Positions 1-64,000 of a stretch of DNA of 64,000 nucleotides are shown here, in pieces. The DNA is from Actinomycetota bacterium (lineage in GTDB: Bacteria; Actinomycetota; Geothermincolia; Geothermincolales; RBG-13-55-18). The position numbers were made by a program, and so were the translations under genes. The notes under the pieces are model-generated. The model was not told the DNA's origin. It saw only the letters and a program-made list of their open reading frames with translations, and searched no databases. The stretch's first letter is position 1. Each line of letters opens with the position of its first letter. Location: contig JACIXD010000017.1 in the NCBI GenBank assembly GCA_014360645.1, forward strand, positions 1-64,000, read 5' to 3'.

Positions 1-165
1 CTACCGTTCTGCCGGCAGGTTGAAACGTTCAAACCCCGGTTTCCTCCTTTCCCCTCGAAGATCCTTGAAGCCACGGGGTGAAAGATGCCCTCCGGAGCGA
101 TATCCGAAGATGCTTGACCGCTCAAAGTGGGCTGCATATGCAGTTACCTTTCTCTTTGAGCTGTT

Positions 166-1212
166 TCAGGTCGGAGCTAAGGCCAGGGACCTGATGTGGG
201 CAAGAACCTCGGCGAAGAGAGCACCCGAGATAGCCACCTCCGCCATCTGGAATATGGTCCTTCTGGCATGATTTATGACCCTTGCACCTATCTTTATCAG
301 TTTGAGCTGCACGCTTGAAAGCGACCAATGGGATACCTCACTCGGGAGGGCGAGGCGCCGGAGGAAGTCGCCCAGGTTGTAGGCTAAGACGAAGAGGGCC
401 AGCCTTACCTGGTTGGAGATGAAGCGAGAGCAGGATAGCCGGGTCCAGGAAAGGGCATACTTGCCCTCCTTGATGTGCTGCTCGCATAAGCCACGCTTGT
501 TGTAGAATCTCACCACCTTCTCCGCCTTGGCACTTAGGTTGGTGACGATGAAGCCCACCCTGGGAAAGAGCTCACCCTGATGCCACTCGATCTTGGCGAT
601 GATCCTCCTGGATGTACTCCAGGACTTTGCCCGGTAGAAGAAATAGTGGTAGAAGACCTTGGGTTTCAGCGAGGGTCTGCCCACAGGCCTCGTCGTCAGG
701 TGGTCTATTTCCTCGTATGGCCTGCTGTTGGCCTTTGTCCTCATGGCGTAGAGGATGCCTTCATTCTCCAAGTATTCGTAGATATCCGGGGAGGCGAAGG
801 CGGCATCTCCCCTGAAGTAGATCCTCTTTCCCGCGTGCTTGTACCTGTCAACGATGGGCTCCAGCAGGTCCCGCCAGCCATCGGCGGAGTGGACGTTGCC
901 CGGCCGCAAGGTCGCCCCTTCGCAGTCGCCGTATTGGTTGAAGACGAAGAGAAGATGATGACAACGGGAGAGAAAGTGGCGTTGTAGGCCGAGCCCTCCT
1001 GGCCGCCGTGCCCGGGGACTCCGACGAGTCCATGTCCAGGATGACCTATCACCCCCGCTATATCGGTGAGCCCAAGCGCCTCTTCCAGCTCCCTTGCCGC
1101 CAGCAATCCCGCGTCGGTGGTGACCCTTGGCATCGCGAAATCCCAGCCTAAGATGGGCGTCAAAATCAAACCTCAAACCCGCGTTTTCCGCTTCACCCGC
1201 AAGGTTATCCAT
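166..1212 (-). pseudogene. Decayed IS1380-like DDE transposase
   Basis: The C-terminal two thirds resemble the DDE core of IS1380-type transposases: a stretch reading FVFNQYGDCEGATLRPGN, then a conserved Asp in YFRGDAAFASPDIYEYLE, and later FYNKRGLCEQHIKEGK with a Glu in the expected C-terminal region. The upstream part is scattered over three frames: MPRVTTDAGLLAARELEEALG in one, MDSSESP in another, QEGSAYN in the first again, and the rest in a third. At least two frameshifts are therefore present. The section between the N-terminal motif and MDSSESP is much shorter than in intact family members, suggesting an internal deletion. No clear terminal inverted repeats were found. It is almost certainly inactive. 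The family assignment rests on recognised motifs only. Confidence 0.75.
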
Positions 1213-1563
1213 GTTTATCCTTCCTTTATTGCTGCTGCCGCTGTATTGATGGCTATTTTAGCAATACAAGCGCAGAATCCTTGCTATTTGATACGAGAAA
1301 TCCGGGATTAAGGAAAACAGAGGGTTAAGCTGAAGTGCGAAAGCTCAACGGAGTTTATCCGCAACCCTATTTGTTTTCCTGACCTTTCCAAGCCTGACTG
1401 ATCCAAAGATGAAGGAAAATTCTTCTGCTTCCTAGGGCAGCCCCCCGCGATAGCGCACCTAGCACTTGCTATAATCTTACCCAGAGCCGGTTTATATTGC
1501 TGAAAAGCAACGAGGTCGGTTTTAGGGTGAGCTCATCTATCAAGCCATTGTGGGGGTGCGTGC
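1213..1563. other. Intergenic leader of the defence operon
   Basis: No convincing gene lies here. The stretch separates the transposase remnant from the first defence gene and is visibly more AT-rich than the genes that follow. It contains the extended -10 promoter listed separately. Nothing else could be supported. Confidence 0.5.
1467..1475 (+). promoter_or_regulatory. Extended -10 promoter of the defence operon
   Basis: TGC directly followed by a perfect TATAAT (1470-1475) forms an extended -10 element about 90 bases before the helicase start. No good -35 hexamer lies 17 bases upstream, which is usual for extended -10 promoters. It is the only strong -10 between the transposase remnant and the first large gene. 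Confidence 0.5.
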
Positions 1564-4500
1564 ATGAGCATCTTCGACCTGCGGGACGCCGTCATCGACG
1601 AATACAAGGACTACATCAGCAGCTTCCTCCTCATCCAGGACGAGCGCATCCGCGATTTCGTGGAAGAGGAGCTCTTACAAAAGGGGACCCTCTGGCCGCC
1701 CGCCCTCCTGCAGCTCAACCCCTCCTACGAAAAAGCGGCCACCATCGAGCAGCTGGTCGAGGAAGGGAAGCTCCATCCCGATTGCGCCGATATCTTCCGT
1801 GACCGGGACGGGGGCTCCATCACCCTCTTCCGGCACCAGCAGGAGGCCATCGAGACGGCCCTCTCCGGCAAGGGGTTCGTGGTCACCAGCGGCACCGGCT
1901 CCGGAAAGAGCCTCACCTACTTCGTGCCCATCATCGACGCGGTGCTAAGAGGCGACACCTCCGCCCACAAGGTGTGGGCCATCATCGTCTATCCCATGAA
2001 CGCCCTCGTGAACTCCCAGCACACGGCCCTCGAGGAACTGGCCGAAGCCTACAGGGAAAGGACTGGCCGGGATTTCCCCATCCGCTTCCACAAGTACACC
2101 GGGCAGGAGCACGCCAGCCGCCTGGATATCCAGAAGGAGCCCCCCCACATCCTCCTCACCAACTACGTGATGCTCGAGCTCATGATGGTGCGTCCCGAAG
2201 AGCATATGTTCGTGGACCGCACCACCACCGGCATCAAGTACCTGGTCATCGACGAGCTCCACACCTATCGCGGGCGCCAGGGGGCGGACGTGGCGCTGCT
2301 CATCCGCCGTCTGAAGGAAAGGAGCGGCAACCCCGGCCTGGTCTGCATGGGGACCAGCGCCACCATGATCGCCGCAAGGACCGCCACCCCGCAGGAGAGG
2401 CGCCAGGCCGTGGCCGCCTTCGCGGGGCAGATCTTCGGCACGGCCTTCGGGCCGGAGCAGGTCATAGAGGAGACCCTGGAGAGCGTCGCCCCGCTGCGCC
2501 GCGACCTGGCCCTGGAGGAGCTCAAGGCGGCCATCGAGGCCCCCCTGCCCGAAACGCCCGAGGAGTTCCTGCAAAGCCCCCTCGTCTCCTGGGCCGAGGC
2601 CAATTTCGGCCTCGAGGAGGAGAAAGAGGAGGAAGAGGGAAAGCTCCGCCGCAGCGCCCCCATCAGCCTGGAGGAGGGAGCCCGGCGACTGTCCGAGGAA
2701 ACGGACCTGGACGAGGCCACGTGCAGGGAGGCGCTTAACCGCGTCTTTTTGGCCGGGGCGACGCTGCGCAACGACAGAGGCGAGCCCCTGCTCTCCTTCA
2801 AGCTCCACCAGTTCATCGCCCAGGGCAACCGCGTCTTCGCGACCCTCGAGCCCCGCCCTGAGCGCGTCTTCGACCTCGAGGGGCGTGCCTCCACCGACCG
2901 CGGCGGCGGCCCTCTCCCCCTCTTTCCCTTGAAGTTCTGCCGCATCTGCGGGATCGATTACTACGAGGTGCTCAACGACTCCCAGGAGAAGCGCTTCGAG
3001 CCGGTGAGCGACGAGCTCGACTGGGAAGAAGGCTCGCAGGGCCCGGGCTATCTCCTCCTCGCCCCCGAGGGCGCTGAGGTGGAGTGGGGACCCGAGAACC
3101 TGCCCTCGGAATGGCTCACCGACACGGGAAGGGTAAAAAACACATACAAAGACCATGTCCCCCGGCCGGCATGGGTGAGCCCCGACGGCACCTATTCCGA
3201 GACCCCTGCCGAGGGCACGGCGAAGGCCTGGTTCCAGCCGCGTCCCTTCCGCCTCTGCCTCAACTGCGGGGTCTTCTACGGCAGGGGGAGCGAGTTCAGC
3301 AAGCTCACCGGCCTCTCCAGCGAGGGGCGTTCCACCGCCACCACCGTGCTCGCCCTCTCCGCCCTGGAGAACGCCCCCACGGGCGACATCGAGGCTTCGG
3401 CGCGTAAGCTCCTATCCTTCACCGACAACCGCCAGGACGCCAGCCTGCAGGCGGGGCACTTCAACGACTTCGTGCAGGTCTCCCTCTTGCGCGCCGCCAT
3501 CCATGCCGCGGTCGAGGAGGCGGGTAAGCTGCGCTACGACGAGGTCGCGCCCAAGGTGGCGGAGAAGCTCGGCCTGAGCTTCCGAGACATCGCCGCCAAC
3601 AAGGAGATAGAGCCCGACACCGCTCCCGGCAGGGAGGTGCTCCGGGATTTCACCGCGCTCATCGAGTACCGCATCTACGAGGACCTGCGCCGCGGCTGGA
3701 GGGTGGTGCAGCCCAACCTGGAGCAGTGCGGGCTGCTCGTCATCGACTACCTGGGAATGGAGGAGCTCTGCTCGAATGACGAGGCCTGGCGCGAGCTCGA
3801 GCCCTTCGCCCAGGCATCCCCGGAGAAGCGCCGGGAGGTGCTCGTGGCCCTCCTCGACCATTTCCGCCGCCAGCTCGCCGTGCACGCCTCCTGCCTGCAG
3901 GAGACCGACCAGGCACAGCTCAAAAAACGCGTGCGGGAGCGCATCGACGAGCGCTGGGGCTTCGAGGAGGCCGAGAGGCTGCGCCCCGCTGTCCGCTTCA
4001 TCCTCCCCGGACAGGAGGAGAGCCTCAGGAACAGCTTCAGCCTCTCCGAGCGCAGCCTCATCAGGCGTTACCTCAGGCGCGCCCTGCCCGCCTTCGATAC
4101 GGAGTACGCCGACAACGTGCTCCGCCTGGTGGACATCCTCTGCGCCCACGGGCTGCTCCGGAAGGAGAGCGAGAGGGGGGTCTCCTTCGTGCGCCTGGAA
4201 TCATCTGCCATCATCTGGAAAAAGGGAGACGGCAGGCCCGCGGGCGAGCCCATCTACCTGCGCCGCTCCGAGGACCCCGTCTACCAGAGGGCGGAGCGGG
4301 AGGCCAACCGCTATTTCCGGGATTTCTACCTGCGTTCCTCCGCCCTCCTCCGGGAAGCCGAGGCACGCGAGCACACCGCTCAGATAGACTACGAGCGCCG
4401 CGAGGAACGGGAGAGGCGTTTTCGCAACGGCGAGCTCAAATGTCTCTTCTGCTCCCCCACCATGGAGCTGGGCATAGACATCGCCGACCTGCAGCTGGTG

Positions 4501-6645
4501 CACCTGCGCAACGTGCCCCCCACCCCGGCCAACTACGCGCAGCGCAGCGGGCGCGCGGGGCGCAAGGGCGACCCCTCCCTGGTCATGACCTACTGCCTGG
4601 CGGGGAGCGGGCATGACCAGTATTTCTTCCACCACCAGCGGGAGATGGTCTCCGGGGCCGTACAGCCCCCGCGCATCGACTTGACCAGCGAGGACTTGGC
4701 CAGGGCCCACCTGCACTCCATCTGGCTGGCCAGGGTGGGCCTCTCTTTGGGACGCTCCATCACCGACATCGTGGACGTGCGCCAGGAGGGGATCCCCCTC
4801 ACCGAAGACGCCCGCAACAAGATCGAGCTCTCCGAGTCTGCCTTCAAGGAGTGCCTGGAGGAGGCCAAGAGAATCTTTTCCTCCTGCGCGCCGGATATCG
4901 AGAAGGCCGCCTGGTACGGCGAGGATTGGATGGAGAAAGCGCTCAGGCGGGCCCCCGAGGAGTTCGACCGGGCCTTCGACCGCTTCCGCGAGCTCTACCG
5001 GGCGGCGGACCGCCAGTTCGTGGAGGCGAGCGACCTGCTGCGCTACCGCTCGGGGGACCGCGGCGAGATAGAGAGGGCGGAGAGGAGCCGCGCGGAGGCG
5101 GAGCGCCAGATAAGGCTCCTGCGCAACGAGACCACCTCCTACCAGGAGTCGGACTTCTACCCCTACCGCTACCTAGCGAGCGAGGGCTTCCTTCCCGGCT
5201 ACAACTTTCCCCGCCTCCCCTTGAGCGCCTTCCTGCCCCGCGAGAAGGGCGGCGACTACGTGGACCGGCCGCGCTTTCTGGCCATCTCGGAGTTTGGCCC
5301 CGAGAACCTCATCTACCACGAGGGGGCGAAGTACCGGGTGACGGGGCTCAGGACCTCCCTCACCGACCTGGACCAGAGGCGCTTCCAGGTGAAGCTGTGC
5401 AAGGCCTGCGGCTACCTCCACTCGGACGAGACCACGGAGATATGTCACCATTGCGGGAACAAGCTCTCAGGCGACGGATACACCTTCGCCGTCCTGCTCG
5501 AGGCCACCAACGTCTATACGCGCCGCAGCGAGCGCATCACCAGCGAGGAGGAGGAGAGGCTCCGCCGCGGTTTTCACATCACCACCCATTTCGAGTTCGC
5601 CCCTGCGAGCGGGGCGAGCGAGGGACGCATACCCGCGAGCGTGAGCGACGCCGGCGAAAACCCCATCATCAGGCTCGTCTATGCTCCCGCGGCCACCATC
5701 TATCGCATCAACCACCGCTGGCGGGCGAGCAGGGAGGACGGCTACCTCTTAGACTTCGACACCGGGGAGTTCGTAAGACGCGGCGGCAACGGAGAGGGCG
5801 CGGGAGCTGCCTCCGCCGGGCGGGTGGAGCTGGTGCGCCTCTTCGTGCGGGATACCATGAACATCATCCTCCTCTACCCGGGCGGGGAGGACATGGACTG
5901 GTCCGAGGGGACCGAAGCCACCCTCGAGCACGCCCTGCGCCGCGGCGTAGAGCAGGTCTTCCAGATAGAGCACACAGAGCTCGCCTCGGAGCGCATCGGC
6001 GAGGGCGAGAGGCGCGGCATCCTCTTCTACGAGGCAGGCCAGGGAGGCTACGGCATCCTGCGCGCTCTCGCGGAGGAAAGGGACGCATTCGCCCGCGTGG
6101 CAAGAGAGGCGTTGGCGATATGCCATTACGACCCCGAGACCCTTGAGGACCGCGGCGAGGGGTGCTCAAGCGCCTGTTATGACTGCCTCCTCTCCTACAC
6201 CAACCAGCGCGACTATCCCCTGCTCAGTCGCTCCCTGGTCAGGGACCTCCTGGCACGGCTTGCCCGCTCCGAGACCCACCCGCATGTAAAGGGCAGGGAC
6301 TACGAGAGCCACTACGGGTGGCTGCGCGCGCTCACCGATTCCCGTTCCGAGCTGGAGAGGAAGTTCCTCGACCATCTCTACGGGACGCGGCGCAGGCTGC
6401 CCGACGACGCCCAGCGTCCCCTGGAGGACTACCCCGGCACCATCCCCGATTTCTACTACGACAGGTACACCTGCATCTACTGTGACGGCTCGGTGCACGA
6501 CGATCCCGCCCAGAGGGAGAAGGACGAAAAGATACGCCGGGAGCTGGAAGACCTTGGATACCGCGTCATCGTCATCCGCTACGACCGGGACCTGGAGGAA
6601 CAGGTGGCCGCCTATCCTGACGTCTTCGGGGAGGCCAAGGCATGA
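1564..6645 (+). CDS. DEAD-box helicase with DUF1998 and C-terminal nuclease (DruE/DrmA-B-like)
   Basis: This 1693-residue protein is a superfamily 2 DNA helicase. The Walker A motif SGTGSGKS lies near residue 110, a DELH Walker B near 227, and the motif VI signature QRSGRAGRKGD near 992. Cys pairs occur near 459, 565 and 1279-1301 (CKACG...CHHCG). The DUF1998 signature CSSACYDCLLSY lies near 1534. The last ~110 residues look like a Vsr/DUF559-type PD-(D/E)XK nuclease: SELERKF, then PDFYYD, then IYCDGSVHDD and GYRVIVIRYD. Helicase-DUF1998 proteins of this size are the signature of Druantia (DruE), and helicase plus DUF1998 are DrmA and DrmB of DISARM. The gene heads an operon with SNF2 and methylase genes, which is closer to DISARM class 1. 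The role is inferred to be translocation on, and cleavage of, unmodified foreign DNA. The exact named system is uncertain. Confidence 0.85.
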   Translation: MSIFDLRDAVIDEYKDYISSFLLIQDERIRDFVEEELLQKGTLWPPALLQLNPSYEKAATIEQLVEEGKLHPDCADIFRDRDGGSITLFRHQQEAIETALSGKGFVVTSGTGSGKSLTYFVPIIDAVLRGDTSAHKVWAIIVYPMNALVNSQHTALEELAEAYRERTGRDFPIRFHKYTGQEHASRLDIQKEPPHILLTNYVMLELMMVRPEEHMFVDRTTTGIKYLVIDELHTYRGRQGADVALLIRRLKERSGNPGLVCMGTSATMIAARTATPQERRQAVAAFAGQIFGTAFGPEQVIEETLESVAPLRRDLALEELKAAIEAPLPETPEEFLQSPLVSWAEANFGLEEEKEEEEGKLRRSAPISLEEGARRLSEETDLDEATCREALNRVFLAGATLRNDRGEPLLSFKLHQFIAQGNRVFATLEPRPERVFDLEGRASTDRGGGPLPLFPLKFCRICGIDYYEVLNDSQEKRFEPVSDELDWEEGSQGPGYLLLAPEGAEVEWGPENLPSEWLTDTGRVKNTYKDHVPRPAWVSPDGTYSETPAEGTAKAWFQPRPFRLCLNCGVFYGRGSEFSKLTGLSSEGRSTATTVLALSALENAPTGDIEASARKLLSFTDNRQDASLQAGHFNDFVQVSLLRAAIHAAVEEAGKLRYDEVAPKVAEKLGLSFRDIAANKEIEPDTAPGREVLRDFTALIEYRIYEDLRRGWRVVQPNLEQCGLLVIDYLGMEELCSNDEAWRELEPFAQASPEKRREVLVALLDHFRRQLAVHASCLQETDQAQLKKRVRERIDERWGFEEAERLRPAVRFILPGQEESLRNSFSLSERSLIRRYLRRALPAFDTEYADNVLRLVDILCAHGLLRKESERGVSFVRLESSAIIWKKGDGRPAGEPIYLRRSEDPVYQRAEREANRYFRDFYLRSSALLREAEAREHTAQIDYERREERERRFRNGELKCLFCSPTMELGIDIADLQLVHLRNVPPTPANYAQRSGRAGRKGDPSLVMTYCLAGSGHDQYFFHHQREMVSGAVQPPRIDLTSEDLARAHLHSIWLARVGLSLGRSITDIVDVRQEGIPLTEDARNKIELSESAFKECLEEAKRIFSSCAPDIEKAAWYGEDWMEKALRRAPEEFDRAFDRFRELYRAADRQFVEASDLLRYRSGDRGEIERAERSRAEAERQIRLLRNETTSYQESDFYPYRYLASEGFLPGYNFPRLPLSAFLPREKGGDYVDRPRFLAISEFGPENLIYHEGAKYRVTGLRTSLTDLDQRRFQVKLCKACGYLHSDETTEICHHCGNKLSGDGYTFAVLLEATNVYTRRSERITSEEEERLRRGFHITTHFEFAPASGASEGRIPASVSDAGENPIIRLVYAPAATIYRINHRWRASREDGYLLDFDTGEFVRRGGNGEGAGAASAGRVELVRLFVRDTMNIILLYPGGEDMDWSEGTEATLEHALRRGVEQVFQIEHTELASERIGEGERRGILFYEAGQGGYGILRALAEERDAFARVAREALAICHYDPETLEDRGEGCSSACYDCLLSYTNQRDYPLLSRSLVRDLLARLARSETHPHVKGRDYESHYGWLRALTDSRSELERKFLDHLYGTRRRLPDDAQRPLEDYPGTIPDFYYDRYTCIYCDGSVHDDPAQREKDEKIRRELEDLGYRVIVIRYDRDLEEQVAAYPDVFGEAKA

Positions 6646-6779
6646 GGCAGGCATGGTCGTTTCCCGTTCCCCTTGGGCATTGGCCTGGAGCACAAGGAGC
6701 AGGGCTGCGGGCACGGCAGAGCGGGAAACGCCAGGCGTGAAGCACAGGGGGTAATGCCCATGCATACGGAGGATGCGTT

Positions 6780-9629
6780 ATGAGCGACGGATTTGCTGGC
6801 GTGGGGTCCATCGTGCGCTGCCGGGAACGCGAGTGGGTGGTCCTGCCATCGCAGCGTGAGGACATAATCATGCTCCGCCCCCTGGCAGGGGGAGAGGAAG
6901 AGATCTGCGGCGTCTCTACCCAACTGATGAAGTACGGCATCGACACCATCACTTCCGCTGACTTTCCCCTTCCCAGGCCCGAGGAAGCGGGCGACGCCAC
7001 CTCGGCAGGGCTCCTCTTCGACGCCGCCCGCCTCACATTAAGAGACGGAGCCGGCCCCTTCCGCTCCCTGGGGCGCATCTCGGTGAGGCCCCGCCCCTAC
7101 CAGTTCGTGCCCATGCTCATGGCCCTGCGCCTCGACCCCATCCGCCTGCTCATCTCAGACGACGTGGGGGTGGGAAAGACCATCGAGGCGGCGCTCATCG
7201 CCCGCGAGCTCCTGGACCGGGGTGAGATCAAACGTATCTGCGTGCTCTGCCCGCCCTACCTCTGCGACCAGTGGGCGAACAAGGAACTCAAGGAGAAGTT
7301 TCACCTCGATGCGGTGATCATCAACTCGGGCACGGTGAGCTCGCTCGAGCGCCGCCTGCCCCCCGGCGACCACAGCATCTTCAGCTACTTTCCCTATACA
7401 GTGGTGAGCATCGACTACGCCAAGAGCGAACGCCACCGCCAGAACTTCCTCGCCAACTGCGCGGAGCTGGTCATCGTGGACGAGGCCCACGGGGCCGCGC
7501 GCCCCTCCAGCCGTTCCGCCACCCAGCAGCAGCGCCATGCGCTCCTGCGCGAGCTGGCCAAGGATGAGGACCGCCACCTCATCCTCCTCACCGCTACCCC
7601 CCACAGCGGGGTGGAGGAGGGGTTCCTCTCCCTTTTGGGCCTGCTAGAACCAGACTTTGAGCGGCTCAACCTGCAGAACCTTACGGAAAAGGAGCGTGAC
7701 CGCCTGGCGCGACACTTCGTGCAGCGCCGCCGCGCCGATGTGGTGGACTGGCTGGGGGAGAAGACCCCCTTCCCCGAACGCAATACAAGCGAGGCCAGCT
7801 ACGACCTCTCGCCCCCCTACCGCAAGCTCTTCGACGGCGTGTACGAGTTCAGCCGCGAGCTGGTAGCCTCGGGGGAGACCTTGAGCGGCTGGAAGAGGCG
7901 GGTGCGCTACTGGACCGCCCTGGCGCTTCTGCGTTGCGTCATGTCCAGCCCCGCCGCCGCCTCCACAGCCATCGGCAAGCGCTTAAAGGGTCTGGGCGAG
8001 GAGATGGAGGAAGGCGTCCTCGAAGACGATTTCCTCCCCTCCATCTACGAGACGGAGGACCGGGAAGCGACCGACCTCCAGCCCTCCCAGGTCATCGAGG
8101 AGGGGGCGGAGGAGCTCACGGATCCCGAGGCAAGGAGGCTTCGCGCCTTCGCCAGGCAGGCCGAGTCCTTGAAGGGCGGCGACGACCGCAAGCTGGAGAA
8201 GTGCGCAGAGATCGTGGAAGGCCTCCTCGACCAGGGGTTTTCCCCCATCATCTGGTGCCGCTACATCGCCACCTCCGACTACGTGGCCGCGGAGCTGTCC
8301 CGCCGCCTCGCCCGCCGCTATCCCGAGCTGCGCGTGGTCTCGGTCACCGGGGCCCTCTCCGAGGACGAGCGCAAGCTCAAGGTGGAAGAGCTTGCCAGCT
8401 TCCCCCGGCGGGTACTGGTGGCTACCGACTGCCTGAGCGAGGGCATCAACCTGCAGGACCACTACAACGCGGTCATCCATTACGACCTCCCCTGGAACCC
8501 CAACCGCCTGGAGCAGCGGGAGGGGAGGGTGGACCGCTTCGGCCAGACGGCCTCGGTGGTAAAAGCCGTCCTCCTCTACGGCCGGGACAACCCGGTGGAC
8601 GGGGCGGTTCTCGAGGTGCTCCTGCGCAAGGCCAGGTATATTCATAGATCTCTTGGGATATCGGTGCCCGTGCCCGTGGACAGCGAGACGGTGATGGAGG
8701 CGGTGCTTGAGTCCCTCTTCTTCCGCGGCAGGGACGCCTCGCAGATGCAGCTCTTCGATGCGCCCGAGGCTCGGGAGCTGGAGCGCCTCTGGGACCGCGC
8801 GGCGGAGCGCGAGAAGGAGAGCCGCACCCGGTTTGCCCAGCGGGCTTTAAAGCCCGACGAGGTGGAGCGCGAGCTTAAGGAGTGCGACTCCGTGCTGGGT
8901 GACCCCGGCGCGGTGCGGGACTTCGTGCTCGAGGCCTGCAACCGCCTGGGGGTGGGATGCCGGCGAAAGGGCGAAGGCACCTACGAGCTCTCCTCCCTCG
9001 ACCGCCTCCCCGCCCGCGCGCGCGAGGCCCTGCCGCAGGAGGAGAGGCTCCTCCTCGCCTTCGAGGCCCCCGCCCCGGAGGGCGCGCTCTACGTGGGGCG
9101 CAACCATCCCTTCGTCACCGCCCTGGCGCGGCACCTCATGGAGGAGGCCCTGGCCGGGAAGCCGGACGCCGTGGCCTCGCGCTGCGGGGTCATGCGCACA
9201 AGCCGGGTCGGCAAGCGCACCACCCTCATGCTCGTGCGCTGCCGCTACACCCTGACCACCCCGGACGCAGGAGACCTGCTGGCGGAGGAGGTGCTCCCCC
9301 TGGCGTTTGTCGGCACCCCCCAGGACGGGGTCACCTGGCTTCCCCGCGAGGAGGCCGTGGCCCTTCTGCGCGAGGCGGCGCCGGAGGAGAACGTCGCCCC
9401 CCAGGCCCGGGCGGAGGCCTTGGAGAGGGCGCTTTCCTGGTACAAGGACCTAAAAGGCGAGATTACGGGGATATTGGAGGAGCGCGCCCGCGCCCTGCAG
9501 GCCTCGCACAAGCGGGTGCGCGAGACGGCCAGGGTAGCCCGCCGGGGCGTGGCCGTCACCCGCCACCTCCCGCCCGACCTCTTGGGACTCATGGTGCTCT
9601 TGCCCGTCCCCAAGGGGGTGAGGAGGTGA
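6780..9629 (+). CDS. SNF2-family helicase, DrmD-like
   Basis: A 949-residue superfamily 2 translocase. The N-terminal ~100 residues precede the motor and are not recognised. Walker A DDVGVGKT lies near residue 127, DEAH in VIVDEAHG near 232, motif III LLTATPH near 270, and the second RecA domain shows ATDCLSEGINLQ near 547 and QREGRVDRFGQ near 577. Such SNF2/RapA-like proteins (DrmD) accompany an adenine methylase in class 1 DISARM. A GGAGG ribosome binding site sits 7 bases before the ATG. The 3' end overlaps the methylase start as GTGA, indicating translational coupling. The C-terminal third shows no enzymatic motif that I recognise. Role in defence is inferred from context. Confidence 0.85.
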   Translation: MSDGFAGVGSIVRCREREWVVLPSQREDIIMLRPLAGGEEEICGVSTQLMKYGIDTITSADFPLPRPEEAGDATSAGLLFDAARLTLRDGAGPFRSLGRISVRPRPYQFVPMLMALRLDPIRLLISDDVGVGKTIEAALIARELLDRGEIKRICVLCPPYLCDQWANKELKEKFHLDAVIINSGTVSSLERRLPPGDHSIFSYFPYTVVSIDYAKSERHRQNFLANCAELVIVDEAHGAARPSSRSATQQQRHALLRELAKDEDRHLILLTATPHSGVEEGFLSLLGLLEPDFERLNLQNLTEKERDRLARHFVQRRRADVVDWLGEKTPFPERNTSEASYDLSPPYRKLFDGVYEFSRELVASGETLSGWKRRVRYWTALALLRCVMSSPAAASTAIGKRLKGLGEEMEEGVLEDDFLPSIYETEDREATDLQPSQVIEEGAEELTDPEARRLRAFARQAESLKGGDDRKLEKCAEIVEGLLDQGFSPIIWCRYIATSDYVAAELSRRLARRYPELRVVSVTGALSEDERKLKVEELASFPRRVLVATDCLSEGINLQDHYNAVIHYDLPWNPNRLEQREGRVDRFGQTASVVKAVLLYGRDNPVDGAVLEVLLRKARYIHRSLGISVPVPVDSETVMEAVLESLFFRGRDASQMQLFDAPEARELERLWDRAAEREKESRTRFAQRALKPDEVERELKECDSVLGDPGAVRDFVLEACNRLGVGCRRKGEGTYELSSLDRLPARAREALPQEERLLLAFEAPAPEGALYVGRNHPFVTALARHLMEEALAGKPDAVASRCGVMRTSRVGKRTTLMLVRCRYTLTTPDAGDLLAEEVLPLAFVGTPQDGVTWLPREEAVALLREAAPEENVAPQARAEALERALSWYKDLKGEITGILEERARALQASHKRVRETARVARRGVAVTRHLPPDLLGLMVLLPVPKGVRR

Positions 9630-12600
9630 GCCGCTTTCCCAGCCTCAAGGTGGAGGGAGGACTCCTTTCCTTCGACCTCATCGAGGACATCGCGGAAGGC
9701 GAAGCCCCGGGGCAGAAGCCGGCGGACTTCGGCCTTCCCGCCAAGGCGCACTTCCTGGACGAGGTGGCCGATGCCTGGGCAGCAGCCCGCCGCTACTGGG
9801 AGGCCTTCCGCGCCCGCCTGGAGCAGCTGCCGGAGGAGGACCTCGCCACCAGCGCCACCCGCGACGGCTGGGTCATCCCCCTCCTGAGCCTCTTGGGATA
9901 TGAGCTCGCCTACCGGCCGCGGGCCCAGGTGGTGGACGGCCTCACCTTCGCCGTAAGCCACGGCGCGGACTCAGGTGAGGACTCTCCCCCCGTGCACGTG
10001 GTGGGCTGGCGCCAGGAGCTGGGCAAGCTCCCGCCCACCGGCCGCCCCCGCCTCGCCCCGCATGTGCTCATGCAGGAGTACCTCAACCGCACCGAACACC
10101 TCTGGGGGCTGGTCACCAACGGGCGCGTCCTGCGCCTGCTGCGCGACTCCCAGCTGCTCTCCCGCCAGGCCTACATCGAGTTCGACCTCGAGGGCATGTT
10201 CGAGGGGGCGAGGCTTGCCGACTTCGCCCTCCTCTGGCGCCTGGCCCACCGCACCCGCCTGCCTCGAGGCATGGAGGACGCCCCCTCCTGCCTGCTGGAG
10301 CGCTACTACGCCACCAGCGTGGAGCAGGGAGGGAGGGTGCGTGAGAGGCTGCGCGACGGGGTGGAGCGAGCCCTGGAGGTCTTCGGGAACGGCCTGCTCT
10401 CCCATCCCGAGAACGGTGAGCTGCGGGAGAGGGTGGCGGCGGGAGAGATCAGGCCCGAGGACTTCTACCGCGACCTTTTGCGCCTGGTCTACCGCCTGCT
10501 CTTCCTCATGGTGGCGGAGGAGAGGGGCCTCATCTCCCCCTCCGAGGTCTACCTGGAGCACTACAGCCTGGAGCGCCTGCGCCGACTGGCCGACCTGCGC
10601 ATCTCGGGGGAGGACCACCGCGACCTCTGGATATCCCTGCAGGCCACCTTCGAGCTCTTCCGCAGGGAGGAGCTGGGGGCCCTGCTCCAGCTCCCGCCCT
10701 TGAACGGCGAGCTCTTCGCAGCGACTGGTCTCGACCGCTGCGCCCTCTCCAACCGGGACCTCTCCGCCGCCCTGCGCGAGCTCTCCACCTACACCGAGGG
10801 CCCGCGCTGCCCGCGCCGTCGCGTCAACTACTCCGCCCTGGACGTGGAAGAGCTGGGGAGCGTCTACGAGAGCCTCCTCGACTACCATCCCGCCTTCCTG
10901 GAAAAAGACGGGAAGACGGCCTTCCGCCTGGTCACAGGTACGGAGCGCAAGACCACCGGCTCCTACTACACCCCGCCGGCGCTCGTGGGCGAGCTCGCGA
11001 AAAGCGCGCTTGAGCCGGTGCTCCTCGCCCGCTTGGATAAGGCGAAGGGCAAAGAGGACAAGGAGAGGGCCATCCTCTCCATGAAGGTGTGCGACCCCGC
11101 CTGCGGGAGCGGCCATTTCCTGCTCGCCGCCGCCCGCCGCCTGGGCAAAGAGCTCGCCCGCGTGCGCACGGGCGACGAGGAGCCCGCCCCCGAGGAGGTG
11201 CGCCCGGCGGTGCGAGAGGTCATCTCCCACTGCATCTACGGGGTGGACAAGAACCCCTTAGCGGTGGACCTCTGCAAGGTGGCGCTGTGGATAGAGGGCC
11301 ATGCCGAGGGCAGGCCCCTCTCCTTCCTCGACCACCGCATCCGCTGCGGCGACTCCCTGGTGGGGGTGTTCGACCTGAAGGTACTGGAGGAGGGCATACC
11401 CGACGAGGCCTTCAACCCTGTCTCCGGAGACGACAAGGCCCTCGCCAAATCGAAAAAGAAGGACAACAGGGCGGAGAAGACCAAGAAGGCGGGATGGCTC
11501 TCTATGCAATTCGAGGCGGGTTCGGACATCGCGGAGCTCTCACAGGCCTACCGCGCACTCTCCGAGATACCCGACGACACCCCGGAACAGGTGCGAAGGA
11601 AACAGGAGGCCTACGAGAGGCTTAAGGCGGAGGGGAGCAGGTGGTGGCGGGACATGACCGCCTGCCACCTCTGGACCTCCGCTTTCTTTGCGAACCTGGA
11701 TACGGATAGCTGCCGGGAGAGGGCCGTCCCCACCACCCAGGTCCTGCGCGACTACCTGGCCTCGGGGAGCGTGGACGGGCGCTTTATCGGGCACGCCTGG
11801 GAGGCGGCGGTGCGCCACCGCTTCTTCCACTGGCCCCTGGAGTTCCCCGAGGTGTTCGAGGCGAGAGGCTTCGACGTGGTGCTCTGCAATCCTCCCTGGG
11901 AGCGCATCAAGCTACAGGAGCAGGAGTTCTTCGCCACCCGGGAGCCCGAGATCGCCTTGGCTCCCAACAAGGCGGCACGAGGACGCCTGATCAAGCAACT
12001 TCCCGAGACCAATCCATCCTTGTGGTCTGAATACCTGGATGCTCTGCATTATGCCGAGGCACAGAGCAAGTTCCTGCGCCAATCCGGGCGCTTCCCCTTA
12101 TCCGCCCGGGGAGATATAAACACATATTCTGTCTTCTCCGAGCTTTTCAGCGAATTGATAAATGCCAGCGGCAGAGTGGGGATCGTCGTGCCCACGGGCA
12201 TCGCCACCGACGACACCAACAAGCAGGTCTTCTCCCACCTGGTGGATGGGGGGATGCTCGTAAGCCTATATGACTTCGAGAACCGGGAGAAAATATTTCC
12301 CGCGGTTGATAGCAGGCAGAAGTTCTCTCTCCTCACCCTTCGTGGTGACCTCGCCGCGAAAGCTCCCACCCGCTTCGCCTTCTTCCTCACCCGCACAGAG
12401 CAGCTCAAGGACGAGCGGCGCGTCTTCTCCTTAAGCGCGGAGGACTTCAAGCTCCTGAACCCCAACACCCGCACCTGCCCCATCTTCCGCACCCGCCAGG
12501 ACGCCGAGCTCACCAAGTATATATATGAGAGGGTGCCGGTGCTGGTGAACGAGGCCACGGGCGAGAATCCCTGGGGCGTTAGGTTCATGACCATGTTCCA

Positions 12601-13714
12601 TATGTCCAACGACTCCCACCTCTTCCGCACCCGAAAGGAGCTCGAGGAGGCCGGCTACCGCCTCTTCGGCAACCGCTTCATAAAAGGCGAAGGCAAAGAC
12701 CAGGAAGTCTGGCTGCCGTTATATGAGGCGAAGATGATCCACCAATTCGATCATAGGTTCGGCACTTATGAAGGTATTGAAGTCCGCACCAATGCCCAGA
12801 TTCCCACTCCCAGCGAAGAACAACACGCCGACCCCAATTACTTGGTCATGCCTTGGTATTGGGTCGAATCCCGGGAAGTCGACGCGGCCTTGAGAAGCTA
12901 CTCACAAGGTTGGCTTTTTGGTTTCCGTGATATTGCCAGGTCAACCGATGAACGCACGGCGATATTCACCCTTGTCCCCCGCACCGCCGCCGGCCACAAA
13001 TTCCCATTGATATTCCCCAAAGCGAAAGAAGCTTTTGTGATAGCGATTCTAGCACCAAATACAGACAGCATTGTTTTTGATTATTTTGCAAGACAGAAAA
13101 CCGGAGGCACAAATCTAGCATATTTCTATTTGAAACAATTTCCATTCCTTGCTCCTATGCACTTATTTAAACAAAAAGCCCAACATATCACATCAACTTT
13201 CTTAGAATTGATCTACACCTCCTGGGATATCAAGCCCTTCGCCGACGATGTTTGGCGTGAGGCAGATGAGGAGCTCCGCCATGCCATCAAAGCCCAATGG
13301 GAGGAGAACAAGAAAGATACCGGCGGCCTCATCTGGGACCCGCCCGAATGGGCTGAGATAGCAGACGATGGCATCCCCCTCCCGCCCTTCAAGTGGGACG
13401 AGGAACGCCGCGCCCGCCTCCGCGCAGAGCTCGACGCCATCTACGCCAAGCTCTACGGCCTCAACCGCAAACAGCTCCGCTACATCCTCGACCCCGCCGA
13501 CCTCACGGAAAAGGAGCTGGAGAACATCCTCGACGACTACGAGGAGGTGGAAGACCCCTTGGACGAGGAGTCCTACCGCGCCCGCTGCGAGGCCTCCACC
13601 TTCCCCGGCGAAACTTTCCGCGTCCTCAAAGAGAAAGAAATCAAACAATACGGCCACTACCGTACTCGCCAACTAATCCTCGAAGCCTGGCAGAGACTAT
13701 ACGGGAAAGGCTGA
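9626..13714 (+). CDS. Eco57I-type N6-adenine DNA methyltransferase, DrmMI-like
   Basis: An S-adenosylmethionine-dependent DNA adenine methylase of 1362 residues, coupled to the SNF2 gene by a GTGA overlap. The open frame runs much further upstream, but the GTG at 9626 is preceded by GAGGAG and the upstream part is antisense-like shadow of the helicase frame. Motif I DPACGSGHF lies near residue 489 and motif IV NPPW near 754, typical of Eco57I/PglX-like enzymes. The N-terminal ~450 residues include TNGRVLRLLRD, a conserved segment of this class. It presumably marks host DNA so that the helicase-nuclease partners spare it. No separate restriction gene is needed if the helicase C-terminal domain cuts. 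Long stretches near the 3' end (about 12.7-13.2 kb) are visibly less GC-rich, hinting at a replaced target-recognition region. Confidence 0.88.
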   Translation: MSRFPSLKVEGGLLSFDLIEDIAEGEAPGQKPADFGLPAKAHFLDEVADAWAAARRYWEAFRARLEQLPEEDLATSATRDGWVIPLLSLLGYELAYRPRAQVVDGLTFAVSHGADSGEDSPPVHVVGWRQELGKLPPTGRPRLAPHVLMQEYLNRTEHLWGLVTNGRVLRLLRDSQLLSRQAYIEFDLEGMFEGARLADFALLWRLAHRTRLPRGMEDAPSCLLERYYATSVEQGGRVRERLRDGVERALEVFGNGLLSHPENGELRERVAAGEIRPEDFYRDLLRLVYRLLFLMVAEERGLISPSEVYLEHYSLERLRRLADLRISGEDHRDLWISLQATFELFRREELGALLQLPPLNGELFAATGLDRCALSNRDLSAALRELSTYTEGPRCPRRRVNYSALDVEELGSVYESLLDYHPAFLEKDGKTAFRLVTGTERKTTGSYYTPPALVGELAKSALEPVLLARLDKAKGKEDKERAILSMKVCDPACGSGHFLLAAARRLGKELARVRTGDEEPAPEEVRPAVREVISHCIYGVDKNPLAVDLCKVALWIEGHAEGRPLSFLDHRIRCGDSLVGVFDLKVLEEGIPDEAFNPVSGDDKALAKSKKKDNRAEKTKKAGWLSMQFEAGSDIAELSQAYRALSEIPDDTPEQVRRKQEAYERLKAEGSRWWRDMTACHLWTSAFFANLDTDSCRERAVPTTQVLRDYLASGSVDGRFIGHAWEAAVRHRFFHWPLEFPEVFEARGFDVVLCNPPWERIKLQEQEFFATREPEIALAPNKAARGRLIKQLPETNPSLWSEYLDALHYAEAQSKFLRQSGRFPLSARGDINTYSVFSELFSELINASGRVGIVVPTGIATDDTNKQVFSHLVDGGMLVSLYDFENREKIFPAVDSRQKFSLLTLRGDLAAKAPTRFAFFLTRTEQLKDERRVFSLSAEDFKLLNPNTRTCPIFRTRQDAELTKYIYERVPVLVNEATGENPWGVRFMTMFHMSNDSHLFRTRKELEEAGYRLFGNRFIKGEGKDQEVWLPLYEAKMIHQFDHRFGTYEGIEVRTNAQIPTPSEEQHADPNYLVMPWYWVESREVDAALRSYSQGWLFGFRDIARSTDERTAIFTLVPRTAAGHKFPLIFPKAKEAFVIAILAPNTDSIVFDYFARQKTGGTNLAYFYLKQFPFLAPMHLFKQKAQHITSTFLELIYTSWDIKPFADDVWREADEELRHAIKAQWEENKKDTGGLIWDPPEWAEIADDGIPLPPFKWDEERRARLRAELDAIYAKLYGLNRKQLRYILDPADLTEKELENILDDYEEVEDPLDEESYRARCEASTFPGETFRVLKEKEIKQYGHYRTRQLILEAWQRLYGKG

Positions 13715-13919
13715 GTCTTAAAGAGTGTGTGTTTGGAAAGGATGATCGGTCATGGTCTTTTTCAAAAATACCAGGAGCTGTCAACGACGGTTTAGATTGT
13801 CACCGTTTCAACGGTATAAAGTGTCCACTTTTCGACGGAGTCACTCGGCTGCAACCGGCAGATAGATGATTGTATAAACTACCGGGGATGAACCGGCCAA
13901 CGGTGGTGTTCGGTTCCTT

Positions 13920-14228
13920 TCACCTCCCCTCCGTTTTCACAAGCCCTATGCTATGGACCCGGCCTTCCTCTTGCCTCAGAAAGCTCCTCAGTGGCGAGTA
14001 ATTGTAGCTGGTGATGGGGAGGGCGGGGTTGTCTACGAGCTCTTTTTCCTCGAGAAGGGCATGGGCGATCCCCTTCTCCCACAGCGCGGGGATCCTTGCC
14101 TAAGATGACCTGCGGTACTCCACGCTGAAGCCCTCCGGGTCATCCCTGTACTCCCGGAGCAGGGAGAAGAACCTCGCCTTGCCTATTCCCAGGATCTGCT
14201 GGGATATCTTAGTGTCCAGCTTTAAAGC
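13920..14228 (-). pseudogene. Transposase N-terminal remnant (HTH, integrase-type)
   Basis: Read on the minus strand, this stretch encodes LDTKISQQILGIGKARFF, then LREYRDDPEGFSVEYRRSS, a TAG stop, and in the same frame ARIPALWEKGIAHALL, EEKELVDNPALPITSYNYS and a final stop. The pattern, a helix-turn-helix followed by a long acidic-basic helical stretch and SSYNYS-like text, is that of the N-terminal half of DDE-type transposases of integrase-core elements. The catalytic half is absent. It lies between the methylase and the first McrB gene. It suggests that the two defence blocks were joined or disrupted by an insertion element. The exact IS family is not determined. Confidence 0.55.
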
Positions 14229-14420
14229 TTAAACTTTCTACTTTGAAATTTAGATCACATGCTCCACGTCGATGTTGACGTCAAGCAGTCTTATAATATT
14301 TAAACAAGGCCTAGCACTTTAGAATTCAGATAAATGGAGCGCCCATGAATGAGGTGGTATATCATTTCAATGTTATCTTGGCCACAAATCTTTATCTCTC
14401 CTATTTGTTTGGAGACCACG

Positions 14421-16025
14421 ATGGAAATACATATGGATGCTACTGAAAAATCACAGAGGGCTTGGATATTCCAGTCGAACCCCAAGAGATATCCAATACT
14501 TGAAGCCATAACAACGAAGAAAAAGGACACATTTTCAATCAACCGATATAGGGACGAATATTCAATTGGTGATCGGGTATTCATATGGAAGTCGGGGGAG
14601 AATGCAGGCATATATGCTGTTGGAAGAATACTATCTAAGCCGTTTGAGATGAAAGGTACAGAGTTTGGCGATATCAAAGTAGAGATTAGCTACGACGAGG
14701 TTTTGGATAACCCCATCCTAAAGGAAGAAATTCTTAAGGATGAAAGATTAAAAGGCTTGGCAATAATTCGACAACCTCGGGGAACAAATTTCAAGCTGGA
14801 GCAAGAGGAGGCAAAGATTCTTGAGGAAATCTACGGGGCGAGAAGCAAACTCGAAGGCACTTTAAGCTCGAACATATCAGAACAAGAGCATCATAAGATC
14901 TACAATTATATCCAAGGCAAAGGCCTCCACTTCCCCCCCTCCCTGGTGACCGACTACCTCCTGGCGCTCAAGACCAAGCCCTTCGTCATCCTCACCGGGG
15001 TGTCCGGCACCGGCAAGACCAAGCTGGCCCAGCTGGTGGCGGATTACTTCACGGAAGAGGACAAGGAACGCGTGGCCTTCGTGCCGGTGAGGCCGGACTG
15101 GACGGACAACCAAGGGCTCCTAGGCTTCTACAACCTCATCACCCAGCGCTACGAGCCCACCGAGCTCTTGAAGCTCCTGCTGCGCGCCGCAGAGGACCTC
15201 GAGAACCCCTACTTCCTCATCTTGGACGAGATGAACCTGGCCAAGGTGGAGCACTACTTCTCCGACTTCCTCTCCTGCCTGGAGAGCGGGACCCCCATCC
15301 TCCTCCACGACCAGCCGGAGGACCTGTCCTTCTCGGACGGGAAGCGGGAATACCTCATCCCTCCCCGCCTCCAGATACCCGAAAACCTCTACATAACCGG
15401 CACCGTCAACGTGGACGAGACCACCTACATGTTCTCCCCCAAGGTGCTGGACCGGGCCTTCACCCTGGAGTTCGACCGCGTGGAGACCGGGGCCTACCTG
15501 GGCTTGGAGGAGGCCTCATCCGAGGAGGACTTCCGGCTCAAGGAGGGGTTCACCCTCCTGCCCCAGGAGCATGCCACCAGGGCGCACGCCTCCTCCCTCT
15601 CCCCCGGCTTCAAGGGCCTCCTCGCCTCCCTGGAGGAGATGCTCGAGCCCTACCGCCTGCACTTCGGCTACCGGGTGATCAACGAGATCTCCCTCTACCT
15701 TGCAAACGCCGGGGAAAACGTGTCGGAGAGCCCCACCGCCGCAGATACCGCCTTCGACCTCTGCCTCCTGCACAAGGTCCTGCCCAAGCTGCACGGCAAC
15801 CGCGGTGAGCTGGAGGAGCCCCTGGCCCGCCTCCTCTTCTTCTGCTTCGAGATGACCCCTCCGGGTGACCCCGCCGGCTCCTTCGAGAGCTTCCAGGCCG
15901 GACCCCCTCTTCTCTACGAGTCCCAGGATGAAGGGAGGTCTCCCCGCTTCCCCCGCACCGCCGCCAAGGTCCATCGCATGTGGTCCACCCTGCGCACGCG
16001 GGGCTTTGTGAGCTTCGTGGAGTGA
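14421..16025 (+). CDS. EVE-domain McrB-like GTPase/AAA+ protein
   Basis: This 534-residue protein joins an EVE (PUA-like) domain to a McrB-type AAA+ motor. The EVE part is seen in AWIFQSNPKRYPILEAI, GDRVFIWKSGENAGIYAVGRI and a following SY..., residues ~10-150. The motor has Walker A GVSGTGKTKLAQ near residue 193, Walker B LILDEMNLAKVEHYF, and GTVNVDETTYMFSPKVLDRAF. EVE domains bind modified bases, so a type IV restriction role against modified DNA is likely. The start at 14421 is chosen over 14349 because GGAG lies 6 bases upstream and the protein then begins just before the EVE fold. The EVE part is visibly AT-richer than the motor. The motor is nearly identical in DNA to that of the next gene. 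A TATAAT at 14292-14297 lacks a well-spaced -35. Confidence 0.88.
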   Translation: MEIHMDATEKSQRAWIFQSNPKRYPILEAITTKKKDTFSINRYRDEYSIGDRVFIWKSGENAGIYAVGRILSKPFEMKGTEFGDIKVEISYDEVLDNPILKEEILKDERLKGLAIIRQPRGTNFKLEQEEAKILEEIYGARSKLEGTLSSNISEQEHHKIYNYIQGKGLHFPPSLVTDYLLALKTKPFVILTGVSGTGKTKLAQLVADYFTEEDKERVAFVPVRPDWTDNQGLLGFYNLITQRYEPTELLKLLLRAAEDLENPYFLILDEMNLAKVEHYFSDFLSCLESGTPILLHDQPEDLSFSDGKREYLIPPRLQIPENLYITGTVNVDETTYMFSPKVLDRAFTLEFDRVETGAYLGLEEASSEEDFRLKEGFTLLPQEHATRAHASSLSPGFKGLLASLEEMLEPYRLHFGYRVINEISLYLANAGENVSESPTAADTAFDLCLLHKVLPKLHGNRGELEEPLARLLFFCFEMTPPGDPAGSFESFQAGPPLLYESQDEGRSPRFPRTAAKVHRMWSTLRTRGFVSFVE

Positions 16026-16034
16026 GGGATGAAA
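14924..16034 (+). repeat. 1,111-bp direct repeat, copy 1 (McrB motor module)
   Basis: This copy matches 17328-18438 at a constant offset of 2,404 bases. The only difference noticed is T at 16007 against C at 18411, a silent change. The repeat covers the whole AAA+ module of the EVE-McrB gene from the LHFPPSLVTDYL segment through the stop codon and the next nine bases. It ends sharply where the following gene begins. Confidence 0.95.
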
Positions 16035-16035
16035 G

Positions 16036-18429
16036 ATGTTTGAGAACAGCTCGGCACTCGACAGGGCCGCAAGGCTTTTCGGTATGGCTTACGATGCGGC
16101 ACTTCAGGGTGCCTACAGCAACTACAAGAGGCAAGCGCTGGCAAACATAGGAAAAATTATCAAGGAATACATTAAGAGCGGAGATGTCAGCCGCGGAGTA
16201 TTGCCGAGGATTTTAAAGGAAAACACACAGAATATTATATGGATTGTCGGGTATTTCGGCGTAATAGACGACTTGCGCTCGTATCTTTCAAAGAGCGAGG
16301 CCAACGAGAAGGCTTTCCTGAGTGAATTTGCTCGCATGCTGGAGGAAAACACTCCTTTGGAAAAGAGGGTTGACGATTTCAAGTCCTTTATGGACGGAGA
16401 ATATGCAAGGAATGGGATAGAAAGGAAATTCCCGCTCAACATGCTCTCCACATTCCTTGCCGCTAATGATGAGAGACAATATTGCATCGTAAGACCTACC
16501 TCATACGACCGAGCCATAAAGGAATTCGGGTATAAGGACAAACTCGCCGCCTGGAAAACAGATGGGGAGAGATACGCATATTACTGCGATTTCGCCCTGG
16601 AGTTGCTGGAGAAGCTCAGGGAGGCATCCGGGAAGGGCCTGAGCCTTCTGGATGTCTATAACTTCCTCTTCTTGTGGGACCATTTCCACCCCGCTTTCGA
16701 CCGGGTTCTGATAGCCGCGAACATCGAGAGGCTGAAGGCAAAGGGTGAGTGGAACGGGAAGAGGTTCGACTATCGTGCCGAGAAGGAGGCGGAAGCAAGA
16801 AAGCTGTGCGAGGACAAGGTCGGTAGCTTCTCTCGGGAGGAGGGGGAGAGGCTCTTCGCCCTGCTTGACTCAGATCTTCCTGGGGGAAGGGAAGTCCACG
16901 GACGCTTCGGCCTGTCCTTCATCGGCTCTAACCGGGAGCTTCTGCTCCAAGACATGGGAGCCTTTAACCAGTGGTCTGATTACCTATATGGCGCGCCCGA
17001 GGCGGAGCTACAACAACGCGTCGAAGGGTTTATGAAAATGAAGCCGTTGAAGGGCGCCGGCAGCACGTTCGTCTCCGCGCTCCTCTACCTTCGGGATAAG
17101 AACCGTTTCAACATCGTGAACGGTGCGATAATCGGCGGTTTGGCGAAGGTTCTCGAGAACAAGGCCTTGGACAAGAGAAAACTGGAATACTACTTCGATG
17201 CCAACTGGTTGCTCATCTGCCTCAGAGAGGAAATCGGTCTCCGCCCTGAATCCCTCGACCTGCTCCTCTCAAACATCGTGCCCGTAACCCCGGCCCGCGA
17301 CATCTACGAGTATGTCGAACGGGCCAACCTCCACTTCCCCCCCTCCCTGGTGACCGACTACCTCCTGGCGCTCAAGACCAAGCCCTTCGTCATCCTCACC
17401 GGGGTGTCCGGCACCGGCAAGACCAAGCTGGCCCAGCTGGTGGCGGATTACTTCACGGAAGAGGACAAGGAACGCGTGGCCTTCGTGCCGGTGAGGCCGG
17501 ACTGGACGGACAACCAAGGGCTCCTAGGCTTCTACAACCTCATCACCCAGCGCTACGAGCCCACCGAGCTCTTGAAGCTCCTGCTGCGCGCCGCAGAGGA
17601 CCTCGAGAACCCCTACTTCCTCATCTTGGACGAGATGAACCTGGCCAAGGTGGAGCACTACTTCTCCGACTTCCTCTCCTGCCTGGAGAGCGGGACCCCC
17701 ATCCTCCTCCACGACCAGCCGGAGGACCTGTCCTTCTCGGACGGGAAGCGGGAATACCTCATCCCTCCCCGCCTCCAGATACCCGAAAACCTCTACATAA
17801 CCGGCACCGTCAACGTGGACGAGACCACCTACATGTTCTCCCCCAAGGTGCTGGACCGGGCCTTCACCCTGGAGTTCGACCGCGTGGAGACCGGGGCCTA
17901 CCTGGGCTTGGAGGAGGCCTCATCCGAGGAGGACTTCCGGCTCAAGGAGGGGTTCACCCTCCTGCCCCAGGAGCATGCCACCAGGGCGCACGCCTCCTCC
18001 CTCTCCCCCGGCTTCAAGGGCCTCCTCGCCTCCCTGGAGGAGATGCTCGAGCCCTACCGCCTGCACTTCGGCTACCGGGTGATCAACGAGATCTCCCTCT
18101 ACCTTGCAAACGCCGGGGAAAACGTGTCGGAGAGCCCCACCGCCGCAGATACCGCCTTCGACCTCTGCCTCCTGCACAAGGTCCTGCCCAAGCTGCACGG
18201 CAACCGCGGTGAGCTGGAGGAGCCCCTGGCCCGCCTCCTCTTCTTCTGCTTCGAGATGACCCCTCCGGGTGACCCCGCCGGCTCCTTCGAGAGCTTCCAG
18301 GCCGGACCCCCTCTTCTCTACGAGTCCCAGGATGAAGGGAGGTCTCCCCGCTTCCCCCGCACCGCCGCCAAGGTCCATCGCATGTGGTCCACCCTGCGCA
18401 CGCGGGGCTTCGTGAGCTTCGTGGAGTGA
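16036..18429 (+). CDS. McrB-like AAA+ protein with unknown N-terminal domain
   Basis: A 797-residue protein whose last ~365 residues repeat the AAA+ motor of the previous gene exactly, with Walker A near residue 457. The first ~430 residues are different: largely helical, with segments such as FLWDHFHPAFDRVLIAANIER and KPLKGAGSTFVSALLYLRDKNRFNI. The second recalls helical scaffold domains, but I do not recognise the family. In McrB proteins the N-terminal domain reads the DNA target, so this is probably an alternative specificity or adaptor subunit. It starts 10 bases after the previous stop, with GGGATGAAAG as a weak ribosome binding site. The downstream nuclease gene starts 3 bases after its stop, so all three are likely one transcript. 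Confidence 0.85.
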   Translation: MFENSSALDRAARLFGMAYDAALQGAYSNYKRQALANIGKIIKEYIKSGDVSRGVLPRILKENTQNIIWIVGYFGVIDDLRSYLSKSEANEKAFLSEFARMLEENTPLEKRVDDFKSFMDGEYARNGIERKFPLNMLSTFLAANDERQYCIVRPTSYDRAIKEFGYKDKLAAWKTDGERYAYYCDFALELLEKLREASGKGLSLLDVYNFLFLWDHFHPAFDRVLIAANIERLKAKGEWNGKRFDYRAEKEAEARKLCEDKVGSFSREEGERLFALLDSDLPGGREVHGRFGLSFIGSNRELLLQDMGAFNQWSDYLYGAPEAELQQRVEGFMKMKPLKGAGSTFVSALLYLRDKNRFNIVNGAIIGGLAKVLENKALDKRKLEYYFDANWLLICLREEIGLRPESLDLLLSNIVPVTPARDIYEYVERANLHFPPSLVTDYLLALKTKPFVILTGVSGTGKTKLAQLVADYFTEEDKERVAFVPVRPDWTDNQGLLGFYNLITQRYEPTELLKLLLRAAEDLENPYFLILDEMNLAKVEHYFSDFLSCLESGTPILLHDQPEDLSFSDGKREYLIPPRLQIPENLYITGTVNVDETTYMFSPKVLDRAFTLEFDRVETGAYLGLEEASSEEDFRLKEGFTLLPQEHATRAHASSLSPGFKGLLASLEEMLEPYRLHFGYRVINEISLYLANAGENVSESPTAADTAFDLCLLHKVLPKLHGNRGELEEPLARLLFFCFEMTPPGDPAGSFESFQAGPPLLYESQDEGRSPRFPRTAAKVHRMWSTLRTRGFVSFVE

Positions 18430-18438
18430 GGGATGAAA
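17328..18438 (+). repeat. 1,111-bp direct repeat, copy 2 (McrB motor module)
   Basis: Second copy of the module at 14924-16034, including the stop codon and nine following bases. The near identity at the DNA level, including silent positions, indicates a recent duplication or ongoing gene conversion rather than selection on protein sequence alone. Confidence 0.95.
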
Positions 18439-20049
18439 ATAACGAAGAAGGGCAGCGGCCAGGAACTGGATCTTCATGAACACTCTGCCCTGGGGCCCTG
18501 TTTTCTGCTGACCGAGAACTGCCCTTACCTAGCGGAGACAAAAGAAGGCGAGCTCAGCCATCCGGCGGCCACCCCCTTGAGGCCAGGCCTTTATGAGCTG
18601 GTTTTCAAGAACTTCGTGGGATGGGCAAAGCTGGGAGACACGCTTCTTAAGATCAGGACCCCGAAGCTCTCCGACGACGGGTTTGACGCCATGGTCAACC
18701 AGATAACCGAGGTATGCGCCTCACTCCCGTTCGCCTTCAACACGCCGTCTTTCCTCCCCTTCGAGCGCATTTCCCCGGGTGGGGAAGAGGTGCTCTACCA
18801 TGCCTTCATGTATCTGCGATATATGATCAAGGATTCCGAGCCTTCCCTGGAGGCGGTGCTGAACCGCATCATCGCAAACCCCCACCGGGTCATCGTCCGG
18901 GAGGCAGTAAGGCAGGAGCTGCACCGAGCGAGGCGCGTGAGGCCTGCTTCCATAAACCGCTTGGCCAGTTGCCCGCGCGACCTGATAAACACACGGCAAG
19001 CGCCACACCTTTCCGATTGCGAGATATCTCGAAGGTTGGAGGACATCTCGGGAGAGAGATATTTCCCCACATATATCCAAGGCATCAAGAAGGACGCGAG
19101 CATCGACAACCCCGAGAACCGCTTCGTCAAGCATTTCCTGGAACAATGCCTCCTCATCGCCGAGCTCTTCCGCCGCTGTTTCCGGGACAAGGCTCAAGAG
19201 GGCGGATATTTCGATCACGGGTTGTTGGAGGATGCCCATCTTATGGTCAATAACCTTAAAGGGCTTCTGACCAGAGGCTTTTTCGCCGATGTAGGCGAGA
19301 TGGCGTACCTGCCATATAACTCCCAGGTGCTGCAGAAAGGGCCGGGTTACCGCGAGCTCTTCTCCTTCTTCAACCGCATGAACATGGGAAGCGCTTATCC
19401 TATCGGCAGCGCGGACCTCAGAAAGATCATCGAGAACAAGGACGTGGCGCTGCTCTACGAGTACTGGACCTATTTCAAGTGTGTGGACGTTCTGAGCGAG
19501 GTGGTCGGCAAGCCCAAGAGAGCCATTGTAAAAGGCGGAAGGGAGAAGGAGAAGGAGAAGACACTCCCCTATGACCTGGGCGTAGATTTCGGAGGAGGGA
19601 TCAGCCTCTTCTATAACAAGACCTATCACGGCAACCGAAGGGGGTCATATTCGTTAGCGTACCGACCGGACATAGCTCTTGAGATGCCCGACGGCATCTA
19701 CATCTTCGACGCCAAGTTCAAGAAGGAAAGGGTTATCTTCGAGCAGTTCGAGGGCGAAGAGGTGGCTGAGACAAAGGAGGAGGAGTTCGACCAGGGGTTC
19801 AAGTATGGCGATATCAACAAGATGCACTGCTACCGTGACGCCATCCAAGGGGTCAAGGCCGCTTTCATCTTGTACCCAGGCGACCTCTTCCGGTTCTTCC
19901 ATGTCGATAAAGGGAAGATGACCGCACCCCAGCAGGCGGATGATCTCAACGGCGTAGGGGCGATCCCACTGAGACCATCCATGAAAGGCTCAGACACAAA
20001 GGATTTGAAGTCTGTGCTTGAGCTGTGTTGCCTGGGGGACAAGCGATGA
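18433..20049 (+). CDS. McrC-like DUF2357 nuclease subunit
   Basis: This 538-residue protein is the likely nuclease partner of the two preceding McrB proteins. A PD-(D/E)XK active site is visible around residues 410-430: YRPDIALEMPDGIYIFDAKFK, with the second Asp, Ala and Lys forming the D-x-K element. Upstream lies the DUF2357-type segment ENRFVKHFLEQCL near residue 225 and LLYEYWTYFKCVDVL near 340, both usual for McrC homologues. It begins 3 bases after the McrB stop, indicating translational coupling. In the McrBC family the GTP-driven motor moves on DNA and activates the McrC nuclease. Function here is inferred from that family. Confidence 0.85.
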   Translation: MKITKKGSGQELDLHEHSALGPCFLLTENCPYLAETKEGELSHPAATPLRPGLYELVFKNFVGWAKLGDTLLKIRTPKLSDDGFDAMVNQITEVCASLPFAFNTPSFLPFERISPGGEEVLYHAFMYLRYMIKDSEPSLEAVLNRIIANPHRVIVREAVRQELHRARRVRPASINRLASCPRDLINTRQAPHLSDCEISRRLEDISGERYFPTYIQGIKKDASIDNPENRFVKHFLEQCLLIAELFRRCFRDKAQEGGYFDHGLLEDAHLMVNNLKGLLTRGFFADVGEMAYLPYNSQVLQKGPGYRELFSFFNRMNMGSAYPIGSADLRKIIENKDVALLYEYWTYFKCVDVLSEVVGKPKRAIVKGGREKEKEKTLPYDLGVDFGGGISLFYNKTYHGNRRGSYSLAYRPDIALEMPDGIYIFDAKFKKERVIFEQFEGEEVAETKEEEFDQGFKYGDINKMHCYRDAIQGVKAAFILYPGDLFRFFHVDKGKMTAPQQADDLNGVGAIPLRPSMKGSDTKDLKSVLELCCLGDKR

Positions 20050-20071
20050 TAAAGGAAATGGAGGTAAGGAG

Positions 20072-21883
20072 ATGAGCATCAGGGAGCACATCGGGTGGAT
20101 TCTTGAGAATTATTTGGAAGCAAGGCAATCGGCGAGCTTTTCTTCCAGCCATCCTGTGTATCGAAGGTTCATGGACCTTGGGGAAAGCCTATCCAAACTG
20201 GCGGCGGTAAAAATGAGGCACACCCTAAAGGTGAAATGGAGCGTGGGGCAAGGCAATTGGGCACGCATACCATGGATCGCTTTTCTGGATGAGAGGGAAA
20301 CAAGGACAACTCAAAGCGGTGTGTACCCAGTTTTCCTATTCCAAGAGGACATGAAGGGAGTATATTTTACCTTCAACCAAGGGGTAACCGAGTTAAAAAA
20401 TGATCACGGGACAATCGAGGCCAGAAGAATCCTCAGGGAACGCGCTAAAACACTCCAGCAGTATTGCGTGGATGCTGAAAAACGAGGCTTTCGCCTGGAT
20501 ACCAGGATATCCCTGCATGCCGGGTATGGTCTGGGAAAAGAATACGAATATTCCACCGTTGCATATAAGCTCTATGAAAAGGGCAAGATCCCGGCTGATG
20601 AAGAGATCATAGTGGATGTCGAATATCTACTGGGTGCATACGATAGGTATCTTGAATCAAGGAAGGCTACCAGTATTTCAAAATCTTCGATCACCGAGGA
20701 GATAGAACCTGTGGGGGCTGAATTCAACATACAGCAGGCCACAGAGGACTTAATTAGAAATATCCATGCTAAGGGCTTCATATTTGAGCCATGGCAGATC
20801 GCGCAATACGTCACCGCCTTGCGAACCAAGCCCTTCATTATCCTTGCCGGAATTACAGGGACAGGGAAATCGAAGCTCCCTAGGCTTGTCGCAGAGGCCA
20901 CAGCTGGGGAGTGCTTGCTCATTCCTGTAAAGCCGGACTGGTCGGATAGCTCGGATGTGCTTGGCTATACGGATCTCCAGGGTGATTTTCGACCGGGACC
21001 CTTGCTCGAGATCGCGCGTGATGCAATGGAGAACCCGGACCGTTATTGGACCTGCATTATCGATGAGATGAACTTGGCACGGGTTGAGCAGTATTTCGCC
21101 GAGGTACTGAGTAGGATTGAAGATCGAAGGCGAGATCCAAATGGAGGATACGCAAGCATTCAACTACTTAGCAAGGCGCTCAAGGAAGATGAGGCCGAGT
21201 GGGGGGAGGTGGTCATACCGTCCAATCTTGCCATAGTGGGGACGGTGAATATGGATGAAAGCGCGCATGGATTTAGCCGCAAAGTATTGGATCGTGCTTT
21301 CACCGTTGAGTTATCAGAAATCTTTCTCGATCAGTGGGAGAATGCATCGACCACGGAAAAGACCAAGGCAGTTACTTGGCCTGTTAAAGCCATGTGTCCG
21401 AGGGCGATCATGCTGGCTGCGCTGACAAACCCGGAAGATAGGGAAAGGTCAGAGATAGTTCGCGCCGTAAACGCCTTGATGGAGATAAACAGAGTCCTCG
21501 CGCCGGCGCAGCTACAGGTTGGCTATAGGACTAGAGATGAGGTAGCGCTTTTCCTGCTTCATAGCTTGGAGATCATCGATTCCTTCAGGGATATGCGGGG
21601 AAACAAGATAGACCCACTCGATCTTGCACTGCAGATGAAGATATTGCCCAGGATTATCGGTGGTAGCGATGCGGTAAACAGGGTTGTCATGGGCATGCTG
21701 GGATGGGCATACGGTGGAGTGCCATTCAAGTTGGAGGATGAAGCACGCCAGATAGTCAAAGACTGGGACGATAGTGGGAGACCATCGGCGATCGGTGGCA
21801 GTCGTTACCCAAGGTTGGCTGCGAGATTATGCCTGATGTGGGAGCGCTTGAAATCGGAGGGATATACCTCTTATTGGTTGTGA
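20072..21883 (+). CDS. MrcB (DUF3578)-domain McrB-like GTPase
   Basis: A 603-residue protein with an MrcB/DUF3578 N-terminal domain, recognised by KVKWSVGQGNWARIPWIAFLD and the following VYPVFLFQEDMKGVYFTFNQG, residues ~40-190. The McrB-type AAA+ motor follows: Walker A GITGTGKSKLPRL near 260, Walker B IIDEMNLARVEQYFAEVL near 330, and GTVNMDESAHGFSRKVLDRAF near 390. The ATG at 20072 is preceded by GGAGGTAAGGAG, so the in-frame upstream start at 20018 is unlikely. The motor is only distantly similar to the duplicated motors upstream, so this is an independent second module. The gene and its partner are AT-richer than the helicase genes, suggesting separate acquisition. Confidence 0.88.
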   Translation: MSIREHIGWILENYLEARQSASFSSSHPVYRRFMDLGESLSKLAAVKMRHTLKVKWSVGQGNWARIPWIAFLDERETRTTQSGVYPVFLFQEDMKGVYFTFNQGVTELKNDHGTIEARRILRERAKTLQQYCVDAEKRGFRLDTRISLHAGYGLGKEYEYSTVAYKLYEKGKIPADEEIIVDVEYLLGAYDRYLESRKATSISKSSITEEIEPVGAEFNIQQATEDLIRNIHAKGFIFEPWQIAQYVTALRTKPFIILAGITGTGKSKLPRLVAEATAGECLLIPVKPDWSDSSDVLGYTDLQGDFRPGPLLEIARDAMENPDRYWTCIIDEMNLARVEQYFAEVLSRIEDRRRDPNGGYASIQLLSKALKEDEAEWGEVVIPSNLAIVGTVNMDESAHGFSRKVLDRAFTVELSEIFLDQWENASTTEKTKAVTWPVKAMCPRAIMLAALTNPEDRERSEIVRAVNALMEINRVLAPAQLQVGYRTRDEVALFLLHSLEIIDSFRDMRGNKIDPLDLALQMKILPRIIGGSDAVNRVVMGMLGWAYGGVPFKLEDEARQIVKDWDDSGRPSAIGGSRYPRLAARLCLMWERLKSEGYTSYWL

Positions 21884-21889
21884 TCCGTT

Positions 21890-24415
21890 ATGGAAGAGCT
21901 TTTCCGAATAGAGACGGACAAGGTTTCTTTGGTCTGGAGTGGCCCGACCGCGCCATTAGAGATATCCACGCTTTCAGCAGGCTTCACCCCGGGCAGGTTA
22001 TCAGTAGTTTCCTTGAGAGAAGGAATGGAAATTTGCATACAAAAGCCAACCATACAAATACCGCCTCAGGTTGCAGACTCGGTGGATTGCCATATCGGCC
22101 CTCATCTTTTCGAAGAGACCACGTATCAATTATTGCTGAAGAGCAAGAACGGTGAGGAGATAGAGCTGCAACATCGCGACCTTTTAGTCCTGGGAAAACT
22201 AAGCAGGGAAGATCAGGGAAGGATTGTTTACGGTTATGTTAATTTTGGTGGGCAAATAGGAAGAAGCCGATTCAAGGTCACAGTATCAGGAACACCAGAG
22301 TTCGACTTCGAGGTAGAAGTTTTTCCCAGCAAGCTTGATTATACTTCGGATTACGAAGCGCTCCTTGCGGATCTTCAAGGCATCATTACCGCGCTGGTGT
22401 TGTCATACCTGCAATCAACATATAAGATGGGTAAGACCGAGCGAGAAAAGATGCCTACCAAGCTGGAATGGGTCTTATTGCTGCGCCATATATTATCCGA
22501 CCTCGAACGTGGCCTGCGCTATATCGAGCGGCATCCCGAGCGAGAACTAGCGAGGATGCGTGTTCCGACCAGGGTCGAGCGCCTGAGAAAATATGATTCG
22601 TCAGTGCTACAGTGCGTTTTACAAGGAAAAGGCGAGGGACGAGTTGTTCGCATGCGTAACGGTATTCCACTGCGGTATAGAATTCCAGAGAGTCGCGCCA
22701 TGCATACTCTGGATACACAAGAACACCGCTGGTTGGCAGCGCAGCTATCACAGATCAGAAGACGCCTGGCGCAGATATATGAAGAGGAGAGGGAAAGGCA
22801 GAGGATGCAAGGAGATACCGAGGTTCCTGCCCGGAAAGCACAGATACTAGACGAGCTCAAAGTGCTAAAGGATCATATAAGCCGCCTCGAGGAAATTGAG
22901 CCCATTGCGGCCGCTGCTGGACAACCAGCCCCGGGATTTGCCTCCCTAAGGCTGCAGCAAGCCCCGGGATATCGCGAAGCCTACCATGCCTGCATCATGC
23001 TGCGTCGTGGCTTAAGGGTCGATGAAGTCAATCCCCCTCTTTCCTTGAAGCAGCTACACATCCTTTATGAATATTGGTGTTTTTTGTCTATTGTAAATAT
23101 GGTTTCTGAGGTGCTGGGCGTTAAAATTCCTGTGGAGCGCTTATTAACGGTGCAGCAGAGTGGAGTGCGAATACAGCTGCAAAAGGGACGTACGAAAAGC
23201 GTTGTCTTCCCCATGGACGAAGGATTGGCTGTAGAGGTTGCATATAACCCGATCTATTCTGGGGACAGTTATGCCCTTCCGCAAGAGCCCGATATCGTAA
23301 TTACTCTTCATAATCCCGATTGGCCCAAGGTGAGCTTGATCCTGGATGCCAAGTATCGCATCGATAGTTCGGATAAATACCTGAAGAGATTTGGAGTAGC
23401 AGGGCCGCCACAGGATGCGATAAACGTATTGCATCGCTACCGTGATGCGATCCTTGAGGAGACAGGTGGCGATAGGACGCGATGTGATAGATACAAAAGA
23501 AACGTAGTAGAAGGCGTTGTCCTCTATCCGTATGCCGAAAAGGAAAAGGAGTTTGCAAACAGCAGACTATGGCAATCCCTCAAGAGACTCGGTATAGGCG
23601 CGTTGCCTTTTCTCCCAAGCGAGAAGAAATACGTTGAGGAGTGGCTCAGAAGCGTTTTGCGACAGGCGGGATGGTCAATAGCGGAGCGAGCAATTCCCCA
23701 TGTTGCGCATGAGAAGATGCGTACTTGGCGGGAAGCTTCCAAGGAAGTTGTATTGGTGGGAACGCTAAGGCGCGACGCAAAGGCACATCTGGATTGGATT
23801 ATAGAAAAACGTCGCTATTACACCCCGCTTACAAGCACGCAAAGGCTTCAATTCGCAGTACGCTGGCTCGCGATATATTCGCCTGCCTCGCTGCGTAAAC
23901 CCGGCGCCGTTTCCCATTTTGCCCAAGTGGAGAGAATCGATGTTTTAAAGCGCAAGGACATCGTGACGCCTTGGCCTGCTGAAAGGGAAGGAGACGAACT
24001 TCAGGTAGTCTATTATCTTGAGGAAGTAAGGGAGCTTAATCCAAGCATCGAGAACAGGGGGGCCAATGGGCGCGGAATCCGTTTCTCGCGCAATCGCTGG
24101 ACATCGCTACTTGCATTGCAACGCGCTGAGGAACTTCGCGAGCTTTTCCTAGAAACTGAACCTGAATGGCGACTCTATGACGGCCTGAGGGCAGCAGGGA
24201 TAAACTTTTCTATATATCCTGGTCAGCCATTACAGAAAAAGGAAGAGGAGCCTAAGGGAAGAGCAAGTTTCTTGGTTGGCGAACTCACGATTCAATATAG
24301 GGGAAGCGCCGGATTTAGCATCAAGCACCCCACCTATGAAGATAATAAGTCAAGTGCGGAACATGTGCTTGAATATATAGAAAAGCGTTGCGGACAGTTA
24401 TTTGCATCAGACTGA
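21890..24415 (+). CDS. Large DUF2357 nuclease, McrC-like
   Basis: This 841-residue protein is the likely nuclease partner of the preceding MrcB-McrB. A DUF2357-type central part contains RLQQAPGYREAYHACIMLRRGL and LHILYEYWCFLSIVNMVSEVLG. The catalytic core reads PDIVITLHN...LILDAKYRID near residues 465-490, a PD-(D/E)XK element. The last ~220 residues form an extra domain with YYTPLTSTQRLQFAVRWLAIY and GIRFSRNRWTSLLAL, which looks like a PUA/EVE-type fold but was not identified with certainty. It is longer than typical McrC. It starts 6 bases after the preceding stop. The N-terminal ~150 residues look beta-rich and are not recognised. Confidence 0.82.
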   Translation: MEELFRIETDKVSLVWSGPTAPLEISTLSAGFTPGRLSVVSLREGMEICIQKPTIQIPPQVADSVDCHIGPHLFEETTYQLLLKSKNGEEIELQHRDLLVLGKLSREDQGRIVYGYVNFGGQIGRSRFKVTVSGTPEFDFEVEVFPSKLDYTSDYEALLADLQGIITALVLSYLQSTYKMGKTEREKMPTKLEWVLLLRHILSDLERGLRYIERHPERELARMRVPTRVERLRKYDSSVLQCVLQGKGEGRVVRMRNGIPLRYRIPESRAMHTLDTQEHRWLAAQLSQIRRRLAQIYEEERERQRMQGDTEVPARKAQILDELKVLKDHISRLEEIEPIAAAAGQPAPGFASLRLQQAPGYREAYHACIMLRRGLRVDEVNPPLSLKQLHILYEYWCFLSIVNMVSEVLGVKIPVERLLTVQQSGVRIQLQKGRTKSVVFPMDEGLAVEVAYNPIYSGDSYALPQEPDIVITLHNPDWPKVSLILDAKYRIDSSDKYLKRFGVAGPPQDAINVLHRYRDAILEETGGDRTRCDRYKRNVVEGVVLYPYAEKEKEFANSRLWQSLKRLGIGALPFLPSEKKYVEEWLRSVLRQAGWSIAERAIPHVAHEKMRTWREASKEVVLVGTLRRDAKAHLDWIIEKRRYYTPLTSTQRLQFAVRWLAIYSPASLRKPGAVSHFAQVERIDVLKRKDIVTPWPAEREGDELQVVYYLEEVRELNPSIENRGANGRGIRFSRNRWTSLLALQRAEELRELFLETEPEWRLYDGLRAAGINFSIYPGQPLQKKEEEPKGRASFLVGELTIQYRGSAGFSIKHPTYEDNKSSAEHVLEYIEKRCGQLFASD

Positions 24416-24554
24416 TTTACCCCGAGTTCTACATATATGGCCCATAAAGACGGTAGTGCTAAAAGGAATGCCAGCTTGTTTCGTCTCCGCCACTTCTTGC
24501 ACGACCAGATAGCATGGCCGCGCTAGGGGCGCCGAGCGGAGCTGGCCGTGGGGA

Positions 24555-25352
24555 TCACCTGCTCGTGGAGGCAATGGCCGCTTCCCACATGACCCGGAGG
24601 TTGGAGTCGGCGAGCAGGGGGATCATCCCCGCATGTCCCTCCACGCGCGCCTCCAGCAACCAGGGGGAGGAGCGGGCCATCTCCATGCCCGCCCGCAGGG
24701 CGACCAGGGCGTCGTAGACGTCCCCCAGCCGGTCCAGCTCCCTGCCCCTGCTCTCCTCCCCGGGCACGAGGGAGGAGAAGTCGCCGGGGAGGAACCTCGC
24801 GAGGACGGAGGCAAGCCGCGCCAGGTTCTTCCTCCTCTCCGGGAGGGGGCCCCGCTTGTAGGCGGGAGGCCACCTCCTCCGCCAGTCCTCGAGGGCTTTT
24901 ATGGGGCGCAGCTCTCCCTCCAGGCATCCGGGCTCGTCCTGTGCGAGCCACATGAAGCGGTGCACGGGGTTGGGGTAGCTCTCCACCACCTCGAAGCCGT
25001 CCGCCAGCCTGCCGATGGCGGAGGCGAGCTCCCGCCCGTAGGAGCCCGCGCGCCAGGAGGGGTAGAGGGGGATGCCGCAGGCGATGAGGGCCCGGTCCAG
25101 GGGCCTGAAAGGCCTCTCCCTGGAGAGCTCCTCCGTCCCGTAGAGGGGGATGTCCAGGAGGACGAGGGCGCGTTCTCCTCGGAAGGGCGCGAGGCGCGCC
25201 AGCATGTCCTGCATGGACCCGGGCTCTAGGACCTCCCACCACGGGTCCTGCCCCGGCCTCCAGCAGGCGAGGGCGGTGCGGGCCGCGTTCCGGGGCGACC
25301 ACCCTAAATCGACGCTGATCACCACGTCGTAATCGCTGCCGCGCTCATTCAC
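24555..25352 (-). CDS. DUF429-like protein
   Basis: A 265-residue protein with the pattern of DUF429, an RNase H-like fold family: VVISVDLGW near residue 10, LVLLDIPLYGTEELSRERPFRPLDRAL near 62-90, GIPLYPSW, then VVESYPNPVHRF, IKALEDW and DVYDALVALRAG near 230. The acidic residues in these blocks would match the RNase H-like active site. The catalytic activity of the family is not established. The gene runs opposite to the defence operon and ends 139 bases after it. It is high in GC like the chromosomal background. The ATG at 25352 was chosen because the fold begins directly after it. Confidence 0.6.
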   Translation of the reverse strand: MNERGSDYDVVISVDLGWSPRNAARTALACWRPGQDPWWEVLEPGSMQDMLARLAPFRGERALVLLDIPLYGTEELSRERPFRPLDRALIACGIPLYPSWRAGSYGRELASAIGRLADGFEVVESYPNPVHRFMWLAQDEPGCLEGELRPIKALEDWRRRWPPAYKRGPLPERRKNLARLASVLARFLPGDFSSLVPGEESRGRELDRLGDVYDALVALRAGMEMARSSPWLLEARVEGHAGMIPLLADSNLRVMWEAAIASTSR

Positions 25353-25523
25353 GGGATTCTCCCATCCGGCGCTCGCGGGCAGGAACTCTAAGCACGAAAC
25401 GTCCGCCGCGCGAGGTTGTCAGCAGATCACATTTTACTCTCCGGTCAAGCGCATCGGTTGTTTATGAGATAACATCTGCTGCGATGTCTTGAGATGGTGA
25501 GCGTCGGTGTAGTCCGACATGAG

Positions 25524-26027
25524 CTAAAATGCGCTTTGGAACTCGGTGAAGGCCTCGTCGACGAACCCTTGCAGGCCGAGCGCCAACCCCAGGTTGCCGT
25601 GCGCTTCATAGTCGCCCGTATCCAAGCGCACTACCCCCTCCAGCTCCTCTTGCGCCTCTTCGATCTGCCCCAACTCGAACAGAGCGGCAGCAAGGCCGCG
25701 GTGAACATCGTGGTTATCGGGCATCGCATACAGCAGCTCCTCAAAGATATCGATGGATTCGGAGTACGAACCTTTGAGGTTGAGGAGGTTGGCCAGGGAT
25801 AAAAGAACCTTCTGGTCCTCGGGGTTCAGCCTCAGCGCCTCCCGATATTCTCTTTCGGCGTCATCGAACAGCCCCAGCTTCCGATAACGGAGCGCCAATC
25901 CCTCGTGCGCGATACTGCTTTAGGGATAAAATCGTATCGCCTCGAGATATTCGTCCACAACCTCATCCAGAAGGCCTTCCTTGTGCAGTTCGATCGCCTT
26001 ATCCATACGGTTGATGTGTACTAACAT
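25524..26027 (-). pseudogene. TPR protein interrupted by an in-frame stop
   Basis: The minus strand reads MLVHINRMDKAIELHKEGLL, then DEVVDEYLEAIRFYP, a TAA at 25920-25922, then in the same frame SSIAHEGLALRYRKLGLFDD followed by three to four further tetratricopeptide repeats, each with the pattern of small residues at the helix turns (ALRLNPEDQKVLLSLANLLN, ELGQIEEAQEELEGVVRLD). The stop falls between P and SSIAHEGLA, where an ordinary codon would continue the first repeat. A single base change (for example AAA to TAA) would explain it. The downstream part could be expressed from a TTG at 25898. Function of the intact protein is unknown beyond protein-protein contacts. Confidence 0.7.
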
Positions 26028-26051
26028 GAGCGCGTCTTAGGGCGGCTCATG

Positions 26052-26594
26052 TTAGGGAAGGGTGTCTCCGCTGGGCCGGCGCCTCACTTCGCCAATGGAG
26101 TGACGCGCGGAATCTGCTCTGCTGATGAGCTCTTTCTGGAAGTTGAGGATGTCCGCGATGTCCGGGTCGGGCTGGCCTTCAAGCGCTTCTTCGCATGCGG
26201 AAAGGGCCCTTTCGTATTCCCCCGACCGCCTCAGGATGTCCACCAAAAGGCAGTCCTCCGAGCCGGGATCACGGGCGAACTCCTGTCCGCAAGACCTGGC
26301 TTTCACCAAAAGGTCGTAGGCCTTGAGGCGGCAGGACCTGGCTTGCTCCGGCGCGCCGTGGTCATCGCACTCCCAGGCGGCGTACATCGAGGAAAGCCCC
26401 GCGGAGGCGTAGTCTCCGCCCTGCTCCTGGATTATGGAGGCACACAGGAAGGAATTAAGTGCTTACAAGCGAACAATCACCCTACCGTAAAATTGCTCCT
26501 GGATCATGGAGGCACACAGGAAGGAATTGGCCAACTCCGGAAGGTCCGGGTCGCGCAGTCGCCCCCTGTATTCTCTGCTTCGGATCACGTCTGA
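26052..26594 (-). pseudogene. Broken hypothetical gene (DUF2225/TPR-like)
   Basis: The 3' part reads MYAAWECDDHGAPEQARSCR, KAYDLLVKARSCGQEFA and ILRRSGEYERALSACEEALEG, resembling DUF2225-linked tetratricopeptide proteins. The upstream part, in the same frame, reads VIRSREYRGRLRDPDLPELA, NSFLCASMIQEQ, then FYGRVIVRL and a stop. After that the words NSFLCASIIQEQ occur again and the gene continues. The cause is a 35-bp direct repeat separated by a 37-base insert that carries the stop. The total insertion is 72 bases, so the frame is kept but the product is truncated. No intact start was found upstream. The family name is a guess from the text of the motifs. Confidence 0.55.
26422..26528. repeat. 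35-bp direct repeat flanking a 37-base insert
   Basis: Copies at 26422-26456 and 26494-26528 differ at one base. The insert between them (26457-26493) has 15 G/C of 37 by my count, clearly lower than the surrounding gene. The repeat is host coding sequence, since both copies read NSFLCAS(I/M)IQEQ, so the insert arrived with a duplication of its target. Confidence 0.85.
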
Positions 26595-26869
26595 TGCTCC
26601 CTGCAAGCCCTCATCTATTACGAAGTCTCAATAGAGAGCGGAAGGGAAAAAGCCAAGGCCAGTTCCGGTGCCTTGCCCAGATGTCACCACCGGCGAGTAC
26701 ATTATCTGCAAATGGAGATGCCGGCGGCAGGAGCCGCGCTTCCGGCTTCCCCGCAATCGGGAGGCTCCGGGCAGGGTCTCCTCGGGACGCGAGCGGGGCG
26801 GGGCTAAGGGGCGTCGGTCCGTCGCGAACCGAGGCGACAGGGCGGCAGGGACAGAAGGGGTGACGGCAC

Positions 26870-28567
26870 ATGGCGAAGATGATCCCGGATATAAAGGTGA
26901 GGAAGGGAGCGCTGGGGGAGGAGAGGCTCTACCTGGCCCTGAAAGAAAGCCTCCCCGACGAATACACCGTTTTCCACTCCCTGCCCTTCGTCTCCGTGGA
27001 GGAAGGAAGGGGCATATACGAACACGAGATCGATTTCCTCGTCATCCACCGCGAGCTGGGCTTTCTGGACATCGAGGTCAAGGGCGGCCGAGAGATCCGC
27101 TATCTGCAAAAGCGCAGGGAATGGATATCCGTCTCGCATCGGGGCGAGGAGCACGTGATCTCCAGGGACCCCTACCGACAGGCCAGCGACAATATCCACT
27201 GGCTCGCGCGGGAGATCGTGAAACGCGGGGTGCTGGAAGGCGGTGAGGAAAGATTTCCCTTTACGCACGGATACGCGGTGGCCTTCCCCGACGCCACCGT
27301 GGACACCAGGTATTTCCCGATGCACACACGGAAGGAGCTGACGCTGGACCGCTCCGATCTCGGGCGCATCTATGAACGGGTCTCGGGGATCATGGAGCAG
27401 TGGCGGAGGGAGGGGAAGTCCAGGGTCATAAGCGAGCGCGAATACAACGACCTCTGCAACAAGTTCCTCATGCCGGAGTTCCGCGTCGCCGCGTCCATCG
27501 CCAAGCGCATCGAGGACGAGGAGGCGCAGCTCATCCGCCTCACCGAGGAGCAGTGCCGCCTGCTGGACTTTTTGCGCAACCAGAAGCAGGCGCTCATCCA
27601 GGGCTACGCGGGGACCGGCAAGACGCAGCTCGCGGTGGAGAAGGCGCGCCGCCTCGCCGCGGAGGGCAAGAAGGTGTTGCTCATGTGCTTCAACTCGCCC
27701 CTGGCCCGCTACCTGGAATCCGTGGTCGGGGACGAGGGGGGCGCCATCACCATCGACAACTACCACAACCTCTGCGCCCGCATGGCGGAGAAGGCGGGCA
27801 TCCCCTTCGAGGTGCCCCCCGAGGAGAAAAAGGAGGAGCGCAAGCGCTTCTGGGACCGGGACTGCGCCGCCATCCTCGAGGAGGCCTTGGACAGGGTGGA
27901 CGCCCGCTTCGACGCGGTGATCATCGACGAAGGCCAGGACTTCCGGGAGGAATGGACGCGCAGCGTCTTCAAGCTCCTGCGGGAGGGGAGGGACGGGTGC
28001 CTGTACATCTTCTTCGACGAGAGGCAGAACATCTACCGCGATGAGCTGCATTTCCCCATCCAGGGCGAGCCCTACGTCCTCCACGAGAACTGTCGCAACA
28101 CCCAGAGGATATGCGAGCTGGCGGGGGACATCGGCGGCGTTGACCCGGAATCCTACGTATACGACAAGAACCCGCAGGGCGAGGAGGTCAGGTTCAAGGC
28201 CTACGGCCGGCGCGAGGACCAGCCGAGGATCATCGCCGACATCGTGGCCGGGCTCCTCAAGAAGGGCGTCTCGCCGGGGCAGATAACCGTGCTCTCTCCC
28301 CATATAAGGGAGAAGAGCTGCATGGCCGGGGTGGAGGAGCTTGCGGGATGCCGGGTGCTCGACTACTCGGAACGCATGCCCGCGGATGCGGTGTGCTTCT
28401 CGTCCCTTAAGAGGTTCAAGGGGCTGGAATCCGACGTGGTCATCTTCTGCGACATGGACGGGAAGTTCCCCATCCACAACCCCCTGGACCAATATGTGGC
28501 GGTATCACGGGCCAAGCACCTTCTATATGTGGTGCATGACAGGGACTGGAAACCGCCGGCGGGATAG
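26870..28567 (+). CDS. NERD-domain superfamily I helicase
   Basis: A 565-residue protein with an N-terminal NERD nuclease-related domain (GALGEERLYLAL, EHEIDFLVIHRELGFLDIEVKGG, residues ~10-70) followed by a UvrD/Rep-type helicase core. Walker A GYAGTGKTQLAVEKA lies near residue 245, Walker B VIIDEGQDF near 350, motif IV-like NCRNTQRI near 408, and the C-terminal SSLKRFKGLESDVVIFCD and YVAVSRAKHLLYVV near 515-555. The D-ExK of the NERD part (IDFLVI...IEVKGG) looks intact, so both nuclease and helicase activities are possible. The gene opens a block with an SMC ATPase and an endonuclease. The ATG is preceded by GAAGGGGTG. Confidence 0.88.
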   Translation: MAKMIPDIKVRKGALGEERLYLALKESLPDEYTVFHSLPFVSVEEGRGIYEHEIDFLVIHRELGFLDIEVKGGREIRYLQKRREWISVSHRGEEHVISRDPYRQASDNIHWLAREIVKRGVLEGGEERFPFTHGYAVAFPDATVDTRYFPMHTRKELTLDRSDLGRIYERVSGIMEQWRREGKSRVISEREYNDLCNKFLMPEFRVAASIAKRIEDEEAQLIRLTEEQCRLLDFLRNQKQALIQGYAGTGKTQLAVEKARRLAAEGKKVLLMCFNSPLARYLESVVGDEGGAITIDNYHNLCARMAEKAGIPFEVPPEEKKEERKRFWDRDCAAILEEALDRVDARFDAVIIDEGQDFREEWTRSVFKLLREGRDGCLYIFFDERQNIYRDELHFPIQGEPYVLHENCRNTQRICELAGDIGGVDPESYVYDKNPQGEEVRFKAYGRREDQPRIIADIVAGLLKKGVSPGQITVLSPHIREKSCMAGVEELAGCRVLDYSERMPADAVCFSSLKRFKGLESDVVIFCDMDGKFPIHNPLDQYVAVSRAKHLLYVVHDRDWKPPAG

Positions 28568-28683
28568 GGGGATCCGCCCAGCCATAAAATGTCACTGGGG
28601 CGTGCTATAAGTATTTCCAGGCAGTAAGGACAGGGCCAATAAAAAATCTCGGGCCCGTGTTGGCGTCTCGCGAGGAAGGTCGC

Positions 28684-28896
28684 ATGGAAGAGAGGAAGCG
28701 CATAGAAGATAAGATAAGGGAGCTGGCTGAGAACGAGGAGGAAGAGCGCCTGTGCCTGGAGCTGCTGGACGGCGCCTACCGGGGCCTCGAGGAAGGATCG
28801 TCCAAGGGCGCCCTCGACGAGGTCAAGGGCAGGCTGGATGCCGTCCTGAAGGAGATGGAGGAGATCGCGAAAAAGATCGGGGACAGGATAGGGTAG
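28684..28896 (+). CDS. Small coiled-coil protein of the SMC cluster
   Basis: A 70-residue, highly charged and probably helical protein (MEERKRIEDKIRELAENEEE to the C-terminal MEEIAKKIGDRIG). AGGAAGG sits 6 bases before the ATG, which is why this start is preferred over the upstream GTG at 28657. The SMC gene starts 14 bases after its stop. Small accessory subunits next to SMC ATPases occur in several defence systems (for example LmuC in Lamassu), but no sequence similarity is claimed. It may bridge the helicase or nuclease to the ATPase. Confidence 0.65.
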   Translation: MEERKRIEDKIRELAENEEEERLCLELLDGAYRGLEEGSSKGALDEVKGRLDAVLKEMEEIAKKIGDRIG

Positions 28897-28909
28897 CGGG
28901 TGATGGGCC

Positions 28910-31060
28910 ATGGCCGAGAACATCAGGCTGAAAGAGATAAAGATAAAAGGCTTCCGGGGCTACGGCAGGGAGGAGGTAAGAATCGACCTCTCCGATCCCG
29001 TGGTCCTCCTCTACGGCGGCAACCGCTCAGGCAAGAGCAGCACCACCAACGCCGTGGAGTGGGCGCTGTACGGCGGTGAGGTGACCGGCAAGAAGATCGG
29101 CATCGCGGAGAGGAAAGGCTGGGAGGCGCGCAACCGCCACTGCGATTCCATAGGCGTGGAGCTGGTGCTGGAGTCGGACGCCGGCGAGATCCGCGTGGTC
29201 AGGGAGATGGGAGAGAAGAAGAGGTCCGGGGAATCGTTCTATTTCGTGGACGAGAACGGCGAGAAGAACAAAAACCAGGAAGAGCTGTGGAGCCGGCTGG
29301 GCATGGACGCGAGGGATTTCATGAGTTCCGCCTACCTCCACCAGGAGGTGATCAGGGACATCGTGGTGAGCGAGCCGCGCGTGAGGGAGGAAGCGCTCAA
29401 CCGCCTTCTGGGCATCTCCGACCTCTTCAACCTCTCCAAGTCGCTCAAGGATATAAAGAAGAAGAGCTACGAGGATGCGGTCAGCAATACCTACGAGAGA
29501 CTTCAACAGCTCATCAAGACGAAGTCCTCCGCCTATCAGGAGACCATCGACGGTTCCATCGAAGAAGGCGAAGCGCTGGGGATGGCGAAGGGCGATTTCA
29601 CCGATAAGGGCTTTGGCGAGCGTTGCTCGAAGGCATGCGAGCTGGTGAAGGGCCTCGCGAAAAAGGCCGGACTCGAGGACCCGGGGCTCGAGCCTCCCGA
29701 GGATACAACCGACTTCATGGGGTTCGAATCCCGGGCCAAGGAGGCCGTGCGAGCTTTGAGGAACGAGAATCCCGCCGCCGTGTCGCAGGCAGCTCTCGTA
29801 GAGGAAAGGGGAGAGCTCGACGCGGCGCTTTCCGAGTACCGGAGCAAGAAAGAGAGGAAGGAAAGACTCCTCGAGGAGAAAAGAGAGCTGGAGAAGGAAG
29901 GCGGTCAGGAGGAGCTGGAGAGAAAGAAGCAGGAGCTAGAGGAGAGGCAGAAAGAACTGGAGGAAGAGCTGGGCCGCATCAACACCCGCCTGCCGGTGAT
30001 CGAGGCGACCGTCACCTACCTGGAGAGGCTGGAGGACAAGGAGGGGACGACCGCCTGCCCATCCTGCGAGCAGGACATCGTCCCGCGGGAGGTGCTTGCG
30101 CGGCTGCGGGAAGTGAAGGCCGGCATGGGGGAGGAGGCGGGCGAGAAAAGCGGGGAGAAGAAAGAGCTGGCCGAGTCCTTGTCCTCCCTGGAGGAGACCG
30201 TCGAGCGGCTGAGGAAGATCCAGGAGGTCGAGCTTCCCAAGGCCGTCGAGGAAATGAAAAGGTGCCGCGAGAAGATCGGCGAGATACTCGAGCGCGAGAT
30301 CGGCGAGGACGAGGATCCCGAGTCCATTGCCAACAAGCGGCTGGAAGAAATAGAGGACAAGCTGGAGAAGACCAAGAAGCTCCTGCAGGAGTACAACCGG
30401 GAGATCGACGGCATAGAGGATGCCCTGAAGGAGGCGCGGCTCATCCGGGATGTTCTGGAAACAAAGGAGAAGATCGCGGTCATCGGGAAGATCACGGAAT
30501 CGCGAGAATGGGAAGAGATGGGAGAGACTCGCGCAAAGCTCTTCCAGGAGCTGGAAGCGGCGAAAAAGGTGAAGGGCGCCGTCGATGCGGTCATCAACGA
30601 GCTGGCCGGCGAGAAGCTGCGCGAAACGGAGGATGCCATCTCCTCGTATTACCGGGCCCTGGTGGAGAGACCGGATTTCGAGTCCATCATGATAGACCCG
30701 GAAGACCACGACGTGTACGCGGTGAGCGGCAAGGACAAGGAAAAGGTCATCAAATTCTTCAACCAGGGGGACATGAACTGCGCCGCCCTGAGCATCTTCC
30801 TAGCCCTGGGGGGCAGCTCCGCGCGGGAGGGGGCGACCGGGTTCCTCGTCCTGGACGACCCCTCCCAGAGCCTGGACTCGGAGCAGAAGCGCAAGCTGGC
30901 GGCGCTCATCGACCGGGTGGCGGCGGACAGGCAGGTCGTCCTGGCCACCATGGATGAGGAGCTGCTCAAGGCCCTGCAGAGCAATGTCTCTAAGGTCAAG
31001 AGGGTCTACCGCTTTGGGGAATGGGACCCGGTCAAGGGGCCGTCGATCAAAGGGGAATGA
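28910..31060 (+). CDS. Rad50-like SMC ATPase with CxxC hook
   Basis: A 716-residue ABC-type ATPase of the SMC/Rad50 class. Walker A YGGNRSGKSST lies near residues 34-44, and the end carries FLVLDDPSQSLDSEQKRKL near 645, the Walker B and D-loop. In between are two long coiled coils rich in E, K and R, with a zinc-hook-like CPSCEQD at residues 382-388. Only one CxxC is present, as expected for a hook completed by dimerisation. It lies in a cluster with a NERD helicase, a small coiled-coil protein and a restriction-like endonuclease 6 bases downstream. The family sense is DNA-end or structure sensing that gates a nuclease. The role in phage defence is inference. Confidence 0.88.
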   Translation: MAENIRLKEIKIKGFRGYGREEVRIDLSDPVVLLYGGNRSGKSSTTNAVEWALYGGEVTGKKIGIAERKGWEARNRHCDSIGVELVLESDAGEIRVVREMGEKKRSGESFYFVDENGEKNKNQEELWSRLGMDARDFMSSAYLHQEVIRDIVVSEPRVREEALNRLLGISDLFNLSKSLKDIKKKSYEDAVSNTYERLQQLIKTKSSAYQETIDGSIEEGEALGMAKGDFTDKGFGERCSKACELVKGLAKKAGLEDPGLEPPEDTTDFMGFESRAKEAVRALRNENPAAVSQAALVEERGELDAALSEYRSKKERKERLLEEKRELEKEGGQEELERKKQELEERQKELEEELGRINTRLPVIEATVTYLERLEDKEGTTACPSCEQDIVPREVLARLREVKAGMGEEAGEKSGEKKELAESLSSLEETVERLRKIQEVELPKAVEEMKRCREKIGEILEREIGEDEDPESIANKRLEEIEDKLEKTKKLLQEYNREIDGIEDALKEARLIRDVLETKEKIAVIGKITESREWEEMGETRAKLFQELEAAKKVKGAVDAVINELAGEKLRETEDAISSYYRALVERPDFESIMIDPEDHDVYAVSGKDKEKVIKFFNQGDMNCAALSIFLALGGSSAREGATGFLVLDDPSQSLDSEQKRKLAALIDRVAADRQVVLATMDEELLKALQSNVSKVKRVYRFGEWDPVKGPSIKGE

Positions 31061-31066
31061 ACACGG

Positions 31067-31588
31067 ATGGGGCTGCCCTACGAGACCGCCCGGAAACTGG
31101 AGGAGCTATATGGGTGCCACGAGAAGGAGTTCGGCAAGGTGGTCCAGAAGCTCCTGGCCCTCACCTTAGTGGAGATGGGCTTCGGCCTGGCGGAGGAGCG
31201 CGCCGTGCAGGGCGTGGACATCGACGTCATCGCGCCGGGCGGCGAGAAGCTGTCCTTCGAGGTGAAGACGAGCCAGAGCGCGCAGGTGACGGTTCAGGAC
31301 AAGGATATCCAAGGGCTGGAGTCCCGGCTGAACGCGGACGGCTACCGGCCCCTCTTCGCCTTCATCTTCCGCCCCCATTACCTGGGGGACGGCTGGATCA
31401 TCGTGCCGGCCGGGCGGGTCAAGAAGGGTACCCACAACGCCATGCGGCTGGCAAGCCTGGACGACGGCTCCCTATCGCGGGAGGTCAACGCCCGCTTCCC
31501 GGAGTTGGTCGAGCGCACCTTCGACGATCTCATGGACTGCAGGCGGGGAACCGCCCTTAATATGTTGAAAGGGAAGTACGGGATTTGA
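31067..31588 (+). CDS. PD-(D/E)XK restriction-like endonuclease
   Basis: A 173-residue protein with a restriction-endonuclease-type core: VVQKLLALTLVEMGF forming the first helix, then GVDIDVIAPGGEKLSFEVKT at residues ~49-68, in which the second Asp of GVDID and the EVK are the expected metal-binding and catalytic residues. After that come KDIQGLESRL and FAFIFRPHYL. It starts 6 bases after the SMC ATPase stop, with AAGGGG upstream, and is the last gene of that cluster. The pairing suggests an ATPase-controlled DNA nuclease. Target and trigger cannot be read from the sequence. Confidence 0.8.
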   Translation: MGLPYETARKLEELYGCHEKEFGKVVQKLLALTLVEMGFGLAEERAVQGVDIDVIAPGGEKLSFEVKTSQSAQVTVQDKDIQGLESRLNADGYRPLFAFIFRPHYLGDGWIIVPAGRVKKGTHNAMRLASLDDGSLSREVNARFPELVERTFDDLMDCRRGTALNMLKGKYGI

Positions 31589-31656
31589 ACAGGTCCTTTC
31601 GAGAGCGAGGCCGCTCTTGGTCGGCGAGGGTCGATCGGGCCGGAAAAAACGCAAGT

Positions 31657-31798
31657 TTATCATCCCAGGCGCAAAGACCCCTCAGGGGATGCGGTACGTC
31701 TCCACTTGCGTCCCCATTTCACAAGCACGCCTTCTTGAGTTATTGCGCGTTATCATCCCAGGCGCAAAGACCCCTCAGGGGATGCGGTACGTCTCCAC
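31657..31798. repeat. 49-bp direct repeat at the end of the exonuclease gene
   Basis: Copies at 31657-31705 and 31750-31798 are identical and enclose a 44-base insert. The second copy includes the last codons and stop of the minus-strand exonuclease gene, so the gene's 3' end is duplicated downstream. Each copy contains the small palindrome CCCCTGAGGGG, or its complement. Two copies with one spacer are not enough for a CRISPR call. Confidence 0.9.
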
Positions 31799-32578
31799 CC
31801 TGTCCACCCGAAAGCTCTTTACCATGCCCGAGCGGTGGCAGTAGGCGTAAAGATATATGTCCCTTACGGCAATGGGCGTGATCATGCGCGGAATGCCTGG
31901 ACGTGTCCCCCCTCGATAGACGATCTCCACCATGACCTGCTTGCGGGCCAGTACCTCGAAATCCGATTCGTCGCCCTGCAGCCGTATGTCGACGCGGTGA
32001 GCCAGGTCCGAGAAAGAACCGATGTAGCCGGGCACGTTTTGCACGACAAACTCACCGTTGGAACCATCCAGGAAATGCCGGAATATCGCCATGGCCGCGT
32101 AGGCATCCGGCAGCCCGCGATGCTGTGCCTGGCGCTCTATCCCCAGGTAACGAGCCAGGGTGCCCAGTTTATAATTCCCTACCCCGCTGAACAGCCTGCG
32201 TGCGAGCCTGACGGTGTCTATCACCGGGTTGGGTGGCGGCTCCAAGCCGGCGCGGGCCAGCTCCATTCCGATGACGCGCACATCGAAACGCGCGTTGTGG
32301 GCGATGAAGCAGGCATCCGCGAGGAAATCCAGCAGCCGCGCCACCGCCTCTCCGGGGGAAGGGCAGCCGCGCACCATGGCGTCGGTTATCCCGTGGATGG
32401 CGGTGGCGGCGGGATCTATGGGCTGCATGGGGTCCACCAGGGTCTGGTATTCCTCCAGAACGCTGTGGCGGTCGAACTTCACGGCCCCTATCTCCAGGAG
32501 CCGGCTGCTCATGAAGAGCCCGGTGGTCTCAACATCCACCGCGCAGAAGACAGGGCCTCTCGAGCCTTTCCCAGCCAT
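31775..32578 (-). CDS. DEDD 3'-5' exonuclease fused to a WYL-like domain
   Basis: A 267-residue protein. The N-terminal part is a DnaQ-type exonuclease: CAVDVETTGL (motif I with D-x-E), FIAHNARFDVRVIG (motif II) and HRGLPDAYAA (motif III, H-x4-D), which spans residues ~10-180. The C-terminal ~80 residues (QVMVEIVYRGG, PRMITPIAVRDIYLYAYCHR, KSFRVDRVETYRI) have the pattern of a WYL ligand-binding domain. WYL domains often regulate defence or repair proteins. The start at 32578 is chosen because the 38 residues upstream are Ser/Pro/Arg-rich and overlap a different gene remnant. No strong ribosome binding site is seen, so the start is uncertain. Confidence 0.8.
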   Translation of the reverse strand: MAGKGSRGPVFCAVDVETTGLFMSSRLLEIGAVKFDRHSVLEEYQTLVDPMQPIDPAATAIHGITDAMVRGCPSPGEAVARLLDFLADACFIAHNARFDVRVIGMELARAGLEPPPNPVIDTVRLARRLFSGVGNYKLGTLARYLGIERQAQHRGLPDAYAAMAIFRHFLDGSNGEFVVQNVPGYIGSFSDLAHRVDIRLQGDESDFEVLARKQVMVEIVYRGGTRPGIPRMITPIAVRDIYLYAYCHRSGMVKSFRVDRVETYRIP

Positions 32579-32591
32579 GGCGATCACGGTT

Positions 32592-32711
32592 TCAGCCGGC
32601 CGGGACAGAACCTGTGAGGGGGCCGCGGGCCGAAGAGGGGAAGTCCGTGGTCTTGATGGCCTCGAACTCGTATGCGGAGCCGATAATGTCACCCGCGATC
32701 GCGTCGATCAT
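32592..32711 (-). pseudogene. ADP-ribosylglycohydrolase 5' remnant
   Basis: A minus-strand ATG at 32711 with GGAAGGAG 5 bases upstream opens MIDAIAGDIIGSAYEFEAIK then TTDFP, the conserved N-terminus of DraG-type ADP-ribosylglycohydrolases (GDIIGS with metal-binding residues further on). After that the reading frame slips: the expected LF of DFPLF is found in another frame, and a stop follows after 39 codons. The rest of the ~250-residue enzyme is missing and the exonuclease gene begins directly downstream. The intact initiation region suggests recent decay. Confidence 0.65.
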
Positions 32712-32803
32712 CGCATCTCCTTCCGTGGACGCCGCGCATATCCAGGCCCGAGACAGTTACCCAATACCTAGAAAACGGCGGTCGGGAGGTTCCGTATCCC
32801 CGC

Positions 32804-32953
32804 TCACCAGCGGAAGATGCGCGAGAGCTTCCTCCCTAAAAACTTGTTCTTCGCCCGCCGGGCCGTCTTCTTCGGGTCGCCCGAGAGAAGGACCTCGAGG
32901 TCCCTGCTCCGCCTCGCAAGGCGGTATAGGTAAGAGCTGGGTTTTCGAGCCAT
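32804..32953 (-). CDS. Small basic hypothetical protein
   Basis: A 49-residue, strongly basic protein (MARKPSSYLYRLARRSRDLE, then VLLSGDPKKTARRAKNKFLG and RKLSRIFRW). I recall similar short basic proteins with the text RDLEVLLSGDPKKIARRAKNK in actinobacterial genomes, but no function is known. GAGGAG precedes the ATG by a few bases. The open frame extends upstream to 33211, but that part has no ribosome binding site and crosses short repeats, so the short start is preferred. A nucleic-acid-binding role is possible from its charge. Confidence 0.5.
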   Translation of the reverse strand: MARKPSSYLYRLARRSRDLEVLLSGDPKKTARRAKNKFLGRKLSRIFRW

Positions 32954-33150
32954 CTCTCCTCGCACCCTTCCATCCCGATACCCGGCACGACCGCGGTAAA
33001 GATAGATAGCCGGGCCTTCAAGCCATCGCTCTCTCATGACTAAAGGTGATTCTATCATGGGAGGGGGACGTTTCATCCCGGGCGGTTTTCTATCTTCGGT
33101 TCTGGGGGCCCCATAGAGATGCCCATCTCCGGGGCAGTAACGACAAAGAA

Positions 33151-33198
33151 CGGATGCCCCGATAGAACACGGATGCCCCGATAGAATTCGGATGCCCC
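33151..33198. repeat. 19-bp tandem repeat, about 2.5 units
   Basis: Units starting at 33151, 33170 and 33189 share CGGATGCCCCGATAGAA followed by two variable bases; the third unit is partial. It lies between the small basic gene and the SDR gene, with no gene of its own. Confidence 0.8.
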
Positions 33199-33244
33199 CG
33201 ACGATCGTCAAAGTACCGATTTGCCGGCGGATGAGACCCCCATG

Positions 33245-34093
33245 CTAGCGGCAGGTGTTTCTGGTCAGGACCCGGTCCAGGGACCAGGTCATGAAGCGCA
33301 TGACCAGATCGTAGGCGGGCGGGAACACGCGCTTCAGCAGGTAAAGCAGCTTGATGTCCGGTGAGGTGATTACCATGAAGCGGTTTTTCTCGATGGCCTC
33401 TACGATGAGGCGGGCGACCTTCTCCGGCGCCATGGCATGCCGGCTGAAGATCCTGCGTCCCCTCTCGCAGGCGTCCTCGTCCGCGTTGATGACCACCGTC
33501 TGCACCAGCCCGGTGTTCACGGCCCCGGGCAGGACCACGGTGACCCCGATGTCGTGCTTGCGCAGGTCGTAGCGGAGCACCTCCGAGCTTCCCACCAGGG
33601 CGTGCTTGGTGCCGGCATAGACGACGTGCCAGGGGAGACCGATGATCCCCGCGGTGGAGGATACGGTGAGCACGTGACCTCCCTTCCCCGCGCGCACCAT
33701 CTCGGGCACGAAGCATTCGATGGCGTGGTACGGCCCCCAGAGGTTCACGTCCACCACGCGCTTCCACTGCTCGTGGGTCATGTCCTCCACCTGCGAGAAG
33801 AGGGCCACCCCGGCGATGCTGGCAAGGATATCCAGGGGCCCGAACCCCGCGTGGATCTCGTCCGCCAGCTTCCTGAAGGCATCGTAATCGGAGACGTCCA
33901 GGGCGCGGGCGAGGCATACCTCCCCGCCCCGGGCCTCTATCTCGCGCCGCACGTCGTCGAGCCCCTCTTCGTTGATGTCGGTGATGAACAACCTGGCGCC
34001 CCGTTCCGCCATGGCCAGCGCCGTCGCCCTGCCGATGCCGCTGGCCGCGCCGGTGATCAGGGTCTTCTTTCCCCGTATCTCCACGTCCCTCAC
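33245..34093 (-). CDS. Short-chain dehydrogenase/reductase
   Basis: A 282-residue classical SDR. The NAD(P)-binding motif TLITGAASGIGRA lies near residue 11, DILASIAG near 88, the catalytic Ser in TVSSTAGI near 143, and YAGTK (the Y-x3-K pair) near 157. The Asp in FITDINEE at the end of beta 2 favours NAD. The C-terminal ~40 residues are hydrophobic and basic, as in SDRs acting on lipid or sterol-like substrates. It lies downstream of the abhydrolase gene on the same strand and is probably the second gene of the TetR-controlled operon. The substrate is unknown. Confidence 0.88.
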   Translation of the reverse strand: MRDVEIRGKKTLITGAASGIGRATALAMAERGARLFITDINEEGLDDVRREIEARGGEVCLARALDVSDYDAFRKLADEIHAGFGPLDILASIAGVALFSQVEDMTHEQWKRVVDVNLWGPYHAIECFVPEMVRAGKGGHVLTVSSTAGIIGLPWHVVYAGTKHALVGSSEVLRYDLRKHDIGVTVVLPGAVNTGLVQTVVINADEDACERGRRIFSRHAMAPEKVARLIVEAIEKNRFMVITSPDIKLLYLLKRVFPPAYDLVMRFMTWSLDRVLTRNTCR

Positions 34094-34255
34094 CCCTTCC
34101 CTTTCCTTCCCGGTAAGGATTGCCGCCGCTTAAGGCACGAAACGTCGTTACCTTACCGCGGCCTCAAAGCATTGTCCCGTTTGCGTCAAGAGACCGCACA
34201 GCTCGAAGTGTTGGCCGCGAGCTCTCCACGCCGTACCGTTCCCCCTCACCTCGTC

Positions 34256-35347
34256 TTACCGCTTTGCCCGCTCGACGAAGCCTCGTTCCTCGAGGAGTCC
34301 GTACCAGGCGTCGCCCCGAGCCCGCCTGTCCAGGTAGAGGAAGTGCCCGCCCGTGACCTCGTGGTAGTCCGTGATACCCCAGCGCTCTTTCCATATCCTG
34401 GTCAGGCGGATGTCGCATACCCGGTCTCCCGCGTGGGCCACCGCCCTGATACGGTTCACGTCGTAACGCGGGAGGAGGTGGAGCGGCGAGCAGATCTCCT
34501 GGGCGCGCTCGGTGGCGCGGACGAGCTCGGCGTCCACGGGGAATGCGAAGCGGCCCGGCTTAGGCCTCAGGTAATTAGCCACCGAGACTGCGGGCACGGC
34601 CATGAACATGAAGTCGGGCCCGCTCTCCACCAGGGTCGCGTAGAGCGCCGCGGTGAAACCGCCCATGCTCGCCCCGATCAGCCCGACTCTACCGTAGCCG
34701 ATCTCCCCCAGCAGAAGCAGCGCGGAATGCAGGTCGTGGAGGTTCTGGGCGAGGCGTTCCACGGTGAGCGGCACGTCGGCGGGGTCCAGCAACTGCTGGA
34801 AATAGGGGTCGTCGCCCCTCCGCCAGTGACCGGGCAGGGTGTGGAGGGCTACGTCGAGGCCGAGGTCGAAGAGGCGGTCGATCTTGAACATGCGCCGGGC
34901 CTTTCCAGGTCCTCCCATCATCAACCCGTGGATGATGAGCACCAGCGGACGCGATGCGGAGTCGTCGTGGCGCCAGAGGTGCAGGTAGCCCGAGAGGTTC
35001 CGCTTGCGGGAAAAGAAGTCCTCGCTCACCTCGGGATTCCTCGGCCTGTACCGGCTCGGGTAGCGGAAGAGGTCGCTCCGGCCCGAGAGGAACGGCCGCG
35101 TCTCGACGATCTCGCTCGCGGGAGGATCCTCCGGCAGAAGGAAGAAAGGGTTCTTCTCGCTGTCCCAGAGTCCGGGGTCGTAGAAAGCAAGCCGCCTGAG
35201 GTACGTCTCCCTGTCGAGGGGGGACTTTCCCACGCCCACGCCGGAGAAGGCCAGGAGCATGAGGTCGGGGATGGCGCCGGCGGCGTTGAGCGCCCTGGCC
35301 TTCGCGCCGTCAGCCGCAACGTAACCCGCCTTGCCAGAGCAGTTCAT
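34256..35347 (-). CDS. Alpha/beta hydrolase (ABHD18/DUF2048-like)
   Basis: A 363-residue serine hydrolase. The oxyanion-hole region LVLIIHGLMMGG lies near residue 134, the nucleophile elbow GLIGASMGGF near 215, and the C-terminal catalytic His in EVTGGHFLYLD near 333. A long N-terminal segment of ~130 residues precedes the fold, as in ABHD18/DUF2048-type members. It is the first gene of a minus-strand operon with the SDR gene. Its promoter and a TetR operator lie in 35438-35492. The pairing of a hydrolase, an SDR and a TetR regulator suggests catabolism or modification of an ester or lipid, which is inference. Confidence 0.8.
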   Translation of the reverse strand: MNCSGKAGYVAADGAKARALNAAGAIPDLMLLAFSGVGVGKSPLDRETYLRRLAFYDPGLWDSEKNPFFLLPEDPPASEIVETRPFLSGRSDLFRYPSRYRPRNPEVSEDFFSRKRNLSGYLHLWRHDDSASRPLVLIIHGLMMGGPGKARRMFKIDRLFDLGLDVALHTLPGHWRRGDDPYFQQLLDPADVPLTVERLAQNLHDLHSALLLLGEIGYGRVGLIGASMGGFTAALYATLVESGPDFMFMAVPAVSVANYLRPKPGRFAFPVDAELVRATERAQEICSPLHLLPRYDVNRIRAVAHAGDRVCDIRLTRIWKERWGITDYHEVTGGHFLYLDRRARGDAWYGLLEERGFVERAKR

Positions 35348-35437
35348 CGTGCCCCGTTCCCGGTCTCCATAGAGGACTCCTTGCCGCCTTTCTGGTCTCC
35401 TTGATGCGACATGCTAAGACCTCCCCTTATCACGCAA

Positions 35438-35453
35438 CACTAAGTGAATGCTG
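35438..35453. promoter_or_regulatory. TetR operator at the hydrolase promoter
   Basis: The imperfect palindrome CACTAAGTGAATGCTG lies just downstream of the minus-strand -10 box, across the expected start of transcription. Compared with the reverse complement of the site at 35568-35583 it matches at 13 of 16 positions, and the match continues for a few bases beyond. This suggests that the adjacent TetR protein represses the hydrolase-SDR operon. Confidence 0.6.
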
Positions 35454-35463
35454 TAAAACATAT

Positions 35464-35492
35464 TGTATATCAGAATAAAGATCAGCAATCAA
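35464..35492 (-). promoter_or_regulatory. Promoter of the hydrolase-SDR operon
   Basis: On the minus strand TTGATT (35492-35487), a 17-base spacer and TATACA (35469-35464) form a good sigma-70-type promoter reading toward the hydrolase gene. The predicted start overlaps the operator at 35438-35453. Confidence 0.6.
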
Positions 35493-35533
35493 GTATTGAG
35501 AAGATGTTGCAAAATATCCGCGAAATATGTCAT

Positions 35534-35562
35534 TTGAAAAAAGGATGCGACAGTGCTATCTT
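35534..35562 (+). promoter_or_regulatory. Promoter of the tetR gene
   Basis: TTGAAA (35534-35539), a 17-base spacer and TATCTT (35557-35562) form a promoter reading toward the TetR gene. The predicted start falls inside the operator at 35568-35583, which implies autorepression. Confidence 0.55.
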
Positions 35563-35567
35563 TATAA

Positions 35568-35583
35568 CAGTAATCACTTACTG
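35568..35583. promoter_or_regulatory. TetR operator at its own promoter
   Basis: A perfect inverted repeat, CAGTAA-TCAC-TTACTG, lies 18 bases before the TetR start codon. The matching site at 35438-35453 is placed the same way at the divergent promoter. Confidence 0.65.
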
Positions 35584-35601
35584 AACTATTGGAGATTGGG
35601 G

Positions 35602-36213
35602 ATGCCGGACAGGGAGAAAAGGCCCGTGGCGGAGGCCCGGCGCAAGCAGATACTGGATGCCGCCATCGACGTCTTCGGAGAGAAGTGCTATCACTGGGCC
35701 ACCACCAGGGAGATAGCCCGGGCGGCGGGGGTTTCCGAGCGCACCCTCTTTCTCTACTTCGAGAACAAGAAAGACATCTACCGCCAGGCCGTCAGGCAGG
35801 CGTACCGTGACCTGCTGGAGGCGCTGGGCCGGGCGGCCCCTCCCATGGACGATATCCGGGTGTTCTTGAAGATGAGCGAGAGGAACTTCCTGTCCTACCT
35901 CGAGGAGCACCCGCTCAAGGTCAAGCTCCTCTTTCGGGGCCTCGATTCCCTGGGGGACGAGGACCTCCTCGCGGACTGCCGCGAGATCCTGCAGTCGCTG
36001 TTCAAGCTCTTCTTCGCCATCGTGGAGAGGGCCAAGAAGAGCGGGGAGATCGGCGAGAGCGTGAGCACCCTGTCGGCCGTCGTCTCCATCCTGGGTTTCC
36101 ATCTCATCGTGGTCCAGGCCAGATTCCTGGGCCTGGACTGGTTTTCCGGGGATCAGGACATCTACTCCGTGGTGGACGTCTTCGCAGATTTCGTCACCGA
36201 CCGCAAGAAATGA
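35602..36213 (+). CDS. TetR-family regulator
   Basis: A 203-residue regulator. The helix-turn-helix is clear: ILDAAIDVFGEKCYHWATTR, EIARAAGVSERTLFLYFENK and KDIY, residues ~18-65. The remaining ~140 residues form the ligand-binding domain. ATG at 35602 is preferred over the in-frame ATG at 35527 because GGAG lies 10 bases before it and the operator would otherwise fall inside the gene. It is divergent from the hydrolase-SDR operon, and the paired operators suggest that it represses both. The ligand is probably a hydrophobic acyl-type compound, by analogy only. Confidence 0.85.
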   Translation: MPDREKRPVAEARRKQILDAAIDVFGEKCYHWATTREIARAAGVSERTLFLYFENKKDIYRQAVRQAYRDLLEALGRAAPPMDDIRVFLKMSERNFLSYLEEHPLKVKLLFRGLDSLGDEDLLADCREILQSLFKLFFAIVERAKKSGEIGESVSTLSAVVSILGFHLIVVQARFLGLDWFSGDQDIYSVVDVFADFVTDRKK

Positions 36214-36222
36214 TGCTCATAT

Positions 36223-36356
36223 GGGGTCAGATCTTCGATCTTCGAAAAGCGGGTCCCTCGCATGTTTTTTCGGATCGACCGTTGGCCGCTTCCGAACGAG
36301 CCAGTGTTTCTTTAAAAATGTCTGCGGTGGATTGTCCCATGTCCGGGGCTGACCCC
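36223..36356. mobile_element. GGGGTCAG-bounded short element, copy A
   Basis: The left end carries the same 22-base sequence as the element at 52081 (GGGGTCAG then ATCTTCGATCTTCG), and the right end is CTGACCCCAT, giving a 10-base perfect inverted repeat ATGGGGTCAG/CTGACCCCAT. It is about 134 bases long, has no coding capacity and lies between the TetR and macro-domain genes. A non-autonomous miniature element is the likely explanation. Confidence 0.55.
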
Positions 36357-36436
36357 ATTATACTTAGCGACGAGAACTGATGGTTGGGGGAAAGGCCCGT
36401 TTTCCGGGCTCGGACAGCATAAAGGAGGGATCGCGG

Positions 36437-36964
36437 ATGGCAAAGGTGGGTGACGTGGTGATCGAGTGCGTACGGGGTGATATCACGCGCCAGCCGGACA
36501 TTGACGCCATCGTGAACGCCGCCAACGCGCAGCTCATGCCCGGCGGAGGGGTGGCGGGCGCCATACACCGTGCGGCGGGACGGGGCTTGGCGGAGGAATG
36601 CAGGCCCCTGGCACCCATCAAGCCCGGGGAGGCGGTGATAACCGGCGGTCACGACCTCCCCAACCCCTATGTGATCCACTGCCTCGGCCCCGTTTACGGC
36701 AGAGACGAACCCTCGGACAAGCTGCTGGCGGACTGCTACCGCAACGCCCTGCGCCTGGCGGAGGAAAAGGGGCTGGCATCCGTGGCCTTCCCGGCCATAT
36801 CCACGGGGGCCTTCGGTTATCCCCTGGAACCCGCGGCGCGCGTCGCGCTTTCCACCGTAGTGGAGATGGCGCCCTCGCTTAAGAGCGTGAAGACCGTGCG
36901 CTTCGTGCTCTTCGGTGAGAAGGACCTGGAGGTCCATCAGAGGGTCCTGCAGGAGCTCACCTGA
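36437..36964 (+). CDS. Macro-domain ADP-ribose hydrolase or binder
   Basis: A 175-residue single macro domain of the MacroD/YmdB type. The signatures are RGDITRQPDIDAIVNAANAQ near residue 14, LMPGGGVAGAIHRAAG near 36, and FPAISTGAFGYPLEPAA near 118. The Asn-Ala-Ala-Asn and GGGV blocks bind ADP-ribose, and similar proteins remove O-acetyl or protein-linked ADP-ribose. The ATG at 36437 has AAAGGAGG 9 bases upstream, so the longer in-frame start at 36380 is rejected. A remnant of another ADP-ribose hydrolase gene lies 3.7 kb away at 32592-32711, which may be coincidence. Confidence 0.92.
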   Translation: MAKVGDVVIECVRGDITRQPDIDAIVNAANAQLMPGGGVAGAIHRAAGRGLAEECRPLAPIKPGEAVITGGHDLPNPYVIHCLGPVYGRDEPSDKLLADCYRNALRLAEEKGLASVAFPAISTGAFGYPLEPAARVALSTVVEMAPSLKSVKTVRFVLFGEKDLEVHQRVLQELT

Positions 36965-37062
36965 CACCTTCGGACTCCATGCAGCCGGGCGGCTTCGCGC
37001 GCGGCGGTGAAAAAGGCATTGACGGTGCGAGATATCGGGTCCGAGGTAAAAGCGGCGGCGCT

Positions 37063-37926
37063 ATGCGGAGGAGAGGAGACTTGCAGCCGGAGGTTCTATC
37101 CCAGGATATCGGGGAGGTGGAGCTGCAGTACCTGCACTGGCCCGGTGAGGGCCCCACGGTGGTGATGCTCCACGCCACCGGCTTTCTTCCCTGGCTCTGG
37201 CATCCCATCGCCAGGGAACTCGCGGGGAACTACAGGGTGATCGCCCCCTATTTCTGCGACCACCGCACCTCCAACCCTGAGGAGGGCGGGTTGAGTTGGT
37301 TGGTCATCGCCGAGGACCTGGCGGCCTTCATGCGGCGCCTCAGCTTGGAGAAGCCCCTGGTGGTGGGGCATTCCATGGGGGCCACGGTGGCCTCCATAGC
37401 CGAGGCCCTGCACGGACCCCTGGCCGCCCGCATGGTCCTCATCGAGCCCATCTTCCTCCCCTCGCAGTTCTATTCCATGGAGCTGACGGTGGAGCAGCAC
37501 CCTCTGGCCTCGAAGTCCGTCAGACGCCGCAACCGCTGGAAAGGCGAGGAGGAGGCGCGGGATTACTTGAGCGGGAAGCCGCTCTTCTCGCGCTGGGACG
37601 GCGAGATGCTGGACCTGTACCTCCGGCACGGCATGACCGTGACCGGTGACGGGGGGCTGGAGCTGTCCTGCCACCCCAGGAGGGAGGCGGCGCTTTTCAT
37701 GGGGGGCATGGCGGTCGATCCCTGGGAGCTGCTGGAAGATGTTGCCTGCCCGGTGTTGCTCGTGGAGGGCGGGGAGAGCGAGAACCGCCTGGTGGTGGAT
37801 CTGCGGCGCGCCGCCGCCGTGATGCCCGCTGCGGAGCTGGTGATGGTGGAGGGCGCCGGCCATCTCGTCCCCATGGAGAAGCCGCGCGAGGTGCTCTCCA
37901 TCCTCAAGAGGTTCTTCGGAGCCTGA
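37063..37926 (+). CDS. Alpha/beta hydrolase
   Basis: A ~287-residue alpha/beta hydrolase fold protein. TVVMLHATGFLPWLW holds the oxyanion region, VVGHSMGATVASIAE the nucleophile Ser (G-x-S-x-G), and VEGAGHLVPMEKP the C-terminal catalytic His. The cap region lies between residues ~140 and 210. Start choice is open: the ATG at 37063 is listed, but a TTG at 37081 has GGAGAGGAG placed at the right distance and may be the real start. It follows the macro-domain gene by 98 bases. The substrate is not predictable. Confidence 0.82.
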   Translation: MRRRGDLQPEVLSQDIGEVELQYLHWPGEGPTVVMLHATGFLPWLWHPIARELAGNYRVIAPYFCDHRTSNPEEGGLSWLVIAEDLAAFMRRLSLEKPLVVGHSMGATVASIAEALHGPLAARMVLIEPIFLPSQFYSMELTVEQHPLASKSVRRRNRWKGEEEARDYLSGKPLFSRWDGEMLDLYLRHGMTVTGDGGLELSCHPRREAALFMGGMAVDPWELLEDVACPVLLVEGGESENRLVVDLRRAAAVMPAAELVMVEGAGHLVPMEKPREVLSILKRFFGA

Positions 37927-38030
37927 AGGACGGGCGGAAGGGAAAGCGGGACACGCCCCCGAGCCTTTGTGCGCGCTGTGAGGAGTAGAGCCGTCTCGGA
38001 CCGGACAGGCGAACGGCCATCCGGGTCGTT

Positions 38031-38127
38031 GTTGGCCGTTCAGCCAGGGGCGCCAGACAGCCTGTAATTTGACCGCAAGGGAGCCAAGGGTATACCCATT
38101 CTTGTTGACCGTTCAGCCACGGGCGCC
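38031..38127. repeat. 24-bp direct repeat with a 49-base insert
   Basis: Copies at 38031-38054 and 38104-38127 share GTTG.CCGTTCAGCCA.GGGCGCC with two mismatches. They lie downstream of the 3' end of the minus-strand hydrolase at 38150. The insert starts AGACAGCCTGTAATTTGACC and is AT-richer than the repeat. Confidence 0.7.
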
Positions 38128-38149
38128 TGGTGACCCGTACCGCCCTTTC

Positions 38150-38917
38150 TTACAGCCCCAGAACGAAGTCCCTTATCGCCCGCGTAACCGCCTCGGGCTG
38201 CTCCATGGGAGATAGGTGCCCTGCGTCCTCGACGTCCACCAGGGTGGAGCGCTTGATGTGCTCGGCAAGGTAGAGTCCGTACTTCGGGGGAGTCATCCTG
38301 TCTTCCGAGGCGGTGAGGACGAGGACGGGGACCTCGATCTCTCCCAGACGCTCCATGACGTCGAAGGCGTCGCAGGCCCGGAAGTCGCCCAGGGTCACCT
38401 CGGGAGGGCACGCGGCCGTGGCCTCCATGAGGGGCGTGATGCGGGAGGGATCGGTCTTCTCGGAGATGCTGAACCTGGGCGCGCCGTCCAAGTAGGCGCG
38501 GTAGTCCCTCTCGATGGTCTCGAGGATGAGCGGGAGAACCCGCAGCCTCGCGCCTGTGTTCACCAGTATCCCGGCCTCGTAGCGGCCGCGCTTCTCTAGG
38601 AGTAGGTGGAGGGCTATCGCCCCTCCCAGGCTGAGCCCGCAGGGCACCGGGCGGGGGATGTCCAGGGAAGATACCAGGTCATCCACGGCGTCGGCGTAGC
38701 CGGACACGCGGTCCATCCCCCGGCCGCCGCTGGCGCCGTGTCCGGGGAGGTCCAGGGCGACGGCGTTCATCACCCCGGCGAGTGCTTCCACCTGCGCGCG
38801 CCATAGGACGCTCGACCCGCCCGATCCGTGGATGAAGACCACGCTGGGAAGATCCGGGTCCAGCGGCCAGCGGCCCGCGATAAAGGCGATATCGCCCGTC
38901 CTCGCCTCGTGCACCAT
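38150..38917 (-). CDS. Alpha/beta hydrolase
   Basis: A 255-residue hydrolase. SVVFIHGSGGSSVLW carries the oxyanion region, LPGHGASGG follows, CGLSLGGAIALHLL is the nucleophile elbow with G-x-S-x-G, and EDAGHLSPMEQPEAV the catalytic His. The open frame continues upstream to 39193, but that part has no ribosome binding site and looks unlike the fold, so an ATG at 38917 (or 38929) was chosen. Its closest kind is the general carboxylesterase/haloperoxidase-like group. It runs opposite to its neighbours and has no obvious operon partner. Confidence 0.82.
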   Translation of the reverse strand: MVHEARTGDIAFIAGRWPLDPDLPSVVFIHGSGGSSVLWRAQVEALAGVMNAVALDLPGHGASGGRGMDRVSGYADAVDDLVSSLDIPRPVPCGLSLGGAIALHLLLEKRGRYEAGILVNTGARLRVLPLILETIERDYRAYLDGAPRFSISEKTDPSRITPLMEATAACPPEVTLGDFRACDAFDVMERLGEIEVPVLVLTASEDRMTPPKYGLYLAEHIKRSTLVDVEDAGHLSPMEQPEAVTRAIRDFVLGL

Positions 38918-39573
38918 GGAGCAAAGCATATCATATAGAGGCGTCTGTCCCGAGGGAAGGGGCGCGTTCGGGTCGGCTCGGACGGGGAAAAGGTGGATGG
39001 ATCGAGCTGTCGTGGGTCCTAGGTGGAGGACGTGCGCGAAAGGGTTTTCGGCGCGGGTGCAGCACGTGTGGCGCTCGCCCGCCGCACGCGCGTCCGGTGT
39101 GCCCCGCCCGCCCCCGACGTGGGCTGCACGCATGAGCAGGGCAAGGGATATGGGGCACGCGATAGGGCGGCATGCCGTCGAGCCCGCCGTCATGTCGGAT
39201 TGAAACGGACTGGTGCAGGTGACACCGAGCCTTGGGGGCTGAGGATGCCGGGATGAAGGAATATGCGATGTGACGGTTGCTATAATCCATATATGAGGTG
39301 ATGCGAGACCTGCGCGTTGGTGGTTTCGTCAGGGCGCATTCCCTCAAGGCGTGAGCGATCGGTATCGGAACGACGGGAGGATCGAGTCCTCCGTGTCTGG
39401 CTTTTTCGATATGTCCAGGGAAGAGCCCTCGAGTTCCGGTCTCTTCGATATGTCAAGGGGAAGCCTTGCCTCGATAAGAAAGAAGGTCGGGACCGCGTTG
39501 GAGATCGATCCCGTCGAGCATAGTGCGGACGAATCGAAGATCGAAGATGCGACCCCAGAAAGGAGGTGTGACC
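38918..39573. other. Long intergenic stretch with small repeats
   Basis: No gene is supported. It contains an extended -10 promoter (39278-39286), a short repeat TTCGATATGTC followed by a G-rich tail at about 39405 and 39444, and at 39535-39556 one end of the GGGGTCAG element family (two mismatches in 22). That last end sits directly before the ribosome binding site of the DUF6506 gene. A short open frame over the repeats was rejected. Confidence 0.5.
39278..39286 (+). promoter_or_regulatory. Extended -10 promoter before the DUF6506 gene
   Basis: TGC directly followed by TATAAT, within the text GGTTGCTATAATCC, which is very like the promoter at 1467-1475. It lies nearly 290 bases before the DUF6506 start, so the leader would be long. 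Confidence 0.4.
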
Positions 39574-39891
39574 ATGGCCTTTGTAGCCGCATTCATCGCC
39601 CACGCTCCTGATGCCGATCCCGAGAAGCACCGCAGCGTGATAGATACCGGGAAGTACCGCCTGATCTCGGTGGCGGTGAGCGACCAGGAGCAGGCGCTTG
39701 CGGTGAGCCGGGAGCTGGTGGAGAAGGAGGGGATACACTCCGTGCTTCTCTGCCCCGGGTTTACCCACGCCGACGTGGCCGCCATCGCCGAGGCGGTGGG
39801 CGAGAACGTGGGAGTGACGGTGGCAAGGGGCGACGGCCCCAGCAACCGCATCGCCGTCCAGACCATAGCCCGGGAGTGGGGAAGTCCTTGA
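39574..39891 (+). CDS. DUF6506-like small protein
   Basis: A 105-residue protein (MAFVAAFIAHAPDADPEKHR ... LLCPGFTHADVAAIAEAVGE) that resembles the short DUF6506 family, seen in bacteria and archaea with unknown function. AGGAGGTG sits 6 bases before the ATG, so the start is firm. It is predicted to be a small alpha/beta protein. Its 3' end including the stop is duplicated 159 bases downstream. The family name is recalled, not searched. Confidence 0.7.
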   Translation: MAFVAAFIAHAPDADPEKHRSVIDTGKYRLISVAVSDQEQALAVSRELVEKEGIHSVLLCPGFTHADVAAIAEAVGENVGVTVARGDGPSNRIAVQTIAREWGSP

Positions 39892-40052
39892 CCTTAAATG
39901 TCCCGGTCCCTTCGGAGTGCCGGGAGCTTCGAAGCGAGATTTGAGGGGCCTTGTTGACCGGACCGCCTGCTTGTGGTTTACGGAGCGAATGGCGGAACCA
40001 ATGGTCGCTTCGTCGCCCAGACCATAGCCCGGGAGTGGGGAAGTCCCTGACC
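39858..40052. repeat. 36-bp direct repeat of the DUF6506 3' end
   Basis: Copies at 39858-39893 and 40017-40052 differ at one base. The first covers the last ~11 codons and stop of the DUF6506 gene, so the second is a displaced copy of its 3' end. The insert is 123 bases, longer than the other repeat pairs. Confidence 0.85.
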
Positions 40053-40061
40053 GTTTCTCGG

Positions 40062-40829
40062 CTAGACCTTGAGTTCCAGGTAATCCACGTTGACCATGTG
40101 CGGCAGCGGAGGCGGTTCAATTCCCTGCTGCTCGAAGTACTCCAGTATCTCCTGGGGCCAACGGTCCGTCCCAGGCCTTCCGAGGTTTTCCACCCGCAGG
40201 GTGTAGGTGCCCCGCTTCAGGCCCGCCACCCTGAAGACACGGTAGTTCCACTGAGGACTGTTGGAGTCGTAGTTGTCGTAGTAGAGGTTGACGGTTCCGG
40301 AGGTCACCACGCGTCCGGTGCCGTTGTTTACCAGCGTGTAGGCGCAGTATCCACACTGCCAGTAGCGGGCGGAATATAGCGTCAGCTTGGCGCCGTTTAT
40401 CGGGACCTCGACGATCACCTCCAGCGCGTCTCCCCCCGAGAAGCTGGCATAGAGCTGCCCGCCGTGGGCGCCCGTATATGCCTCACGGCCCCAAAGTCCC
40501 TCGAAAGCGATGGACGTGAAGGGATAGGCCGCCGCCTCGAAATCCGTCACGTAGGTACCGGCGGCCCTCGCCGCCGCGACCGGCGCACCCTTTACGGCCA
40601 CTCTCCCCGCCCCGGTTTCGGAGTTGTATGGGCCGCCTCCCGTGGCCACCGCGCCGTCACCGCCGCCCGCTCCTTCCCCCGTATTTCCCGGGGCCATCTC
40701 CCGGTGTCCGGGGGCAGCCGACGCCGGAGAGGCCAACAGGATTATCGCCGCCAGCATGAAGACGACGGCTGCGGATATCCTCGAGAGGCGTATGGAAGAA
40801 CCGGATCCGGCAACGCGCTTTCTGCTCAT
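40062..40829 (-). CDS. Secreted beta-sandwich protein
   Basis: A 255-residue exported protein. The first ~40 residues are a signal peptide with a basic start, a hydrophobic core (AAVVFMLAAIILLASPASA) and an AxA cleavage site before APGHRE. A Gly-rich linker follows, then a ~160-residue domain with alternating beta strands (TYVTDFEAAAYPFTSI, ALEVIVEVPINGAKLTLYSA, YWQCGYCAYTLVNNG, RVFRVAGLKRGTYTLRVENL), which resembles carbohydrate-binding or jellyroll modules. No catalytic motif is visible. Two Cys in CGYC may form a disulphide or bind metal. Surface binding is a reasonable guess. Confidence 0.7.
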   Translation of the reverse strand: MSRKRVAGSGSSIRLSRISAAVVFMLAAIILLASPASAAPGHREMAPGNTGEGAGGGDGAVATGGGPYNSETGAGRVAVKGAPVAAARAAGTYVTDFEAAAYPFTSIAFEGLWGREAYTGAHGGQLYASFSGGDALEVIVEVPINGAKLTLYSARYWQCGYCAYTLVNNGTGRVVTSGTVNLYYDNYDSNSPQWNYRVFRVAGLKRGTYTLRVENLGRPGTDRWPQEILEYFEQQGIEPPPLPHMVNVDYLELKV

Positions 40830-40909
40830 CCTCGCACCCCTTTCACATCTCGCACTGTATCACGAGCAGTTCGCGCCTCACCCGGACAGGTCGAGCATAA
40901 GCTTTCATG

Positions 40910-41203
40910 TCAAATTATGTCAAGCAGACCTGCCTCCACCAGGATCTCCAGCATAGCGGAGCCGCGCCTCCCTGGTGCGAGCTCCCGGGTCGTAAGGCAT
41001 GATGATGCTGTCCGGTTGGCCTTGTCCGCGAAGGGGGGCAACCGGCATGAGGGCCGTTCGTCGATCAGTACCCTTGCGTCGGGAAGCTCACAGAGGAATT
41101 CCGGCGAAAAGACCTTGGCGAAACCAGAGACGCTCAAGAAGATCGTTGCCGTGTCGGGAAGGTCAGAATGGATCGCCGGCGAGAGGAAAGATGGAGCGGG
41201 CAT
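40910..41203 (-). pseudogene. Possible gene remnant, unidentified
   Basis: The minus strand reads DTATIFLSVSGFAKVFSPEF, LCELPDARVLIDERPSCRLP and ends RRGSAMLEILVEAGLLDII. Codon choice looks like real coding sequence, but no ribosome binding site precedes any start and the 5' part overlaps the -35 box of the plus-strand promoter. It may be the 3' end of a lost gene. I cannot name the family. Confidence 0.3.
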
Positions 41204-41216
41204 GGCGGGCGATTCG

Positions 41217-41245
41217 TTGACCAATGACCGCAGGCGGCATATAAT
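41217..41245 (+). promoter_or_regulatory. Promoter of the oligopeptide-type ABC operon
   Basis: TTGACC (41217-41222), a 17-base spacer and a perfect TATAAT (41240-41245) make the clearest sigma-70-type promoter in the window. Transcription from about 41252 would give a ~640-base leader before the solute-binding protein gene, holding the structured elements listed next. Confidence 0.7.
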
Positions 41246-41375
41246 ACTTCTCGCTTGGTCGCCTTCCCGCGCAGGGCGAGGCGAGATGGACGGCGCGAAG
41301 CCGTTGAGTCTACGGAAAAGAGAAGACACGCCCCGGAACCGGGTCTGCGTCCGGGATGCGGATAAGTAATCGAAC

Positions 41376-41408
41376 AGGCCACGAAGGCCCGCTCTTCGTG
41401 GCCTTTGA
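41376..41408 (+). terminator. First hairpin terminator in the ABC operon leader
   Basis: Perfect 11-bp stem AGGCCACGAAG/CTTCGTGGCCT (41376-41386 and 41395-41405) with an 8-base loop, followed by a short T run. It lies inside the leader, so it could act as an attenuator rather than at a gene end. Confidence 0.55.
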
Positions 41409-41423
41409 CTTTTCGGTGCGAAG

Positions 41424-41490
41424 AGGGCGGGAATCGCGTTACGCGTGAAAAGTCCCACCCGGGAGGAAGAACCCGGTGGGAAGTCGCCCT
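41424..41490 (+). ncRNA. Candidate three-way-junction leader RNA
   Basis: AGGGCG (41424-41429) pairs with CGCCCT (41485-41490). Inside, CGCG-TTA-CGCG (41435-41445) forms a small hairpin and TCCCACC..GGG (41453-41463) pairs with CCCGGTGGGA (41472-41481) with one bulged C. Together these give a three-helix junction just upstream of a terminator, the layout of a riboswitch with an expression platform. It does not match any riboswitch consensus that I remember. Confidence 0.4.
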
Positions 41491-41506
41491 ACGGCACGGC
41501 GGAAGC

Positions 41507-41564
41507 AAGGGCGCCATGAAGGCGATCGGTTCCCGGCAGGGAACGGCTTTCATGGCGCCCTTTT
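41507..41564 (+). terminator. Second hairpin terminator (attenuator) in the leader
   Basis: GGGCGCCATGAA (41509-41520) pairs with TTCATGGCGCCC (41549-41560), followed by TTTT. The loop holds an inner hairpin GTTCCC/GGGAAC. It lies ~330 bases before the gene it would control and directly after the junction RNA. Confidence 0.6.
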
Positions 41565-41689
41565 GATCGCCGGTCCCGGTCGGGCGGAGAAGCGCGAGGA
41601 ATAGGCGCAAGAAACGAAAGAGGCGGAAAAGGATGGGAGATCGAGGGAGAAAAGCAAGGACGAGGCAAAAGAGTTCCCTGACAGACTCT

Positions 41690-41842
41690 GCGGGACAGGC
41701 GCCGACCGGGCATTTGAGCCGAGACGGTTTGCCGGGAGCGCATGGATGTTCCGGTGAGGCGTGGCAAGAGGAGCCTGCGAACGGGGAAGGCGGGACAGGC
41801 GCCGACCGGGCATTTGAGCCGAGACGGTTTGCCGGGAGCGCA
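41690..41842. repeat. 53-bp direct repeat in the ABC operon leader
   Basis: Identical copies at 41690-41742 and 41790-41842, start-to-start exactly 100 bases. The shared text runs GCGGGACAGGCGCCGACCGG onward to GCCGGGAGCGCA. It lies between the second terminator and the ribosome binding site. Confidence 0.9.
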
Positions 41843-41893
41843 AGTCGTGGAGCTCCCGGCGAGGGGAGACAGCAAGGAAGGAGGAGCGTTGGC

Positions 41894-43531
41894 ATGGACG
41901 GAATGACCGGGACGGACGGAAGTCGGATGTGGAGGTGGGCGGCGGCGCTGGCTCCGCTGCTGCTCTTCGCCCTGCTGGCTTCGCTCTTCGCCGGCTGTGG
42001 CGGGAAAGGCGCCTCCACGGGCGGCGGCGAGAAGCGCGATGAGCTGGTGGTGGCCCTGGGTGGCGAGCGCGAGGAAGGATATGATCCCACCACAGGGTGG
42101 GGACGCTACGGGTCGCCCCTCTTCCAGAGCACCCTCCTCGCACGCGACGACGACCTGGAGATCGTGAACGACCTGGCGAGGGCCTACGAGATCAGCGAGG
42201 ACGGCCTGACCTACACGGTGAGGATCCGGGATGACGTCAAGTTCTCCGACGGGCGGCCTCTTACAGCCGAGGACGTCGTCTACACCTACGAGACCGCGGC
42301 GAAGAGCGGCTCGGTGGTGGACCTGAACGTGCTCGAAAAGGTGGTGGCCGAGGACGACCGTACCGTGGTCTTTACCCTCAAGGAGCCCATGACCACCTTC
42401 GTGAACCTTCTCATCACCATGGGAATCGTACCCAAGCACGCCCACGGCGACGATTACGCCTACAACCCCATAGGGTCCGGCCCCTACAAGATGGTGCAGT
42501 GGGACCGGGGACAGCAGATGATCGTGGAGGCCAACCCCCTGTATTACGGAAAGAAGCCTTACTTCAAACGCATCACCTTCCTGTTCCTGGAAGAGGACGC
42601 GGCCTTCGCCGCCGCCCGGGCGGGCGAGGTGGACATGGCCGTCGTCCCCCATACCCTGGCCGCCAACAGCGTCCCGGGCATGAGGCTGCTGAGGGTGCCG
42701 AGCGTAGATAACCGCGGCATCTGCTTCCCCTGCGTGCCCGCTGGCTCCAGCGACGAGGAGGGCAACCCGGTGGGGAACGACGTGACCGGCGACATGGCCA
42801 TCCGCAAGGCCGTCAACATGGCCGTGGACAGAAAGGCCCTGGTGGAAGGGGTTCTCAAGGGCTTCGGCAGCCCGGCCTATACCATCTGCGACAACCTCCC
42901 GTGGTGGAACCCGGAGACGGTGGTCAAGGACGCCGACCTAGAGGGCGCGAAGAAGGTCCTCGAGGAGGGAGGCTGGAAGGACGCCGACGGTGACGGCATC
43001 GTGGAAAAGGGCGCGCTCAAGGCCAGCTTCACCCTCATCTATCCTTCCTCCGACCAGACGCGCCAGTCCCTGGCCATGGCGGCCGCGGACATGGCGAAGA
43101 AGGTGGGCATCGAGATGAAGGTGGAGGGCAAGAGCTGGGACGACATCGAGCGCCTCATGCACTCCAACGCCGTCCTCTTCGGCTGGGGCAGCCACACCCC
43201 CATGGAGATGTACAACGTCTATCACGGCAAGTTCCGCGGTGAAGGGTGGTACAACGCCAATTATTACCATAACCCCGGCGTGGACGCCTACATGGACCGG
43301 GCGCTGGCGGCGGGGAGCGAGGAGGAGTCCCTGGAGCACTGGAAGAAGGCGCAGTGGGACGGCGAGACCGGCCTCTCGGCGCGGGGCGACGCGCCCTGGG
43401 CCTGGCTGGTGAACCTCGACCACTGCTACTTCGTCAACGAGAAGTTGGACACGGGGAAGAACCGCATCGAGCCTCACGGACACGGCTGGCCCATCACCGC
43501 AAACATAGTGGACTGGCGCTGGAAGGATTAG
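41894..43531 (+). CDS. ABC transporter solute-binding lipoprotein (Opp/Dpp/Nik family 5)
   Basis: A 545-residue family 5 extracellular solute-binding protein. A lipoprotein signal (MWRWAAALAPLLLFALLASL then FAGC) gives the lipidated Cys near residue 36. Then ALGGEREEGYDPTTGWGRYG, the ISEDGLTYTVRIRDDVKFSD block with GRPLTAEDVVYTYE and NPIGSGPYK near 190-200 are family hallmarks. Such proteins bind short peptides, nickel chelates or sugars. The E-D-G-T-F-like layout and the permease types favour nickel or short peptides, without proof. The ATG at 41894 has AAGGAAGGAGG upstream. It begins a five-gene operon under the promoter at 41217. Confidence 0.9.
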   Translation: MDGMTGTDGSRMWRWAAALAPLLLFALLASLFAGCGGKGASTGGGEKRDELVVALGGEREEGYDPTTGWGRYGSPLFQSTLLARDDDLEIVNDLARAYEISEDGLTYTVRIRDDVKFSDGRPLTAEDVVYTYETAAKSGSVVDLNVLEKVVAEDDRTVVFTLKEPMTTFVNLLITMGIVPKHAHGDDYAYNPIGSGPYKMVQWDRGQQMIVEANPLYYGKKPYFKRITFLFLEEDAAFAAARAGEVDMAVVPHTLAANSVPGMRLLRVPSVDNRGICFPCVPAGSSDEEGNPVGNDVTGDMAIRKAVNMAVDRKALVEGVLKGFGSPAYTICDNLPWWNPETVVKDADLEGAKKVLEEGGWKDADGDGIVEKGALKASFTLIYPSSDQTRQSLAMAAADMAKKVGIEMKVEGKSWDDIERLMHSNAVLFGWGSHTPMEMYNVYHGKFRGEGWYNANYYHNPGVDAYMDRALAAGSEEESLEHWKKAQWDGETGLSARGDAPWAWLVNLDHCYFVNEKLDTGKNRIEPHGHGWPITANIVDWRWKD

Positions 43532-43624
43532 GGTGGAGGGCTTTCAAGGGCAGGCCGGCAGCAGGCCCGTCCGCCTCCGGCGGGCGGGCCATGCCGCCCC
43601 TCCCGTACTCGGAAAGGAGCGGTC

Positions 43625-44644
43625 TTGAGAAACGCCCTGCTCATGTTCGCCGGGCGCGCCCTGCGCCTCGTCACGCTGCTCGTCGCCTTGGTGCTGTTCT
43701 CCTGGCTGCTGATGAGCCGTTCCCCCATCGACCCGGTACAGGCCTATGTGGGGGCGGACATGAACCTGGTGAGCCAGGAGCAGAGGCAGCAGATCGAGGA
43801 GTACTGGGGGCTCAACGACCCCCTCCCCACACGCATGGCGCGCTGGTTCTCGGCCATCATGCACGGGGACTTCGGGACCTCCATGATCTACCGCCGTCCG
43901 GTGCTGGACGTTATCCGCGAGCGTTTCGCGGCCTCGCTGCTGCTCATGATGACCGCCTGGGCCTTGTCGGGGGCGATCGGCATGCTCTTGGGCCTGCTGG
44001 CGGGGGCAAGGAGCGGCGGCATGCTGGACCGCGGCGTGCGCTGGTACTGCTTCGTCATCGCCTCCACCCCCGCCTTCTGGCTGGCCATCCTCGTGCTCAT
44101 GGTCTTCGCCGTATGGCTGGGTTGGGCGCCCGTCGGCCTGGCGGTCCCCATAGGGGTGGAGGCCTCGCGGGTGTCCCTCTTCAGCCGTCTGCACCACCTC
44201 ATCCTGCCCGCCCTCACCCTGAGCATGCTGGGGGTGGCGAATATCACCCTCTTCACCCGGCAGAAGGTGGTTGAGGCCCTGAACAGCGAATACGCGCTTT
44301 TCGCGCGCGCCAAAGGGGAGAGCGAACGTTCGATCGTGCTGCGCCACGTGCCCCGCAATGTGGCACTTCCCGCCGTAACCCTGCTCTTCGCCTCCTTCTC
44401 GGAGCTCTTTGGCGGCTCGGTGCTGGTGGAGACGGTCTTCACCTACCCCGGCTTGGGACAGGCGACGGTGCAGTCGGCGCTGCGCGGGGACGTGCCTCTG
44501 CTGCTGGGGACGGTGATCTTCGGGGCGCTGTTCGTGTTCGCCGGCAACCTCCTGGCGGACGCCGTCTACCTGTTGATCGACCCCAGGATACGCGAGCTGA
44601 GACGCGTGGAGACCAGGGAGCTCTCCTATGAGCACGCGGAATAG
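43625..44644 (+). CDS. ABC transporter permease (DppB/NikB type)
   Basis: A 339-residue inner-membrane permease with a TTG start behind AAAGGAGCGG. One N-terminal membrane segment (TLLVALVLFSWLLMSRSPID) is followed by the hallmark periplasmic loop and five further segments, including FAASLLLMMTAWALSGAIGM and AFWLAILVLMVFAVWLGWAP. The ATPase-contact EAA-like loop reads EYALFARAKGESERSIVLRH, and the C-terminal part GSVLVETVFTYPGLGQATVQ is typical of the DppB/NikB group. It pairs with the DppC-type permease that follows. Confidence 0.9.
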   Translation: MRNALLMFAGRALRLVTLLVALVLFSWLLMSRSPIDPVQAYVGADMNLVSQEQRQQIEEYWGLNDPLPTRMARWFSAIMHGDFGTSMIYRRPVLDVIRERFAASLLLMMTAWALSGAIGMLLGLLAGARSGGMLDRGVRWYCFVIASTPAFWLAILVLMVFAVWLGWAPVGLAVPIGVEASRVSLFSRLHHLILPALTLSMLGVANITLFTRQKVVEALNSEYALFARAKGESERSIVLRHVPRNVALPAVTLLFASFSELFGGSVLVETVFTYPGLGQATVQSALRGDVPLLLGTVIFGALFVFAGNLLADAVYLLIDPRIRELRRVETRELSYEHAE

Positions 44645-45656
44645 GGCGGATACGGATGGGCAGGGCGGCAAGATGAAAGAAGGGCGATATCCTGCGGCTC
44701 GGGGTTCGAAGCCGCGGAACAAGATGCATACGAAGCGTCGCGGCGGGGGAGGTGGCGGACCACTTGCGGCCGCCTGGTCCCGGCTGCGGAACGAGGACGG
44801 CCAGGTCACCGTGGCGAGACCCGCCCTGCGCCTGCCGGCGCTCAACCGCAGGCAGCGCATGCTGCTGGGCACCTTCCTCCTCGCCGCCGTGATCGCCCTG
44901 GTGGTGATCTCCAGTTTCGCCATCAGCGACGCGCGCCTGGACACCGACCTGGATGCGCGGGACATCCCTCCCTCCCTGAGCCACCCCTTCGGCACAGACT
45001 GGCTGGGAAGAGACATGCTGGTGCGCACGGTGAAGGGCTTGACCTTAAGCCTGGGGGTGGGCTTTTTCGCCTCCGGATTCAGCGTGGCCATCGCTCTGGC
45101 GCTGGGGCTGCTCGCGGCTTCGGGGGTGAGGGCGGCGGACACGGCGGTCTCGTGGCTGGTGGACTTCTTCCTCGGCCTGCCCCACCTGGTGTTCCTCATC
45201 CTCATCGCCTTCGTCCTGGGGGGCGGTGTCCCGGGGGTGGTGATCGGAGTGGCGCTCACCCACTGGCCGAGCCTGGCGCGAGTGGTGCGCGCGGAGGTGA
45301 TACAGCTGCGCGCGGCGGAGTACATCCAAGCCTCGCCGCACTTCGGGCGATCGAGGTGGTGGATGGCCAGGAAGCACTTCCTGCCCCACCTGGTGCCGCA
45401 GCTCATCGTGGGCTTCGTGTTGCTCGTGCCCCACGCCATACTTCACGAGGCCTCCATAACCTTCCTGGGGTTCGGGCTTGCCCCGCACCGCCCGGCCGTA
45501 GGGATCATCCTCTCCGAGTCCATGCGTTACCTCTCGGCGGGAAAGTGGTGGCTGGCCTTCATGCCCGGACTCTCGCTGGTGGTGCTGGTGGGGGTCATCT
45601 TCGCGCTGGGCGACAACCTGCGCGCCCTGCTTGACCCCCACACCGCGCATGAATGA
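44628..45656 (+). CDS. ABC transporter permease (DppC/NikC type)
   Basis: A ~342-residue permease of the DppC/NikC class, overlapping the end of the previous gene by 17 bases. The N-terminal ~70 residues are charged and Gly-rich and may include a wrong start; an ATG at 44724 is a possible alternative. Then come SHPFGTDWLGRDMLVRTVKG, a family hallmark, and membrane helices with PHLVFLILIAFVLGGGVPGV. The EAA-like loop is AEYIQASPHFGRSRWWMARK. The C-terminus EASITFLGFGLAPHRPAVG is also typical. Confidence 0.88.
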   Translation: MSTRNRADTDGQGGKMKEGRYPAARGSKPRNKMHTKRRGGGGGGPLAAAWSRLRNEDGQVTVARPALRLPALNRRQRMLLGTFLLAAVIALVVISSFAISDARLDTDLDARDIPPSLSHPFGTDWLGRDMLVRTVKGLTLSLGVGFFASGFSVAIALALGLLAASGVRAADTAVSWLVDFFLGLPHLVFLILIAFVLGGGVPGVVIGVALTHWPSLARVVRAEVIQLRAAEYIQASPHFGRSRWWMARKHFLPHLVPQLIVGFVLLVPHAILHEASITFLGFGLAPHRPAVGIILSESMRYLSAGKWWLAFMPGLSLVVLVGVIFALGDNLRALLDPHTAHE

Positions 45657-45839
45657 TGGTAAATAATAGCATAATTCCCAAATACAGGAGATGACGGCGG
45701 TGAGCGGGGGGAAGGGAAACAGGACATCGCATGGAAGGAATTATCATTCTCCCGTCTATGGTGGAAGCGGGATGGCCGTGGCACCAGGGAGGGATACGCC
45801 CTCATGTCCGAGGAACCCCTGACAACAAAGGAGTAAGCG

Positions 45840-46871
45840 ATGGAACGGGCGCTGTCGGTTGACGGTCAGGAGACATATACAGGGTCGCGGAAAGCCGGCC
45901 CGGAATCCCGCGAGCGCGGGAAGGGCCGATCTCCACGCGAGAGACCTTCTCTCCTGGAGGTGAGGGAGCTCGCCGTCTCCTTCGTGCAGTACTCCAGAGG
46001 CCTGCGCCAGAGAACGGTATCCCCCATTGTGGACCTCAACCTCGTCGTGGATCGGGGAGAGGTGGTGGCGGTGGTGGGCGAGAGCGGTTCCGGCAAGAGC
46101 CTCCTCGCCCACTCCATCCTGGGCATCCTGCCCACCAACGCCCGCGTGAGCGGGGAGATCGTTTTCCACGGCAAGCCCCTCACCATGGAGAGGATAAGGG
46201 AGCTCCGGGGAAAAGAGATCGCCTTCGTGCCCCAGTCGGTGCAGTTCCTCAATCCCCTCATGCGCGTGGGGGCGCAGGTCCCCGTGAGGGGTAAGGACAG
46301 GCGCGAGCGTGAGGAGGGCCTGCGCGCCGCCTTCGAGCGCTACCGGCTACCCGCGGGGACGCAGAGGAAGTTCCCCTTTCAGCTCTCGGGGGGGATGGCG
46401 AGGCGCGTGCTGGTGGCCTCGGCCACCGTGGGCGGCGCCCGCCTCATCGTCGCCGACGAGCCCACTCCGGGGCTGGACGAGAGAGCGGCCGGGGAGGCCT
46501 TGGGGCACCTGCGTGAGCTGGCCGATGAGGGGCGGGCGGTGATGCTCATCACCCACGACCTGGAACAGGCGCTGGGCATGTCCGACCGCGTGGCCGTGTT
46601 CTACGCCGGGACCACCCTGGAGGAAGCACGTGCGAGCGAATTCCATGGGAAGGGAACGGAACTGAGACACCCCTATACCCGGGCCTTGTGGATGGCTCTG
46701 CCCTCGAACGGCTTTGATGCCGTGCCCGGCAACCAGCCCACGCCGGACAGGCTTCCCGCAGGATGCCTCTATTCTCCGCGTTGCGAGATGGCGACGGAAG
46801 TCTGTTTCATCGAGAGGCCGGCCAAGCGTGAACTGCGCGGTGGATGGGTGAGGTGCCACCATGCCGCTTGA
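45840..46871 (+). CDS. ABC transporter ATPase (DppD/NikD type)
   Basis: A 343-residue ATPase. Walker A VGESGSGKSLLAHS, the Q-loop AFVPQS, signature LSGGMARRV, and Walker B LIVADEPTPGLDE are all visible, and HDLEQA follows at the H-loop. The C-terminal extension ends with the Cys cluster LYSPRCEMATEVCFIERP, the oligopeptide/dipeptide ABC C-terminal region. AAGGAG lies 6 bases before the ATG. The signature reads LSGGMARR instead of the usual LSGGMRQR. The 180 bases before the gene hold no obvious feature. Confidence 0.9.
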   Translation: MERALSVDGQETYTGSRKAGPESRERGKGRSPRERPSLLEVRELAVSFVQYSRGLRQRTVSPIVDLNLVVDRGEVVAVVGESGSGKSLLAHSILGILPTNARVSGEIVFHGKPLTMERIRELRGKEIAFVPQSVQFLNPLMRVGAQVPVRGKDRREREEGLRAAFERYRLPAGTQRKFPFQLSGGMARRVLVASATVGGARLIVADEPTPGLDERAAGEALGHLRELADEGRAVMLITHDLEQALGMSDRVAVFYAGTTLEEARASEFHGKGTELRHPYTRALWMALPSNGFDAVPGNQPTPDRLPAGCLYSPRCEMATEVCFIERPAKRELRGGWVRCHHAA

Positions 46872-47520
46872 AGCCAGGAAGGTCTCGTACCGCTACGGGC
46901 GCGGGGATTGGGTGCTGCGCGGGGCCTCGCTCTCCGTGTCTCCGGGCGAGGTGGTGGGGCTGAGGGGCGAGAGCGGGTCGGGAAAGACCACCTTCGCGCG
47001 CATCATCGCCGGGTATCTACATCCCCAGGAGGGAGCGGTTCTGCTCGACGGGAAGCCGTTGCCTCGCGGCTGCTACAACCCCGTGCAGCTCATGCACCAG
47101 CATCCCGAAAGGGCGGTCAACCCCCGCTGGCGCATGCGCGATACCCTCAATGAGGCGTGGGAGGTGGACGAGGTCACCCTCGAGGAGCTGGGCGTCGAGA
47201 CCTCCTGGCTCGGGCGCTGGCCCAACGAGCTTTCAGGAGGGGAGCTGCAGAGGATATGCCTGGCGCGTGCCCTGGGCCCGGAGACGCGCTTCCTCATCGC
47301 CGACGAGATCACCACCATGCTGGACGCCGTGACCCAGGCCCAGATCTGGAGGGCCATACTGGCGAGGGTGAAGGAGAGGGGGTTGGGGGTGCTGGCGGTG
47401 AGCCACGACGCTTCCCTCCTGGAGCGGGTGGCGGACCGTGTGGTGGTTGTGGAGGAGATGATGGTGCAGCCCACCGAGACTCGGCCTGGCGATGCGGGCG
47501 AACGGCTTTCGGCTGGTTAA
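46861..47520 (+). CDS. ABC transporter ATPase (DppF/NikE type, short)
   Basis: A 219-residue ATPase overlapping the previous gene by 11 bases. Walker A GESGSGKTTFAR, signature LSGGELQR and Walker B FLIADEITTMLD are complete, and SHDASL is the H-loop. The protein lacks the C-terminal oligopeptide-ABC region found in the usual longer family members, so it ends shortly after the core. The pair with the preceding ATPase would form the NikDE- or DppDF-like dimer. Confidence 0.88.
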   Translation: MPLEARKVSYRYGRGDWVLRGASLSVSPGEVVGLRGESGSGKTTFARIIAGYLHPQEGAVLLDGKPLPRGCYNPVQLMHQHPERAVNPRWRMRDTLNEAWEVDEVTLEELGVETSWLGRWPNELSGGELQRICLARALGPETRFLIADEITTMLDAVTQAQIWRAILARVKERGLGVLAVSHDASLLERVADRVVVVEEMMVQPTETRPGDAGERLSAG

Positions 47521-47574
47521 AGCCAAGGACGGGAGGCGCGCTCTTCCCGCCGCGGGACCGCCGCACGCGGCACC

Positions 47575-48498
47575 CTACGTGATCTCGCGGGCATGTTTGC
47601 GGAAGAAGTCCCGCTTGCCTTTCATGAACTCCGTGAAGGCCCTGGCAGGCGGGCTCAGGGGACGATCCCTGTGCCACACCATGTTGAAATACCGCCTCGC
47701 GCGCAGGCCGGTGACGTTGATGATGGCTATACGCCCTTCCGCCAGGGGTCCGGCGATCGCCCAGGCCGAGACGAGGGAGATGCCCGCGCCGGATTCCACG
47801 GCTGAGATCACCGAGCTGGTGCTGCCGAGCTCCATCTCCACCGACAGGCGCGCAGTGTCCAACCCCGCGTCCTGCAGGGCTTTCAGCATGAGCTCCCTGG
47901 TGCCGGAGCCCTCCTCCCTGAGGATGAAGCGCTCGCCCTGCAGGCGCGCCGGGCGGACGTAGCGTTTGTTCGCCAGAGGGTGCGCGGGAGGGCAGATGAC
48001 GCGCAGCTCGTCGGGGCAGAAGGGGACCAGTTCCAGATCGTCCCGGCTCGGGCTGCTCCCTATGAAGCCGAACTCGAAGGCGCCGGAGAGCACCGCCGCC
48101 GTCACCTTGGAGCTGTCCATGATCTCCAGCACCGGCTCGATGCCGGGGTGTTTTGCCCTCAGGTCGGACAACACCAGGGGCAGCACATATTCCCCGGGGA
48201 TGTTGCTGCTGGCGATGCGCAGTCTCCCCGCCTCGCCCTCCTTCGCCTGCGTGAGGGCCGCGAACATCCTCTCCTCGGCTTCCACCACCTCCCGCGCATG
48301 CTCCAGGAACACCTTCCCGGGTTCCGTGGGGACATAGCTGTTGCCGCGGCGCTGGAAGAGCCGCGTCCCGAGGTCGCCCTCCATCTTCTTCACCGTGAGG
48401 CTGATGGCGGGCTGGGTGATGCCCAGCCGCGAGGCCGCCTCGCTGAAGCTGCCGGTTTCCGCCAGGGCTATGAGCTGTCTCAGGCTGTCGGTGTTCAA
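47575..48498 (-). CDS. LysR-family regulator
   Basis: A 307-residue regulator with an N-terminal winged helix-turn-helix (LIALAETGSFSEAASRLGIT then QPAISLTVKKMEGDLGTRLF) and a C-terminal substrate-binding domain (LRIASSNIPGEYVLPLVLSD). The start at TTG 48498 has GGAGG 8 bases upstream, so the in-frame ATG at 48543 is less likely. It resembles the CysB/CysL-type subgroup in the text of its effector domain. It converges on the ABC operon and is probably autoregulated through the box at 48551-48565. Its target is not known. Confidence 0.85.
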   Translation of the reverse strand: MNTDSLRQLIALAETGSFSEAASRLGITQPAISLTVKKMEGDLGTRLFQRRGNSYVPTEPGKVFLEHAREVVEAEERMFAALTQAKEGEAGRLRIASSNIPGEYVLPLVLSDLRAKHPGIEPVLEIMDSSKVTAAVLSGAFEFGFIGSSPSRDDLELVPFCPDELRVICPPAHPLANKRYVRPARLQGERFILREEGSGTRELMLKALQDAGLDTARLSVEMELGSTSSVISAVESGAGISLVSAWAIAGPLAEGRIAIINVTGLRARRYFNMVWHRDRPLSPPARAFTEFMKGKRDFFRKHAREIT

Positions 48499-48867
48499 AC
48501 GCGTTTCCTCCCGCCGCCTCCCCGGGTGTTGCAGGTGCCGCATCTTGATTATAAGTGATGTTTATTCCATTCCGCGACAGGAAAATGGGATACCGGAGGG
48601 CGCCCCCCGGGTTCCCGCCCGGATGAAGGCAGGGCCATCCCTCCCTCGAGATCCGCGAGCCTCAGAACACCAGGTCCCCGGCCCCCCATGGACGATAAGC
48701 CTGACCGGGCGCCCGGGAGGACGGCCGCCTCCGGGCGGGGCGTTCGCCCGCGGCGCCGTCTTGCGTTACGGGACCGCAGGCCCGTCTGGTATCCTTTAGG
48801 CAGGACCTGTGGCAGGACGCGCGGACCCGGGTGCCCTTTATCCGGAGGGCGGAAGGAGTGTGGGACC
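48499..48867. other. Intergenic region between LysR and ABC exporter genes
   Basis: This divergent region holds the LysR-type box at 48551-48565 and an ATTATA (TATAAT on the minus strand, 48548-48553). No other gene or repeat was seen in it. Confidence 0.4.
48551..48565. promoter_or_regulatory. LysR-type T-N11-A operator
   Basis: ATAAGTGATGTTTAT is an interrupted palindrome with T-N11-A spacing, about 50 bases before the LysR start codon. It overlaps the reverse-strand TATAAT. Autoregulation is likely. Confidence 0.45.
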
Positions 48868-49731
48868 TTGGGGGACGAAGTACGCATCTCGGCCGAAGGC
48901 ATCGCCTACTCTTACGGTGACCGCCTGGCGGTGGACCATATCTCCTTCCAGGTAAGGGCGGGCGAGGTTCTGGGCTTCCTGGGCCCCAACGGCGCCGGAA
49001 AGACCACCACCCTCAAGATGCTGGTGGGCCTGCTGGTGCCGCAGGCGGGCAGGGTGAGCATCCTGGGCAGGGACATGGTGAGGGAAAGGGAGGCGGTCCA
49101 GGCGCGCATAGGGGTGTGTTTCGAGGAGAAGAGCCTCTACGAGGACATGTCCGCCGCCGCCAACCTGCGCTTCTTCGCCTCTCTCTTCGGCATCCGGCGC
49201 CCGGACATAGCGGGCCTGCTGGAGAGGGTGGGCCTGTCCGCGGAACGCAGGGATCGCGTGGCTAATTTTTCCAAGGGAATGAAGCAGCGCCTCATGGTGG
49301 CCAGGGCCCTGGTCAACCAGCCTGAGGTGCTCTTTCTGGACGAGCCCACCGACGGGCTGGACCCCGTCTCGTCGGAGGCCATCCGCGGAGTGATCATGGA
49401 GGAGAGGACGCGGGGGGTCTCGGTGTTCCTCACCACCCACGACATGATGGAGGCGGACAAGCTCTCTGATAGAGTGGCTTTCATACACGACGGCAGGATA
49501 GCGGCTTACGACACCCCCGAGAACCTCAAGCACGCCTACGGAAAGAGGGTGCTCAAGGTCCGCTACCGCGCGGATGGAAGCGCGGCAGAGGAGGAGATCC
49601 CACTGGACGACCGCGCCGCGGCGGGTCGGGTACAGGAGATCCTCTCCACGCATGAGGTGATCGACATGCATACCGAGGAAGCGACCCTCGAGGACATCTT
49701 CATCCGACTGACGGGCAGGAAGCTGGATTGA
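48868..49731 (+). CDS. ABC-2 exporter ATPase
   Basis: A 287-residue ATPase. Walker A GPNGAGKTTTLKM, signature FSKGMKQRLM and Walker B VLFLDEPTDGLDP lie in the expected order, and TTHDMM is the H-loop. The C-terminal ~80 residues are the DUF4162-type tail of drug and antibiotic exporters. The TTG start at 48868 has GGAAGGAG upstream. The longer in-frame extension upstream is rich in Arg and Pro and is not coding. Two permeases follow on the same strand, so it drives an efflux complex. Confidence 0.88.
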   Translation: MGDEVRISAEGIAYSYGDRLAVDHISFQVRAGEVLGFLGPNGAGKTTTLKMLVGLLVPQAGRVSILGRDMVREREAVQARIGVCFEEKSLYEDMSAAANLRFFASLFGIRRPDIAGLLERVGLSAERRDRVANFSKGMKQRLMVARALVNQPEVLFLDEPTDGLDPVSSEAIRGVIMEERTRGVSVFLTTHDMMEADKLSDRVAFIHDGRIAAYDTPENLKHAYGKRVLKVRYRADGSAAEEEIPLDDRAAAGRVQEILSTHEVIDMHTEEATLEDIFIRLTGRKLD

Positions 49732-49873
49732 GAGATAGGGGTAGGCCGCGCGGCCGAGGTACCCCGGGCTCTCCGGCAGGAAGCCGCGAGGGCATGGCCG
49801 CGAAAGCCTGATGCCGGGCGCCGGACCCGTGCCTGTAGGGGGAAGCCGCGAGGGAAACCGTGGTGGTGAGCCG

Positions 49874-50965
49874 ATGGCGAGGATACTGTCGATAGCGAAG
49901 AAGGACCTGGGGCACATAGTGCGCAACCGCTTCCTGGCGGTCATCTCCCTGCTGGTCATCGTGGTTTTTGGCGTCATGTTCCATCTGCTGCCCTCCCGCG
50001 TGGACGAGACCTTCAGGATGGGCTTCTACCTGGAGGTCGCTGAAGGGGCGGAGGAGGCCTTCGGTCTCGAGGTCGGCAGGGAGGCGGTGACGTCGAGGCT
50101 CGAGGAAGCGGGCGGAGAGGGCGCGGAGGAGGGACTGGAGCTGGTGTGGGCGGAGTCCGCGGCCGAGCTCAGGGAGATGGTGCAGGAGGGGAAGGTGAGC
50201 GCCGGCATATCCCTGGTCATCGCCGGCGGGGAGCCGGAGGTCTCGCTCTACGTCGCTTCCGACGCGCCCCGGGAGGTATCGGAAGCGGGAGAGGCGATAG
50301 CGCGGGAGGTGGGCTATGCCCTGGTCGGCTACCGCCTGCCCGCGGACTTCAAGGCCGTGGTGCTGGGCCCGGACATGCTGGGGAGGCAGATCCCCATGCG
50401 CGACAGGCTGCGGGTGGTCCTCCTGGCCTTCGTCTTCCTCCTCGAGATCTACAGCCTGGGCAACCTGGTCATGGAGGAAGTGCAGAAGAGGACCGCGCAG
50501 GCGGTCCTGGTCACCCCGGTCACCCTGGGCGAGTTCATATCCGCCAAGGCGGTCACGGGCATAGCCTTCACCTTCTGCCAGGCCCTGCTCCTGGCCCTGC
50601 TCCTGCGGGCGATGCCGGGGGACGTCTGGGCGGCGGTGCTGGTCTTCCTGTTCATGGGCGCGGCCATGATGGTGGGGATGGCCTTTATCATCGGCGCGGC
50701 GAGCAGGGATTTCATCACCATGGCCATGATCTCCCTGCTCCCCATGGTGGTGCTGGTGATCCCGGGGTTCCTGGCCGTGTTCCCGGGCTTCGACCCGCCG
50801 GTGGCCAAGGCCATTCCCACCTACTGGCTGGTGAAGCCGCTGGACGGCATGTTGAACTACGGGCTGGGGATCTCCGATTACCTGTCCTCCCTGCTGTGGC
50901 TGGCGCTGTTCACCGCGGGGTTCTTCGTCCTGGGCTTCGCGATCCTGAAGAGGAGGCTGGTATGA
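49874..50965 (+). CDS. ABC-2 exporter permease 1
   Basis: A 363-residue ABC-2 type permease. An N-terminal membrane helix (FLAVISLLVIVVFGVMFHLL) is followed by a ~140-residue extracellular loop, then five helices at the C-terminus, such as VVLLAFVFLLEIYSLGNLVM and AMISLLPMVVLVIPGFLAVF. The sequence KRTAQAVLVTPVTLGEFISA is the cytoplasmic coupling region. The next permease has the same layout and a matching KTLAALLVTPVTLSEIMLA segment, so the two likely form a heterodimer. The ATG at 49874 was preferred over longer in-frame starts. Confidence 0.85.
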   Translation: MARILSIAKKDLGHIVRNRFLAVISLLVIVVFGVMFHLLPSRVDETFRMGFYLEVAEGAEEAFGLEVGREAVTSRLEEAGGEGAEEGLELVWAESAAELREMVQEGKVSAGISLVIAGGEPEVSLYVASDAPREVSEAGEAIAREVGYALVGYRLPADFKAVVLGPDMLGRQIPMRDRLRVVLLAFVFLLEIYSLGNLVMEEVQKRTAQAVLVTPVTLGEFISAKAVTGIAFTFCQALLLALLLRAMPGDVWAAVLVFLFMGAAMMVGMAFIIGAASRDFITMAMISLLPMVVLVIPGFLAVFPGFDPPVAKAIPTYWLVKPLDGMLNYGLGISDYLSSLLWLALFTAGFFVLGFAILKRRLV

Positions 50966-51056
50966 GCATGCCGGCGGCGTGCGGCGGGGTAGAAAGGCGC
51001 GGCGGGAGAGCCGGGGAGGTCGTGGGGAGCCGCGGGAACGCCGGGAGGTGGCGGAG

Positions 51057-52106
51057 ATGAGCGCCCGCAGGATCGCCGCCATGATGAGGAAGAGCATGAA
51101 CCCGCGCAACCCCTATATAATCTTCGCGCTGCTGGGCCCGCTGATCTACGCCGCCGTGTTCCAGCTCGTCTTCAGCATCTGGGAGACCAGGCCGAGGGTC
51201 GCCGTGTACGAGGAGGGAGACGCGGCGGTCACGCGTGAGCTGGAGGCCGTGGAGGCCGTGGACGCCCTGGTCGTGGACTCGCCCGAGGAAGTAAAGCGGG
51301 CGGTCGAGAGCAAGCGGGCGGACGCGGGCGTGGTCCTGGACGGCGGGGCGAAGGAGAAGGTCTTCGCGGGGGAGAGGACGCCCGTGGAACTGTACATCGG
51401 CGGCGAGAGCCTGGCGAAGAACAGGGTCATCGCCACCGCCGCCATCACCGCCGCCCTGCGCGCCGTTTCCCCGGGGGTGCCGCGGGTGGACTTCGAGGTG
51501 ATCAGGCTGGGTGAGGAGAAGGCCCTCTCCGCCATGGAGATATTCCTCCCCTTTGTGGTCATCTATGTCATCCTCCTCGGAGGCCTCATGCTCACCTCCT
51601 CGTCCTTGGTGAACGAGAAGGAACGCAAGACCCTGGCGGCCCTCCTGGTCACCCCGGTGACCTTGTCAGAGATAATGCTGGCTTTCGGCGCCGTGGGGGT
51701 GACGGTATCCCTGGTCATGGGGGCGGTGCTGGTCCTCCTCACCACGGGGCTTTCCCAGCCGGCGCTCATGTTGACGGTGTTCGTGCTGGGATCGCTGCTG
51801 GCGGCGGAATGGGGGCTGCTGCTGGGCTTCCTCTCCCGTGACCAGACCACGCTGGTGGCCTACATAAAGGCCTTCGGCATCTTCCTCATCGCTCCCGCCC
51901 TGTTCATCGTCAACCCGAGCTGGCCGCAATGGATCGCGAAGATTTTCCCCACCTACTATATCGCCAATCCCATCTTCCGCGCGGCCATCTACGGCGAGGG
52001 ATGGCGAGAGGTGGGGTGGCAGGTACTGGTGCTTCTCGGACTGACCCTGCTCTTTCTGTTCCCCCTGACGGCCTTCGAACGGGGTCAGATCTTCGATCTT
52101 CGATAA
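51057..52106 (+). CDS. ABC-2 exporter permease 2 with element-derived C-terminus
   Basis: A 349-residue ABC-2 permease with the same plan: one N-terminal helix (IFALLGPLIYAAVFQLVFSI), a soluble loop of ~140 residues, and five to six C-terminal helices (EIFLPFVVIYVILLGGLMLT, SLVMGAVLVLLTTGLSQPAL, VLVLLGLTLLFLFPLTAF). GGAGGTGGCGGAG precedes the ATG. The last codons, ERGQIFDLR and the stop, lie inside the GGGGTCAG element that begins at 52081, so the native C-terminal residues appear to have been replaced. Function is probably kept, because the last helix is complete. Confidence 0.85.
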   Translation: MSARRIAAMMRKSMNPRNPYIIFALLGPLIYAAVFQLVFSIWETRPRVAVYEEGDAAVTRELEAVEAVDALVVDSPEEVKRAVESKRADAGVVLDGGAKEKVFAGERTPVELYIGGESLAKNRVIATAAITAALRAVSPGVPRVDFEVIRLGEEKALSAMEIFLPFVVIYVILLGGLMLTSSSLVNEKERKTLAALLVTPVTLSEIMLAFGAVGVTVSLVMGAVLVLLTTGLSQPALMLTVFVLGSLLAAEWGLLLGFLSRDQTTLVAYIKAFGIFLIAPALFIVNPSWPQWIAKIFPTYYIANPIFRAAIYGEGWREVGWQVLVLLGLTLLFLFPLTAFERGQIFDLR

Positions 52107-52334
52107 TCGAACGGGGTCAGATCTTCGGGGCCACATCTTTTCGATCTTCGGTTGTCGCGGTTCGAGGCATTCCCACCCGGTTTTCGGAGTCATATACCGC
52201 CACTGGGTGCGGGGCGAACGTGGAGTTGTCGCGGTTCGAGGCATTCCCACCCGGTTTTCAAGCGCTACCGAAGATCGAAGACCCTAATCGTGTAAATAAG
52301 TCGATTCGCCGTCGAAGATCGAAGATCTGACCCC
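52081..52334. mobile_element. Miniature element with 22-bp terminal inverted repeats
   Basis: GGGGTCAGATCTTCG at 52081 extends to 22 bases (52081-52102) and is perfectly inverted at 52313-52334. A further partial copy of the left end lies at 52113-52130, and another GAAGATCGAAGA lies near 52270. Inside, a 34-bp direct repeat (52151-52184 and 52225-52258) encloses a 40-base insert. The element has no gene. Copy A at 36223 and an end at 39535 belong to the same family. Confidence 0.75.
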
Positions 52335-52428
52335 ATTGACCGGGGCGGGGGGCGATGTTAACCTAACGGTGTTTGATTAAATACCGGGGGGAGGGCTCGG
52401 CTCTATCTGTACGGTGGAGGAGGTACCC

Positions 52429-53187
52429 GTGCCGAGACCGGCTATGAAGTCCCACGAAGTGCGAGCGATGAAGAACCGCATCCTCCAGGCCGCGGTGGAG
52501 CTCATCGCGGAGGAGGGGTTTCAGAACCTATCCATGCGCAAGATCGCGAGCAGGATGAACATCTCCGCGCCCACCATATATTACTATTACGCCAACAAGG
52601 ACGAGCTCAACATCGCCATCCGCAAGCGGGCGGGCGAGATGCTCTACCGCAGGCTCTCCGCGGCATACCGCTCCGGCAGGGACGTGAAGGAAAAGGGATG
52701 GCGCATGGTCAAGGCGTACCTCGATTTCGGGTTGGGCATGCCCGACTATTACGCGATCATGTTCGATTCCACCGCGCCCAAGCACTCGGATTACGTCGGG
52801 ACAGAGCTGGAGGAAGCGGCGCGCGAAGAACTGGTCTCGTCCATGCGCAACGCCGAGCTCATGTGGAAGATACTGGGAGAATTCGAGCAGGCGGGCTACA
52901 TGGTGCCGGACGAGATAGAGCGCATGGGCATGGTGTTGTGGAGCGAGCTGCACGGGCTGGTGTCCCTGCACAACAACAACCTCTTCCGGGAGATAGGCTA
53001 TCCCGCTAGGAAAGATGTGTACGAGACGGCGAAGCTCTATTATGAGACCTTTCTTGCCGTCTTCGACCCGCATAGCGGTTGGATAAGGAACGGGACACCG
53101 GGGCCGGCGGGCAGGACGGAGGGCGGGGCCCGTGGTCGAGCCCCGGATTCGAGAAGGGACGCGGAGGGAAGGAGCAAACGGCCGTAG
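52429..53187 (+). CDS. TetR-family regulator
   Basis: A 252-residue regulator. The DNA-binding part is ILQAAVELIAEEGFQNLSMR, KIASRMNISAPTIYYYYANK and DELN, residues ~20-65. The ligand-binding part holds a C-terminal TetR domain resembling the WHG/DUF1956-type set. The last ~45 residues are Arg/Gly-rich and may be read-through into a GC-rich tail. The start is a GTG at 52429 behind GGAGGAGG. It lies before the corrinoid methyltransferase genes and after the exporter; its target could be either. Confidence 0.85.
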   Translation: MPRPAMKSHEVRAMKNRILQAAVELIAEEGFQNLSMRKIASRMNISAPTIYYYYANKDELNIAIRKRAGEMLYRRLSAAYRSGRDVKEKGWRMVKAYLDFGLGMPDYYAIMFDSTAPKHSDYVGTELEEAAREELVSSMRNAELMWKILGEFEQAGYMVPDEIERMGMVLWSELHGLVSLHNNNLFREIGYPARKDVYETAKLYYETFLAVFDPHSGWIRNGTPGPAGRTEGGARGRAPDSRRDAEGRSKRP

Positions 53188-53363
53188 CTGCTGTCGCTGC
53201 CGAAGAGGAACGAAGAGAGGCGGCGCAGGCCCCGGCCTCGATTCCGGGGTCTTGAAGCGGATGCTCCGGATAGCGCCTGAGAGAAAGCAGCACGGACCGC
53301 GATCTGATTCCGTGATAGGTTCTTTCGGGAGAACGTCTTAAAGAGTCGGCGAAAGGATGTGGC

Positions 53364-53996
53364 ATGGAGGATTATCTTGAGCGCGTGAGGCAGGCACTTG
53401 CGGACCTGGAGGCGGACGACCTGGCGGCGCTGCTGACCGAGGCGCTCCAGGCCGGCGTGGGGGCTACCGACCTCCTGGCGGCCATGAGCGAGGCCATGGT
53501 GGAGGTGGGCAGACGCTTCGAGGCCGGAGAGTATTTCCTGGCCGACCTGGTGCTGGCGGGCGAGGAGATGAAGGTGGGGGTAGCGGTCCTGGAACCCCAC
53601 CTGACGGCAGGCGACAGGGGGCAGAAGGGTACGGTGGTCCTGTGTACCGTCAAGGGCGACATCCACGATATCGGCAAGAACCTGGTGGGGACGATGCTCT
53701 CCAGCGCCGGCTTCCGGGTGGTGGACCTGGGCGTGGACGTGCCGGCGGAGAAAGTGGTGGAGGCGGTGAAGGCCAACTCTGCCCGGGCGGTAGGTCTGTC
53801 CGTGCTCCTCACCACCATGGTGGGGTCGATAGGAGAGGTGGTGGTAAGCCTGGAGAGGGCCGGGCTCCGCGAAGGGGTGAAGGTGGCCGTGGGAGGCGCC
53901 TGCGTCACCGATGAGGTGGTGGAGCGTTACGGGGCGGACGCCATGGGCCGCGACGCAGTGGAAGCGGTGCGCATCTTCTCCGGCTGGGTGGCGTGA
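53364..53996 (+). CDS. Corrinoid (B12-binding) methyltransferase protein, MtaC/MtbC type
   Basis: A 210-residue corrinoid protein. An N-terminal helical cap domain (residues ~1-85, with EAMVEVGRRFEAGEYFLADL) precedes the Rossmann-like B12-binding fold with GDIHDIGKN near residue 100 (the His is the lower cobalt ligand), GLSVLLTTM near 145 and VAVGGACV near 175. It carries a methyl group between a substrate methyltransferase and a pterin or thiol acceptor. The following gene encodes the likely partner methyltransferase. No substrate-specific methyltransferase (MtaB, MttB or similar) is present in the window. Confidence 0.9.
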   Translation: MEDYLERVRQALADLEADDLAALLTEALQAGVGATDLLAAMSEAMVEVGRRFEAGEYFLADLVLAGEEMKVGVAVLEPHLTAGDRGQKGTVVLCTVKGDIHDIGKNLVGTMLSSAGFRVVDLGVDVPAEKVVEAVKANSARAVGLSVLLTTMVGSIGEVVVSLERAGLREGVKVAVGGACVTDEVVERYGADAMGRDAVEAVRIFSGWVA

Positions 53997-54014
53997 CGAA
54001 GGGGGTGGCCCGTG

Positions 54015-55199
54015 ATGTCCGATAAGCACCGCAGGGTCCTCGATGCCCTGGAGCAGAGGGTTCCCGACCGCGTTCCGGTCATGGACCTCATGAACGAGTT
54101 CTCCACCAGCAACGCCATCCTGGGGAAGAGACCCCATCCCCTGGGGAAGCTGGTGCGGGATCCGAGGGCATCCAGGGTCATGGACCGCCTCTTCGCGCTG
54201 CCGGGGTCCGCCCAGCTCACGGACCGCGAGATGGAGCGTTTTACCCACCTGGGGGCGGCGGCCGCGGTGAAGATGGACTACGACGCCGCATGGCTGAGCT
54301 GTTTCCCGGTGCTGCGCTTCCGCGACTCGCGCACTATGACCGATATCTTCGGCCGCTTATGCGACGTCTCCGTGGACGCGGCGGGGAACCTCGCCAACCC
54401 CATCTACCGCGAGGGTCTCATCAAGAGCCCGGAGGACTGGAAGGCCTGGCCCAAGCGTGATGTCTTCCGCCTCCCGGAGAAGGTGAACAGGGTGTTCTGG
54501 GAGGTGCAGCGCGCATACGGTGACCGCCTCTTCATCTTCGCCTTCGCCAACTACGGGCTCTTCGAGAACACCTGGCAGCCCATGGGCTTCGAGCGCTTCG
54601 CGGTGGCGGCGCGCAGGGAAAGGGATTTCCTGCGCCGGGTGATAGGTTTCTACGCCGACCTACACTGCATGCTCATGGAGGCCGTCGCCGACGCCGGGGT
54701 ACCCGGCTTCATCCATACCGACGATCTCGCCTATAAATCCGGCCCCATGCTCAGCCCGCGCCTTATCGAGGAGCTCTTCGGGGACCACTACCGGCGCATT
54801 ACCGAGACCGCGCATGCCCTGGGCCTGAAGATCGTCATGCATTCCTGCGGTAACGTCACCTCCCTCCTCGAGCACTTCGTGTCCTGGGGGTTCGATGCCG
54901 TGCATCCCCTGGAGCCCACGGCGGGGGTGGATCTTGCGGCCGCCAAGAAAGCGGTGGGGGACCGCATCTGCCTCATCGGCAACCTGGACATCACGCACAT
55001 CCTCGTGGACGGCACGCGCGAGGAGGTCTTCGCGGCGGTGCGGCGGGCTGTCGAGGACGCGGGCGAGGGCGGCGGGTTCATCCTCGCCCCCGACCACAGC
55101 CATCCCGACATATCGGTGCAGCGACTGCTCTGGATGGTGGAGGCGGCCCGCGAATACGGGACCTATCCCCCCGGCACGCACGAGGAGCCGAGCCCTTGA
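54015..55199 (+). CDS. UroD-family methyltransferase (MtaA/MtbA-like)
   Basis: A 394-residue uroporphyrinogen decarboxylase-fold protein: RVPDRVPVMDLMNEFSTSNA near the start, MKMDYDAAW-like text in AAVKMDYDAAWLSCF, TDDLAYKSGPMLSPRLIEEL near 240, IVMHSCGNVTSLLEHFVSWG with the His-x-Cys zinc motif near 280, HPLEPTAGVDL and FILAPDHSHPDISVQRL. Enzymes of this family move methyl groups from corrinoid proteins to coenzyme M or tetrahydrofolate. It starts 18 bases after the corrinoid gene. An overlapping GTG at 54012 is an equal alternative start. Confidence 0.88.
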   Translation: MSDKHRRVLDALEQRVPDRVPVMDLMNEFSTSNAILGKRPHPLGKLVRDPRASRVMDRLFALPGSAQLTDREMERFTHLGAAAAVKMDYDAAWLSCFPVLRFRDSRTMTDIFGRLCDVSVDAAGNLANPIYREGLIKSPEDWKAWPKRDVFRLPEKVNRVFWEVQRAYGDRLFIFAFANYGLFENTWQPMGFERFAVAARRERDFLRRVIGFYADLHCMLMEAVADAGVPGFIHTDDLAYKSGPMLSPRLIEELFGDHYRRITETAHALGLKIVMHSCGNVTSLLEHFVSWGFDAVHPLEPTAGVDLAAAKKAVGDRICLIGNLDITHILVDGTREEVFAAVRRAVEDAGEGGGFILAPDHSHPDISVQRLLWMVEAAREYGTYPPGTHEEPSP

Positions 55200-55324
55200 T
55201 CTCGCAGGGGGTGCCACTGGGAATAGTTTACAGCATCGCCGCCCGGTATCTTGTCGGCTAAGGGCGCGGATCCATGGTCGGAAGGGTATAATATCCTGCG
55301 GAAGAACATGCTTGCGAAAGCGGG

Positions 55325-55585
55325 ATGGATATGATCACATTCGCGTCGGATGCCGTTTCCACGGGAGAGCTGATACTCTACCTCCTTCCGGTGATCATCA
55401 TCCAGCTGGCGTTGATGGTCTATGCCCTGGTGGACCTGTTGCGCCGCGAGAAGGTGAGGACCGGCAACAAGGTACTCTGGGCGGCGGTCATCCTGCTCTT
55501 CAACCTCGTCGGCCCCATCGTCTATCTTGCCTGGGGCCGCCATCCATCCGCAGAAGAGAGTGACGCCGGCCCCGGTCCCTCATGA
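55325..55585 (+). CDS. Small membrane protein, PLDc_N domain
   Basis: An 86-residue protein with two membrane helices: LILYLLPVIIIQLALMVYAL and NKVLWAAVILLFNLVGPIVY, then LAWGR. The short basic linker LLRREKVRTGNK separates them. This is the phospholipase D N-terminal (PLDc_N) domain found as a free-standing small protein. Its function is unknown. The following ABC genes may be co-transcribed. A TATAAT lies at 55287-55292, 33 bases before the ATG. Confidence 0.75.
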   Translation: MDMITFASDAVSTGELILYLLPVIIIQLALMVYALVDLLRREKVRTGNKVLWAAVILLFNLVGPIVYLAWGRHPSAEESDAGPGPS

Positions 55586-55663
55586 GTTGCTGGAGACGGT
55601 AGGACTAACAGGGGAGCCCGGCGACCTTTCCGCGGTTGACGGGAGGACGCTCGCCCACGAGGC
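55582..55663 (+). pseudogene. Degraded duplicate of the ABC ATPase 5' end
   Basis: In frame with the next gene this reads LLETVGLTGEPGDLSAVDGR, then TLA, which lines up with LEAVGLTKRFGDLTAVDGLS of the true ATPase start 140 bases downstream. The DNA is still similar over about 75 bases. It looks like an old tandem duplication of the gene's 5' end that has since decayed, and it lies over the end of the small membrane gene. Confidence 0.45.
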
Positions 55664-55715
55664 CGTGACGGCGCAGCGTTCATGCAGGGTTCCATGGAGG
55701 ACAAGGACTCGGAAC

Positions 55716-56666
55716 ATGGCCGTTGATAACGTGCTGGAGGCGGTAGGGCTAACCAAGAGGTTCGGCGACCTCACCGCCGTGGACGGCCTGAGCTTCGCGG
55801 TGAAGCCAGGAAGGCTGGTGGGGTTCGTGGGCCCCAACGGCGCGGGAAAGACCACCACCCTGAAGATGATCCTAGGCCTGATATCGCCCGACGAGGGCAG
55901 GGTCTTCCGCTTCGGAAGGGAGGCGGACCGCAGCAACATGGAATCTCTTTCCAGGATCGGATACGTCCCCGACGTGCCTTCCTTCCCGGAGTGGATGCGC
56001 CCCTTGGAGTTCCTGGAATACATCGGCGGCTTCTTCTCCCGGGACCGCGGGGTGGTGAGGGAGAAAGCGGAGGAGATGCTGAGGGCTTTCGGCCTGGAGG
56101 GACTCCGGAAGAGGAAGGTGGAGGGTTTCAGCCGGGGAGAAAGACAGCGGCTGGGGATGGCGCAGGCGATGATGGGGGACCCCGAGCTCCTGGTGCTGGA
56201 CGAGCCCACCTCGGGCCTAGATCCCCTCGGGCGCTACGAGGTCATCACCTATATCGAGCGCATGAAGGGCAGGGCGGCGGTGCTGGTCTCCACCCACCTC
56301 CTGGAGGACGTGGAGAGGATATGCGATGACGTGCTGATGATAGACAGGGGAAAAAAGATCCTGGACGCGTCCCTCGAGGAGGTGAAGTCGCGCTGGGGAG
56401 GGAGCGTCCTCACGGTAGAGGTGGACGCGGGCGCGGACAGGCTGGCGGCGTCCCTGGCCGGCATGCCGTGGGCGAAAGGCATCTCTCAAAAGGGAGACGC
56501 CCTCGAGGTAGCGGTGTCGGACATGGGAACGGCGCGCAGGGAGATACCCGCGGCGGTGGCCGGGCTGGGTCTGGAACTGGTGAGGTTCGAGGGGCGCCCA
56601 CCCCGCCTGGAGGAGATATATATCTCCCTGACCAGGGATGGAGGAACGGAGGAAGGGCGTGAGTGA
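55716..56666 (+). CDS. ABC-2 exporter ATPase
   Basis: A 316-residue ATPase. Walker A GPNGAGKTTTLKM, signature FSRGERQRLG and Walker B LLVLDEPTSGLDP, with STHLLE at the H-loop, are intact. The C-terminal ~90 residues form the regulatory tail. The start at 55716 is chosen because the upstream in-frame part matches a degraded duplicate rather than a normal N-terminus. A permease follows with an overlap. The substrate is unknown. Confidence 0.87.
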   Translation: MAVDNVLEAVGLTKRFGDLTAVDGLSFAVKPGRLVGFVGPNGAGKTTTLKMILGLISPDEGRVFRFGREADRSNMESLSRIGYVPDVPSFPEWMRPLEFLEYIGGFFSRDRGVVREKAEEMLRAFGLEGLRKRKVEGFSRGERQRLGMAQAMMGDPELLVLDEPTSGLDPLGRYEVITYIERMKGRAAVLVSTHLLEDVERICDDVLMIDRGKKILDASLEEVKSRWGGSVLTVEVDAGADRLAASLAGMPWAKGISQKGDALEVAVSDMGTARREIPAAVAGLGLELVRFEGRPPRLEEIYISLTRDGGTEEGRE

Positions 56667-57423
56667 CCGTCTGGCCAACCAGCTCAGAAAGGACCTGCGG
56701 GAGACGGTACGCACCTACCGCGCCTGGGTGCTGGTGGGAGCCTTCGCGGTCTTCGGCATCGTGAGCCCGGTGATGATGAAGTTGCTGCCCCGCATCCTGC
56801 CGGAGTCCGAGGAGTTCCAGATCGTCTTCAAGGACACCACGGCCCTGAGCGCCGCCACCCAGTACTTCGACAACGTCACCCAGATCGTCTCGCTGATCGT
56901 GGTGATACTGGCGGCGGGAGCGGTGGCGGGCCGGAGGAATTCCGGTTTCTACCATATCCTGCTCACCAAACCGGTTAGGCGCGGAGAGGTCCTCGCCAGC
57001 TCCTTCATCACCTACGCGCTGCTCATCCTGGCCGGCCTCCTGGTGGGGCATGCTCTTTTCGGCATCTACACCGAGCTGCTCTTCGGCGGCTTGAGCCTCT
57101 GGGGACTGCTGGCATCCCTTGCAGCCTGCGCGGCCGCTCTGTGGCTGCTCCTGGCCCTGACGGTTTTTCTCGGGGTGGCGACGAAACGCGCCGCCCTGGC
57201 GGGAGTGCTCTCCTTCCTGGGCTTCTTCGTGGTCTCGCTGCTGTTGGGGCTGCTGCCCATCTCCTGGGAGATCGCGCCAGCGGCACTTTTCAGCCGCTCC
57301 TCCGAGGTGGCGGCGGGGAAGGCCGGGCTGAGCGTGTTGGTGCCGGGAATGGCGACGGCGTTTCTGGCCGCGGCCGCCCTGCTCTACGCTGCGGTGAGGA
57401 TATTCGAAAGGGCCGACCTTTGA
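56659..57423 (+). CDS. ABC-2 exporter permease
   Basis: A 254-residue permease that overlaps the ATPase stop by 8 bases with a GTG start behind GGAGGAAGG. Six membrane segments are visible: WVLVGAFAVFGIVSPVMMKL, IVSLIVVILAAGAVAGRRNS, FITYALLILAGLLVGHALFG, LWGLLASLAACAAALWLLLA, GVLSFLGFFVVSLLLGLLP and MATAFLAAAALLYAAVRIFE. It matches the ABC-2/CcmB-like permease class, with KPVRRGEVLASSF as the ATPase-facing coupling loop. Confidence 0.85.
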   Translation: MSDRLANQLRKDLRETVRTYRAWVLVGAFAVFGIVSPVMMKLLPRILPESEEFQIVFKDTTALSAATQYFDNVTQIVSLIVVILAAGAVAGRRNSGFYHILLTKPVRRGEVLASSFITYALLILAGLLVGHALFGIYTELLFGGLSLWGLLASLAACAAALWLLLALTVFLGVATKRAALAGVLSFLGFFVVSLLLGLLPISWEIAPAALFSRSSEVAAGKAGLSVLVPGMATAFLAAAALLYAAVRIFERADL

Positions 57424-57438
57424 GGGGAAGGAGGGGTG

Positions 57439-58110
57439 ATGGGCGGATCGCTGCTCATGGCCTTCGATCTCGGCGGCGGCTCCGGCCGCTGCATGCTGGT
57501 GGATCCCGAGGCGGGGGTGGTGCAGGTGGCCTCCAGGAGCTGGACGCACCCCGTGGCCCCCAACACCGCGGGGCTGGGATACGACCTGGATCTCGAGGAC
57601 ATATGGAAGAAGATGGGAGATGCGTCCCGCCAGGTCATGCGGGACTCCGGGGCCGCGCCCGGGGAGGTGGCGGGAGTGGCCGCGTGCAGCATGCGCAACA
57701 CCACCGTGCTCATGGACGCCGCAGGCGGGGTGCTTTTCGCGACGCCCAACCAGGACGCGCGCGCCCTGGGGAACGCCCTCGCCCTGGCCGAGGCCCTGGA
57801 AGCGGGCAGGCTGGCGGGCGCCGCCCTGGACATCTTCCCCGTCGAGCCGCCGGGGTCCGACGACCGCCTGGTCCGGCGTGAGGAGGTCATCGCCACGCCG
57901 CACATCGGGGGCAACACGGTGGAGACCGGCGCCCACCAGGGCCAGATGGCGGCGCAGCAGCTCCGCGACCTGCTGCGCGGCAGGGCGCCCGCGCATATCC
58001 TCAACCCCGAGGCTCTGGAAGGATTTGACTGGACGGCTCCCCGCCGCGAGCCCGCCCCCGAGGTGCAGGAGCGCCTGGCCGCCAACCCCCGGCCTTCCAT
58101 GACCTCTTAA
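57439..58110 (+). pseudogene. In-frame chimera: FGGY kinase start joined to hydroxyacid dehydrogenase end
   Basis: The first ~113 of 223 residues are the N-terminus of an FGGY carbohydrate kinase: [18 protein letters not shown] (the ATP-binding DxGT-like motif), then [16 protein letters not shown] and [14 protein letters not shown]. After about [13 protein letters not shown] the text switches to the C-terminus of a D-2-hydroxyacid dehydrogenase: [40 protein letters not shown] and LNPEAL. Neither half can be active: the kinase lacks its second domain and the dehydrogenase lacks the nucleotide-binding core. A deletion of about 1.8 kb between two neighbouring genes, leaving the frame open, would explain it. 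The junction lies near 57770-57790. GGAAGGAGGGG precedes the ATG. Confidence 0.75.
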
Positions 58111-58541
58111 CGGGCCATGTTAAGCCCCTCCTCTGCCGGGAAGAGCGGGGCGACGGGAATATGCCCGCCTCCTCAGAGGACGAAAGGGTTTTGGGACCGC
58201 TCGAAAGGACCGAAGAGGGCGAAGACCCCCTTGTCCGGGAACCGCGGAAAAAGCCCTCACGGACACGAGACTGGCTATAAGATTCGGCAGATAACCGCCC
58301 GTCTGCCGGACATTCCTCGCGTGTGGCGGTGGCGCGGCCGTCGATCACCTGTTGCCGTGCGGATGACCGCCCGTCTGCCGGATGCTACTTGCGGGGTCTC
58401 GAGGGGATGTATCCGAGAGGTCATGCTGCCGGCTGGTCCTATCGTGACCCAGGTAGGGTGCACGGTAGAGGTGGCGGTTATGCGGCCACAGGCCGGGTTC
58501 CCTTGATGCCGCTCCCTTTCCGGCGGCCGGAATGAGACCCG
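58111..58541. other. Intergenic stretch with a short direct repeat
   Basis: No gene is supported. It holds the 20-bp repeat pair listed next and GC-rich hairpin-like text near 58130-58180. Nothing else was recognised. Confidence 0.4.
58291..58382. repeat. 20-bp direct repeat with a 52-base insert
   Basis: AT.ACCGCCCGTCTGCCGGA occurs at 58291-58310 and 58363-58382 with one difference. The start-to-start distance is 72 bases, the same as for the repeat pair at 26422. Confidence 0.75.
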
Positions 58542-58648
58542 GTCAATCCTTTTTGCCGCGCAGCCTGGCGAGCTTGGGTTTCAGGAGATGCCAGAAGTGC
58601 TTATTTATGGTGTCAGTCCTTTTTGCCGCGCAGCCTGGCGAGCTTGGG
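58542..58648. repeat. 37-bp direct repeat at the end of msrA
   Basis: Copies at 58542-58578 and 58612-58648 differ at one base and enclose a 33-base insert with 13 G/C by my count. The inner copy carries the last residues LARLRGKKD and stop of msrA, so the outer copy is a displaced 3' end. Confidence 0.88.
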
Positions 58649-59137
58649 GGCGATGACCGCGCGGCAGTAGGGCTGGTCGGGATTGCGCTCGTAGTAGCGG
58701 TGGTGGTACTCCTCGGCGGGGAAGAATCTCTCCAGCCGCTTGACCTCGGTGACGATGGGACGTTCGTAACCCTCGCGTATGGAATCGATGAACCTCTCAA
58801 CTCTGTCCCTCTGCGCCTCGTCGGTGTAGAGGATGATGGACCGGTACTGCGTGCCCACGTCCGCCCCCTGCCGGTTCAGGGAGGTGGGGTCGTGGGTGGA
58901 GAAGAAGACCTCAAGGATCTCCTCCAGGCTCACCTCCCGGGGATCGAACCCCACCTCCACCACCTCGGCATGTCCGGTGGCGCCGTCGCAGACCTCGCGG
59001 TAGGTGGGGTTGGAGACGAAACCGCCAGCGTATCCCGGCGTCACCGTCACCACGCCCGCGACGGTGCGGAAGAAGGCCTCCGTGCACCAGAAGCACCCTC
59101 CTCCCAGCACTATGGTCTCGTATGCGTCACCGGCCAT
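58613..59137 (-). CDS. msrA: Peptide methionine sulfoxide reductase MsrA
   Basis: A 174-residue MsrA. The catalytic motif [10 protein letters not shown] lies near residue 14, and [20 protein letters not shown] then [11 protein letters not shown] follow, as in all MsrA enzymes. The conserved [20 protein letters not shown] block lies near 82-101. It reduces the S form of methionine sulfoxide in proteins, using thioredoxin. The gene overlaps msrB by 11 bases; msrB is upstream, so both are made from one transcript. Its 3' end is part of a direct repeat. Confidence 0.95.
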
Positions 59138-59492
59138 CGGGGATGAACCTCATGGATATGGAGTTCACGCAGTGCCGCGTGTTCTTGGGGGTGAACCCCT
59201 CGCCCTCGAAGACGTGCCCCAGGTGGCCTCCGCACCTGGCGCAGACGATCTCCGTACGCCTGCCGTCGGCGTCGGGCTGCCGCTTCACCGCGCCGGGGAT
59301 CTCGTCGTCGAAGCTGGGCCAGCCGCACCCGGAGTGGAACTTGTCCTCCGAGCGGTAGAGGGGCGCTTCACACCGCCGGCATACGTAGGTGCCCGGCGCG
59401 AATAGGTCGGTGTACTCCCCGGTGAAGGGCGGCTCGGTCCCCTTGTGTACGATGACCCGCTCCTCCTCCGGCGTCAACTTTTTCTCTTCCAT
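59127..59492 (-). CDS. msrB: Peptide methionine sulfoxide reductase MsrB
   Basis: A 121-residue MsrB. The zinc-binding Cys pairs are visible as CRRCEAPL near residue 38 and [12 protein letters not shown] near 84, with [12 protein letters not shown] near 54. The catalytic Cys lies in [11 protein letters not shown] near 107. It reduces the R form of methionine sulfoxide and complements the downstream MsrA. The gene is first of the two-gene operon. Confidence 0.95.
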
Positions 59493-59662
59493 GCAGTAAA
59501 TGTAACCCCTCCGCGGTCATCGACGCCATGCGCGGGGTCATGGTGGACTCGGCAGTCTCTAAGTCTCTACAGAGTGAGCATGTATCCCCCGGTTCGGCTG
59601 CGCCTGCGCCCCGGGTGCCCCCGACCTGACCCGCGGCCCGCGAGGTGTTATCATTCATACGC

Positions 59663-61267
59663 ATGGTAAAGACCATGGGAGAGGAGACGGTCTTGCGAGA
59701 AGGCGGGATGCCCGCGTACATGAAGCCGGGAGAGCTCCCCTCCCGCGCCGGCCTAGTGGTGGTCGGGGGAGGGGTGATCGGGTGCTCCATAGCCCGCGAG
59801 GCCACGCGTTTCACGTCCGACGTGGTGGTGCTGGAGAAGGAGGCCGACGTGGCGTGCGGCACCTCCAAGGCCAACAACGCCGAGGTGCACTCGGGCATCG
59901 GCGAGGACGCCGGCACCCTCAAACAGAAGCTCAACGTGCGCGGCAACCGCATGTACGACGACTTTGTGCGGGGCCTGGGGGTGGAGCTCAAGCGCCAGGG
60001 GCTGCTCATCGTGGTCACCCAGCGCGCCATCCCCCGCGACGGGGGCATGTCCGAGGACGAGCGCATGGAGCTGCTCACCCGCAAGATCCCCGAGGGCATC
60101 GTGGCCTACGGTAAGAACGCCGGCATCGAGGGCCTGCGCACCCTCTCCCGCGAAGAGGTCTTCCGCATGGAGCCCAACGTCACCCGCGAGGCGGTGGCGG
60201 GGGTCTTCGACCCCACCTACGGGCTCATCAGCCCCTACAAGCTCACCATCGCCCTCGCGGAACACGCGGTTATCAACGGCGCGAGGGTGTTTCTCAACAC
60301 GACGGTCACCGGCTTCCGCGTTGAGGACGGCGCGGTGAGGGCGGTGATCACAGACCGCGGCGAGATCGAGACCTCCCTGGTGGTCAACGCCGCCGGGGTC
60401 TTCGCCGACGAGGTGGCGGACATGGCCGGGGCGGGCGGTTTCGTGATCCATCCCCGCAAGGGGGCCACCCTGCTCTTCGACCGCCAGGTGACGGCGGAGT
60501 ACGTTAGGTCCAGCGTGGCCGAGTTCCGGCTGCCGGGCCAGAGGACCACCCAGAGCAAGGGGGGAGGGGCCATGCCCACCGCCGAGGGCAACCTGCAGCT
60601 CGGCCCCACGGCCATCGAGGTGGAGGACAAGTACGACACCTCCATCTCCGCCGAGGAGATCGAGGAGATCTTCGAGCGCTTCCACTACCTGCTGCCTGAT
60701 TTTCCCAGAGACGCCCTCATCTCCGCCTTCAGCGGCGTGCGCGCCCCCACCCTGGAGGAGGATTTCGTCATCGGAGCCTCCGAGGCGGTGCGGGGGTTCG
60801 TGAACGTGGCGGGCATCCAGTCGCCGGGCCTGGCCTCCGCCCCGGCCATCGCCGAGATGGTCCTGGGCATCCTGCACGACCTGGGGCTGCCGCGCGAGCC
60901 GCGCCCGGACTTCGACCCCGTGCGCCCCGCGCCGCCCAAGTTCTCCGAGCTCTCCAACGCGGAGCGCAACCGCCTCATCCGCGAGGACCCGCGCTGGGGG
61001 AACGTCATCTGCCGCTGCGAGACGGTGACGGAGATGGAGGTGGTGAACGCCATCCATTCCATCATCCCCGCCACCAACATGGACGCGGTGAAGCGGCGCA
61101 CCCGCACCGGCATGGGGCGATGCCAGGGCGGATTCTGCCACAACCGCGTGGCCGCCATCCTGGCCCGCGAGCTGGGCATCCCCGTCACCGCGGTCACCAA
61201 GGACGGGGAGGGCTCGCCGGTCTTTCTGGGCGCGGCCAAGGAGTTCCTGGGGGGTGGCCAGGCTTGA
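59663..61267 (+). CDS. GlpA-like FAD-dependent oxidoreductase with BFD domain
   Basis: A 534-residue flavoprotein. The FAD-binding motif LVVVGGGVIGCSIAREATR lies near residue 31, NAEVHSGIGEDAGTLK and the substrate region follow, and VNVAGIQSPGLASAPAIAEM near 380 is the second FAD-binding part. The C-terminal ~90 residues are a BFD-type [2Fe-2S] domain with CRCETVTEMEVVNAI and GRCQGGFC. This is the layout of GlpA-type glycerol-3-phosphate dehydrogenases and of their relatives of unknown substrate. It starts an operon with a second flavoprotein and DUF1667. The ATG at 59663 is tentative; a TTG at 59693 is another possibility. Confidence 0.88.
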   Translation: MVKTMGEETVLREGGMPAYMKPGELPSRAGLVVVGGGVIGCSIAREATRFTSDVVVLEKEADVACGTSKANNAEVHSGIGEDAGTLKQKLNVRGNRMYDDFVRGLGVELKRQGLLIVVTQRAIPRDGGMSEDERMELLTRKIPEGIVAYGKNAGIEGLRTLSREEVFRMEPNVTREAVAGVFDPTYGLISPYKLTIALAEHAVINGARVFLNTTVTGFRVEDGAVRAVITDRGEIETSLVVNAAGVFADEVADMAGAGGFVIHPRKGATLLFDRQVTAEYVRSSVAEFRLPGQRTTQSKGGGAMPTAEGNLQLGPTAIEVEDKYDTSISAEEIEEIFERFHYLLPDFPRDALISAFSGVRAPTLEEDFVIGASEAVRGFVNVAGIQSPGLASAPAIAEMVLGILHDLGLPREPRPDFDPVRPAPPKFSELSNAERNRLIREDPRWGNVICRCETVTEMEVVNAIHSIIPATNMDAVKRRTRTGMGRCQGGFCHNRVAAILARELGIPVTAVTKDGEGSPVFLGAAKEFLGGGQA

Positions 61268-62538
61268 GCGCGGTGCGCAGGCCGCAGTGCGTGGTCATCG
61301 GCGCCGGCCCCGCCGGGCTGGGGGCGGCTCTGGCGGCGCGGGAGGCGGGGCTCTCCGACGTCATGCTCCTGGAGCGCGATTTCGAGCTGGGGGGCATCCT
61401 GCCGCAGTGCATCCACGACGGCTTCGGGTCCATCGTCTTCGAACAGGTGCTCACCGGGCCGCAGTACGCCCAGCGCTTCATCGACCGCGTGGAGAGGGCG
61501 GGCATCGAGGTGAAGCTCAACACCATGGTGCTGGAGATGCGGGGGGACCGGCGCATCACCGCCGTCAACCCCGCGGACGGGGTCTTCGAGCTGGAACCCT
61601 CTTCCATCGTGCTGGCCATGGGCTGCCGGGAACGCACGCGGCACCAGGTGATGATCCCCGGCTACCGGCCCGCGGGAGTGATCTGCGCCGGGGCCGCCCA
61701 GCGCGACATCAACATCGAGGGGCTGATGCCCGGCAGGCGGGCGGTCATCCTGGGCTCGGGGGACATCGGCCTCATCATGGCCCGCCGCCTCACCCTGGAG
61801 GGGGCGGAGGTGGAAGGGGTCTATGAGATCATGGACCACCCCGGGGGGCTCACGCGCAACGTGGTACAGTGCCTGCACGACTACGACATCCCCCTGCATC
61901 TCTCCCACACCGTGACCTTCATCCACGGCAGGAAGAGGGTGGAGGCGGTGACGGTGGCCCGGGTGGGGGAGGACCTCAAGCCCTTGAGGGACACGGAGCG
62001 ACGCGTGCCCTGCGACACCCTGGTGCTCTCAGTGGGCCTCATCCCCGAGAACGAGCTCTCCAAGCAGGCGGGGGTGCAGCTGGACCCCCTCACCGGAGGG
62101 CCGGTAGTGGACGAGACCATGCACACCTCCGTGGAGGGCATCTTCGCCTGCGGCAACGTGGTCTGCGTCTTCGACCTCGTGGACTGGGTCACGCAGACCG
62201 CGGAGACGGCGGGCCGGGGGGCGGCGGAGTACGTGCTGGAGGCCGGGAGGCGGAAGCGCGGGCCCGCGGTGCGGGTCACCGCGGGTCGAAACGTGAAGTT
62301 CGTGGTGCCGCAGCTCGTCCGGCGCCCGGAACGCGGCGTGGATTTCTTCTTCCGCGTGGAACACCCAGAGAGGGCGGCGCGGACGCGGGTGCTGGTGGAC
62401 GGCGAGGAGCTCTACTCCCGCAAGGCGAAGATGGTGCGGCCGCCGGAGATGATCAAGGCGGGGGCGGACCCCGGGAAGGCGGCGCGCGGGCCGGAGAACG
62501 TCACCGTGGAAGTGGTCGCGGAGGAGGAAGAGGCATGA
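61264..62538 (+). CDS. NAD(P)/FAD-dependent oxidoreductase
   Basis: A 424-residue flavoprotein with two Rossmann folds: CVVIGAGPAGLGAALAAREA near residue 8 (FAD) and AVILGSGDIGLIMARRL near 160 (NAD(P)H). The closing FAD motif is TSVEGIFACGNVVCVFD near 290. It starts with TTG overlapping the stop of the previous gene (TTGA), a typical coupling. It is the GlpB-like/anaerobic partner in this three-gene set and probably passes electrons from the GlpA-like protein. The longer open frame upstream is a shadow of the previous gene. Confidence 0.88.
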   Translation: MSAVRRPQCVVIGAGPAGLGAALAAREAGLSDVMLLERDFELGGILPQCIHDGFGSIVFEQVLTGPQYAQRFIDRVERAGIEVKLNTMVLEMRGDRRITAVNPADGVFELEPSSIVLAMGCRERTRHQVMIPGYRPAGVICAGAAQRDINIEGLMPGRRAVILGSGDIGLIMARRLTLEGAEVEGVYEIMDHPGGLTRNVVQCLHDYDIPLHLSHTVTFIHGRKRVEAVTVARVGEDLKPLRDTERRVPCDTLVLSVGLIPENELSKQAGVQLDPLTGGPVVDETMHTSVEGIFACGNVVCVFDLVDWVTQTAETAGRGAAEYVLEAGRRKRGPAVRVTAGRNVKFVVPQLVRRPERGVDFFFRVEHPERAARTRVLVDGEELYSRKAKMVRPPEMIKAGADPGKAARGPENVTVEVVAEEEEA

Positions 62539-62595
62539 CGCGTCCGCGGCGGCGAGGAGAGAGCGCGCGGAATGCGGGGACCGCGGGGGGACGCG

Positions 62596-62979
62596 ATGAA
62601 GAAAACGCATAGCTACACCTGCATCAACTGCCCCCTGAGCTGTGGGCTGACCCTGGTGGAGGAGGACGGCGAGGTCCTCGAGGTGAGCGGCGCCGACTGC
62701 AGGGTGGGTGAGAAATATGCCGTGGAGGAGTTCCGCAATCCCCGCCGCACTGTGAGCACCACCGTGCGTGTGCAGGGCGGCGTGCTCCCCCTGCTGCCGG
62801 TGGTGAGCGCGGCGCCCATCCCCAAGGCCCTGGTGAGGGACGCGGTGCGCATGCTCTCCAGGCTCACCGTGGATGCGCCGGTGGCGGACGGCCAGGTCAT
62901 CTACCCCGACATCCTCGGCACCGGGGTGGACGTCGTCGCCTCCCGGCGGCTAGACGCCGCGGGCCGAGGGGACGCGTAA
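62596..62979 (+). CDS. DUF1667 protein
   Basis: A 127-residue DUF1667 protein. The N-terminal CINCPLSCGLTL and C at ADCRVGEKYA form a Cys-x2-Cys-x3-Cys cluster that probably binds an iron-sulfur cluster or zinc. TVSTTVRVQGG and PLLPVVSAAPIPKALV are conserved parts of the family. DUF1667 genes almost always follow the two flavoprotein genes found here, so it is likely their third subunit. The ATG has GGGGGACG upstream. Confidence 0.87.
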   Translation: MKKTHSYTCINCPLSCGLTLVEEDGEVLEVSGADCRVGEKYAVEEFRNPRRTVSTTVRVQGGVLPLLPVVSAAPIPKALVRDAVRMLSRLTVDAPVADGQVIYPDILGTGVDVVASRRLDAAGRGDA

Positions 62980-63000
62980 GGAGGTCCGGGCACGCGCCGT

Positions 63001-63034
63001 GGGAAGACGCGTGGCGTGGCGCGGGCGTCTTCCC
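63001..63034 (+). terminator. Hairpin after the flavoprotein operon
   Basis: GGGAAGACGC (63001-63010) pairs with GCGTCTTCCC (63025-63034) over a 14-base loop, 22 bases after the DUF1667 stop. No T run follows, so termination would depend on the strong stem alone. Confidence 0.45.
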
Positions 63035-63165
63035 CGCAGACGGCGAGGCCCGGCCCTCTCTTAGGAAATATCTGCCACATAAGACCCCGACCCGACTTTT
63101 CGGGAACCTTTGGCCCGCGTGACGGGTCATAGCCTTCTGACAACACCGTGAGGAGGAAAGGGGCG

Positions 63166-64000
63166 ATGACAACCTTGTTGCCTGTGATAGAGAGGTCTGA
63201 CGTGGCGGAGTTCCTGGCCAGCAGGGAATTCGCCCTGCCGGCGCTCTTCGTGCTGGGCGGGCTTGTCCTGGGGTTCGCGCTCGAGCGGCTGCTGATCATG
63301 GCCCTGGGAAGGCTGTGGTCAAGGCGCGGCTGGGACGGCTGGCAGACGGTGCGCAGGTCCCTGCTGGGCATGGTGACCCTGTGGTCGGTGGCGGGAGGAC
63401 TGTATGCCGCAATGAAGGTCACCAGCCTGTATCCTACAGCGCTGCTGGTTTACCAGAAGGCCTTCGTGGTGCTGGCGGTGTTCACCGTTTCCCTGGTCAC
63501 GGCGAGGATCGCGGCGGGTCTGGTGGACCTGTCCATAAGAAAGGCCGAGGGCGCGCTGCCCTCCACCACCATCTGGGGCAACGTGGTGAGGATGTTCGTC
63601 ATGCTCACCGGACTGCTGGTAGCCCTCAAGCTGCTGGACGTGCCCATCACCCCCATCCTCACCGCCCTGGGAGTGGGAGGTTTCGCCATGGCCCTGGCCT
63701 TCCAGGACACCCTGTCCAACCTCTTCGCGGGGCTGCACATCCTTGCCTCCAAGCAGATCGCCCCCGGCGATTACGTGAAGCTTGACAGCGGAGACGAGGG
63801 CTACGTGGTGGACGTCACCTGGCGCAACACCACCATCAGGACGCTTCCCAACAACGTGGTGGTCATCCCGAACTCCCGCATGGCCTCGGCCATCATCACC
63901 AACTATCACCGGCCCGCCCCGGAGATATCAGTGCTGGTGGACCTGGGCGTGGCCATGGACAGCGACCTCCGCCGCGTCGAGGAGGTGACCCTGGAGGTGG
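63166..64000 (+). CDS. MscS-type mechanosensitive channel (cut by window end)
   Basis: The open part has 278 residues and is cut by the window edge. AGGAGGAAAGG precedes the ATG. Four membrane segments are seen: ALPALFVLGGLVLGFALERL, LLGMVTLWSVAGGLYAAMKV, AFVVLAVFTVSLVTARIAAG and MFVMLTGLLVALKLLDVPIT. They are followed by the pore helix text ITPILTALGVGGFAMALAFQ then DTLSNLFAGLHI, and the beta domain with GDYVKLDSGDEGYVVDVTWR and VVIPNSRMA. This is the MscS family (YnaI/MscMJ-like). It protects cells from osmotic downshock. Confidence 0.92.
   Translation, partial: MTTLLPVIERSDVAEFLASREFALPALFVLGGLVLGFALERLLIMALGRLWSRRGWDGWQTVRRSLLGMVTLWSVAGGLYAAMKVTSLYPTALLVYQKAFVVLAVFTVSLVTARIAAGLVDLSIRKAEGALPSTTIWGNVVRMFVMLTGLLVALKLLDVPITPILTALGVGGFAMALAFQDTLSNLFAGLHILASKQIAPGDYVKLDSGDEGYVVDVTWRNTTIRTLPNNVVVIPNSRMASAIITNYHRPAPEISVLVDLGVAMDSDLRRVEEVTLEV

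Follow-up and report, generated by a model that had tools for sequence, protein, structure and literature searches.

The stretch of DNA analyzed here (the window; 64,000 nucleotides of contig JACIXD010000017.1, from an Actinomycetota assembly of 3.38 Mb in 34 contigs) carries what is likely a defense island of two parts, probably transcribed separately: an ARMADA type I system and a five-gene type IV restriction operon whose first McrBC has two detectors. Eight intact genes, all on the + strand, span 1564–24415, as delimited by ORFs and Pfam matches. The island is the published pairing of ARMADA type I with McrBC in another lineage, and the pairing itself is already known; the unusual part is a doubled McrB motor with exchanged sensors. 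This doubled motor gives one tangible example of a way in which type IV restriction might switch specificity with the engine and nuclease kept, and it offers a ready test of detector mixing in McrB rings.

The mcr genes are ordered EVE-McrB, X-McrB, McrC, MrcB_N-McrB, and McrC, all on the + strand, and with spacings of 10, 3, 22, and 6 nt between them they look like a single, putative operon. EVE-McrB (mcrB1; ~14421–16025; EVE and AAA by Pfam) consists of a sensor at ~14421–14923 and a motor at 14924–16025, as judged by Pfam and GC3; its start codon is uncertain, and the ORF opens at 14349. X-McrB (mcrB2; 16036–18429; AAA) has the same motor behind an N-terminal half with no recognizable relative. 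For both, the sole McrC is McrC1 (18433–20049; DUF2357 and PDDEXK_7). There follow mcrB3 (~20072–21883; MrcB_N, or DUF3578, and AAA_5), whose start is likewise uncertain, with a TTG at 20018 possible, and a large McrC2 (21890–24415; DUF2357 and PDDEXK_7), which has extra N- and C-terminal regions. The features that define McrBC type IV restriction are present throughout, namely AAA+ Walker A/B motifs with an Nx(x)D motif in the three McrBs and DUF2357-PD-(D/E)xK in the two McrCs. The signature motifs of the McrBs (GTVNVDET, GTVNVDET, and GTVNMDES) are all NxD, and the NxxD signature of the McrB branch associated with DISARM and ARMADA (the green group of Bell et al. 2024) is found in none of the three. 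McrC1, used as a query against genome contigs, retrieved no relatives.

The last 1,102 bp of mcrB1 (14924–16025) and of mcrB2 (17328–18429), the two + strand copies of the motor repeat, differ at one base, a synonymous change. The repeat starts exactly at the sensor–motor junction and its identity runs 9 bp beyond the stop codon into GGGATGAAA; in copy 2, mcrC starts there. The sensors ahead of these motors are unrelated, one being an EVE domain and the other the 430-aa X region, and their GC3 values (0.44 for EVE and 0.67 for X) stand apart from that of the motor (0.92); the sensor–motor gap in EVE-McrB is the largest among 68 McrB genes (mean 0.09, sd 0.11). Searches of the X sensor against Pfam, PDB, plasmids, and IMG/VR gave no credible relative, and a single-sequence AlphaFold model of it (pLDDT 42) was uninformative. 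Motors this nearly identical are what one would expect if the motor had recently been duplicated along with the arrival of a new sensor, or if gene conversion acts on the two copies.

Two motors in one locus appear to be rare. In a sample comprising the NxD sub-branch nearest to the window motor together with one phylum, not one of 80 other McrB loci carries a second motor, and among 297 genomes of the phylum more than one motor match is seen in the window's genome only. Two plasmids with two McrB places, Synechocystis pSYSX and Caballeronia pSBC2-5, were considered as further cases of tandem mcrB and rejected, as the stretch viewed in each holds a single mcrB with a single mcrC. The two near-identical motors group with just one relative of the same family (G013) in a tree of 84 McrB motors. 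The same tree does not place the ARMADA-linked McrBs in one group, though it is compatible with a single origin, and the long branches of mcrB3 and Chlorohelix are unreliably placed. G013 carries a third, unrelated sensor (GC3 0.67) on a motor (GC3 0.90) that is 73% identical to that of the window, and the mcrC behind this motor is of the same type as in the window. A scar of ~40 bp from the 3' end of another mcrB lies immediately upstream of the G013 mcrB; at 39 of 40 positions it agrees with the mcrB of G013 itself, and at 31 of 40 with that of the window. Short as it is, the scar hints at repeated or concerted events. The near-identical motors, the unrelated sensors, the third sensor and scar in G013, and the absence of a second motor from all 80 loci together point to an exchange of sensors onto one motor that would serve one McrC.

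The first part of the island (1564–13714) is, judged by gene content, order, and strand, an ARMADA type I system. In the published description of that type (Bell et al. 2025, bioRxiv, PMC12458937), a YprA homologue to which a Vsr-type nuclease is fused comes first, then a BrxHII-like helicase, and last a PglX-like methylase. Its YprA-like helicase (1564–6645, + strand) has DEAD, Helicase_C, and MZB/DUF1998 domains within one chain of 1693 aa (Pfam) and a Vsr/DUF559-like nuclease motif at the C-terminus. The best PADLOC match of this protein is DruE (DruE1), at 313 bits, with DrmA at just 46 bits; the ARMADA helicase has been reported as closest to Druantia (PMC12458937). Next on the same strand is a RapA/DrmD/BrxHII-like SNF2 helicase of 949 aa (6780–9629; SNF2/Helicase_C), with matches to DrmD, BrxH, RapA, and PDLC02853 among the Pfam, PADLOC, and NCBI models. 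Against the NCBI DrmD model it scores 342 bits, under the curated cut-off of 610, so that by the NCBI standard it is not DrmD. PADLOC PDLC02853, which is labeled DpdE, matches this helicase over its full length with 697 bits, and the NCBI DpdE model gives 200; the label may take in ARMADA proteins. The third gene (9626–13714, + strand), whose GTG start at 9626 overlaps the SNF2 stop, encodes a PglX/DrmMI-like Eco57I-type methylase of 1362 aa (Eco57I/N6_Mtase) that matches the Eco57I, DrmMI, and PglX models of Pfam, PADLOC, and NCBI. The gene order is thus YprA, helicase, methylase, and the GajB-RelE fusion that characterizes type II is absent. By inspection, catalytic motifs are intact across the island: Walker A/B in the helicases and in all three McrBs, NPPW in the methylase, and PD...DAK in both McrCs.

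The original prediction had described the helicase as one large protein with its own nuclease domain. The single chain stands; the nuclease is putative and rests on a conserved motif and weak profile matches, not on a fold. The motif (E...PDF...DG..HD) is conserved in homologues from Thermus, cyanobacteria, Deinococcus, Nocardioides, and others, in a comparison that left out relatives L004–L007, and the matches of the C-terminus to DUF559 and MTES_1575 are both weak. A single-sequence AlphaFold model of this region had a pLDDT of 53, and a fold search with it was uninformative. The same motif seems degenerate in Chlorohelix (L140, 24642–25061) and in Acidithiobacillus caldus (L147).

Between the methylase stop at 13714 and the first mcr gene at ~14421 lie ~700 bp (13715–14420) of decayed intergenic DNA, fragments of which recur elsewhere in the source genome at 87%–94% identity. 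Composition also changes here: GC3 is 0.81–0.89 in the core, 0.73–0.79 in the first McrBC, and 0.50–0.56 in the second, with 0.82–0.91 in the remaining genes of the window. From the decayed gap, the drop in GC3, and the tight spacing of the mcr genes we conclude that ARMADA and the mcr operon are two distinct units that have come to lie side by side, between which functional cooperation is possible. A scan covering one promoter type detected no promoter between the core and the mcr genes, and read-through transcription from one into the other is therefore possible. On its left flank the island is bordered by an IS4-type transposase gene (DDE_Tnp_1_4 by Pfam; 166–1212, – strand), and diverged copies of this IS4-like element are present elsewhere in the genome. 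On the right the island extends further, with a NERD and UvrD-type helicase at 26870–28567 and then an SMC-like ATPase at 28910–31060, for which the closest models are LmuB (Lamassu).

Bell et al. 2024 (eLife, PMC11090510) report that branches of McrBC are prevalently associated with a DISARM-like system, and it was a DISARM-like cassette beside McrBC that led to ARMADA (PMC12458937). The original prediction had proposed a search of complete genomes for the same gene order; the pairing of core and McrBC was found, independently of these papers, in several other genomes. On a Chlorohelix plasmid, genes for YprA, SNF2, methylase, EVE-McrB, and DUF2357 succeed one another on the same strand with small genes between them. 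Plasmid MP1 of D. radiodurans R1 (L143, 18001–36627) has, by annotation, ARMADA-like genes with a split methylase and then McrB and McrC on the same strand, and in Nocardioides pNOCA01 ARMADA and McrBC overlap as one five-gene operon, with DISARM upstream. The core is also followed by McrBC, again on one strand, in Nannocystis (L084) and in a Thermoleophilia MAG (L073). The McrB motif beside ARMADA is NxxD in Nocardioides and NxD in Chlorohelix, the Thermoleophilia MAG, Nannocystis, and the window. A complete McrBC module is absent beside ARMADA in five of eight plasmid lineages. In 12 relatives of the source genome the three-gene core is kept as a unit (helicase 43%–86% identical), and none of these 12 homologues has a complete McrBC module in its readable flanks, with several contigs ending close by; one relative (L032) has a short McrC-like fragment only. 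Given its absence from these plasmid lineages and flanks, the ARMADA–McrBC pairing is known and recurrent, but loose and not obligatory.

The surveyed loci also showed variation within ARMADA itself. Plasmids of Thermus (L141) and Chroococcidiopsis (L142) have the order SNF2, methylase, YprA, with YprA not first. In relative G006 (L025, 2517–6575; copies L157 and L158) two further copies of the final ~155 bp of the methylase gene lie downstream at 83%–87% identity, and a different small gene precedes each of them, a pattern that would fit repeated insertion of genes at the 3' end of the methylase. Contigs of three other relatives (L023 of G010, L028 of G009, and L031 of G008) end within ~15 bp of the same methylase codon (~877), the 3' part being missing from the assemblies; the methylase 3' ends in these three are possibly variable recognition regions.

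From the gene content, order, repeat, composition, and recurrence observed here, we infer functions, operon status, and mixed hexamers as follows. In the first part (1564–13714) the methylase would mark host DNA, and the YprA-like helicase-nuclease and the RapA-like helicase would destroy unmarked phage DNA without killing the cell. This role is extended from ARMADA type II, since direct, non-abortive defense is known just for that type in E. coli (PMC12458937). The second part (14421–24415) would be a type IV operon against modified DNA, with three McrB GTPases and two McrC nucleases: the N-terminal domains of the McrBs would bind modified bases, the AAA+ ring would drive McrC, and McrC would cut. 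McrB hexamers are known to translocate, with one McrC engaging the ring (PMC7680126). The predicted logics of the two parts are opposite, in that ARMADA would cut what lacks its own mark and McrBC what bears a foreign one, which argues for complementary layers gathered by mobile DNA and not for one machine. Within the first McrBC, EVE and X detector proteins with near-identical motors would share one McrC. The detectors were most likely swapped onto a single motor already in place, through recombination at the sensor–motor junction, and the motor would have been either duplicated recently or held identical by gene conversion. With the same motor and one McrC, both McrBs may dock on McrC1 alternately as separate hexamers or together in mixed ones, and a wider range of modifications would then be detected.

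Several other readings of the island deserve to be weighed. The original prediction called the core DISARM/Druantia-like, and that it is an unusual variant of DISARM class 1 or of Druantia we regard as very improbable. It does resemble DISARM class 1 in its DrmD-like helicase and DrmMI-like methylase, and it resembles Druantia in having a big single-chain YprA-family helicase with a putative terminal nuclease, for which DruE is the nearest PADLOC model. However, one fused protein takes the place of the split DrmA and DrmB, and no separate gene for DrmA, DrmB, or DrmC was found in the window among ORFs, Pfam, and PADLOC matches; the DrmD score is well short of its cut-off; the Druantia partners DruA-D (type I) and DruH (type III) are absent, a methylase and a RapA-like helicase being present instead; and the description of ARMADA type I is matched throughout in gene content and order. 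The prediction was therefore right that the core is neither standard DISARM nor Druantia and that a PLD-type DrmC is absent, and the series it listed (helicase-DUF1998, SNF2, Eco57I-type methylase, EVE-McrB, McrB, DUF2357, MrcB-McrB, and large DUF2357 on one strand) is present and intact; its label gives way to that of a system already named and described. It had passed over that published name, the decayed gap of ~700 bp, and the near-identity of two McrB motors. A different proposal is that ARMADA type I and McrBC form one functional composite, in which the self mark would be set by the methylase and McrBC would act as a built-in effector or back-up, either relying on ARMADA components or adjusted so as to spare the ARMADA mark. 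The pairing has been published as prevalent, recurs on the same strand in Actinomycetota, Deinococcota, Chloroflexota, and Myxococcota, and in Nocardioides takes the form of an overlapping operon. Against this, ARMADA occurs without a complete McrBC in the plasmid lineages and readable flanks counted above, the McrBs associated with it stem from different branches (NxD and NxxD), the window has a decayed gap and a change in composition, and the published ARMADA type II works without McrBC (PMC12458937). We consider the composite improbable, and two co-located complementary layers likelier than one hybrid machine. The composite island first proposed thus holds to the extent that the core recurs with McrBC elsewhere, and as a single system is unsupported in the source genome, given its gap, its composition, and the readable flanks of its relatives, where no complete McrBC module is seen.

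The doubled motor itself might be an assembly artefact (a misjoin across the 1.1-kb repeat) or a short-lived tandem duplication that plays no role. Direct repeats of 1,102 bp are hard for short reads and recombinationally unstable, the doubled motor was seen in no other sampled locus, and the near identity of the motors may reflect nothing more than a passing copy that serves no function. A misjoin or transient duplication has nevertheless to be set against the limits of the repeat, which fall exactly at the sensor–motor junction and past the stop, against two fusions that are both open in frame and tightly spaced, and against G013, which independently has a third sensor on this type of motor and a scar of mcrB upstream. 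On balance we think artefact or transience unlikely, though it remains the most serious of the alternatives. Going further than the sensor exchange preferred here, we suggest, quite tentatively and with slightly less confidence than we would give even to an artefact or transient duplication, that recombination holds the motors of EVE-McrB and X-McrB identical, that subunits of both kinds are built into the same rings to drive a single McrC, and that detectors are gained and lost by cassette exchange at the sensor–motor junction, with mcrB2 open to loss through the direct repeats.

Set beside known systems, the core shares with ARMADA type I (PMC12458937), which is known from Actinomycetota, the single YprA-like chain with DUF1998 and a putative fused C-terminal PD-(D/E)xK nuclease, the BrxHII/RapA-like helicase, and the PglX-like methylase in equal order and strand, and it differs in nothing essential; what the window adds is two McrBC modules beyond the decayed gap. 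Like the McrBC with a DISARM-like cassette reported earlier (PMC11090510, Fig. 2, green), it has McrB and McrC adjoining YprA/DUF1998, SWI2/SNF2, and PglX genes, but the green group is NxxD, whereas the window has NxD McrBs, two McrCs, and the doubled motor. CoCoNuT systems are also NxD, with long coiled coils and CnuC/D; the McrBs of the window carry EVE, MrcB_N, and X sensors, and no CoCoNuT partner was found among Pfam and PADLOC matches. Type IV restriction by EVE-McrB and DUF3578 (ADAM)-McrB (PMC7641849; E. coli McrBC) has the same fusion of a modified-base sensor to an AAA+ GTPase acting with a DUF2357-PD-(D/E)xK McrC; the window differs in placing two sensors, one of no recognizable family, on near-identical motors ahead of one McrC. 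We found no earlier report of this tandem single-McrC form in the part of the literature covered. The principle of sensor exchange is not new: Fukuda et al. (2008, PMC2614495) already described mcrB paralogues within one genome whose N-termini diverge, and those paralogues resemble the window pair in their conserved motor and exchanged N-terminal recognition region. They belong, however, to separate mcrBC homologues of one genome, whereas the window pair are neighbors in a putative operon, with motors identical at the DNA level save for one base and with a single mcrC.
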